A stretch of DNA of 28,858 nt, from positions 1-28,858 of IMG/VR virus record IMGVR_UViG_3300021957_000214. The stretch is one strand, 5' to 3'. The notes beneath the pieces were generated by a model. It was not told the origin of the DNA. It did no database searches and saw nothing but the letters and a program-made list of their open reading frames with translations. Shown here piece after piece: positions 1-28,858 of the stretch; the stretch's first letter is position 1; the number at the start of each line of letters is the position of its first letter. The stretch is from a virus. The position numbers were made by a program, and so were the translations under genes.

Positions 1-1
1 A

Positions 2-46
2 ACAAAAACCGCCAAAGTTAAAAAAGACGGAACTTGGGGAGAATAA
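2..46 (+). CDS. 3' end of an upstream gene (partial)
   Basis: An open frame enters from the left edge and ends at TAA (44-46), one base before the lysozyme start. The visible tail reads TKTAKVKKDGTWGE. Endings with a 'VKKDGTW' motif are common in phage tail and tail-fibre proteins, so this may be the last gene of the tail module, but only 14 codons are visible and the product cannot be named. Confidence 0.4.
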   Translation, partial: TKTAKVKKDGTWGE

Positions 47-47
47 T

Positions 48-497
48 ATGAAAATATCACAAGAAGGAATAGCACTTATAAAAGTATTTGAAGGGTGCAA
101 ATTAGAATCTTATAAATGTGCCGCAAATGTTTGGACAATAGGTTACGGTCATACTAAGTCTGTAGAAGAAGGGCAAGAGATCACACAGGAAGAAGCAGAT
201 AGTATATTACTAGATGATTTAGAGATATATGAAGAAGCTGTTCTTAAAGCTGTAGAAGTACCACTGCATCAGCATCAATTTGATGCTTTAGTTTCATGGA
301 CTTTTAATCTTGGTGGTGCAAACTTAAACGCTTCAACGATGCTTAAAGTAATTAACAAAGGCGAATATGAAGATGTTCCTGCACAGATAAAGAGATGGAA
401 TAAAGCAGGTGGTAAGGTATTACAAGGTCTTATAAGACGTAGAGAAGCAGAAGCACTATTATTTGAAGGTAAAGATTGGGAAAATGGCACTAAGTAA
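48..497 (+). CDS. Phage endolysin, GH24 lysozyme (T4 lysozyme-like muramidase)
   Basis: Predicted to hydrolyse the beta-1,4 link between N-acetylmuramic acid and N-acetylglucosamine in host peptidoglycan and so cause lysis. The 149-residue length is typical of single-domain GH24 endolysins. The active-site pattern is visible as Glu15, then Cys24, then Thr30 (the E-8-D/C-5-T spacing of the family), inside FEGCKLESY and the hallmark TIGYGHT. A second family block lies around 'QFDALVSWTFNLG' and 'RRREAEALL'. There is no N-terminal signal or signal-arrest helix, so release should depend on a holin; no certain holin is seen in the window (the membrane protein at 22903 is a candidate). A strong GGGGAG ribosome site lies 6 bases before the ATG. 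The next gene overlaps its end. Confidence 0.95.
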   Translation: MKISQEGIALIKVFEGCKLESYKCAANVWTIGYGHTKSVEEGQEITQEEADSILLDDLEIYEEAVLKAVEVPLHQHQFDALVSWTFNLGGANLNASTMLKVINKGEYEDVPAQIKRWNKAGGKVLQGLIRRREAEALLFEGKDWENGTK

Positions 498-708
498 AAC
501 ACAAACAAAAAGACTAGGTGGAATATTAGCAATAATGTTTGGTGATGATATACCTAGTGAAAATCTAACTGCTTTGATTAGTGAAGGTTTTATAAAAGTA
601 GAAGGTCAAAAATATATTCTTACAGATAAAGGATTAGATGAAAAAAATCGTCTTTGTACTTTATGTGGTTTAAATATTAAATATAGTTCAGAAAATAAAA
701 CTAGTTAA
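484..708 (+). CDS. Small unknown protein, possible winged-helix-like fold
   Basis: A 74-residue protein starting at ATG 484, overlapping the end of the lysozyme gene by 14 bases in another frame. A TTG at 463 would add seven residues, but the ATG is the more likely start. The middle part (SENLTALISEGFIKVEG followed by QKYILTDKGL) resembles the recognition-helix-plus-wing pattern of small winged-helix proteins. The C-terminal part carries a CxxC pair (LCTLCG). No family was recognised with confidence. Its position downstream of the endolysin is compatible with a lysis-linked or late accessory role. The gene converges with, and slightly overlaps, the minus-strand gene at 701. Confidence 0.6.
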   Translation: MALSKTQTKRLGGILAIMFGDDIPSENLTALISEGFIKVEGQKYILTDKGLDEKNRLCTLCGLNIKYSSENKTS

Positions 709-883
709 TAAAAACTTTAGACTCTAGTTGCTTATATCCCCACATTTTTTTAAATGTAATTTCAGCTTCATCAAAAGGCATCTTTACCTCTTTGAACATT
801 TCTCTTTCAACGCTAACAGCATGATACCATCTATTAAAATTCACACTGTATGGTGCATCATCATCATAATTAAAATTATTCAT
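701..883 (-). CDS. Small unknown early protein (60 aa)
   Basis: Last gene of the minus-strand accessory series that begins at 2492. Its start overlaps the end of the 876-1022 gene (GTGAAAGATGAATAA contains its ATG), showing translational coupling. The protein is acidic at the N-terminus (MNNFNYDDDAPYS) and rich in aromatic residues, with no recognisable domain. It converges with the plus-strand gene ending at 708. Function unknown; probably a host-interaction or accessory protein. Confidence 0.6.
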   Translation of the reverse strand: MNNFNYDDDAPYSVNFNRWYHAVSVEREMFKEVKMPFDEAEITFKKMWGYKQLESKVFIN

Positions 884-1022
884 CTTTCACCCCTCTTTTA
901 AATTCTTCAATATCTTCTTTAGTTATAGTATCAATAATTAAATGTTTTTCCATCCATTCCTTATTAACACCATCTTTTTCTAATTTTTCTTTTAATAATT
1001 TCTCTAAGTCTTTAGTTTGCAT
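876..1022 (-). CDS. Very small charged protein (48 aa)
   Basis: A 48-codon frame starting MQTKDLEKLLKEK and ending EFKRGVKDE. It overlaps the upstream gene by 11 bases and the downstream gene by 8 bases, exactly the packing seen across this operon, which is the main evidence that it is real. It is almost wholly charged and helical in appearance. No family recognised. Confidence 0.55.
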   Translation of the reverse strand: MQTKDLEKLLKEKLEKDGVNKEWMEKHLIIDTITKEDIEEFKRGVKDE

Positions 1023-1257
1023 TTATAAACCATCCATCTATTTTATTTTTAATTTTTTTAAGGAACTCTTTTTCGGTTATATCTTGATGCTTGTCTATTT
1101 TGTTATAGGCTCTCAATAAATGTATTAAATCCATATCTAATATATCTATTAATTCACCTCTAGATTTTGAATGATATGGTTCAAGATTTTCTAAATCGTA
1201 TGGCAGTGCCTTACTTTCTATAATTGATTGTATTTCTAAAAGTTTTCTAATTTTCAT
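1012..1257 (-). CDS. Unknown small helical protein (81 aa)
   Basis: Minus-strand gene in the overlapping accessory operon; its ATG overlaps the end of the 1247-1408 gene. The sequence (MKIRKLLEIQSIIESKALP, later DLIHLLRAYNKIDKHQ and FLKKIKNKIDGWF) predicts an all-helical cytoplasmic protein without membrane segments. No recognised domain. The operon position suggests an early accessory function. Confidence 0.6.
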   Translation of the reverse strand: MKIRKLLEIQSIIESKALPYDLENLEPYHSKSRGELIDILDMDLIHLLRAYNKIDKHQDITEKEFLKKIKNKIDGWFINAN

Positions 1258-1408
1258 TTTTTTTATCCTTGTTTATATTTTTTTGCATTCCTACCCAATC
1301 TGAATCTTGTTCTTCTTTCACACTTGCTAAATAGAGCAAAATTTTAGATGTTTCTTTCCACTTTCTATCAAGAAAGTTATCTAATTTTTTAAAAAAGTTC
1401 TTAATCAT
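1247..1408 (-). CDS. Very small basic protein (53 aa)
   Basis: A 53-codon frame from ATG (1406-1408 on the complement) to TAG at 1247-1249. It begins MIKNFFKKLDNFLDRKWKE and ends NINKDKKNEN. Its ATG lies next to the stop of the upstream gene (1401-1403) and it overlaps the downstream start by 11 bases, so it fills what would otherwise be the only break in the operon. Function unknown. Confidence 0.55.
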   Translation of the reverse strand: MIKNFFKKLDNFLDRKWKETSKILLYLASVKEEQDSDWVGMQKNINKDKKNEN

Positions 1409-1625
1409 AAATAGCACCTTCTCTGTAATTATTTGCTTCTTGTTCTTGTATATAACTCATATAACCATCTAGGACACTCTCAGGAGTCTGTCCTAAGCTT
1501 GTGTTATATAAACCATGACATATTATGAGATTTATTAAATTAGCCTTAGACGTCTTATATTCCCACAAGTCTAATTCTCCTAACGTATCGTGTAAGTCTT
1601 GTATTTGTTCTTTAGTGCTAAACAT
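1401..1625 (-). CDS. Unknown small protein (74 aa)
   Basis: A 74-residue acidic protein beginning MFSTKEQIQDLHDTLGELD, helical in character, with two Cys/His-containing stretches but no metal-site pattern. It follows the 1628-1831 gene by two bases. No known family recognised; assigned to the accessory operon by position only. Confidence 0.6.
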   Translation of the reverse strand: MFSTKEQIQDLHDTLGELDLWEYKTSKANLINLIICHGLYNTSLGQTPESVLDGYMSYIQEQEANNYREGAIYD

Positions 1626-1627
1626 AT

Positions 1628-1831
1628 TTACCCCTTTGTTTGTTTCTTAGCGACTCTATATTCATCACTAGAAATTATTTTTGTTTGAAAGCCTTGTTGC
1701 TTGAACTTCATGCTCTGATCGTCAATCATTCCATATTGATTAGAACGCATTCTTTGAAACCAACCTGTATCAGTTGGCTTCTTTATGTATAGATGAAATG
1801 TTTTCATGTTTTTGTTTCCTACAATTTTCAT
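1628..1831 (-). CDS. Unknown small basic protein (59-67 aa)
   Basis: The longest frame starts at an ATG overlapping the TGA of the upstream gene (ATGA overlap at 1828-1831). An alternative start at Met9 (1807) is preceded by a better ribosome site (AGGAAACAAAAAC before ATG) and would give a 59-residue protein beginning MKTFHLYIKKPTDTGWFQ. The second start is attractive, and upstream coupling allows either. The protein is basic with a K/Q-rich C-terminus (YRVAKKQTKG). No family recognised. Confidence 0.6.
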   Translation of the reverse strand: MKIVGNKNMKTFHLYIKKPTDTGWFQRMRSNQYGMIDDQSMKFKQQGFQTKIISSDEYRVAKKQTKG

Positions 1832-2178
1832 AATGGTCTGAACTCCATAAAAGGTTCTTCTGAGTATCCTTCTTCTAAAAACTTAAGATTTTTAATATTT
1901 GATATGCTTATAGGACAAGATAGTGTATCTCCATCTTCATTATGACTAGCAACTAAACATCTACCTGCAAAAGAGTTACCACCCCAAGAGAACCATCTAT
2001 TTTGATTATTTAAACGACCCTCATCATCTATAATTATGTCTACACCTTCTCCAAGGCTAATAATATCCATAACTCTACATTGTAGAACTTCGTATATAGA
2101 TTGAAGGCTACCATCTATATCAACTCTGCTGATACTTTGGTCGTATGGGTCTATTAATATTAAGTCTAATTTTTTCAT
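1828..2178 (-). CDS. DUF3846-like phage protein
   Basis: A 116-residue protein whose N-terminal half looks like the DUF3846 family found in phages and plasmids: LILIDPYDQSISRVDIDG, then 'SIYEVLQCRVMDIISLG', then an acidic strand 'VDIIIDDEGRLN' and an aromatic NRWFSW segment followed by 'SFAGRCLVA'. The family's function is unknown; it is common in accessory regions of mobile elements. It lies 29 bases downstream of the ArdC-like gene and overlaps the next gene by 4 bases. The family call rests on remembered motif resemblance only. Confidence 0.6.
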   Translation of the reverse strand: MKKLDLILIDPYDQSISRVDIDGSLQSIYEVLQCRVMDIISLGEGVDIIIDDEGRLNNQNRWFSWGGNSFAGRCLVASHNEDGDTLSCPISISNIKNLKFLEEGYSEEPFMEFRPL

Positions 2179-2207
2179 TTTATTTCCTTATATAAAAAAG
2201 GCATCAA

Positions 2208-2492
2208 TTAAGATGCCTTGTTAGTTTCTATTCTAGATAACACTTGTTTAGCATCAAATACTGTGAAGTATTTTTTAATTATTACTTCTTTACCAGTTTC
2301 TTTGTCTTCACGTTTTTTTATGAAGAATAAAGTTGCCGCTTTTTTCAAGCCTTTTAAAGATTTTCCGCTGATACCGTCAATTTTTAATGCTTGTTTGAAA
2401 GTTAAGAATGAATCGTTCTCGTCGTATCCTAAAGACATTAGAGTGTCTATGTTCTGACCAGTGTATTCGTTTTTAGTTAAGTAGTTTATCAT
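2208..2492 (-). CDS. Lone ArdC N-terminal-like ssDNA-binding domain protein
   Basis: A 94-residue protein matching the core of the ArdC N-terminal domain (PF08401 type, an ssDNA-binding domain of plasmid antirestriction proteins). It has 'FLTFKQALKIDG', then a K/G-rich turn 'GKSLKGLKKAATLFFIKK', an acidic linker with KETGKE, and the signature KKYFTVFDAKQV, close to the family's 'YYTVFNVEQ'. The C-terminal metalloprotease-like domain of full ArdC is absent. It is the first gene after a promoter at 2538-2580 and has a good ribosome site (AAGGAA). A role in protecting DNA or handling ssDNA at entry fits the family and the early position, but is inferred. Confidence 0.65.
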   Translation of the reverse strand: MINYLTKNEYTGQNIDTLMSLGYDENDSFLTFKQALKIDGISGKSLKGLKKAATLFFIKKREDKETGKEVIIKKYFTVFDAKQVLSRIETNKAS

Positions 2493-2500
2493 TTTTATTT

Positions 2501-2531
2501 CCTTGCTAATTAAAGCGTTTTATCAATTTAT
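2501..2531. repeat. 31-bp direct repeat, copy 1 (mRNA leader)
   Basis: The 31 bases from 2501 to 2531 recur without mismatch at 13774-13804. In both places they form the untranslated leader and ribosome-binding region between a box-type promoter and a gene beginning with ATGATAAA/ATGATAAAC. A diverged version lies at 19534-19564. Confidence 0.85.
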
Positions 2532-2537
2532 GAAATA

Positions 2538-2580
2538 AGTATCGCTGTTTCTAAAGCAAATGTAAACCCTTTTTGGAATA
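2538..2580 (-). promoter_or_regulatory. Early promoter with upstream TATTCCAAAAAGGG box
   Basis: On the complement: -35 TTTACA (2561-2566), a 17-base spacer, and -10 GATACT (2538-2543). The box TATTCCAAAAAGGGTTT (2564-2580) lies against and just upstream of the -35. The same arrangement recurs at 11886, 13811 and 19574. It drives the 2492-to-701 accessory genes. No conserved box would be expected there unless a factor binds it. Confidence 0.75.
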
Positions 2581-2594
2581 ATATTTAAATTAAT

Positions 2595-2939
2595 TTAAAA
2601 AGGTAAATCATCTTCTCGTTCTTCATCTATATAATTAGGGTTTCCTTCATATAATTGTTCAGCATATTCTTGACCCGCTGTTTTTCTAAATCCATATTTT
2701 TCAAAGAACTTAAATTCATCACCATATTTAGTATGTAGTTGTGCATGATGAAATTGACATAAAGGTATGCATTCTGAATCATGGCATTTTAGACCCCAAC
2801 CCCTAAAGCCGCTTTTAGGTTTTAATAAATGATGTGCTTGAACATTTCCATTGCAAGATAAAAACCCTGACCGACTTATAAAGCAAGGCAGGGTTCTAAT
2901 CCACATAAGATGTTTTACATCTTTTATTCTTTTAGACAA
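2595..2939 (-). CDS. HNH-type nuclease (DUF968/Ref-like) with SSB-like acidic C-terminal tip
   Basis: A 114-residue putative nuclease. It shows a His-pair motif VQAHHLL (His36-His37), a Cys-rich stretch KCHDSECIPLC, and CQFHHAQLH with His64, His65 and His69, followed by 'FFEKYG'. This is the layout of compact HNH proteins of the DUF968/P1 Ref kind, which nick or cut DNA at recombination intermediates. The C-terminus, DEEREDDLPF, resembles the acidic tip of bacterial SSB (DDDIPF type) that docks replication and repair partners. It sits three bases after the putative ssDNA-binding protein and closes the recombination operon. Nuclease activity is inferred. Confidence 0.7.
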   Translation of the reverse strand: MSKRIKDVKHLMWIRTLPCFISRSGFLSCNGNVQAHHLLKPKSGFRGWGLKCHDSECIPLCQFHHAQLHTKYGDEFKFFEKYGFRKTAGQEYAEQLYEGNPNYIDEEREDDLPF

Positions 2940-2941
2940 TT

Positions 2942-3364
2942 TTAGAAAGGAGCAGACTCGTCAACATAAACATTCTTTTCTTCATCTTTTGGAAAAGGTT
3001 TGTCATTATAATTACCTTGTTGATTGTAACCGCCTTCTTCTTTGGGTGTTAATCTAACACCTGTCCATTCTGTGCCACTGTCATTACTATTACGCCACCC
3101 ACCGAATTTATATTTAATGTTGTTGAATGTAACAGCACCTCCAATATCAGGACTCGTTTCTTTTCTTTTATCTTCAGGTGCATTTAAGTTTAGCAAACCT
3201 GCACTGAAAACAAGTTCATATTTTTTTGTTCCGTCATTATGAGTATATTCAAGAATAGAAGCATATCGTTCTTCGCCTTCTATTTTAATTTTACCTTTTC
3301 TAATAACTTTGCAATTTGTTTCATGCCACAAACTACCCTGTCCTTCTTTCATTTCATATTCCAT
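2942..3364 (-). CDS. Putative phage ssDNA-binding protein (DUF736-like, OB-fold-like)
   Basis: A 140-residue protein with two similar beta-rich segments. One is around EGQGSLWHETN and 'GKIKIEGEERYASI'. The other is around 'PDIGGAVTFNNIKYKFGGW' and 'EWTGVRLTPKEE', which is the pattern of DUF736-type phage proteins. The tail is low-complexity (GGYNQQGNYNDKPF) and ends YVDESAPF, acidic and with a terminal Pro-Phe like SSB C-terminal tips. SSB-like architecture (beta domain, flexible linker, acidic Pro-Phe tip) and its place between a recombinase pair and an HNH nuclease support an ssDNA-binding role. AAGGAG lies before the ATG. No homology search could be done. Confidence 0.6.
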   Translation of the reverse strand: MEYEMKEGQGSLWHETNCKVIRKGKIKIEGEERYASILEYTHNDGTKKYELVFSAGLLNLNAPEDKRKETSPDIGGAVTFNNIKYKFGGWRNSNDSGTEWTGVRLTPKEEGGYNQQGNYNDKPFPKDEEKNVYVDESAPF

Positions 3365-3635
3365 TCTTTTCTCCTTTTAAAATTAATTTATATTCATAGC
3401 CTTTGCTATTAAACATTCTTTTTTTTATTACCACTTCTCCAGTAGGTTCTAAATTGTATTTCTCTCTTTGAGGTTCTTTTCTTAAATCTCTTATGGCGGC
3501 ACTTATAGAAGGTTCGCCATAAAAAATTCCTATCTTAGCTTTTATTTTTTGCTGTATAGTCCAAAAAGTCCACCACTTACCATCTTTCATACAAAGATAT
3601 ACACAGTCATCTAGTGTAAGCTTATGCTTTTTCAT
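3354..3635 (-). CDS. Winged-helix-like DNA-binding protein
   Basis: A 93-residue basic protein with a helix-turn-helix-like region (TFWTIQQKIKAKIGIFYG, then EPSISAAIRDLRKEP) and a beta wing (EVVIKKRMFNSKGYEYKLIL). This resembles small phage wHTH proteins that sit with replication or recombination genes. It overlaps the annealing-protein gene upstream (14 bases) and the ssDNA-binding candidate downstream (11 bases). The DNA target is unknown. Confidence 0.6.
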   Translation of the reverse strand: MKKHKLTLDDCVYLCMKDGKWWTFWTIQQKIKAKIGIFYGEPSISAAIRDLRKEPQREKYNLEPTGEVVIKKRMFNSKGYEYKLILKGEKNGI

Positions 3636-4263
3636 AAAGCTTTATAAGTTTTTCATATGCTGTAGCTTCAGGACTTTCAAGGTTTGTATTTTCAAAAGCT
3701 TTTTTTATCTCTTTGCTATTTACTCTATACAACTCATGATTATCAGGGTCAGCAGGGTCACTTAACTGTTGTCTACATTTATCTAAAAATGTTTTTTCGT
3801 TCTTGCTGTGGCCTATCTTGTGACCATCTTTATTTAAGAATATATAACCTTTAGATAAGTCAGGTGCAGATGCTTTACTATTTATAGCATTATCTACTTC
3901 AAATGCTGAAGCGTATTCACCTCCACCTAATCCACAGTTAGCTAATGCTCTACCTATAGCAGAGGTTGTACAGTTTTCTAAAGCACTTGTTTTATTCACA
4001 GGACCTTGATTTCTAAATTCTTCTGCAAAATCATTTCCTATGTCTCTCCATGCACCATCTTGATAAATAGAAACAGTTGCTTTTACTACAACTCTTTCTA
4101 AGTCATTAACAATGATTTCAGTTGTTATATTAGCATTTGTTTCAAAAGTGTTTCTAAACGCCTGTAGACGCGTGTCAACAGTAGTATAGTATTTACCTCG
4201 TATATTCACCTTATCTTCATTAGGCAAGTTTGCTATTTTATTTATTACTTCATTTAATTTCAT
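3622..4263 (-). CDS. Single-strand annealing protein, Rad52/Erf/DdrA-like
   Basis: Predicted to anneal complementary single strands during phage recombination. The 213-residue protein has the family core: 'YYTTVDTRLQAFRNTF' (residues 25-40), ITTEIIV, a strand-rich section 'RVVVKATVSIYQDGAW', and the diagnostic NKTSALENCTTSAIGRAL (residues 90-107), followed by GEYASAFEVDNAI. The C-terminal third is a variable charged region. It lies one base after the exonuclease gene, the classic exonuclease-plus-annealing pair (as in lambda Red and similar systems). A GGAG ribosome site precedes the ATG. The exact branch (Sak, Erf or DdrA) cannot be decided by eye. Confidence 0.8.
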   Translation of the reverse strand: MKLNEVINKIANLPNEDKVNIRGKYYTTVDTRLQAFRNTFETNANITTEIIVNDLERVVVKATVSIYQDGAWRDIGNDFAEEFRNQGPVNKTSALENCTTSAIGRALANCGLGGGEYASAFEVDNAINSKASAPDLSKGYIFLNKDGHKIGHSKNEKTFLDKCRQQLSDPADPDNHELYRVNSKEIKKAFENTNLESPEATAYEKLIKLYEKA

Positions 4264-4264
4264 A

Positions 4265-5032
4265 TCATCTCCATATAGTTTTAGCTAATTTAATTTCATC
4301 TTCTCCCCACAACCATGAGTCATAGTTAGGATAAAATAAACTTGCTATTTGGTTTTTATCATTTGAATAAGAAAGCAGGTTCATGATAGCCATCGCCACG
4401 CTTCTTACAGTTTTAATATGCTCGTCAATATTCTCAACTTGCATACTTATCATCTCTGCTTTTTTAGTAGTTACGTATACATAATCAACCATAGCATCAC
4501 AATTTTCAGCTTTGGCGTATATAGACAACTGCCTATTAACAGTATCAGGAATAGCACTAGGCAACCGACTAACAGTCTTTATGTCTCTTACTAATCCTTC
4601 ATATTGCAAATCTATATATCCCAAAATATCAACAGGGATATCATCTATCTGCAATCTTATTTCCTTTTGATAGGAAACTGGTTTACCCATTTCTTGATAA
4701 TACGGTATCGCAGTATCAAGATATCTAGGTATTAAATCTCTTTCTTTAGCTAACTTGAATGTATTCACTTCATGTTCTTTAGCTGTATATTCATATAAAC
4801 CATCAAATCTAGCTATGGCATTTTTTATTATTTTTTTATTGTTTTTTTTAGTGGTTAATGCTTCACCTATACCTTCATCAACAACAGTTCCTCTCCACAT
4901 AGCAGGGTTACTAGCACTTCTATGCTTGTATAAATATCTCATAATAAACATACAAGGGTCTTGTATGTAAGTGTTTATAGATGATGCTGATAGATGCTCT
5001 ATATCGTGTGTTACAAACGGATTATTGCTCAT
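4265..5032 (-). CDS. PD-(D/E)XK exonuclease, Cas4/RecB-like
   Basis: A 255-residue nuclease likely to resect double-strand ends for the adjacent annealing protein. The N-terminus HLSASSINTYIQDPC is the usual RecB/Cas4 entry motif. RGTVVDEG (47-54) occupies the motif-I position, with Asp52 where a His is common. ILGYIDL supplies the catalytic Asp141. VRDIKT gives Asp150 and Lys152 of the (D/E)XK motif. NRQLSIYA (Gln168, Tyr172) is the QxxxY motif. The C-terminus ends in a Trp-rich stretch and lacks the cysteine cluster that makes Cas4 an iron-sulfur protein. It is the first gene of the minus-strand recombination operon, divergent from the regulator at 5115. Confidence 0.85.
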   Translation of the reverse strand: MSNNPFVTHDIEHLSASSINTYIQDPCMFIMRYLYKHRSASNPAMWRGTVVDEGIGEALTTKKNNKKIIKNAIARFDGLYEYTAKEHEVNTFKLAKERDLIPRYLDTAIPYYQEMGKPVSYQKEIRLQIDDIPVDILGYIDLQYEGLVRDIKTVSRLPSAIPDTVNRQLSIYAKAENCDAMVDYVYVTTKKAEMISMQVENIDEHIKTVRSVAMAIMNLLSYSNDKNQIASLFYPNYDSWLWGEDEIKLAKTIWR

Positions 5033-5042
5033 TTTATTTCCT

Positions 5043-5054
5043 CCCCTTCTGGGG
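5043..5054 (-). other. Small hairpin next to the ribosome site of the recombination operon
   Basis: On the complement, CCCC-AGAA-GGGG forms a four-base-pair stem with a tetraloop, and the run continues directly into the Shine-Dalgarno sequence (GGGGAGGAAA before the ATG at 5032). Part of the purine-rich ribosome site is therefore paired if the hairpin forms, which could tune translation of the exonuclease gene. Confidence 0.35.
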
Positions 5055-5075
5055 TGTTCATGTTATTATTTATCA

Positions 5076-5111
5076 AGTATAATTCATATTTGGAATATTT
5101 TAAACTATTAT
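5076..5111. promoter_or_regulatory. Overlapping divergent promoters with a central TTTGGAATA operator
   Basis: Plus strand: -35 TTCATA (5083-5088), 17-base spacer, -10 TATTAT (5106-5111), firing toward the regulator at 5115. Minus strand: -35 TTTAAA (5099-5104), 17-base spacer, -10 TATACT (5076-5081), firing toward the exonuclease gene. The conserved box TTTGGAATA (5089-5097) sits in the spacer of both, where a bound protein would block both. The plus -10 ends only three bases before the ATG, so that transcript would be essentially leaderless, or its true -10 differs. Confidence 0.6.
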
Positions 5112-5114
5112 TTT

Positions 5115-5345
5115 ATGAAATTAAAACAATACTTACTAAACAACAAGCACACTCAAAGTTCTTTTATTGATGAAATAGAAATGGCTAAAGGAATAAAAGT
5201 ACCACAAGGCACATTAGCTAAGTGGATATTAGGAGCGAGAATACCGAGAAAAGAAGAGATGCTTATAATATATGATGTAACAGAAGGAAAAGTTCAACCT
5301 AATGATTTTTATGGTGTAACGCCACCTATATGGAGTAAAGAATAA
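5115..5345 (+). CDS. Cro/CI-type helix-turn-helix regulator
   Basis: A 76-residue DNA-binding protein, the size of lambda Cro-class repressors. The helix-turn-helix spans roughly residues 14-48, with QSSFIDEI as the first helix and VPQGTLAKWILGARIPRKEE as the recognition helix and turn, followed by a Cro-like end (QPNDFYGV). The start is placed at ATG 5115 because the homologous-looking part begins there; the open frame continues upstream through the promoter. No Shine-Dalgarno is visible. It divides two divergent operons and overlaps the ParB-like gene by one base (TAATG), so it is the likely regulator of both. It may act at the TTTGGAATA/TATTCCAAA boxes found elsewhere in the window; this is inference. 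Confidence 0.75.
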   Translation: MKLKQYLLNNKHTQSSFIDEIEMAKGIKVPQGTLAKWILGARIPRKEEMLIIYDVTEGKVQPNDFYGVTPPIWSKE

Positions 5346-5980
5346 TGCAGTATCAAGTTGATTTATTAAATGTCAAAGATTTAAAAGAATATGAAAACAA
5401 CCCTCGTATCAATAAAAAATCTATAGAAAAAGTAGCAGATAGCATCAGGTCTTATGGTTGGAAAGTCCCTATAGTTGTAGATGAAGATATGGTTATTTTA
5501 GCAGGGCATACTAGATTAAGTGCGGCGAAGTTGCTGAATATAAATGAAGTTCCAGTTCATATAGCTAAAGATTTAAGTGAAGAACAAAAAACTGCTTTCA
5601 GAATTATGGATAATAAATCACAAGATTATTCTGAATGGGATAATAAACTTTTAGGACTTGAGTTTGAAAAGTTATCTACTAGTAATTTTGAATTAGATAT
5701 GACTGGATTTAATTTAGAAGAAATTAATAAAATTACAGATGGTGTTTTTTTAGAGTTTGATTCACCCGATTTAGAGATGTCTGAAAATGACTGGCAAGTT
5801 GACGACGTTCATATACCTGAAACTAACGTAAAACAATTTATGTTATTATTCAACATGAACGATATTGAAGAAATAAAAAAAATGGTAGAAGTGCTTCGTG
5901 ATATATATAAAATTGAAAGTCCATCAGATATTATTTTTGAAGCAGTAAAAAATGAATACAAAAAAAATACCAATTTATAA
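5345..5980 (+). CDS. ParB/Srx-like domain protein heading the DNA-modification operon
   Basis: The N-terminal 100 residues form a ParB N-terminal-like domain: NNPR (18-21), KVADSIRSYGWKVPIVVD, and the signature GHTRLSAAKLL (54-64, equivalent to the G-x-R-x-x-A nucleotide-binding motif of ParB), then EEQKTAFRIMDNKS. In phages this domain is often fused to, or encoded with, DNA base-modifying enzymes. The C-terminal half is acidic and unfamiliar, and no methyltransferase domain is attached. It starts at the TAATG overlap with the regulator and overlaps the dioxygenase gene by 29 bases. A DNA-scanning or NTP-dependent guiding role for the modification enzymes is plausible; plasmid-style partition is less likely in this context. 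Confidence 0.75.
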   Translation: MQYQVDLLNVKDLKEYENNPRINKKSIEKVADSIRSYGWKVPIVVDEDMVILAGHTRLSAAKLLNINEVPVHIAKDLSEEQKTAFRIMDNKSQDYSEWDNKLLGLEFEKLSTSNFELDMTGFNLEEINKITDGVFLEFDSPDLEMSENDWQVDDVHIPETNVKQFMLLFNMNDIEEIKKMVEVLRDIYKIESPSDIIFEAVKNEYKKNTNL

Positions 5981-6896
5981 TCTAAAACCTAAATGCACAT
6001 TTGAAGAGTCACAAGCGTTTGCAGGAAAGTACGCAACTGACAAAGATTATTCATTAGTAATAAGAGATGATTGTGACGCTTACAAAGAAAATGGTGAGCC
6101 TTTATTTTTTTATCGTAAAAACCGAATACCTTCTGAAATATGTAAAACAGCCTACAAGAACCTTAGACACGCGGCAACCCCAACAGAGAACAGAGGTATG
6201 GCAGCAGGACCGCTTGATACAGATGAGCATATAAATCATAAACAACAAAGCACACACAGATTTCAAAGAATAAAACCTGATGGAACACTAAGTCGTGTTA
6301 CTAGGTCTAAAAAAGTTAAATCAGGTATAGCGGGTTACTTTGATAGAAACGCTAGATTCCCATATTGTAGACAAACAGCTTTCACTGAAAAGAATAGAAA
6401 AGAATTTTTGGCTTCAATGCCTTACTTACAAGGCATAAGCTCTCTTTTCAAAGAAGCTTGTCCTGAGAGATATAATAATCAATATGAATATGCTAAAAAA
6501 ACTAATAAAGATTTCTTAATTACAAACACAGTTTTCAGCACAATAACTGTAAACAAAAACTTTCAAACTGCTTATCATACTGATGCAGGTGATTTAAAAA
6601 CTGGATTAGGCAATATAGCTGTTCTAAAAGCAGGTAAGTATGAAGGCGGTTATACCGTTATACCTAGATATGATTGTGCTTTTGATTTAGGTAGCGGAGA
6701 TGTATGTTTTTTTGATGTTCATGAATATCATGGCAATACTAAATTAATTGCTAAAACGCCTTTTGAAAGGATATCTGTTGTTTGTTATTACAGAGAAAAT
6801 ATGGCTGATTGCGGTAGTATGCAAGAAGAATTAAAAAAAGCAAAAAATAGAAAAGCAGGAGACAGTCTTGGAAGAAAATCGGCAACTGCTAAATGA
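5952..6896 (+). CDS. TET/JBP-family 2-oxoglutarate/Fe(II) DNA dioxygenase
   Basis: Predicted to hydroxylate the 5-methyl group of a pyrimidine in DNA (thymine to 5-hydroxymethyluracil, or 5-methylcytosine to 5-hydroxymethylcytosine). The 314-residue protein has the full double-stranded beta-helix signature of the family. Iron ligands are His209 and Asp211 in YHTDAGDL and a distal His in DVHEYHGN (His260). The 2-oxoglutarate-binding Arg273 lies in FERISVV. Between them lie 'GLGNIAVLKAGKYEGG' and 'SGDVCFFD', also typical of TET/JBP. The N-terminal 190 residues include basic segments likely to bind DNA. It overlaps its neighbours by 29 bases on each side. No cytosine methyltransferase or hydroxymethyl-dUMP synthase is present here, so thymine is the favoured substrate (inference). 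Confidence 0.88.
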   Translation: MNTKKIPIYNLKPKCTFEESQAFAGKYATDKDYSLVIRDDCDAYKENGEPLFFYRKNRIPSEICKTAYKNLRHAATPTENRGMAAGPLDTDEHINHKQQSTHRFQRIKPDGTLSRVTRSKKVKSGIAGYFDRNARFPYCRQTAFTEKNRKEFLASMPYLQGISSLFKEACPERYNNQYEYAKKTNKDFLITNTVFSTITVNKNFQTAYHTDAGDLKTGLGNIAVLKAGKYEGGYTVIPRYDCAFDLGSGDVCFFDVHEYHGNTKLIAKTPFERISVVCYYRENMADCGSMQEELKKAKNRKAGDSLGRKSATAK

Positions 6897-9006
6897 AGAT
6901 ACGCGAGACAGCGTAATACCTGAAGGAGCTAAAAACTGGGGAGATTATCTTTATACCCATACTCCAGTAGAGCAAAAATCAGATGGTGTTTACTATAAAA
7001 GGGAAGATAAATTTTCTTTATTTGGCATAAATACTTTAAATGGTGCTAAATGTAGACAGTTACTATATTTATTTGAATCAAGGCCTAAAGGCGTAGACAC
7101 TGTGGTTCATGGAACAAACGTGAACGCATCACCACAAACTCCTATGACCGCAGCTATAGCAAAACATTATGGGTTAAGATGTATTCAAGTAGCAGGTGGA
7201 ACTAATTTTGAATCTATTTCACAAAAGAATTTACCTTTGTTTGCCACAATGTTTAATACTGAATATGACTTATCATGTCGTAGCGGTTTCAACGTTGGTG
7301 TTCAAAAAAGAGTACAAACGATTATGAAAGATTTTGATAATTGCTTCACTATAGAAAGAGATATAACTTTAGACCACAAGCTTTCAACTAACACGGTTTC
7401 AGATATTAGGTCTTTTCATGAAGTTGGTGCTTGTCAAGTTCAAAATATACCTGACCACATTGAAGATATAATTATACCTTTCGGCTCAGCAAATTCAGCA
7501 ACTTCTATATTGTTAGGCTTATCTATGCACAAGCCGAGAAACGTCAAACGGATTTATTTGATAAATGTAGGTGTTGATAAAAGAAATTTTATGTTTCAGA
7601 GATTGAAACTTATGGAAGCAGATGTGTCTTCTTTTGAGTTTGTTTGGCACGACACTAAAGAGCCTTACAGCAAACTTTACAAAGGAGTACAACAAGACGA
7701 TATAACATTTCATCCAAGATATGAAGCTAAAACTATTTTATATATAAGGAAAAATTTACCTGAACTTATTAAAGACACTACTTTATTTTGGAATATTGGC
7801 TCTTACCCTGATATTAATACAACAGCTAAAAATGCTAATCTTACTATACCTAAAAAAGTTAAAGAATATTCTATATCTACTGATAAAAAATTAGGTACAT
7901 ACTGCGATATAAATAAAATCACAGAAGTTAAAAACCTTGAATATGGAATGGATTTTAGAGAACCTAAATATCGTAGAGAAGTTTTTTTGAGGTTTTATGA
8001 ATTTCATTTAAAACATAAAAGCCATCCTGGTGGAGTGTATTTTGCTTTTCCTTGGTTAACTAAGAAATATTCATTAGACACAGAACAACAGCTATGGCTA
8101 GCATTTATAAATGGATGCTCACAAAACATAATAACCTCTTGGCACATATTTAATAAATTTCCAGAACCTGTTGGATTAGATTTAGATTTAGTAGACGAAT
8201 GGTGGAATGTAACACAGCATAAATTCAAGGCAGGTTCAGGATGGGATTCTGATAGAAGATATTTTAAAGCAGGAAAAACTGGCCTACCTAATTGTATGCG
8301 TTCTTATATTAATCAAGTTAATAAATTCGGCAACCAAGAAGAAATGTTTAAATCTTTATGTGTACATAATGACCCTAACAGTAATTTTGAAAAGGTATGG
8401 GATTTTGTTAAAAATAATTTTTTATCGTTTGGCAGATTATCAACATTTTCTTATTTAGAATATCTGCGTATACAAGGATTGAATATTGAATGTAATAATT
8501 TATTCCTAGATGATATAAGCGGTTCACGTTCGCATCGTAACGGACTCTGCATAGTTCTTGGAAGAGATGATTTAGACTGGTACAAAACTAAAGTAACCTA
8601 TAATAAAGAAACTACTGACTGGTTGAGTGATGAAGCTGAATTGTTGTTGAAAGAAGCTAAAGAACGATTACCTAACGAAGATGTAAGTTATTTTACATTA
8701 GAGTCAACACTTTGTAATTATAAATCTTGGCATCGTCCGAACCGCAGATACCCTAATGTTTATATGGATATGTTCTATAATAGAATTAAATATGCAGAAA
8801 AAGAATGGGGTGAAGAAGAAGGTAAAATATTTTGGGAAATGAGAAAAGATTGTTTACCTAAAGCATTAAGACTTGAAGACAATAAAAAAGATATAGGCCT
8901 TTGTCCTGAAAAACAAAATCATTATTTGCTTACTGGTCAACCAGTCATGATGGATAGTGAGTGGGATTGCTTCAAAAACGATTATAACCGTTTGATTAAT
9001 TCATGA
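6868..9006 (+). CDS. PLP-dependent enzyme fused to an aGPT-type pyrophosphorylase (base hypermodification)
   Basis: A 712-residue two-domain protein. Residues ~20-340 resemble fold-type II PLP enzymes (ACC deaminase/cysteine desulfhydrase kind): YYKREDKFSLFG, the probable Schiff-base Lys61 in LNGAKCRQLLYLF, HGTNVNASP, and a phosphate-binding loop FGSANSATS. Residues ~355-705 resemble the alpha-glutamyl/putrescinyl-thymine pyrophosphorylase family of helical, glycosylase-like proteins: GVYFAFPWLTKKYSLD, 'LAFINGCSQNIITSW', LDDISGSRSHRNG, LESTLCNYKSWHR, FWEMRKDCLPKALRLE. Members are proposed to displace the phosphate of phosphorylated 5-hydroxymethyluracil with an amine or amino acid. The start is TTG 6868, with AGGAGA five bases upstream; no in-frame ATG fits. 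It overlaps the kinase gene at ATGA. The order of reaction between the domains is inferred. Confidence 0.8.
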   Translation: MEENRQLLNEDTRDSVIPEGAKNWGDYLYTHTPVEQKSDGVYYKREDKFSLFGINTLNGAKCRQLLYLFESRPKGVDTVVHGTNVNASPQTPMTAAIAKHYGLRCIQVAGGTNFESISQKNLPLFATMFNTEYDLSCRSGFNVGVQKRVQTIMKDFDNCFTIERDITLDHKLSTNTVSDIRSFHEVGACQVQNIPDHIEDIIIPFGSANSATSILLGLSMHKPRNVKRIYLINVGVDKRNFMFQRLKLMEADVSSFEFVWHDTKEPYSKLYKGVQQDDITFHPRYEAKTILYIRKNLPELIKDTTLFWNIGSYPDINTTAKNANLTIPKKVKEYSISTDKKLGTYCDINKITEVKNLEYGMDFREPKYRREVFLRFYEFHLKHKSHPGGVYFAFPWLTKKYSLDTEQQLWLAFINGCSQNIITSWHIFNKFPEPVGLDLDLVDEWWNVTQHKFKAGSGWDSDRRYFKAGKTGLPNCMRSYINQVNKFGNQEEMFKSLCVHNDPNSNFEKVWDFVKNNFLSFGRLSTFSYLEYLRIQGLNIECNNLFLDDISGSRSHRNGLCIVLGRDDLDWYKTKVTYNKETTDWLSDEAELLLKEAKERLPNEDVSYFTLESTLCNYKSWHRPNRRYPNVYMDMFYNRIKYAEKEWGEEEGKIFWEMRKDCLPKALRLEDNKKDIGLCPEKQNHYLLTGQPVMMDSEWDCFKNDYNRLINS

Positions 9007-9530
9007 AATGTGTAGCTATAGGCGGAGTACCCGCTACAGGTAAAACCACACTAATGAAAAACATTATCAGTATATTAAAACCAAAAAAAAAGTTTAAATT
9101 TGGTCTACTTAGAGGTTACATGCAAGAAAATATTTCTATATTAGGAGTATATGAACCTAATGATGTTTTTGGGGGTACAGACAAGTTATCTATGGCGGTT
9201 CAAAAAGACTATCAAAAATATATAGATAAAATAATGATTAACACAATATTTGAAGGGGATAGGTTATTTACTAAGAATAATCTTCTTGATATTTGTCAAA
9301 AATATGAAACAAAAATTATCATATTAGAAAATGATAAACAAACTTTGAAAGACCGTCACATAGAAAGAGGTGACAATCAAAGTGAGAAATTCAAGAAAGG
9401 CAGAGCAACAAAGATAAACAACATAGAACTTGAAAAGGAACTGCAACCTTACATAACTAAATATAAATTAAACAGTCACAAAGATAGCAAAGAGTTAGCT
9501 GAATTAATTGTAGAATATCTTATTCACTAA
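9003..9530 (+). CDS. P-loop 5-hydroxymethyl-base DNA kinase (HMUDK-like)
   Basis: A 175-residue P-loop kinase with Walker A GGVPATGKTTL (residues 7-17). Next come LRGYMQEN, the distinctive 'GVYEPNDVFGGTDKLSMAVQ' resembling 5-hydroxymethyl-deoxyuridine DNA kinases of hypermodifying phages, an acidic Walker-B-like strand NTIFEGDRLF, and a lid with ERGDNQSEKFKKGRATK. In that pathway the kinase phosphorylates the hydroxymethyl group in DNA, making the leaving group used by the pyrophosphorylase. The ATG overlaps the TGA of the fusion gene, placing it directly after the enzymes that precede and follow it chemically. Its end overlaps the convergent primase-helicase gene by 11 bases. It could instead be another nucleotide/nucleoside kinase, but the motif and context favour this call. 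Confidence 0.82.
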   Translation: MKCVAIGGVPATGKTTLMKNIISILKPKKKFKFGLLRGYMQENISILGVYEPNDVFGGTDKLSMAVQKDYQKYIDKIMINTIFEGDRLFTKNNLLDICQKYETKIIILENDKQTLKDRHIERGDNQSEKFKKGRATKINNIELEKELQPYITKYKLNSHKDSKELAELIVEYLIH

Positions 9531-11226
9531 ACCTATCTTGATAATCTTCCCAAGAGCTTTCTTCTTCTTGATATTTTACGAAACCATGAGTGTTTAAATT
9601 GTAAGTGAACTTTGCCTCACCTATCTGCCCATATAAACCTTGTTCTCTAATTTTTCTAGTTATAACGCTAGTTGAGTTCTCATCAAAATCTCTGTGTACT
9701 GTTAATACTGCATCTGCTTGGTTATGCCAATGAGCCGCACCACTTATGTCATAAGCAGTTGGAGGGCTATAAGAACCATCATTAGACTTTGGCAACTTAG
9801 TAGGGTGAGCAATAACCCAACATATTATTTCATAAACTCTCGTGAATCTTTTGCAAAGAGAAATAAAGTCTCTTATATGTTCATCTTCTCTTTGGTTTCC
9901 TTGTCTTATAGCTGACACTTCGTTGAAAGGGTCAATAACTAAACCTTTAACCCCATGTTTGTATATTGCACTCTTAGCAATATTTAAAATAAGTTCTATA
10001 GAAGGAATACTGTCTTTAGTTTCTATAAAATAAAAATGTTTATGAATGAAGTCTAGGCCTTGATTCAGTTCTGACTTAGTCATTCTATTTGCAAAACCTT
10101 CATCAAAAGATTTGCCTAAATACATTTGTACTAATCTCCTAATATGCATAGATGTAGAATGCTCAGGTGAAAACAAAGCAAAAGACCAACCGTGATTAAC
10201 AGCAAGTTTCAACAAGCATTGATCAAGGAATGCTGACTTACCATGATTAGGTATTCCAGTTATAACTGTAAAAGTACCAGTCATAGGTTTATATATATCA
10301 TCTAGACCTTCTAAGCCTATCTCAGTTGGCTTTTCATAATTACCTTCATATAAGTCATTGATTTGTTCAAAGTAATCTCTAGCAGTGTGTAAGCCTTCTA
10401 TTGGGTAAGGTTCAGCGTTATCAATTATTTCTTTAAGTTTTAATGCTCCATGTTTCATTAAAACTTCATTAGCATCTTTACAATTATCAGGTGTCCTAAC
10501 AAACCAACATAAATCTTTACCAAATCTATGTAATAATTCTTTATGTAATGCTTTACCACTGGTGTCGTTATCAGTGAAAAGTATTATTTTTTTTGCTAGT
10601 AGCTTACAGTTTTCTAATGCTTTATACCTAGCATCTTTTTCATCTCCTTTAAATTCTTTCGGAGCACCGTTGGGTAATGTAGTTGCGTTATTTAAACCAC
10701 ATTCAGCCAAAGACAAAACATCCATTTCGCCTTCTGTAAAAATTACTGTTTCTGATTTACATACATTGTCATAGTTATAAAGGATAGATTTAGTATTAGC
10801 AGATTGTCTAAATTGTTTATCTGTTGTTCTATATTTAATATTAGTTAGTTTTCCGTTCTCGTCAAAATATTGGAACCCTATCCAGTTATTCTCGTTATAT
10901 ATTTTGTAATCATTTATAGTTGATTCACTTATACCCCTGTCTTTAAAAAACTTAACCATGAAGCTTTCTTGCTTGGGTTCTAATTTAGTTGGTGCAACAT
11001 AAACAGGTTTTTTGTAAGGTCTAAATATACTACCTGTTTTCTTTCCACCTTTGAACCCACAATGATGACAGTTCCATACAACCCCATCATCACTAATAGT
11101 AACTGAGAGAGGATTGTCTCTTGGATTGTGAGGTGGCTGACAACTAGGGCATTTTACTTTTTGATTACCTTCTTGTTGATGATTTAATCTAATTCCGTTT
11201 TCATTTAATGTTTGTTCAATAGTCAT
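9520..11226 (-). CDS. Replicative primase-helicase, T7 gp4-like
   Basis: A 568-residue bifunctional replication protein. The N-terminal zinc ribbon has Cys26-x2-Cys29 (KCPSC) and Cys53-x2-Cys56 (WNCHHCGFKGG). A TOPRIM domain follows, with FTEGEMDVLSL (Glu165) and LFTDNDTSG (Asp219, Asp221). Then comes a RecA-like DnaB-family helicase with Walker A TGIPNHGKS (about 324-331), 'SPEHSTSMHIRRLV', and GLVIDPFNEVS as Walker B. The start is taken as ATG 11226 with AGGA seven bases upstream; a TTG at 11241 would add five residues and overlap the initiator gene. It is co-transcribed with the replication initiator from the 11886 promoter. No separate DNA polymerase gene is present in the window. Confidence 0.93.
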   Translation of the reverse strand: MTIEQTLNENGIRLNHQQEGNQKVKCPSCQPPHNPRDNPLSVTISDDGVVWNCHHCGFKGGKKTGSIFRPYKKPVYVAPTKLEPKQESFMVKFFKDRGISESTINDYKIYNENNWIGFQYFDENGKLTNIKYRTTDKQFRQSANTKSILYNYDNVCKSETVIFTEGEMDVLSLAECGLNNATTLPNGAPKEFKGDEKDARYKALENCKLLAKKIILFTDNDTSGKALHKELLHRFGKDLCWFVRTPDNCKDANEVLMKHGALKLKEIIDNAEPYPIEGLHTARDYFEQINDLYEGNYEKPTEIGLEGLDDIYKPMTGTFTVITGIPNHGKSAFLDQCLLKLAVNHGWSFALFSPEHSTSMHIRRLVQMYLGKSFDEGFANRMTKSELNQGLDFIHKHFYFIETKDSIPSIELILNIAKSAIYKHGVKGLVIDPFNEVSAIRQGNQREDEHIRDFISLCKRFTRVYEIICWVIAHPTKLPKSNDGSYSPPTAYDISGAAHWHNQADAVLTVHRDFDENSTSVITRKIREQGLYGQIGEAKFTYNLNTHGFVKYQEEESSWEDYQDRFSE

Positions 11227-11230
11227 TTTA

Positions 11231-11857
11231 TTATCCTGCAAGGTTGTTTAAGGTTTTATCCTTAATAGGTTTATTTATATAGTCTAAATATCTTTTTTGA
11301 TTTAGCCATGTGGTTGGGTGTGGTATAAATTTTTCTTCTGTAGATTCGTTTTCTTTCGCGAAAACTTTAGTAGCATAGTTTATTTTTTTATATTCTTTTT
11401 CATCAAACTTCATGAAACTCTTTTTAGCTTGAAACTTTCCAACTCTACGAGGATACACTTTCCAAAACTCATCAAAATATTTTTCATTAGAACTCTTAGT
11501 ATTAGTTTTTGTATCATCTTTAGTATTGGAGGGTTCTGACACCCCCACCCTGAGTGTTTCAGCACCCCTAGGGGTTTCTACACCCATACCTAATTTTATG
11601 TGATATCTGTTACTTGTATATCCACCATTAGCTGTTTTTCTGTGTTCTATTTGTAGGTAACCCAGTTCTTCAAACTCTTTAATTGTTTTCTGTATTCCTT
11701 TAGTGTCTTTGAGACCTATTATCTTGGCGATGTGATTGTATGATGGGTAACATGAACCTTTTTCATCCGCATAGTTCCCTAGTATTACTAATATAAGTTT
11801 TTTTGTTGGTGTAAGTCCTTCTGTTTTCAACGCAAGGTTAAGATATTCAATTGACAT
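11231..11857 (-). CDS. Replication initiator / helicase-loader-like protein (phage O-type)
   Basis: A 208-residue protein with an N-terminal winged helix like lambda O and similar phage initiators: 'LTPTKKLILVILGNYAD', 'SCYPSYNHIAKIIGLKD', 'IQKTIKEFEELGYLQIEHR' and 'SNRYHIKL'. After a flexible Ser/Thr/Asp linker, the C-terminal part (YFDEFWKVYPRRVGKFQAKK, then FIPHPTTWLNQKRY) is typical of phage replication proteins of the DnaT/helicase-loading type. In lambda-like phages the origin often lies inside such a gene; the low-complexity linker region (about 11440-11560) is where to look. AGGAG ribosome site. First gene of the replication operon. Confidence 0.82.
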   Translation of the reverse strand: MSIEYLNLALKTEGLTPTKKLILVILGNYADEKGSCYPSYNHIAKIIGLKDTKGIQKTIKEFEELGYLQIEHRKTANGGYTSNRYHIKLGMGVETPRGAETLRVGVSEPSNTKDDTKTNTKSSNEKYFDEFWKVYPRRVGKFQAKKSFMKFDEKEYKKINYATKVFAKENESTEEKFIPHPTTWLNQKRYLDYINKPIKDKTLNNLAG

Positions 11858-11885
11858 TTGTCACTCCTGTTTCAATTTACAATTC

Positions 11886-11928
11886 ATGATAGTTTATTTC
11901 TTACAATTAATAAACCCTTTTTGGAATA
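11886..11928 (-). promoter_or_regulatory. Replication operon promoter with TATTCCAAAAAGGG box
   Basis: On the complement: -35 TTTATT (11909-11914), 17-base spacer, -10 TATCAT (11886-11891, five of six consensus). The shared box (11912-11928) adjoins the -35. The -35 is weaker than in the sister promoters while the -10 is better. It lies between the end of the 11935 gene and the initiator gene, so replication has its own promoter within the minus-strand block. Confidence 0.75.
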
Positions 11929-11934
11929 GTAATG

Positions 11935-12126
11935 CTAAGTTACTACATTTCCAGTATTTTTATCAACAACACATAGCACACCAAAATTATTTTTGAGTAT
12001 CCATACAGTATTTTTTTCTTCTGATAATTCTATAGATGGGTATGAGTGTTCGTTTTTGACTGAGCCTGTGTCTTCTATATAACAAAACCATCGGTGTGAT
12101 GCTTGTTCAAATGTTTTAGCTTTCAT
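11935..12126 (-). CDS. Unknown small protein (63 aa)
   Basis: A 63-residue protein beginning MKAKTFEQASHRWFCYIED and ending VCVVDKNTGNVVT-like (actual end VVDKNTGNVVT). The sequence suggests a compact beta-rich domain. It is the last gene of the 13764-to-11935 operon and ends just before the replication promoter. AGGAGAAAT precedes its ATG. No family recognised. Confidence 0.6.
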   Translation of the reverse strand: MKAKTFEQASHRWFCYIEDTGSVKNEHSYPSIELSEEKNTVWILKNNFGVLCVVDKNTGNVVT

Positions 12127-12135
12127 TTATTTCTC

Positions 12136-12576
12136 CTATAACTCTATCCAGTCTTTAACTTCAAGACTGATTTTATAATCTTTTACACTATCTTTATAAA
12201 AGTCCCTTGCTTCGTCTATTTTCAAGGGTTCTTTTAATTTACCTTGTATATCGTTAGCAACTTCATACATAACAGCAAAAGGCAACTTATATGCTAACCT
12301 AAACAATATGTCTCGGGCATACTGTTCTATAAATGTGTAACCAGTCCCGCCAATAAAAATGCAAAGGCTATCTAACTCTATTTGATAATCTTTTGATGAA
12401 TAATAATTTAAGTTATTTCTTTCACATATAGACCAGTGTATAAAGTCTTGACCTTTTATAGGGTTTCTTGATATGAGTTTCTCTTTGATCAATAATTTTT
12501 TTATTTCTTCGTATCTAAATTCTGCACTATTAAATTCAATAGCATATACATTCTTTTTTTTCATTTCGTAATACAT
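12136..12576 (-). CDS. Unknown protein (146 aa)
   Basis: A 146-residue soluble protein starting MYYEMKKKNVYAIEFNSAEF, with a mix of helices and strands and a Gly-rich turn FIGGTGYTF. TAAGG lies eight bases before the ATG, inside the end of the upstream gene, indicating coupling. A second Met at residue 5 is possible. No membrane segment or known motif is evident. Function unknown; early operon member. Confidence 0.6.
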   Translation of the reverse strand: MYYEMKKKNVYAIEFNSAEFRYEEIKKLLIKEKLISRNPIKGQDFIHWSICERNNLNYYSSKDYQIELDSLCIFIGGTGYTFIEQYARDILFRLAYKLPFAVMYEVANDIQGKLKEPLKIDEARDFYKDSVKDYKISLEVKDWIEL

Positions 12577-12579
12577 AGT

Positions 12580-13185
12580 TTATACCTTAGTTAAACGCTC
12601 ACCATAAGTGCGTTCATATTGTTTTAATTCTCTTAAGACTTTAGCGTGACCGTTAGTGGCTCTTCTAAGTTTTACACCCCAAAGTTCTTCTCTTTTTAGC
12701 ATAGCTTCATATCGTACTTGCACAATGTCTTTATTAAGTTTGTCTTTAGCAGGTTCTAATATTGCTTTACGCGACCTTTCAATATAGTCATTGTCTAATA
12801 AATACTTCGTGAATCTCCATTCCATTATTGCATGCTCAACACAATGTGGACGTGAAAGGTTTTTGCGGTATCCCATCCAGTGACCAAAGTCATGAATAAT
12901 ATTAGGCCAACCGCTTTCAGTATTAATAGTTAGTATCTGTCGTGTACCAAGATTCTTTCTGTTTACATGAACCCAAGTAGAACGATTACCGCTACCCTCA
13001 CGAATATCATAAGGCAACTTAGTCTTCATTTCTGTTTTCCAAAAACCTCGTATTACTTGTTTGGCTATATTGAAGTCAACCTTTTCATTCTTATCATTAG
13101 AACTAAACCTTATAGGGAAGTCTTTTTCTTTCCATACAGAGTTAGACTTGTTATACCACTGTATGGCTTCTGCAGATGTCTTCAT
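12580..13185 (-). CDS. Putative zincin-like protein with an HDxxH motif
   Basis: A 201-residue protein with a metal-site-like arrangement: GWPNIIHDFGHWMGYR (His98, Asp99, His102), then RPHCVEHAIMEWRFTKYL (His114, His118, Glu122). Together with the preceding strand-rich 'GNRSTWVHVN' and ILTINTESGW this resembles SprT-like/minigluzincin folds. The catalytic Glu of HExxH is replaced by Asp, so activity may be altered or lost, with metal binding kept. The C-terminal 70 residues are basic and helical, suggesting nucleic-acid contact. It overlaps the upstream gene by one base. The assignment is motif-based and tentative. Confidence 0.55.
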   Translation of the reverse strand: MKTSAEAIQWYNKSNSVWKEKDFPIRFSSNDKNEKVDFNIAKQVIRGFWKTEMKTKLPYDIREGSGNRSTWVHVNRKNLGTRQILTINTESGWPNIIHDFGHWMGYRKNLSRPHCVEHAIMEWRFTKYLLDNDYIERSRKAILEPAKDKLNKDIVQVRYEAMLKREELWGVKLRRATNGHAKVLRELKQYERTYGERLTKV

Positions 13186-13529
13186 TATTTTCTCCTTCTG
13201 TAAGTTCCATTAGAGAATGGGTTGAAGTTTTTATCATTACCATCAGCATCTTTTATATAAACATTTGATTGACCTACTATCTCAGGTTTTTCAAGTTTGT
13301 ATATCTTGCCATTTTTTAGTTCCCACACCATAGACGGTGTTTGCTCATGTATTGAAATAAGGCCGCCATAGAATCTATATTCTTTAGTTAGGCAAATCCA
13401 ATGTGATTTAGTACCTTCACCAAAACAACCATAATCAGGATAACAGTGTCTAAAGTCAATCATAGGCTGATTATTATCAGTGATTCTTTGCATTATTTCG
13501 TTAAGTTCTTTGTTTTCTTCATATTCCAT
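13185..13529 (-). CDS. Unknown protein (114 aa)
   Basis: A 114-residue protein starting MEYEENKELNEIMQRITDN. It has a Cys/His-containing section 'FRHCYPDYGCFGEGTKSHW', beta-like stretches (ICLTKEYRFYGGLISI) and a basic end (NGTYRRRK). The scattered Cys and His do not form a clear zinc motif. Second gene after the 13811 promoter. No family recognised. Confidence 0.6.
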   Translation of the reverse strand: MEYEENKELNEIMQRITDNNQPMIDFRHCYPDYGCFGEGTKSHWICLTKEYRFYGGLISIHEQTPSMVWELKNGKIYKLEKPEIVGQSNVYIKDADGNDKNFNPFSNGTYRRRK

Positions 13530-13557
13530 TATAATTTACTCCTAGTAAGGTCTGCTG

Positions 13558-13764
13558 TTAAATTACAGCAAACCCTTTGTTACAAATTGCAATAACAGCA
13601 TGTTCAACTTTGAAGTATTGAAATACTGCAGTGACTCTATCAGTTTCAGGTATACCAACAATGATTGGTGCAAACTGAGTAAGGTTATATTTATCTAATG
13701 CTTTTTCAAGATTAGATACTGAAGCGTATGTTCTAGTGTTTTGTAGAAAGTTAGAGTTTATCAT
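13558..13764 (-). CDS. Unknown small early protein (68 aa)
   Basis: A 68-residue protein, first gene of its operon, translated from the 31-base repeated leader (ribosome site AAGGTGA). It starts MINSNFLQNTRTYASVSNLE and ends with a hydrophobic strand (HAVIAICNKGFAVI). The pattern 'NLEKALDKYNL...' followed by short strands suggests a small alpha/beta domain. Many phages carry similar small proteins of unknown role as their first early gene. Function not assigned. Confidence 0.6.
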   Translation of the reverse strand: MINSNFLQNTRTYASVSNLEKALDKYNLTQFAPIIVGIPETDRVTAVFQYFKVEHAVIAICNKGFAVI

Positions 13765-13773
13765 TTTATTTCA

Positions 13774-13804
13774 CCTTGCTAATTAAAGCGTTTTATCAAT
13801 TTAT
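13774..13804. repeat. 31-bp direct repeat, copy 2 (mRNA leader)
   Basis: Perfect copy of 2501-2531, in the same orientation and in the same context between a box-type promoter and a gene start. Together with the promoters these form two near-identical promoter-leader cassettes 11.3 kb apart. Confidence 0.85.
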
Positions 13805-13810
13805 ATACAT

Positions 13811-13853
13811 AGTATGCGGGATAAATTACAAAATGTAAACCCCTTTTGGAATA
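13811..13853 (-). promoter_or_regulatory. Early promoter with TATTCCAAAAGGGG box
   Basis: On the complement: -35 TTTACA (13834-13839), 17-base spacer, -10 CATACT (13811-13816). The box (13837-13853) has one mismatch from those at 2564 and 19600. It drives the 13764-to-11935 genes and lies back to back with the plus-strand terminase promoter. Confidence 0.75.
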
Positions 13854-13892
13854 ATAAGTATGTTTTTTTAGTATTTCGCATCAAATAAAGCG

Positions 13893-13916
13893 TTTTTGGA
13901 ATATTAATGTGATAAT
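13893..13916 (+). promoter_or_regulatory. Terminase promoter: extended -10 with TTTTTGGAATA box
   Basis: The sequence TGTGATAAT (13908-13916) is an extended -10 element (TGn plus a five-of-six -10). The shared box, here TTTTTGGAATA (13893-13903), lies just upstream in plus orientation, where a -35 would be; no good -35 is seen. The -10 ends 12 bases before the TerS start, leaving a very short leader of about six bases. Confidence 0.6.
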
Positions 13917-13928
13917 ATTTGAGAAATA

Positions 13929-14492
13929 ATGGTCACTAAAACAAAGCAAACAAAACTTACTGATACTAAGAAGTTGAAAATACGCAACGATTTCGTTCAT
14001 GGTATTGATGGTGATGAAAAGAAATTATTTCCTACACTTGATGAACTTTGTAAAAAATACAAGGTAGCAAAAAGCACTGTATACAGAGTAGCAAGAAGTG
14101 AGAGTTGGAAATTACAGAAAGAACAACTTCAATCTGAATATATAAAAGAACTAGATAAAAAAAGAAGTAAATACATGGCTGATAAATCCATGAAGACTGA
14201 TGATAGGACTTTGCAACTCGCAGACGCTGTATTCGTAACTATTGCTCAATCGTTACAGCAAAACAATACTGATACGCAAAATAATAAAAAAGGACTAGCA
14301 CCAAACCAAATCACAGCAATAGCACAAGCAATAGCAATTACACAAAGAGTCTCAAAACTAGCTTTAGGAGAAGCGACACACAATATAGATGCAACAATCA
14401 ACGAAAACACAAACGAAGCGTTCAGAGAAGCTATGGAACTCCTTGACGAAGTTGAAGACAGCAGAGCAAAAAGCATTCAAGCTACGCACTAA
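13929..14492 (+). CDS. terS: Terminase small subunit
   Basis: A 187-residue protein at the head of the packaging module. The N-terminal third has a helix-turn-helix resembling those of small terminases: 'FPTLDELCKKYKVAKSTVYRV' (about residues 33-53), then ARSESWKLQKEQ. The middle and C-terminal parts are helical and Gln/Asn/Ala-rich, fitting the oligomerisation region. Small terminases recognise the packaging site, which often lies in or just before this gene (13765-14000 is the place to look). It overlaps the large subunit gene. The call depends on position plus the HTH; sequence conservation of TerS is low in general. Confidence 0.78.
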   Translation: MVTKTKQTKLTDTKKLKIRNDFVHGIDGDEKKLFPTLDELCKKYKVAKSTVYRVARSESWKLQKEQLQSEYIKELDKKRSKYMADKSMKTDDRTLQLADAVFVTIAQSLQQNNTDTQNNKKGLAPNQITAIAQAIAITQRVSKLALGEATHNIDATINENTNEAFREAMELLDEVEDSRAKSIQATH

Positions 14493-15702
14493 CTGGTTAA
14501 GCACCGCAAGAGATAAACAGATACAACCGAAGTTCATAGAACATTATATTTGGTTAATACTTGCAGGTCGTGGTTGGGGAAAAACTAGGACTGGTGCACA
14601 GGACATAGCACTTTATGCTTTGAGAAACCCTGATACTAACTGTGCGGTAGTTGCTCCGACACATGGAGATTTAAGGCGTGTATGTTTCGGTGGTGAAAGT
14701 GGATTGTTAAGCGTTATACCTAAAGAATGTTTATTAGAATCAAAAGATCAAAAAGGTTACTCATCAAGTGTATCTGAAATAAGATTATTTAATGGTTCTA
14801 AAATTACAGGTTATGCGGCACAAGAACCTGATAGATTAAGAGGACCACAATTTCATAGAGCTTGGTGTGATGAAATAGCGGCTTGGAGATATCCTGAAGC
14901 ATTTGATCAATTAATGTTCGGTCTAAGGCTAGGTGATAAACCTCAATGCGTAATAACTACTACACCTAAACCCACTGCACTAATAAAAGATTTAGTACAA
15001 AGAGAAGATGTCCATGTTACATCTGGAAGCACATTTGAGAACGAAGCAAACCTCGCTGAAAGTGCTTTGGCTATGTTGAAAGATAAATATGAAGGAACAA
15101 CTTTAGGTAGACAAGAGTTATATGCAGAAATAATAGAAAACCTTGAAGGTGCATTATGGACTAACGATTTAATTGAAGAAGCAAGGATATCAGATGATGT
15201 TGATAAAGAACTTACACAAATAATAGTAGCTGTAGACCCTGCGGTGACTGCTAATGCAAATTCAGATGAAACTGGTATAGTAGTTGTAGGTAAAGATTAT
15301 AATAACGAATTCTATGTATTAGAGGATTTAAGCGGTAGGCATAAAGCAGATAAATGGGGTAGAATAGCAATTAATGCTTTTTATGAATGGGATGCAGATA
15401 GGATAGTGGCAGAGACCAATAATGGCGGTGACTTAGTTGAAAGGTTAATAAGAAATATTGACCCCAATGTTGCTTACAGGTCTGTTAGAGCTACAAGAGG
15501 TAAGATTTTAAGAGCAGAACCCATATCAGCGTTGTATGAACAAAGAAGGGTACATCACATGGGTGTGTTACCTGAGTTAGAATCACAGATGTGCAGTTAT
15601 ACAGGAGATACAAATAGTTCACCCGATAGATTGGATGCTTTAGTTTGGGGATTAACTGAATTAAGCAAGTCTAGGGGACAAGTAAACTGGAGAATAACCT
15701 AA
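14389..15702 (+). CDS. terL: Terminase large subunit
   Basis: The packaging ATPase and DNA-cutting nuclease. Walker A is LAGRGWGKTRTG (Gly60-Thr66 in the longest form), Walker B is RAWCDEIAAW (Asp161, Glu162), and a coupling motif follows near VITTTPKPT. The C-terminal RNase H-like nuclease has the first acidic strand 'IIVAVDPAV' with DETGIVVVG, then 'RIVAETNNGGDLV'. Starting at ATG 14389 gives 437 residues but a 104-base overlap with TerS and no ribosome site. TTG codons at 14443 or 14452 are alternatives with GGAA-like sequences upstream and would still keep the conserved 'NWLSTARDKQIQP' part. The portal start overlaps the stop (TAATG). Confidence 0.93.
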   Translation: MQQSTKTQTKRSEKLWNSLTKLKTAEQKAFKLRTNWLSTARDKQIQPKFIEHYIWLILAGRGWGKTRTGAQDIALYALRNPDTNCAVVAPTHGDLRRVCFGGESGLLSVIPKECLLESKDQKGYSSSVSEIRLFNGSKITGYAAQEPDRLRGPQFHRAWCDEIAAWRYPEAFDQLMFGLRLGDKPQCVITTTPKPTALIKDLVQREDVHVTSGSTFENEANLAESALAMLKDKYEGTTLGRQELYAEIIENLEGALWTNDLIEEARISDDVDKELTQIIVAVDPAVTANANSDETGIVVVGKDYNNEFYVLEDLSGRHKADKWGRIAINAFYEWDADRIVAETNNGGDLVERLIRNIDPNVAYRSVRATRGKILRAEPISALYEQRRVHHMGVLPELESQMCSYTGDTNSSPDRLDALVWGLTELSKSRGQVNWRIT

Positions 15703-17618
15703 TGGCAATATTAGACAACATCAAAAATATATTTACAACAAAACCAACTGAACAAAAAAACTCAAATATGATGGGTTATTTTGGAGTTGGTACAGAAGAA
15801 GCTAAGATTTATAAATATCAAGACTTAGCTAAAGAAGGATATCTGAAAAACGCTATCGTTTATAGATGCGTTAATGAAATATCTAAGGGTGCAAGTGCTG
15901 TACCCTTACTTCTCAAAAATGGAGATGAAATTGTTGAACAACACCCAATCATTGATTTACTTAACAGACCTAACCCTTTACAGTCCTACTCAGAGTTTTT
16001 TAATTCCTTATTTGGTTATGTGCTTCTTAGTGGTAATGCTTACATCCTCAAAGTAGGCAACGAGTTAGGAGCACCAAAAGAACTACATCAATTAAGACCT
16101 GATAGGATAGTAATTAAAGGCAATGGAAATGCTTTACCTGATAGATATGAATATATGCTAAATGGCAGAGTTCAAAATACATATCTTGTAGACCAACTTA
16201 ATGGTTATAGTGAAGTTAAGCACGTAAAATTATGGAATCCACTTGATGATTATTATGGACTTTCACCAATGAGTGCGGCCGCTGTAGAGGTAGACCAGTT
16301 TAATATGTCTAGTAAACACAATGTTAACTTACTAAACAATGGAGCAAGACCAAGTGGTGCTGTTATATTTAAACCACAAGATGATGCAGGATTCGCTGTA
16401 AACCTAACAGAGTCACAAAGACAGCAATTACTAACAGACCTTAACAATAGATTTAGTGGAGCAGGTAATGCGGGAAGACCTATGTTACTTGAAGGTGATT
16501 TTGATTGGAAAGAAATGGGTTTGACTCCTAAAGATATGGACTTCCATAGATTGAAGAACATGGCCGCAACTGATATAGCTTTATGTTTCGGCGTCCCCTC
16601 GCAGCTTGTAGGCGTTCCTGATGCACAGACCTATGCCAATGTATCAGAAGCTAGACTAGCTTTATATGAGGAAACTATTATTCCACATCTTAGAAAAATA
16701 GAATCAGACTTAAATGAATGGTTGATTCCTCTTTATGACGACAGGTTGTCTTTACAATTTGATATAGATTCTATACCAGCATTATCAGAAAGAAGAAGAA
16801 AGACTTATGAAAATGTAACCAGTGCTGTTCGTGAAGGTATTATGACTAGAAACGAAGCAAGAGAATCTATAGGCTTATCACCAATAGAAGGTGCTGACGG
16901 ATTATATATATCAGCAAACTTATTTCCTTTGACTGATGATGATGTTCCAGAAGTAGAAAATCCTTTAAATCAAGAGGATTTAGATGAATATGTAGATGAA
17001 GATGAAGTTGATAAAGAAATAAACTTTCTAATACAAGAAGAAAAAGCATTGTCAGATATAAATACAGTCCCAACTGATGCAATGGCAACTGAAGCACAAA
17101 GAGGTTTGAACTGGCGTAGAGAATTTAAAAGAGGTGGAACTGAAGTCGGTGTTGCTCGTGCAAATCAATTAATAAAGAAAGAAAACTTATCTACTGATAC
17201 AGTTAAAAGAATGTTTAGTTATTTTTCAAGACACGAAGTTGACAAACAAGGTAAAGGATTTAAAAAAGGCTCAGAAGGTTATCCAAGTGCAGGAAGAATA
17301 GCATGGGCGTTATGGGGTGGCGATGCAGGGTTTGGATGGTCAAGAAAAGTTAGAAATCAAATACAAAACCAACTTGATGGAAAAGCTGAAGCAGGTAGTC
17401 TAAAAGTAGGTGATATGGTTTCTTGGAATAGTTCAGGCGGTAGAGCTAGAGGTAAGATTAAAAGTATCGTAAAAAGCGGTAAGTTAAAAGTGCCTAATGC
17501 TGATTTTACTCTTAATGCAACAGAAGATAATCCTGCCGCACTTATAGTAGTCTATCAAGGCGGTGAACCATCAGACGTAATCGTAGGACATAGATTTGCT
17601 ACTCTAAGAAAACTTTAG
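15702..17618 (+). CDS. HK97-family portal protein with a long C-terminal two-domain extension
   Basis: Residues ~1-410 are a HK97-type portal, the dodecameric gate for DNA: 'LKNAIVYRCVNEISKGAS', LLNRPNPLQSYSEF, LSGNAYILKVG, 'YYGLSPMSAAAVEVDQ', and 'FGVPSQLVGVPDAQTYANV', ending near 'EARESIGLSPIEGADGLY'. An acidic linker (430-455) follows. Then comes a ~105-residue domain (TEAQRGLNWRREFKRGG, VARANQLIKKENLS, SAGRIAWALWGGDAGF), and last a DUF2945/Tudor-like domain (~565-630: KVGDMVSWNSSGG, ARGKIKSIV, ATEDNPAALIVVY). At 638 residues it is about 200 longer than an average HK97 portal. The extra domains may contact DNA or the neighbouring head proteins; their role is unknown. Confidence 0.92.
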   Translation: MAILDNIKNIFTTKPTEQKNSNMMGYFGVGTEEAKIYKYQDLAKEGYLKNAIVYRCVNEISKGASAVPLLLKNGDEIVEQHPIIDLLNRPNPLQSYSEFFNSLFGYVLLSGNAYILKVGNELGAPKELHQLRPDRIVIKGNGNALPDRYEYMLNGRVQNTYLVDQLNGYSEVKHVKLWNPLDDYYGLSPMSAAAVEVDQFNMSSKHNVNLLNNGARPSGAVIFKPQDDAGFAVNLTESQRQQLLTDLNNRFSGAGNAGRPMLLEGDFDWKEMGLTPKDMDFHRLKNMAATDIALCFGVPSQLVGVPDAQTYANVSEARLALYEETIIPHLRKIESDLNEWLIPLYDDRLSLQFDIDSIPALSERRRKTYENVTSAVREGIMTRNEARESIGLSPIEGADGLYISANLFPLTDDDVPEVENPLNQEDLDEYVDEDEVDKEINFLIQEEKALSDINTVPTDAMATEAQRGLNWRREFKRGGTEVGVARANQLIKKENLSTDTVKRMFSYFSRHEVDKQGKGFKKGSEGYPSAGRIAWALWGGDAGFGWSRKVRNQIQNQLDGKAEAGSLKVGDMVSWNSSGGRARGKIKSIVKSGKLKVPNADFTLNATEDNPAALIVVYQGGEPSDVIVGHRFATLRKL

Positions 17619-18433
17619 TGCAAACTAACCTGAAACAGTTTAATACTTTCAGGCAAGGTAGAGTAGATGCCCTAAGAGAATCTCGTAAGCAATCAGTATT
17701 AAGAAATAACCTAGAAAAGAGATTTTATAGAACACTATCAACACTGTTCAGAAAGTTCATCAATACACAATTATTCACTTATAAAGAGTTTGGGTACTTT
17801 ACTCCTGAAGTAGCTGAACAAAGATTGAATGAAGAATTTATTCCCTTAATAATGTCTCATTACAGAAGGGTCTTCAAAGCTATATATAAAAATAATGAAG
17901 ATAACTACATGCTTAACAGAAAAGCAGATGAAGCTTTCGTGTTTGGTAGAAGCTTTGACTTTGAAGCATTAGTTGCACAATACTTTGCTACAAGGCAGTT
18001 AATACTAGTTGGTATAAGTTCTAGAATGGCTAATCAAATATCAAACAAAATAGAAGAAGGTAGATTAGCAGGTAAGACTTTAGAAGGCATAGCTAACTTG
18101 GTTAGCCAAGAGATGACAATAATAACTAGAAGCAGAGCGGCACTAATAGCAAGAACAGAAACACACAACGCGGCATCTTTTGCAAACCATTCGTATCATT
18201 TGACTGTACAAAAAGACACAGGTATTAAAATGCTTAAGAAGTGGGTAGCAACTAATGATGAAAGAACTAGGTCTGCACATGCAGAAGCTAATGGACAAAT
18301 TGTTGATATGAATGAAGACTTTACAGTTGGCGGTGTGCCTATGGGATATGCAGGTGATTCTAAAGGCGGTGCATCTAATGTTATAAACTGTAGGTGTGTA
18401 ATCGTATATGCTGATGAACGTGATATGGAATAA
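17618..18433 (+). CDS. Mu F-like minor head protein
   Basis: A 271-residue head morphogenesis protein of the phage Mu gpF/SPP1 gp7 kind. The N-terminal two thirds are helical and basic, with 'RAALIARTETHNAASFANHS' leading into the conserved C-terminal block. There 'KKWVATNDERTRSAHAEANG' and the end SNVINCRCVIVYADE carry the family's R-x-x-H and N-C-R-C motifs. The start is GTG overlapping the portal's TAG (TAGTG), a coupled arrangement. It is expected inside the head near the portal. The three reverse-strand genes follow immediately. Confidence 0.88.
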   Translation: MQTNLKQFNTFRQGRVDALRESRKQSVLRNNLEKRFYRTLSTLFRKFINTQLFTYKEFGYFTPEVAEQRLNEEFIPLIMSHYRRVFKAIYKNNEDNYMLNRKADEAFVFGRSFDFEALVAQYFATRQLILVGISSRMANQISNKIEEGRLAGKTLEGIANLVSQEMTIITRSRAALIARTETHNAASFANHSYHLTVQKDTGIKMLKKWVATNDERTRSAHAEANGQIVDMNEDFTVGGVPMGYAGDSKGGASNVINCRCVIVYADERDME

Positions 18434-18531
18434 ATGTTAGTCTTTAATATGGAACTAACAAACCATACCTACTCTACCTAGCAGGTCGTAAGCCTAGTGA
18501 TACATCGTGGGTAGCTTTCTCCACAACAACT
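18434..18531. other. Convergent intergenic region with nested inverted repeats
   Basis: Non-coding gap between the ends of two convergent genes. TGTTAGT (18435-18441) pairs perfectly with ACTAACA (18454-18460). Further on, CCTAG (18493-18497) can pair with CTAGG (18532-18536) around an inner GTGG/CCAC stem (18507-18510 with 18521-18524). No T-tract follows either stem, so these are not textbook terminators. It may be a bidirectional terminator, processing site or small structured RNA; none is certain. Confidence 0.35.
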
Positions 18532-18849
18532 CTAGGATTTATTCTTGCTTACCCTCCCATAGTTATTTGATTCAAGTGTCTGAATGTAGGCTATAGTTTT
18601 AGCAACATCATCTGATGTTTGATAGCTTTGAACATCATCTCCTTTATATTTTAAAAACTTTCCATTAGGTTTAAAGATTGCTGTTTCACAATTAGCACAT
18701 TTGTTTTCAACATTCTGATTACTTCTTGCTAAATGTTTATTAGAGCAATAATTTACAACACCGAACTGTACTGAAATCTCATAACCATTTTCAAAAGTCA
18801 TTGAAAACCCTTGATATAATCCTTTATCGTGTTTTCTAATTCCTAACAT
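18532..18849 (-). CDS. Conserved-type phage accessory protein, unknown function
   Basis: A 105-residue protein on the strand opposite to the head genes. The pattern 'GFSMTFENGYEISVQFGVVNYC', a CANCETAIF segment (two Cys), 'FLKYKGDDVQSYQTSDDVA' and a final helix AKTIAYIQTLES resembles a small protein seen often in phage accessory regions. No activity is known. It is the last of three co-directional genes (19529 to 18532) and shares a junction with the 18849-19103 gene (one-base overlap). Confidence 0.65.
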   Translation of the reverse strand: MLGIRKHDKGLYQGFSMTFENGYEISVQFGVVNYCSNKHLARSNQNVENKCANCETAIFKPNGKFLKYKGDDVQSYQTSDDVAKTIAYIQTLESNNYGRVSKNKS

Positions 18850-19103
18850 TATTTAACTCTCTCTTTGTATTGAATCATATTACCTAATAAACCACCCATC
18901 GGCTTTATGATGTCAAAATCCTCTGTAAGTTTACAGTCTTCAATATTAACTTCCCATGTTTCCCAAGTATTGCCAACTTCATTAATTAATACATCAATGA
19001 TCACATATCTGTATTTACAATGTATTACTTTTGCAGGATATGTTTTGTTGTTATTAGTCCAGTCTTTATAATAGACCTTTTGTCCTCTTTCTAATTTAGC
19101 CAT
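18849..19103 (-). CDS. Unknown small beta-rich protein (84 aa)
   Basis: An 84-residue protein beginning MAKLERGQKVYYKDWTNNN, followed by short strands ('AKVIHCKYRYVIIDVLI', 'WETWEVNIEDCKL'). This is the layout of KOW/Tudor-like or SH3-like small barrels, but no family is recognised. It is three bases downstream of the 19107-19529 gene. Confidence 0.6.
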   Translation of the reverse strand: MAKLERGQKVYYKDWTNNNKTYPAKVIHCKYRYVIIDVLINEVGNTWETWEVNIEDCKLTEDFDIIKPMGGLLGNMIQYKERVK

Positions 19104-19106
19104 AAT

Positions 19107-19529
19107 TTATCTCTGCTCAGAAGGTTTTGTAAATGTAGCCATAAGGCTACCATCTTTAGAATAAATTTTATGATTACCGTTATACATGAATCCGTTAATA
19201 TCAAAATTATCTATTTGTTCTGTGTTGCCACGATTCTCATAAAACTTGTTACCTCTAGGACCATTGCCCATAGGAACTAAAAAAAATACAGACTCATTTT
19301 CTGTACCCTCGTCAATTATCATTACATCACCTGATGAAGTTGACCTAAACCCATCTTTACCTTCAGGTAATTGACATTCAAGTTTTACATCTAAGTTATC
19401 AACCCAAGACTCATCAATGTTATTAGACAATCTAAAGGCGTGTTGTAAAGAAACAGTTTTAACACTGGCAACTTTCTTATAAGGCTTTTCGTTGTTCATG
19501 AATTCTGTAGCGTGGTATATTGTTATCAT
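19107..19529 (-). CDS. Phage accessory protein, unknown function (140 aa)
   Basis: Start chosen at 19529 (MITIYHATEFMNNEKPYKK) because the upstream bases match the leader and ribosome site (GGAAAATAAA) of the other box-type promoters. An in-frame ATG at 19562 would translate that leader. The protein has an 'HAFRLSNNIDESWVDN' segment, then FRSTSSGDVMIIDEG; the RSTSxGD motif recurs in small phage and plasmid proteins of unknown role. First gene of the reverse-strand insert in the head module. Confidence 0.65.
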   Translation of the reverse strand: MITIYHATEFMNNEKPYKKVASVKTVSLQHAFRLSNNIDESWVDNLDVKLECQLPEGKDGFRSTSSGDVMIIDEGTENESVFFLVPMGNGPRGNKFYENRGNTEQIDNFDINGFMYNGNHKIYSKDGSLMATFTKPSEQR

Positions 19530-19573
19530 TTTATTTTCCTGCCATTTAAGGCTGTTTATCAAATTATGAAATA

Positions 19574-19616
19574 AGTATCGTTCATTATTATTGAAATGTA
19601 AACCCTTTTTGGAATA
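19574..19616 (-). promoter_or_regulatory. Early-type promoter inside the structural module
   Basis: On the complement: -35 TTTACA (19597-19602), 17-base spacer, -10 GATACT (19574-19579). The box (19600-19616) is identical over 17 bases to the one at 2564-2580. Downstream bases also match the 2538 promoter for about 15 positions beyond the -10. It drives the three reverse-strand genes 19529 to 18532. Confidence 0.75.
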
Positions 19617-19688
19617 ATATTTTAATTAGTTAAATATCTGTATATATTGTGCTTGTATAACATTTGCATTACTATATGTAGATAAAAG

Positions 19689-19697
19689 TGTCATAAT
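19689..19697 (+). promoter_or_regulatory. Extended -10 promoter for protease-capsid genes
   Basis: TGTCATAAT is an extended -10 (TGn plus a five-of-six -10) 36 bases before the protease ATG, with no clear -35. It matches the form of the terminase promoter (TGTGATAAT at 13908). It would restart late transcription after the reverse-strand insert. Confidence 0.45.
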
Positions 19698-19733
19698 GAC
19701 ATAAATTTATTACAGCTTATACGGAGACAAAAT

Positions 19734-20582
19734 ATGTCTAGTGAATATACTAATTCAGAACAAACATTAAATGTCAGTATTAACGAATACGATTCTCACG
19801 AAGATTCTAGTCAGAATGATGAAAAACACATAAGGTCAGTTATAGAAACTGATGATTCATACACAATAGAATTTGGTAAAAGCGAACCTGATACTGAAGA
19901 AACTGTTGATGACATGAAGTATGAAGATAAAGATATTGTTGAAGTAAAATCACAACTAAAAGCATATGACAGGAACGCTGATGAAGAGTACGGTATGTTT
20001 GAAGGTTATGGCTCTGTATTCGGCAATAAAGACTTAGGTAACGATGTTATTGAAAAAGGTGCTTTTAAAAAGTCAATTAGAAGAAGAACTAACAAGGGTG
20101 TGAAACTTTTATATCAACATAAATCAGACATGCCTATTGGAGTCTTTGACGAAATAAAAGAAGATGATCATGGCTTAGTAGTAAAGGGCAGGTTGGCTCT
20201 TAAAACTCAAGCAGGTGCTGAAGCATATGAATTATTAAAGATGGGTGCATTAGACGGTCTATCTATAGGCTTCAAAATAAACCCTCAAGAAGTTTCTTAT
20301 GATAAACGTGCAAACAAGCGTATTATTAAAGAAGTAGACTTAATGGAAGTCAGCCTTGTTACTTTCCCAATGAATCCACAGGCAACTGTGCGTTCTGTGA
20401 AGGGTCAAGAGATTTCAATAAGAGAGTGGGAAAATGGGATGCGTGATGCTTTCAATCTTTCTCGTTCAGAAGCAAAGATGGCAGCAAAAGCTGTCACAGA
20501 TGTGTTTGTTCAACGAGATGTTGAAACGAGTACTGATTTGGTAGATGCCATAAAGAACTTAACTTTAACCTTAAAATCTTAA
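19734..20582 (+). CDS. Prohead serine protease (HK97 gp4/U35 family)
   Basis: Cleaves the capsid delta domain during head maturation. The core starts about residue 72 (KSQLKAYDRNADEEYGMFEGYGSVF), with catalytic His129 in LLYQHKSDMPIG and Ser177 in LDGLSIGF, and VDLMEVSLVTFPMNPQA completing the fold. The first ~70 residues form an unusual acidic, Ser/Asp/Glu-rich extension (SHEDSSQNDEK, PDTEETVDDMKYEDKD). The C-terminus is a helical tail (SRSEAKMAAKAVTDVF). At 282 residues it is longer than typical proteases of the family. CGGAGAC ribosome site. It precedes its substrate gene by 12 bases. Confidence 0.92.
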   Translation: MSSEYTNSEQTLNVSINEYDSHEDSSQNDEKHIRSVIETDDSYTIEFGKSEPDTEETVDDMKYEDKDIVEVKSQLKAYDRNADEEYGMFEGYGSVFGNKDLGNDVIEKGAFKKSIRRRTNKGVKLLYQHKSDMPIGVFDEIKEDDHGLVVKGRLALKTQAGAEAYELLKMGALDGLSIGFKINPQEVSYDKRANKRIIKEVDLMEVSLVTFPMNPQATVRSVKGQEISIREWENGMRDAFNLSRSEAKMAAKAVTDVFVQRDVETSTDLVDAIKNLTLTLKS

Positions 20583-20594
20583 TAGGAGATTATT

Positions 20595-21809
20595 ATGTCG
20601 GAAGATGTAAAAAATGCTATTTCAGACTTAGGTCATACTTTTAACGAATTTAAAAAAGTAAACGACGAAAGACTGGAAAACATAGAAAAAGGCGAAAGTA
20701 CAGCATACGTTGATGAAAAAATATCTAAATTAGAAGCCAAAATGGATTCTTATGAAGACATGAATCAAAAACTTACTGTTGCACAAAAAAACGCTGAAGA
20801 TATCAAATCGCAAATAGACGAACTACAAACAGTAGTAACAAGACCTAACTCAGGTTTTGAGTCTAAGCAAGTTGATGAATACTTAAACGCTTTTGATACT
20901 TACTGCAGAAAAGGACTAGAAGGCCTTGACGTAGCTGAGAAGAAAGCATTAACAGTCAGCAATGACTCAACTGGCGGATATTTAGCACCACCTGAATACG
21001 TAAGAGAACTGTTAAAAACAATAACAGAAATTTCACCTATCAGAAGTATTGCTAGAGTTCGTTCTACTGGTGCTAGAAGCATACAAGTCCCAAAAAGAGA
21101 CGGACAGTTTGCAGCACAGTGGGTATCAGAAAGTGGCACAAGAAGTGAAACTACTGGTTGGCAAGTAGGACTTGAAGAAATCCCTGCACACGAAATGTAT
21201 GCATTAGTGGATATCTCCGAGCAAGACTTAGAAGATTCAGTATTTGACTTAGAAGCAGAAATGCAATCAGAGTTTGCAGAGCAATTTGCTAAAGCTGAAG
21301 GTACTGCGTTTGTTACTGGTAACTCAGTTGGTAAACCACACGGATTTATGGATCACTCAGGTGTTTCACATATAAATTCAGGTGATGCTGATGAAATTAC
21401 TGCTGATGGACTTATCTCACTTGTACACAATGTTAAGTCTGATTATTCAAGAAATGGTACTTTTGTTTTTAACAGAACATCATTAGCTAAAATCAGAAAA
21501 CTAAAAGATACTGCAGGTCAGTATGTGTTCCAAGCAGGGATGTCTTTACAAGGTGGTGTTACAAACACTATCCTAGGAATGCCTTATGTTGAAGCGACTG
21601 ATATGCCAAGTGAAGGTGCAAACACTTTCCCAGTAGCGTATGGTGACTTCAGAAGGGCATATATGATTGTTGACAGAGTGAACTTAGCTGTTCTAAGAGA
21701 CCCATTCACACAAGCTACTACTGGTAATGTAAGATACATTGCTAGAAAGAGAGTGGGTGGTCAAGTAGTACAAGCTGAAGCTATCACTAAACTTAAATGT
21801 TCTACATAA
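20595..21809 (+). CDS. Major capsid protein (HK97 fold)
   Basis: A 404-residue capsid subunit. Residues 1-~80 form a charged coiled coil (EFKKVNDERLENIEKGE, KLEAKMDSYEDMNQKL), the delta/scaffold domain expected to be removed by the upstream protease. The mature part begins around 'DSTGGYLAPPEYVRELLKTI' and includes the E-loop region 'SIQVPKRDGQFAAQWVSES', the spine helix 'EDSVFDLEAEMQSEFAEQFA', 'TAFVTGNSVGKPHGFM', and a late P-domain strand 'YGDFRRAYMIVDRVNLAVLR'. AGGAGA ribosome site. This is the best conserved structural call in the window. Confidence 0.95.
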   Translation: MSEDVKNAISDLGHTFNEFKKVNDERLENIEKGESTAYVDEKISKLEAKMDSYEDMNQKLTVAQKNAEDIKSQIDELQTVVTRPNSGFESKQVDEYLNAFDTYCRKGLEGLDVAEKKALTVSNDSTGGYLAPPEYVRELLKTITEISPIRSIARVRSTGARSIQVPKRDGQFAAQWVSESGTRSETTGWQVGLEEIPAHEMYALVDISEQDLEDSVFDLEAEMQSEFAEQFAKAEGTAFVTGNSVGKPHGFMDHSGVSHINSGDADEITADGLISLVHNVKSDYSRNGTFVFNRTSLAKIRKLKDTAGQYVFQAGMSLQGGVTNTILGMPYVEATDMPSEGANTFPVAYGDFRRAYMIVDRVNLAVLRDPFTQATTGNVRYIARKRVGGQVVQAEAITKLKCST

Positions 21810-21819
21810 GGAGTAAATT

Positions 21820-22281
21820 ATGCAAGATTTAACAAATAATATTGTCGTAAGTAACTCAATTATCAACGCTGTTAAAACTGCAGGTGCCAATGGTACAACT
21901 GTAGATTTAAAAGGGTTTGAAGAAGCAACTGCTATAGTAGATGTTGGACAAGAAGGAGATGTTCTTTCAGGTTCAATCTACTTTGAAGTTTCCCTACAAC
22001 ATTCTGATGATGATTCTACTTGGACTGACTTAGTTCAAGCTGATATCGTTAATGGGACTATCGCAGCAGGTGGTATCTGGTTAAAACTAGATGGCACAAC
22101 TGATGGTGACCCAGGAACTACTGGTGGAGATTGGCAGGTTGGATATGTAGGTGGTAAACGCTATTTGAGATTAGTTCTAGCTAAAGCGGGAACTCATTCT
22201 AATGGTACGCCTATTAGTGGCGTGATTGTAAAGAGCAGACCTCGTGTTGCTCCTAAGTCAAACACTATCCATAACGCTTAA
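21820..22281 (+). CDS. Probable capsid decoration or head-associated protein
   Basis: A 153-residue beta-rich protein directly after the capsid gene, before a strong terminator, implying high-level expression together with capsid. Features: 'GFEEATAIVDVGQEGDVLSG', 'FEVSLQHSDDDSTWTDLV', a Gly/Thr-rich loop, and RYLRLVLAKAGTHSNG. The pattern 'QHSDDxSTW' followed by 'YLRL' is common in phage proteins at this locus. Lack of cysteines and membrane segments fits a secretion-free virion protein. A decoration role is inferred from position and composition. AAGGAG ribosome site. Confidence 0.55.
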   Translation: MQDLTNNIVVSNSIINAVKTAGANGTTVDLKGFEEATAIVDVGQEGDVLSGSIYFEVSLQHSDDDSTWTDLVQADIVNGTIAAGGIWLKLDGTTDGDPGTTGGDWQVGYVGGKRYLRLVLAKAGTHSNGTPISGVIVKSRPRVAPKSNTIHNA

Positions 22282-22290
22282 TTGAGCAAA

Positions 22291-22320
22291 CTTTGGGGGG
22301 TTTAATTACCCCCCTTTTAT
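22291..22320 (+). terminator. Rho-independent terminator after the capsid genes
   Basis: GGGGGGT pairs with ACCCCCC (22295-22301 with 22308-22314), leaving a six-base loop, followed by TTTTAT. This is the clearest intrinsic terminator in the window and sits right after the capsid and decoration genes. The upstream CTTT and downstream tract give it weaker bidirectional character. Partial read-through must feed the downstream head-tail genes unless promoters such as 22868 suffice. Confidence 0.85.
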
Positions 22321-22334
22321 ATAAAGGAGATAAC

Positions 22335-22493
22335 ATGCCAAGTGTACATAACAAAAAACCAACTAAAGGAAGCGGCTACGATAAGAAACCAAAGAAAGGA
22401 AGCGGCTACGGAAAAAAACCTAAAGACAGTAAACTAGCAGGTGCAAGTAAAAAACCAAAATCTAAATTTGGAAGTTATTTAAGAGGTGAATAA
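22335..22493 (+). CDS. Lys/Gly-rich small repeat protein (52 aa)
   Basis: A very basic protein with tandem units (KKPTKGSGYD, KKPKKGSGYG, KKPKDSK, KKPKSK). The start is ATG 22335 with AAGGAGATAAC; an upstream in-frame codon would read through the terminator. The unit is also visible in the DNA: AAAGGAAGCGGCTACG occurs at 22365-22380 and again at 22395-22410. The composition suggests nucleic-acid binding or a disordered virion-associated peptide. No family recognised. Confidence 0.65.
   Translation: MPSVHNKKPTKGSGYDKKPKKGSGYGKKPKDSKLAGASKKPKSKFGSYLRGE
22365..22410 (+). repeat. Tandem 30-bp-period coding repeat
   Basis: The 16-mer AAAGGAAGCGGCTACG is present twice, 30 bases apart, inside the Lys/Gly-rich gene. 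The intervening bases encode the KKP parts of each unit. Confidence 0.8.
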
Positions 22494-22495
22494 CA

Positions 22496-22855
22496 ATGTC
22501 AAGAACATATAAAATAATAGTCCCTAAACCTGCGGCAAGCAATGAAAAAGGTACAGAAGTAAAACTATATAAAGCCAACGAAATAATTAGTTCTGAAGGC
22601 CAATGGCAAGATGAAGTAATGGACACATTTATAAAAAATGGTTGGGCTATAGAAGTCAAAGTAGACTCTGTACAAGAAACATTAGACGTAAAAGCAGAAG
22701 TTAAAAAGGTCAAAAGGGCTAGAAATGCTAAAGGTCAACTAAAAGCAGATGACCCTACTACACCTGATGTGAATGAAGCATATGAAGGTGGAGTAGCACC
22801 AGTAAAAACTACAAAAAAGACTACAAAAAAGAAGACTACTAAGAAAAAGTCATAA
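22496..22855 (+). CDS. Head-module protein with Lys/Thr-rich tail, unknown function
   Basis: A 119-residue protein. The N-terminal half is a small folded domain (TYKIIVPKPAASNEKGTEVK, then a helix 'QWQDEVMDTFIKNGWAIEVK'). The linker 'RARNAKGQLKADDPTTPDVN' and EAYEGG are typical of small proteins next to phage capsid genes. The end KTTKKTTKKKTTKKKS is a highly basic, disordered tail. Two bases downstream of the Lys/Gly-rich gene. Possibly a virion internal or connector-associated protein. Confidence 0.65.
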   Translation: MSRTYKIIVPKPAASNEKGTEVKLYKANEIISSEGQWQDEVMDTFIKNGWAIEVKVDSVQETLDVKAEVKKVKRARNAKGQLKADDPTTPDVNEAYEGGVAPVKTTKKTTKKKTTKKKS

Positions 22856-22867
22856 TTCACCTTTTTA

Positions 22868-22896
22868 TTGTATCTAGGCGATTAATGGCATAGAAT
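22868..22896 (+). promoter_or_regulatory. Sigma70-like promoter giving a leaderless transcript
   Basis: TTGTAT (22868-22873), a 17-base spacer and TAGAAT (22891-22896, five of six). The expected start of transcription, about seven bases downstream, coincides with the ATG at 22903, and no ribosome site precedes that ATG. Confidence 0.5.
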
Positions 22897-22902
22897 AGTT
22901 TT

Positions 22903-23103
22903 ATGGCAGTCAAGATACCAAGCGATACTATAAGTAAACTAGAAGCACATGAACGTGAATGTGCTATTAGATACGAGAATATAGATAGAAGGTTAGAAAG
23001 TGGTTCAAAGAGATTTGATAGACTTGAAAATCTTATTTATGGACTCTATGGCTTAATTATCGCTTCAATGTTTGGGCTAATAATAGAAAGAATATTTTTT
23101 TAG
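22903..23103 (+). CDS. Small coiled-coil membrane protein, XhlA/holin-like
   Basis: A 66-residue protein with a charged helical N-terminus (SKLEAHERECAIRYENIDRR, LESGSKRFDRLEN) followed by one hydrophobic segment near the C-terminus (LIYGLYGLIIASMFGLII, about residues 44-61). This is the architecture of XhlA-type phage proteins, which assist lysis, and of small membrane-anchored holin partners. No Shine-Dalgarno is visible, but a promoter places the transcript start at the ATG. Its location in the head module, far from the endolysin, is unusual. Lysis role inferred. Confidence 0.6.
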   Translation: MAVKIPSDTISKLEAHERECAIRYENIDRRLESGSKRFDRLENLIYGLYGLIIASMFGLIIERIFF

Positions 23104-23112
23104 GAGAATAAT

Positions 23113-23292
23113 ATGTCAGAAGACTTAAACTACGAATCACTATATAACACAGCACAGCAAGAACTAGCTAATGCACAACATACTATTAGGGTATTAGTCC
23201 AAAAGCTACAAGAAGCACAAGGTGATGATACTGTAGTAGGCGAACAACCAATAGTAGAAGAAGCAAAGGCTGATAAGAAAAAAGCTAATTAG
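23113..23292 (+). CDS. Small coiled-coil protein (59 aa)
   Basis: A 59-codon frame with a strong ribosome site (AGGAGAATAAT before ATG). It starts MSEDLNYESLYNTAQQELAN, continues with a heptad-like helix (AQHTIRVLVQKLQEAQ), and ends in a charged tail (EEAKADKKKAN). It fills the space between the membrane protein and the connector gene, with its stop overlapping the next ribosome site. No family recognised. Confidence 0.7.
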   Translation: MSEDLNYESLYNTAQQELANAQHTIRVLVQKLQEAQGDDTVVGEQPIVEEAKADKKKAN

Positions 23293-23301
23293 GAGTGGTA
23301 A

Positions 23302-23958
23302 ATGGCAGGTCTAGTTTTACATACAGCACCTGCATCAGAACCTATAACCCTTGCAGAAGCAAAGTCATATTTAAGAGTAGATAGTTCAGGTGATGATGCT
23401 TTAATAACATCACTAATCGTTTCTGCAAGAATGTTGTGTGAAGAACACATGCAAAGGGCGATCATGTCTCAGACTTTGCAATTATTTATAGACAGCACAA
23501 GAGATATAGATGAACCTTTATGGGAAGGTACAAGAACAGGTCCTTATCTAAATTACTACAAAAACTATATTGATTTACCTATGCCTGTTATATCTTCAGT
23601 GACGCATGTAAAAACTTACGACGATGCTGATAATGCAACTATTTTTGCAAGCACTAGATACTATGTTGATAAAGCAAGACAACCTGCAAGGGTAGTTTTA
23701 AGAACAGGTGAAACTTTGCCTACAGCATTAAGAGTAGCTAATGCTATAGAAGTTCAATATGTAACAGGTTATTCATCAGCTAACGCAGTTCCTGAACCAA
23801 TAAAATTTGCTATCTATCAAGTTCTTACATATTTGTACGAACACAGAGGTGATATGTATGAAGGTAAAACTTCACTACCTGCTACTGCAACTAAGCTTCT
23901 TGCTCCGTATGTAGTTTACAGCGGAATGGGTAGTTCAAAACTCATGTCATTAGGATAA
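23302..23958 (+). CDS. Head-tail connector, HK97 gp6-like
   Basis: A 218-residue adaptor expected to form a ring below the portal. The diagnostic N-terminus is 'PITLAEAKSYLRVDSSGDDA' followed by 'LITSLIVSARMLCEEHMQRA'. The later part includes 'PVISSVTHVKTYDDADN', 'YYVDKARQPARVVLR', EVQYVTGYSSANAVPEP, and a helix 'IKFAIYQVLTYLYEHRGDMY', as in long gp6-like proteins of GTA-like phages. Its stop overlaps the next start (TAATGA). Confidence 0.88.
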   Translation: MAGLVLHTAPASEPITLAEAKSYLRVDSSGDDALITSLIVSARMLCEEHMQRAIMSQTLQLFIDSTRDIDEPLWEGTRTGPYLNYYKNYIDLPMPVISSVTHVKTYDDADNATIFASTRYYVDKARQPARVVLRTGETLPTALRVANAIEVQYVTGYSSANAVPEPIKFAIYQVLTYLYEHRGDMYEGKTSLPATATKLLAPYVVYSGMGSSKLMSLG

Positions 23959-24284
23959 TGAGCCGAGTAGGTCAACTCAGACACCAAATTACCCTTCAAG
24001 GTCAAGGCACAACTAGAGATGCAGGTGGTGGTATAAGTTCAGGTTGGTCAACTATTGCTTCTGTATACGCTGATATAAAGCCTAAAAGTGGGAAAGAGGT
24101 ATATGCACAAGGTAAACTGGTTGGAAGCGTGTCACACGAGATTACAGTACGTTATAGGACTGATATTACTAACGCTTCTAGGATTAGTTTTGATAGTAAG
24201 TTATTTAATGTTAGGGCTATTATCAATGTTGATGAAAGGGATAGATTCCTTAAACTTCTTTGCGAACAAGGAATAGCAACATGA
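23958..24284 (+). CDS. Head-tail adaptor/stopper (SPP1 gp16-like)
   Basis: A 108-residue beta-rich protein of the Phage_H_T_join type: 'VGQLRHQITLQGQGTTRDAG', 'GWSTIASVYADIKPKSGKEV', 'SHEITVRYRTDITNASRISF', ending with 'NVRAIINVDERDRFLKLLCE'. It closes the head after packaging and joins it to the tail. Overlaps both neighbours by a few bases (ATGA at 24281). Confidence 0.9.
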   Translation: MSRVGQLRHQITLQGQGTTRDAGGGISSGWSTIASVYADIKPKSGKEVYAQGKLVGSVSHEITVRYRTDITNASRISFDSKLFNVRAIINVDERDRFLKLLCEQGIAT

Positions 24285-24706
24285 AAACTAAAAATTTTAA
24301 TACGTTGAAGAAAAGCATTAATAAAAAACTCACTACAAACGCAAGAAAAAATACACTAACAGCTGTTACACGCGGTACAGGTATGGTTGAAAAAACTGCA
24401 CAAGAAAGTATAAAGAATAAAGGTACAGGTAGGTCTTATACAAGAAGAGGTATAACACATACAGCTTCAGCACCAGGACAGCCACCTGCCACAGATACTG
24501 GTTTTTTAGGGCAAAATATAACAATGAATGTTAAGAGTATGCCTAACGGAACTGTAGTAGGACAAGTTATTTCAGCAGCACCTTATTCTAAGGCTTTAGA
24601 GTTTGGAACGACTACTATAGAAGCTAGACCCTTTATGCAACCTGCATTAGAGAAAAATAAAAAGAAGATCGTTAATATTTTTAAACAGCACGGTGTTATA
24701 AAATGA
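24281..24706 (+). CDS. Tail completion/connector protein, HK97 gp10-like
   Basis: A 141-residue basic protein. Start chosen at ATG 24281 (AAGGA upstream, ATGA overlap with the adaptor gene). Family features: an N-terminal helix, 'SAPGQPPATDTGFLGQNITM', then 'YSKALEFGTTTIEARPFMQP' and ALEKNKKKIVNIF. The 'APGxPPAxDTGxL' and 'YAxxLEFGT..ARPFMxPAL' blocks are hallmarks of HK97-gp10_like proteins. Confidence 0.9.
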   Translation: MKTKNFNTLKKSINKKLTTNARKNTLTAVTRGTGMVEKTAQESIKNKGTGRSYTRRGITHTASAPGQPPATDTGFLGQNITMNVKSMPNGTVVGQVISAAPYSKALEFGTTTIEARPFMQPALEKNKKKIVNIFKQHGVIK

Positions 24707-25110
24707 GTATAGGCCAGTTCGCTTTACAGTCAGCTATATACAGCACTTTATCTAATGATAATAATCTTACCCAAGTTCTAGGAGCAGGTGTATATGACGA
24801 GGTTACAGAAGGTGCTACATACCCTTTTGTAGCTCTAGGTGAAGAAACCGCTGTTGATTATAGTACTAAAGATTTAGTAGGCGGTGAAACTACTGTTAAT
24901 ATACACATATGGTCACAATACAAAGGTTCTAAAGAAACTAAAAATATAATGGACAAGATACACGATTTATTGCATGATAGTAACTTAACGGTCAGTGGAT
25001 TTAATCTGATAAATCTCAGATTTGAATATTCTGATATAATGAGAGACCCAGATGGTGTTACTCGTCATGGAGTCATGAGATTCCGAGCAATAATTTTAGG
25101 TACTAACTAA
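24703..25110 (+). CDS. Tail completion protein (DUF3168)
   Basis: A 135-residue protein with the DUF3168 pattern: 'LQSAIYSTLSNDNNLTQVLG', GVYDEVTEGATYPFVALGE, 'TTVNIHIWSQYKGSKETKNI', and 'RDPDGVTRHGVMRFRAIIL'. Family members cap the tail tube and set the tail-head joint. Overlaps the gp10-like gene by four bases (ATGA). Confidence 0.9.
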   Translation: MSIGQFALQSAIYSTLSNDNNLTQVLGAGVYDEVTEGATYPFVALGEETAVDYSTKDLVGGETTVNIHIWSQYKGSKETKNIMDKIHDLLHDSNLTVSGFNLINLRFEYSDIMRDPDGVTRHGVMRFRAIILGTN

Positions 25111-25127
25111 TTTTATAGGAGAAAAAA

Positions 25128-25571
25128 ATGGCAGCACAAAAAGGGAAAGATGTTTTAATTAAACTAGATGACGGTGGAACGTACACTACTATCGGTGGAT
25201 TAAGGTCTTCATCAATAACACTCAGTGACGAAGCAGTAGATATTACTAATAAAAGTAGCAGTGGTTACAGGACTTTATTAGCAGGAGCAGGTGTAAATAG
25301 TATAGCTATAAGTGGTTCAGGAGTATTCACTGATGATGCTGTAGAAAATCTATTAAAAGATGCATACTTAGCACAGCAGAATATAGCAGTTGATGGTACA
25401 TCAGCACAAACACCTGCTTTTGAAAACTTTGAATTCTATATACCTACATTCTTTAAATTTAGAGGAGCATTCCAAATTACCTCATTAGAATATGCAGGTG
25501 AGTATAACGGAGAAGCTACTTATTCAATGTCTTTTGAATCATCAGGTATTATCGCAGTAACAGCGGCATAA
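25128..25571 (+). CDS. Major tail tube protein (TP901-1-like)
   Basis: A 147-residue beta-rich tube subunit: 'KGKDVLIKLDDGGTYTTIGG', 'SITLSDEAVDITNKSSSGYR', 'SIAISGSGVFTDDAVENLL', and the terminal strand 'YNGEATYSMSFESSGII'. It forms the hexameric rings of a non-contractile tail; there is no sheath gene, so the tail is of siphovirus type. AGGAGAAAAAA ribosome site. Confidence 0.9.
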   Translation: MAAQKGKDVLIKLDDGGTYTTIGGLRSSSITLSDEAVDITNKSSSGYRTLLAGAGVNSIAISGSGVFTDDAVENLLKDAYLAQQNIAVDGTSAQTPAFENFEFYIPTFFKFRGAFQITSLEYAGEYNGEATYSMSFESSGIIAVTAA

Positions 25572-25572
25572 T

Positions 25573-25821
25573 ATGTCTTGGTCTAGAATAAAAATAGACG
25601 CAGATGGTGAAAAGCTTAATGCTTTTATCAATCATGACAAAACTGAAATCTGTATACACAATATCATAGACATTGGTGACAGTGTAAAAGTTGGAAATAA
25701 AGAATATCAAGTTTTATCATCATCAATAGATACAGTAAGCGATATGTTAACAATTAAAGTACTTGCAAAAGCAAGCAAACCAAAGGAGAAAAAGTCAGAT
25801 GGCAAATCCACTAAAGGGTGA
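25573..25821 (+). CDS. Unknown small tail-module protein (82 aa)
   Basis: An 82-residue protein between the tail tube and chaperone genes: beta-rich N-terminal 65 residues ([31 protein letters not shown]) and a Lys-rich end ([15 protein letters not shown]). It overlaps the chaperone gene by 23 bases in another frame. No family recognised; it may be a tail-tube accessory. Confidence 0.65.
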
Positions 25822-26149
25822 AGTTACTCTTAATTTAGCAGGTAAAGATTACAAAGCGAGATTAACTATTGATGCAATTATGCAGATAGAAGATGCTTGT
25901 GATTGTGGAATCATAAAACTTGCGACAAAAATGGGAGAAGCTGATATCCGTATGTCAGAAATTCTTCATGTGTTATTACCTGCACTAAGAGGTGGCGGTA
26001 ATGATATACAAAGAACAGATGTACTTAAAATAGTTCAAGAAGCAGGTATAGTGAAATCTACAGCAGCAGTTGCTAATTTACTTGCTAAATCTCTAACTGA
26101 TGATTCAGAGGAAGAAGCAGACGAGGGAAAGCAAGAACAGGCGGACTAA
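25799..26149 (+). CDS. Tail assembly chaperone, GTA/Phage_TAC type (G-equivalent)
   Basis: A 116-residue chaperone: '[20 protein letters not shown]', [19 protein letters not shown], '[19 protein letters not shown]', and an acidic Glu/Asp/Gln tail ([14 protein letters not shown]). This matches the GTA-type tail assembly chaperones. The start is ATG 25799 with AAAGGAG upstream. The acidic tail codons contain GGGAAAG (26125-26131), the heptamer used for the -1 frameshift in lambda G/GT, and the -1 frame is open to 26352. Coats or recruits the tape measure during tail assembly. Confidence 0.85.
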
Positions 26150-26352
26150 GTGAATCCTTACCCGTCAAACGATACTTTTCTATTTGTGTTGGCATGATGG
26201 GTATGTCTCCTAACGATTTTTGGCAATCAAGCCCACAAGAAATATATCTAGCCATAGAAGGTTTTTCTGAATTTAATGGTGGTTCTAAAACTGAAGAACC
26301 AATGTCAAAAGACCGCGTAAAAGAAATGATGGAGTTATACCCTGATGGCTAA
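25799..26352 (+). CDS. Tail assembly chaperone frameshift product (GT-equivalent)
   Basis: A -1 shift at GGGAAAG (26125-26131) in the chaperone gene gives a 184-residue fusion. It has 111 zero-frame residues followed by 73 from the -1 frame, beginning [16 protein letters not shown] and containing '[20 protein letters not shown]'. That C-terminal motif resembles the small protein that follows the tail chaperone in gene transfer agents (rcc01693/TIGR02216-like, DUF2376). The -1 extension has no strong start codon and ribosome site of its own, so the fusion is the most likely way to make it. It ends eight bases inside the tape measure gene. The frameshift itself is predicted, not shown. Confidence 0.75.
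26125..26131 (+). other. Programmed -1 ribosomal frameshift site GGGAAAG
   Basis: In zero frame the bases are read as (ga)G GGA AAG, the canonical X-XXY-YYZ slippery layout and the same heptamer as in lambda G/GT. The zero-frame stop is 16 bases downstream (26147-26149), while the -1 frame continues 73 codons. Confidence 0.8.
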
Positions 26353-28807
26353 TCCAGTAGACACATTACTAGTTGAGATAAGAGCCGAAACTGCCCAATT
26401 AAAAAAGGGTTTGGATAAGGTAAACAAACAACTAGATAAAACTAAGAAACAATCAGGTGCGGCAGTCAATGCCCTAAAAGGTTTTGGTTCTATTATAGCG
26501 ACTCTAGGTTTAACTAGACTGGTCGGCGATACTATAAACACAATAAGAACATTTGAAGACTTAGAAGCCACACTAACAGCCATAACAGGAAGTGCAAAAA
26601 CAGCGGCACTTTCTTTTGATTTAATTAGACAATTTACCTCAAAAACAACATTCCAACTTGAAGGAGTGGCTGAAGCATTTATAAGTTTACTTCAAGCAGG
26701 TGTAACGCCTACTGAAGAAGCTTTGAGTGACTTCGGTAATCTAGCCGCAGCATTCGGTAAAGATATATCACAAGTAGCACAAGCAACCTTTAGAGCAGTT
26801 ACTGGTGAGATGGAGATGTTGAAACAGTTTAACGTAGTTGCTAAATTAGAAGGCGATAAAGTTAGAGTTACTTTCGGTGGTGTAACAAAAGAAATAGAAA
26901 GAAATGGTACTGCTATAGCAGAATATTTAAGAACATTAGGAAGAGAAAATTTCCCAACAGCTTTAGAAGATAGAGCAAACACACTTTCAGGTGCAATATC
27001 TAACGTCAGTGATGGTGTTGCTGAGTTTATGGTTTCTATAGGTGAAGGTGGCCTTAAAGATTCTTTAGTAACTATAGCAAGAGAGATGAGGAAAGTCCTT
27101 GATGAAGCTAAACCACTAGCAGAAGCAATAGGTGCAGTGTTAGGAACAGCTGTAAAGATATTCGGTACAGCTTTAATACTTGTAATTGAAAACTTTAAAA
27201 TATTATTGTCTTTAATAATGGCTAAAGCATTCAGTATGCTACCTGCAGCATTTATAGCGACAACAACAGCGGTAAAAGGTTTAAATATTTCTTTAGCAAC
27301 CACAAATTTACAACTTGCAAGAATGACAAAATTCTTGAAAGCATCAAAACTTACAGTTCTATTAGCAGGTATAGGTCTGTTAACAGTACCCTTATATAAC
27401 TGGGCAACAGCTGAAGAAGAAGTTAATGAAGAACTAGATGAGACTATTGATAAGTCAGCAGAACTTACTAAAGCATTAGCTAAACCTGTTCCATTCATGG
27501 ATAGGCTAGGTAAAAAAACTAAAGATACATTAAAGTTTTTGCAAGAGTTTGGAACTGTAGCTAAAACTACTGACCAAAAAATAAGAGAATTCGCAGATGG
27601 AGGTATGGCTGATTTAGAAAAGATGGCATCTGCTTTCGTAGGTGAAAAGTTTGAGATTGCTTTTAGTGGTTTTGTTGGTCCTATTGATGATAAAGCTATA
27701 CAGCAGTTTAACAAAGATATGAGAGATTCTTTCTTCAAAGAGACTTTTGGTGCTGATGAAGATACAGTAATGAAAAGAATAGGTCTTATGCCTGTTGGGG
27801 AAATACAAGGTGCTATTAAAAACGTACAGGGTGTCATAAATAAAGAACTTGACCCTAAAGGAATAAAAATATATCAAGACCTATTAAATGATGAAACTAA
27901 ATTAGCAGACTTTTTTAAATTAGCAGGTTCAGAAGCGGCATTTTTCGGTAAAGATATAGATGAAGTAGAAGCTATTTTACAAAAGTTTGTTAACGACGCT
28001 CTAAACCCAACTAAGCTAACTAAAGCTGAAGAATCTCTAAGAGCCATATTTGATTCTGGTGCCGAAAGTGACATGGAAGTAGCTACAGGCATAGAAAATA
28101 TAGATGAAGCTTTAGCAAACTTACACGCAAAGTTGTTATTAGTTGACGAAGGCTTTGCTAAATCTGGAATATCTGTAGATGAGTTTGTTGCACAATATAA
28201 TAAAGGCGTTGATAGTATGTCTAAAAAGACAGAAGACCTTGTTCCAACTCTAAGCGGTGAACTTAAAGATGCTATTACACAAACAGCTAATGCTTTTTCA
28301 AACGAATTTGTTGACTCTTTAGCTGAAGGTCAAGGTGCTTTAGAGTCATTTAAAGACTTTTCCGACAATATAGTAAAACAAATCATTTCAATTTTCATAC
28401 AACTAGCTGTAGTTAATAGAATATTAAATGGCATATTTGGTGCAGGTACTTTTGACCAAGTTGATTTTAAGGGTGGTAAGGCAAACTTTAGAGAAGCTCA
28501 AAGGAAAACTGCAGGTGGCGGTGCAGCTTTTAATAGTCAGGCCATGTTAGTAGGTGAACGTGGTCCTGAAATATTTGTTCCACATTCTAATGGTAATATT
28601 TTAAATAATATGAATAGCAAAAATGCTATGGGTGGTGGTGGAACTACAGTAATAAATCAATCTATAAATTTTGCTACAGGCATAGTTCCAACTGTAAGGG
28701 CAGAGGTTACAAAGATGATGCCACAGATAGCAGATGTAACAAAAGCGGCAGTACAAGAATCAGCAATGCGTGGTGGTAACTTTAGAAGGAGTCTAGTCGG
28801 TGGGTAA
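26345..28807 (+). CDS. Tape measure protein
   Basis: An 820-residue tail length-determining protein. The N-terminus is a coiled coil (ETAQLKKGLDKVNKQLDKTK), followed by 'TINTIRTFEDLEATLTAITG' and 'FNVVAKLEGDKVRVTFGG', typical of tape measures. The centre has hydrophobic helices (GTALILVIENFKILLSLIM; VLLAGIGLLTVPLYNW), and the C-terminal region has 'FKDFSDNIVKQIISIFIQ' and 'SQAMLVGERGPEIFVPHSNG', a common C-terminal tape-measure block. With the usual rule of about 0.15 nm per residue, the tail would be near 120 nm. It overlaps the frameshift product by eight bases. Confidence 0.93.
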   Translation: MANPVDTLLVEIRAETAQLKKGLDKVNKQLDKTKKQSGAAVNALKGFGSIIATLGLTRLVGDTINTIRTFEDLEATLTAITGSAKTAALSFDLIRQFTSKTTFQLEGVAEAFISLLQAGVTPTEEALSDFGNLAAAFGKDISQVAQATFRAVTGEMEMLKQFNVVAKLEGDKVRVTFGGVTKEIERNGTAIAEYLRTLGRENFPTALEDRANTLSGAISNVSDGVAEFMVSIGEGGLKDSLVTIAREMRKVLDEAKPLAEAIGAVLGTAVKIFGTALILVIENFKILLSLIMAKAFSMLPAAFIATTTAVKGLNISLATTNLQLARMTKFLKASKLTVLLAGIGLLTVPLYNWATAEEEVNEELDETIDKSAELTKALAKPVPFMDRLGKKTKDTLKFLQEFGTVAKTTDQKIREFADGGMADLEKMASAFVGEKFEIAFSGFVGPIDDKAIQQFNKDMRDSFFKETFGADEDTVMKRIGLMPVGEIQGAIKNVQGVINKELDPKGIKIYQDLLNDETKLADFFKLAGSEAAFFGKDIDEVEAILQKFVNDALNPTKLTKAEESLRAIFDSGAESDMEVATGIENIDEALANLHAKLLLVDEGFAKSGISVDEFVAQYNKGVDSMSKKTEDLVPTLSGELKDAITQTANAFSNEFVDSLAEGQGALESFKDFSDNIVKQIISIFIQLAVVNRILNGIFGAGTFDQVDFKGGKANFREAQRKTAGGGAAFNSQAMLVGERGPEIFVPHSNGNILNNMNSKNAMGGGGTTVINQSINFATGIVPTVRAEVTKMMPQIADVTKAAVQESAMRGGNFRRSLVGG

Positions 28808-28858
28808 ATTAGTAACAATGCCAAACACTCCTAACTTTGTTAGAAGTAACTTTAAATT
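28800..28858 (+). CDS. Start of a downstream tail gene (partial)
   Basis: An open frame begins at GTG 28800 (overlapping the tape measure end) or, more likely, ATG 28818, and runs off the window. The visible start is MPNTPNFVRSNFK. Its place after the tape measure fits a distal-tail or baseplate component. Too short to name. Confidence 0.5.
   Translation, partial: MGKLVTMPNTPNFVRSNFK

Follow-up and report, generated by a model that had tools for sequence, protein, structure and literature searches.

The six boxes found in this phage genome are very probably operators of the phage's own Cro-like protein, the 76-residue product of gene 5115, which is predicted to read all of them and would bind presumably as a dimer. 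The window, i.e. the whole stretch of DNA analysed, is an entire IMG/VR record of 28,858 bases with a GC content of 34%. A megablast search of the window against cultured phages gave no match. The annotated genes comprise an endolysin, a leftward early block, primase/helicase, terminase, portal, protease, capsid and a tape-measure-like gene, and intergenic DNA amounts to 1,159 bases (4% of the window). The genes to which the boxes relate are:

4265-5032, minus strand: exonuclease-like gene, which opens the leftward early block and would be governed by the spacer-type box.
5115-5345, plus strand: gene for the Cro-like helix-turn-helix protein of 76 residues, the proposed regulator (gene 5115).
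11231-11857, minus strand: replication-initiation gene, with primase/helicase at 9520-11241, downstream of the 11920 box promoter.
13929-14492, plus strand: gene that opens the late rightward block and immediately precedes the large terminase gene (14389-15702).
19562-18532, leftward: small-gene block that sits within the late block.

Behind gene 5115, a rightward block (5345-5980, 5952-6896, 6868-9006 and 9003-9530, plus strand) resembles a DNA base-modification module. It holds a TET/JBP-type oxygenase (Pfam Tet_JBP, E 1.7e-26), a ParB-like protein and a small kinase-like ATPase, as well as a 712-residue protein that matches two uncharacterised phage families.

The box is an imperfect dyad of the form TATTCC-N5-GG. 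Its 18-mer occurs as three exact copies on the minus strand, with one mismatch at a fourth site and two at a fifth, and the backwards control gave no match. The boxes and their promoters are:

2563-2580, minus strand: exact 18-mer TATTCCAAAAAGGGTTTA, dyad centre 2572, at -41 of the leftward promoter for gene 2208-2492 (-35 TTTACA 2566-2561, -10 GATACT 2543-2538).
5081-5097, minus strand: TATTCCAAATATGAATT, centre 5089, occupying the spacer of the leftward early promoter (-35 TTTAAA 5104-5099, 17-base spacer, -10 TATACT 5081-5076).
11911-11928, minus strand: exact 18-mer TATTCCAAAAAGGGTTTA, centre 11920, at -41 of the promoter for replication initiation and primase/helicase (-35 TTTATT 11914-11909, -10 TATCAT 11891-11886).
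13836-13853, minus strand: TATTCCAAAAGGGGTTTA, one mismatch, centre 13845, at -41 of the leftward promoter for a small-gene block starting at 13764 (-35 TTTACA 13839-13834, -10 CATACT 13816-13811).
13886-13903, minus strand: TATTCCAAAAACGCTTTA, two mismatches, centre 13895, 16 bp from the -10 (GATAAT 13911-13916, plus strand) of the rightward terminase promoter, where no clear -35 is seen.
19599-19616, minus strand: exact 18-mer TATTCCAAAAAGGGTTTA, centre 19608, at -41 of the leftward promoter for block 19562-18532 (-35 TTTACA 19602-19597, -10 GATACT 19579-19574).

All six sites described in the initial annotation were recovered, and the 17-base spacers it gave for four promoters (2538, 11886, 13811, 19574) are correct. 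These four positions, however, are the ends of the -10 hexamers, and the TTTA with which the box was said to end forms the first bases of the -35, where promoter and dyad overlap in the weaker half of the latter. The box at 5089, 26 bp upstream of the 5115 start codon, had been placed in the spacer of two divergent promoters. This holds for the leftward promoter but not for the rightward one at 5083-5111, which is not credible for gene 5115 as its start would fall after the ATG. A terminator-like stem at 2219-2198 closes gene 2208-2492 in the leftward direction; given this stem, the promoter at 2580 may drive a single gene.

A motif matrix trained on sites of other phages only, none from the window, found exactly six strong sites in the window, with scores from 13.5 to 30. 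All six are intergenic, and between them they cover nearly all control regions of the phage; the next-best site, which is coding, scores 3.3. Six sites of the window score at least 13.4. Its 300 dinucleotide shuffles averaged 0.12 such sites and never had more than 2, and the reversed window had none. A motif that recurs at several promoters, above chance and away from coding sequence, is what a regulon of dispersed operators looks like, and scanning the window and its relatives, the check originally proposed, bore out the sites and their conservation. The short form of the box is no signal on its own: the 9-mer TATTCCAAA had 21 matches with up to one mismatch versus 18.1 expected. Seven copies are exact, and a single one of them, at 7787-7795 (minus strand), lies inside coding sequence, in the 712-residue gene. 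This copy lacks the GG half and has a full-motif score of 0.1. The earlier statement that no box lies in coding sequence is hence true of the full motif but not of the short form. Among the matches listed in a literature search with the 9-mer, only unrelated papers were found.

Relatives were gathered as terminase relatives from viral contigs and by an exact 18-mer scan of all IMG/VR. The 18-mer was found in 60 IMG/VR stretches, most of which share the same layout: AT-rich DNA, box, TTTAC(A/T), 16-17 bases, -10, ribosome site and ATG. Three matches without this layout look like chance. More distant relatives carry a fuller dyad, TATTCCAWWWTGG, with GGGTTA, GGTTTAA or GGAATA as the right half, and there it sits between a TTGCA-type -35 and a TATAAT-type -10. 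When 106 non-redundant sites were compared, the distance from the dyad centre to the first base of the best -10 was mostly 8, 17 or 28-30 bp, with 21 sites near -20, nine near -29 and 60 at -40/-41. These positions are spaced roughly one helical turn apart, which is an observation and not a demonstrated rule. In the window, box 5089 belongs to the -20 type, box 13895 (offset 16) to the -29 type and the other four to the -41 type.

Conservation is also seen at single promoters. Orthologues with as little as about 45-50% protein identity still have the -41 box of the replication-initiation promoter, and the box of gene 2208 has an equivalent place in L089, L117 and L008. In L173, two tandem boxes 20 bp apart lie upstream of gene 1099, at a divergent promoter of the 5115 type; they would be a natural case for cooperative binding.

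Which protein reads the box? The 5115 protein has a weak match to the transcriptional repressor family phrog_35 (E 4e-4), and Pfam HTH_3 reaches 17.7 bits, below the cut-off of 23 (E 0.0038); HTH_3 is weakly matched by 31 of 54 family members. A structure model built from the alignment of these 54 sequences has five helices with a helix-turn-helix (pLDDT 93), and the predicted fold is that of a phage-repressor helix-turn-helix. Its nearest solved fold is the N-terminal domain of TP901-1 CI (Z 8.2, 2.8 A over 68 residues), followed by YdaS (Z 7.9) and P22 c2 (Z 6.8), although Z values of about 8 may reflect only the common helix-turn-helix arrangement, and other repressor families may fit as well.

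The family is present in 23 of the 30 records tested, including all those above 23 kb; the seven records without it measure 7 to 23 kb and are possibly just fragments. A tblastn search of 50,697 phage records gave one weak match, and a search of the cellular genome collection with the protein found no relative. The orthologues are syntenic, lying opposite the exonuclease-like gene of the leftward early block. Of 74 distinct orthologous loci, 58 have a dyad scoring above the 95% null level no more than 170 bp upstream of the gene, in most cases with a leftward -10 (TATAAT or TATACT) lying 7-8 bp away. No other finding ties the box to the 5115 protein as strongly as this regular adjacency. Since all carriers may belong to one phage lineage, common descent could inflate the co-occurrence of box and gene; the adjacency of box and gene would be less easily explained in that way. 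Covariation of recognition helix and operator half-site was suggestive but not clean, the operator variants not following the helix consistently, and it was dropped as evidence. Taken with the predicted fold, the operators upstream of the orthologues and at their other promoters uphold the phage-wide regulon with the 5115 protein as its regulator, as first suggested.

A role in immunity is unlikely for this regulator, because the integrase that would mark the lysogeny module of a CI-type repressor was not found: no PF00589 integrase was detected in 26 records of up to 54 kb, whereas the control genomes all matched, in a search confined to this integrase family and to records that are perhaps incomplete.

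From the positions of the boxes a model with two signs of regulation can be proposed, in which the 5115 protein represses from the spacer and activates from -41; we give the full model an even chance of being correct. Beside its own gene, the 5115 protein would find its operator filling the spacer of the strong promoter that drives the leftward early block, and a rising level of the protein would switch early transcription off. Repression where the box fills the spacer is likely from its position, and this part of the initial annotation was well motivated. At the promoters for replication initiation, gene 2208 and the two small-gene blocks, the operators at -40/-41 would abut the -35. This is the position of class II activators, e.g. 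lambda CI at PRM; the sites are centred near -41.5 and adjoin the -35, as such an activator requires. If the regulator is correctly identified, activation from -41 is plausible and slightly favoured over repression. It is not placed higher because the sites overlap the -35, because some relatives pair a -41 box with a perfect TTGACA -35, and because the box of the 2208 orthologue promoter is mobile: L019, L059 and L193 have it in the spacer, some other phages at -41. The position upstream of the -35 was rightly recognised, but the reading of it as activation meets these three objections.

Core-promoter strength was considered as a test of activation and rejected. The -35 scores showed no difference between position classes. 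The -10 scores do differ between the classes, but the class thresholds bias this comparison. When the -41 promoters were chosen by the box alone, their -10 hexamers scored below those of the 5115-divergent promoters (p = 0.004), a small difference that speaks for the two-sign model.

A serious, though not the favoured, possibility is that the 5115 protein represses every boxed promoter, be it at -41, -29 or -20, and thus brings about early shut-off. Small Cro-type proteins are usually repressors, and this reading fits that role. The same three features that weigh on activation, namely the overlap with the -35, the perfect TTGACA in relatives and the orthologous promoter with its box at either place, speak for it, as does the frequency of spacer-type promoters in more distant relatives. 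However, about 60 non-redundant promoters hold the box within 1 bp of -40/-41, which is tighter than a simple blocker needs. Moreover, the terminase promoter would be off exactly when the late genes are needed.

The terminase region is also where two operators come close together. The boxes at 13845 and 13895 form a divergent pair exactly 50 bp apart, and the divergent terminase region has a spacing of 50 or 51 bp in most relatives holding both boxes. In the non-redundant set, 13 of 24 close pairs show this spacing. The DNA between the paired boxes is only 45% identical. Since the phasing is conserved without conservation of the sequence, joint binding at the pair is suggested. In the two-sign model, the box would replace a usable -35 at the terminase promoter, and the protein bound there would act together with that bound to its partner 50 bp (about five helical turns) away. 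Regarding the transcripts themselves, the stretch 13911-13929 (plus strand) leaves room for no more than about 5-7 untranslated bases in the terminase message. In L209, L213 and L079, the -10 lies about six bases before the ATG of the replication-initiation gene. This suggests that these messages may be leaderless or near-leaderless.

It is improbable that another protein reads the box, either a host transcription factor or a phage protein such as the HTH_36 replication-initiation protein (11231-11857). The latter does have a DNA-binding domain and a box at its own promoter. Yet the boxes sit at promoters and show no iteron-like clustering, so that replication iterons were rejected, and the most regularly conserved box adjoins the 5115 orthologue. 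A host factor with this site, the alternative initially allowed for, found no support: 257 Gb of cellular genomes contain just two copies of the 19-mer, one apparently coding and the other without the promoter layout. That the box is a promoter element for RNA polymerase or an unusual sigma factor, with no separate regulator, would fit the fixed distance to the -35 and -10 in the -41 class but is very improbable, as ordinary sigma-70-type promoters carry the same dyad at -29 or in their spacer, and the dyad is symmetric in many relatives.

Several known systems resemble the proposed one in part. In lambda, operators near -42 and -19 (OR2 and OR3) act with opposite sign when bound by CI or Cro. 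The likeness lies in the small helix-turn-helix protein and the divergent early promoter next to the regulator gene; here, in contrast, there are six dispersed sites, only one such regulator gene is seen and no integrase was found in relatives. MrpR of SPbeta binds SPBRE, a short element at many intergenic promoters that was first seen in silico (PMC10516654). Our phage shares the conserved short element at many intergenic promoters and, as predicted, a single phage protein for it. However, MrpR is tyrosine-recombinase-like and silences the prophage (PMC10516654), whereas the regulator proposed here is Cro-like and belongs to phages without a detected integrase. The repressor of mycobacteriophage L5 binds as a monomer to operators and stoperators, which are asymmetric 13-mers, and also blocks elongation (PMC9283540). 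Many dispersed sites oriented with transcription and one phage protein are predicted here as well, but our sites are dyads and occur only at promoters. TP901-1 CI offers the closest solved fold to the 5115 model and likewise a divergent promoter pair. Unlike the 76-residue 5115 protein, to which its sequence identity is about 15%, it is 180 residues long, contains domains for dimer and multimer formation and acts together with MOR (PMC7250872; PDB 3zhm, 5a7l).

Thus the principle of dispersed operators for one phage protein is known from MrpR and L5; the present system differs from these in its protein family, its operator, the fixed positions and the setting in phages without a detected integrase. 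The broadest interpretation is tentative and rather unlikely to hold in full: the 5115 protein would be a Cro-like master switch of lytic timing in phages without a detected integrase, its sign set by operator position (-20, -29, -41), and the phased 50-bp pair would couple early shut-off to the onset of terminase expression. To our knowledge, almost nothing is known of gene timing in uncultivated phages. In this phage, the sequence points to a candidate regulator together with an operator code and target genes, all of which can be traced across many relatives. By this, position-dependent sign and roles of Cro-like proteins outside lysogeny could be tested with short DNA and one protein of 76 residues.

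Follow-up and report, generated by a model that had tools for sequence, protein, structure and literature searches.

In the DNA of the kuttervirus Vi01, about 40% of T is present as 5-NeOmdU (PMC11721090), a base made via phosphorylated 5hmdU (PMC6449724). A five-gene thymine hypermodification system was predicted in 2025 in the Rhodococcus phage Tonitrus (PP978825; PMC11955845). In this work, we describe a cluster of overlapping genes in IMG/VR record IMGVR_UViG_3300021957_000214, from a marine virus of bacteria, the 28,858 nt of which are referred to as the window. By comparison of its products with these and other systems, we consider it likely that the cluster contains a post-replicative phage DNA hypermodification operon, putting an amino-acid-derived group on thymine. 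The gene combination itself is not new, having already been published for Tonitrus (PMC11955845) and being present in Zemanar-type mycobacteriophages.

Gene order and the first three genes of the cluster

Five genes follow each other on the + strand in the order HTH regulator, ParB-like protein, TET/JBP dioxygenase, PLP-transferase fusion and P-loop kinase. The first base of the ParB-like gene is also the final one of the HTH gene (1 bp overlap), and overlaps of 29 bp between the ParB-like and TET genes, 29 bp between TET and fusion, and 4 bp between fusion and kinase follow; gene coordinates and overlaps had been predicted exactly to the base. The last four genes, hereafter the cassette, are found in the same order in the IMG/VR relatives L006 and L008/L009. 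Window and L006 share 93% identity in TET and 88% in the fusion, and dN/dS values between them are, in gene order, 0.14, 0.047, 0.049 and 0.18: the four genes are under purifying selection, and their conserved arrangement is not due to chance. The window record is a linear contig in which end repeats are absent, so that self-containment of the cassette is not fully demonstrable, and the record may be missing genes.

The HTH regulator (76 aa, 5115..5345, +) is the first gene of the cluster, and is recognized by a weak HTH_3 match (0.012) and by phage-repressor PHROGs. Its true start is probably the ATG at 5115 rather than the listed GTG at 4971, because the 76-aa L006 relative begins at that ATG. 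The ParB-like protein (211 aa, 5345..5980, +) matches PF02195 (6e-7) and phrog_620 (1.6e-46), and resembles the ParB domains of DNA methyltransferase fusions (phrog_498, 6.6e-41; PADLOC MTase_II, 8.7e-23); as such a methylase-fused domain, it is the sole match in the cassette to anti-phage defence models. Its gene adjoins TET in 92 out of 116 TET loci, and the protein probably assists the modification system by binding DNA.

The TET/JBP 2OG-Fe(II) dioxygenase (314 aa, 5952..6896, +) contains a Tet_JBP domain (PF12851, 1.7e-26) scoring 92.8 bits, above the curated cut-off of 34.9, and is 50.5% identical to the TET of HTVC112P. The HxD...H...R catalytic set is present: the iron-binding HxD motif is H209-T-D211 (6576..6584, +), and N201, H209, D211, H260 and R273 are identical in 115 out of 115 relatives.

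The fused transferase and the kinase

The fourth gene (6868..9006, +; 712 aa, TTG start) encodes, according to Pfam and PHROG matches, a PLP enzyme fused to an amino-acid:DNA transferase (ADDT). Within the IMG/VR contig set the fused form is confined to the window clade and one further locus, L046; its two halves correspond to homologous proteins encoded separately by Salmonella phage ViI, whose DNA contains 5-NeOmdU, namely orf00226 (PLP) and orf00247 (ADDT), the latter matching the ADDT Pfam model at 3.2e-58.

The PLP domain (residues about 24–311, 6937..7800, +) is 31% identical to ViI Vi01_182/orf00226 and matches, at residues 22–262, phrog_3650 (8.8e-63), common to ViI-type PLP proteins. 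Profile comparison (3.6e-8) and Foldseek (4.1e-8) both retrieve D-cysteine desulfhydrase, which is, together with ACC deaminase, the PDB lookalike of the domain; on these grounds it is assigned to the D-cysteine desulfhydrase/ACC deaminase group of fold-type II PLP enzymes. The predicted PLP-binding lysine, K61 (in NGAKCRQ; codon 7048..7050, +), is identical in 74 out of 74 PLP homologues. The domain is predicted to remodel the attached amino acid, probably by decarboxylation. Because fold-type II PLP enzymes mostly catalyse eliminations or deaminations, this call leans on the ViI homologue orf00226, whose reaction we take to be a decarboxylation.

The ADDT domain (residues about 359–705, 7942..8982, +) matches PF18724 at residues 398–625 (1.6e-24), with 87.4 bits versus a curated cut-off of 26.2. 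The aGPT-type assignment originally proposed finds a counterpart in a weaker match to aGPT-Pplase3 (32.8 versus 25), but the domain is best filed as ADDT. Alignment of 39 sequences contains 23 invariant columns, and the predicted model is all-alpha with pLDDT mostly >90; the AF2 alignment used for the fusion was composed of fusions and ADDTs only, and the PLP half of the model is less certain. A sequence search of PDB with the ADDT profile found nothing. The domain is predicted, from its family, to transfer an amino acid onto the phosphorylated base.

The P-loop kinase (175 aa, 9003..9530, +) features a Walker A motif, GGVPATGKT (residues 7–15, 9021..9047, +), of which G8, G13 and K14 are present in 44 out of 44 sequences. 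Attempts to place it by Pfam, PDB sequence or NCBIfam searches yielded generic P-loop matches only. Neither of the HMU-kinase Pfam families was matched by sequence, PF18723 (HMUDK_hel) being absent from the whole record and PF18747 (HMUD2) from the Pfam hits of the kinase, and profile comparison with the HMUD2 protein of ViI, orf00243, was weak (35% probability). The fold predicted by AF2 (pLDDT 95.1) is more in line with the HMU kinase of the original prediction: among BFVD models, Foldseek retrieves the 5-hmdU DNA kinases of PhiW-14 (2.8e-6, TM 0.64) and SP10 (1.7e-5, TM 0.66), while PDB nucleotide kinases reach a lower best TM of about 0.55–0.59. The protein is thus predicted by modelling to be a 5-hydroxymethyluracil DNA kinase, of a branch lying outside the Pfam HMUDK models.

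Partial cassettes are known, ParB-TET being found alone in 4 contigs and ParB-TET-kinase in 3, and the window might, in principle, hold a decayed or partial system stopping early in the pathway, for instance at 5hmU or phospho-5hmU. This is the least probable of the readings considered, given that the catalytic residues are all intact, as originally predicted, and that dN/dS is 0.05–0.18 in the four genes.

Distribution of the cassette and the likely substrate

The cassette is widespread among marine virus contigs. Within 157 distinct IMG/VR contig clusters, TET was found in 117, together with ADDT in 90, with both ADDT and kinase in 87, and with a PLP protein in 48; ParB-TET-ADDT-kinase is the most frequent order (36 times). 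When the kinase alone was searched for, by profile A9, profile A6 being too diverse for scanning, ADDT was present in 78 and TET in 59 of the 80 loci. All 20 ADDT-bearing kinase loci without TET end at most 1.3 kb upstream, TET being present in every ADDT locus with room for it. In bacterial genomes, ADDT was found in two MAG contigs only, which makes a role in host defence unlikely.

These associations bear on the possibility that the substrates of kinase, PLP enzyme and transferase are free nucleotides or other small molecules, in nucleotide salvage or amino-acid metabolism, the proximity to TET being coincidental. The kinase does resemble NMP kinases, and the PLP domain resembles D-cysteine desulfhydrase and ACC deaminase among PDB structures. 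Nevertheless, the recurrence of ADDT in nearly all kinase loci, the homology of both fusion halves to modification-linked proteins of ViI, and a kinase fold nearer to 5-hmdU DNA kinases (TM about 0.65) than to nucleotide kinases render such a route highly improbable.

The original prediction did not choose between 5mC and T as the substrate; comparative data favour T. Neither a C5-methyltransferase (PF00145) nor a TS (PF00303) was detected in the window record or in the whole genomes of Zemanar, Tonitrus and Kozie. Among 50 TET-bearing relatives, TS was likewise absent, and the only trace of a C5-methyltransferase was one weak fragment. TS was found in none of 39 TET+ADDT records versus 19 of 28 ADDT records without TET (Fisher p 2.9e-10, kinship ignored), and TET in none of 47 non-TET records: TET and the nucleotide-level hydroxymethylase are mutually exclusive. 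Against this pattern, Cr30 has TET, ADDT and kinase plus a TS, although a canonical one. In the ADDT tree, TET- and TS-partnered sequences interleave, with 7 parsimony changes, several nodes having low support and some branches being long; this pattern indicates that ADDTs have been swapped repeatedly between TET and TS front ends. Because of the exclusion between TET and hydroxymethylase, the near-absence of C5-methylases and the repeated switching of ADDT front ends, the most likely product of TET is 5hmU, formed from thymine within DNA.

The classical substrate of TET proteins is 5mC, and phage TETs accompanied by C5-methylases do exist: the Melnitz cluster features a HhaI-type methylase, a TET and a kinase of the same family, with no ADDT detected nearby. 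The kinase, being shared with this cytosine-type setting, is therefore no proof of a T substrate. In a cytosine route, 5mC made by the host, or by an unseen phage enzyme, would be converted by TET to 5-hydroxymethylcytosine, and this to a phosphorylated, aminoacylated hypermodified cytosine. In keeping with it, TET position 214 is Asp in both window and Melnitz; that position was rejected as a discriminator between T and C, since both Asp and Asn occur there within the set. The scarcity of C5-methylases described above, and the finding that related ADDTs accompany a TS-type hydroxymethylase and HMUDK_hel instead of TET, make the cytosine route unlikely.

In the preferred, thymine-based reading, the ParB-like protein would recruit the system to DNA or pick its sites. 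The TET/JBP protein, a clear member of its family, would oxidise the 5-methyl of thymine in DNA to 5-hydroxymethyluracil; the kinase, recognized by fold, would phosphorylate the hydroxymethyl group; the ADDT half would swap the phosphate for an amino acid; and the PLP half, judged by its homologues, would trim the amino acid, probably by decarboxylation, to leave an amine on the base. Thymine bearing an amine may shield phage DNA from host nucleases, and fusion of the transferase to its tailoring enzyme may let the product pass directly between the two. This order of oxidation, phosphorylation, amine or amino-acid substitution and PLP remodelling on finished DNA, as anticipated by the original prediction, is supported by protein families, kinase fold, ViI homology and co-occurrence.

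We also put forward, tentatively, a more specific and rather doubtful proposal: TETs of the window clade may be thymine dioxygenases of finished DNA that replace the nucleotide-level hydroxymethylase, possibly at sites chosen by ParB, so that hypermodification would be site-selective rather than genome-wide, and the fused enzyme may make an amino-modified base, possibly an undescribed one, in one step. If the thymine reading is right, phage thymine hypermodification has two interchangeable front ends, 5-hydroxymethyl-dUMP made before replication or TET oxidation at a later stage; the TET route would let the phage choose modification sites, and phage TETs would be to bacterial viruses what the base J oxygenases are to trypanosomes. 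The fused enzyme would serve as a tool for adding amines to DNA.

Comparison with known systems

Tonitrus shares with the window a ParB-like protein, a TET-like J-binding protein, an aGPT-Pplase2/ADDT-type transferase and a kinase that falls into one family with the window kinase (24% identity), as well as the lack of C5-methylase and TS. Its genes are, however, separate, its transferase belongs to another branch and finds no significant counterpart in the window by BLAST, no PLP domain was found, and the fifth gene encodes a different protein. In the mycobacteriophage Zemanar (Coopervirus), genes 1–4 feature the same ParB-TET-ADDT-kinase order; the ADDT and the C-terminal half of the fusion share 38% identity, while no PLP half was found. 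The cassette is also present in cultured mycobacteriophages, with its genes misannotated: in Zemanar, TET is labelled "queuine tRNA-ribosyltransferase", ADDT hypothetical and the kinase "terminase small subunit". A related cassette is found in Microbacterium phage Kozie.

Nonlabens phage P12024L encodes a TET 39% identical to that of the window, and the ParB-TET start is common to GT-type contigs; systems of this type, in contrast, end in a glycosyltransferase (PF20691, TAGT) and not in a kinase and an amino-acid transferase. The cluster of Glutamicibacter phage Montesquieu resembles that of the window, with ADDT 40%, PLP 27% and kinase 25–28% identical, but features separate genes, and a hydroxymethylase (TS) and HMUDK_hel in place of TET.

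In ViI, the homologues of the two fusion halves are likewise separate genes, 5hmU comes from a nucleotide-level TS-type hydroxymethylase lacking in the window record, the kinases belong to the HMUD2 and HMUDK_hel families, and TET, looked for in IMG/VR relatives of ViI, was not found. The window cassette would thus combine a back end of the ViI type with a DNA-level TET oxygenase in place of the nucleotide-level hydroxymethylase. The kinds of enzymes involved are already known; distinctive here are the putative TET start on finished DNA and the fusion of two enzymes into one protein.

The probable hypermodification cassette and its phage

The cassette, whose originally predicted gene coordinates and overlaps proved exact on recheck, comprises a ParB-like gene (5345-5980; ParB_N, 6e-7), a TET dioxygenase gene (5952-6896; Tet_JBP, 1.7e-26), a gene for a 712-aa fusion of a PLP enzyme with an amino-acid:DNA transferase, ADDT (6868-9006; ADDT match 1.6e-24, residues 398-625), and a putative kinase gene (9003-9530), encoding a P-loop protein weakly similar to AAA_18. 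Residues N201, H209, D211, H260 and R273 of TET show no variation in any of 115 relatives, nor does the PLP lysine, K61, in any of 74 homologues; 23 columns of ADDT are invariant across 39 sequences. The order HTH-ParB-TET-fusion-kinase is preserved in the IMG/VR relatives L006 and L008/L009; against L006, replacements are far fewer than synonymous changes (dN/dS 0.14 for ParB, 0.047 for TET, 0.049 for the fusion and 0.18 for the kinase).

The linear IMG/VR record of 28,858 bases includes terminase, portal, prohead protease, major head, tail and tape-measure genes, a structural set indicating a tailed phage whose tail genes are of the siphophage type. Identity of the terminase to those of known phages does not exceed 51%. 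A PD-(D/E)XK nuclease (PF12705; 4265-5032, minus strand) and a DUF968 protein (2595-2939, minus strand) adjoin the operon on the opposite strand. The C-terminal end of the portal protein (15702-17618) matches Hva1_TUDOR (PF11160, 1.7e-7), which is unusual for a portal, and a 381-aa open frame antisense to the tape-measure gene (26692-27837, minus strand) is probably a shadow frame.

The PLP-ADDT fusion and the kinase

The N-terminal half of the fusion matches phrog_3650 (8.8e-63) and is 31-37% identical to PLP proteins of ViI-like phages; profile (3.6e-8) and predicted fold (4.1e-8) both place it in the group of D-cysteine desulfhydrase and ACC deaminase. Homologues of the two halves are separate in Salmonella phage ViI (orf00226, PLP; orf00247, ADDT, matching PF18724 at 3.2e-58) and neighbours in Glutamicibacter phage Montesquieu, whereas the window has one fused gene, a form seen, among the loci compared, only in the window clade and in locus L046. 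Lee and colleagues reportedly assigned ViI gp247 as an amino-acid transferase and gp226 as a PLP decarboxylase.

The kinase, originally named an HMU kinase, has no match to PF18747 (HMUD2, to which ViI orf00243 belongs) or to PF18723 (HMUDK_hel). Its confident AF2 model (pLDDT 95.1) bears only a general likeness to nucleotide and O-phosphoseryl-tRNA kinases in the PDB (TM about 0.55); among viral models, it matches proteins named as 5-hmdU DNA kinases, from PhiW-14 (E 2.8e-6, TM 0.64) and SP10 (1.7e-5, TM 0.66). The name is thus fair by fold and gene company, but not by sequence family. In Montesquieu (L004:935-1909) and similar contigs with thymidylate-synthase-type (TS) genes, "aGPT-Pplase clade 1" proteins match HMUDK_hel, and window-type P-loop kinases are present too; TET-type records tested have the P-loop kinase only, without HMUDK_hel.

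Gene company and the probable target base

Scans of IMG/VR with ADDT, TET and PLP profiles, together with phage records, produced 157 distinct contig clusters, scored with home-made HMMs. In these counts, biased by the search seeds, TET is found in 117 clusters; 90 of these also have ADDT, 87 both ADDT and kinase, and 48 PLP, ParB-TET-ADDT-kinase being the commonest order (36 clusters). A less seed-biased scan, by kinase alone, gave 80 loci, 78 with ADDT and 59 with TET, and neither TS nor C5-methylase was found in their flanks; in all 20 ADDT-bearing loci lacking TET, the sequence on the upstream side of ADDT runs out in less than 1.3 kb. ParB adjoins TET in 92 of 116 loci and the window domain is of the kind found fused to DNA methylases, a hint that it acts as a general accessory of base modification.

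Whole-record searches found neither C5-methylase (PF00145) nor TS (PF00303) in the window record or in phages Zemanar, Tonitrus and Kozie. Among ADDT records, TS occurs in none of 39 with TET versus 19 of 28 without (Fisher p 2.9e-10, kinship ignored). TET was detected in none of the 47 non-TET records searched, and C5-methylase, as a weak fragment, in one of 50 TET records. In the ADDT tree, where several nodes are weak, TET- and TS-partnered transferases interleave, with at least 7 parsimony changes. The most economical interpretation makes TET and hydroxymethylase alternative sources of one intermediate, 5hmU in DNA. A TET pocket residue, considered as a discriminator of thymine from cytosine, does not tell them apart.

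Two phages call for caution on this interpretation. Caulobacter phage Cr30 is the sole record, among those tested, with both TET and TS, although its TS is a canonical one; this phage (L014:9522-11656) also holds a window-type kinase, ADDT (1.3e-52) and a weak TAGT-like protein. In Methylophilales phage Melnitz-3 (L015:4010-8090), TET and a window-family kinase are clustered with an HhaI-type C5-methylase and a 427-aa protein, no ADDT being detected nearby; this is probably the pathway's counterpart for cytosine. In eight IMG/VR records with close TET relatives (L097, L100, L102, L105, L107, L154, L164 and L175), none with a cytosine C5-methylase, a TAGT-like glycosyltransferase replaces ADDT and kinase, possibly a base-J-like (glucosyl-5hmU) route in phages.

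Proposed pathway and known systems

Judging from its family, TET would convert T to 5hmU in DNA, which the kinase, by its fold, may phosphorylate; ADDT, again by family, would exchange the phosphate for an amino acid, and the homologous PLP half would trim it, by analogy with the ViI assignments through decarboxylation. ParB might serve in recruitment or targeting. Such a modification would most likely serve to shield the DNA against host nucleases, as in other hypermodified phages.

In kuttervirus Vi01 DNA, 5-NeOmdU replaces about 40% of thymidines (PMC11721090), and in such phages a 5hmdU DNA kinase phosphorylates 5hmdU in DNA, amination following (PMC6449724). Each enzyme family of the cassette is already known, and phage base-hypermodification clusters were predicted earlier (Iyer 2013, as cited in PMC6449724). 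Phage Tonitrus was described in 2025 as carrying a set of ParB, TET, transferase and kinase (PMC11955845); Microbacterium phage Kozie has a related set, and mycobacteriophage Zemanar (L012:785-3465) has the set misannotated, its "queuine tRNA-ribosyltransferase" being the TET dioxygenase and its "terminase small subunit" the P-loop kinase. The matching names of PHROGs 6059 and 800 likewise look like misannotations. As far as could be checked, the new elements are the PLP-ADDT fusion, the kinase branch and its link by fold to 5-hmdU DNA kinases, and the mutually exclusive, repeatedly switched front ends, with cytosine methylase nearly absent.
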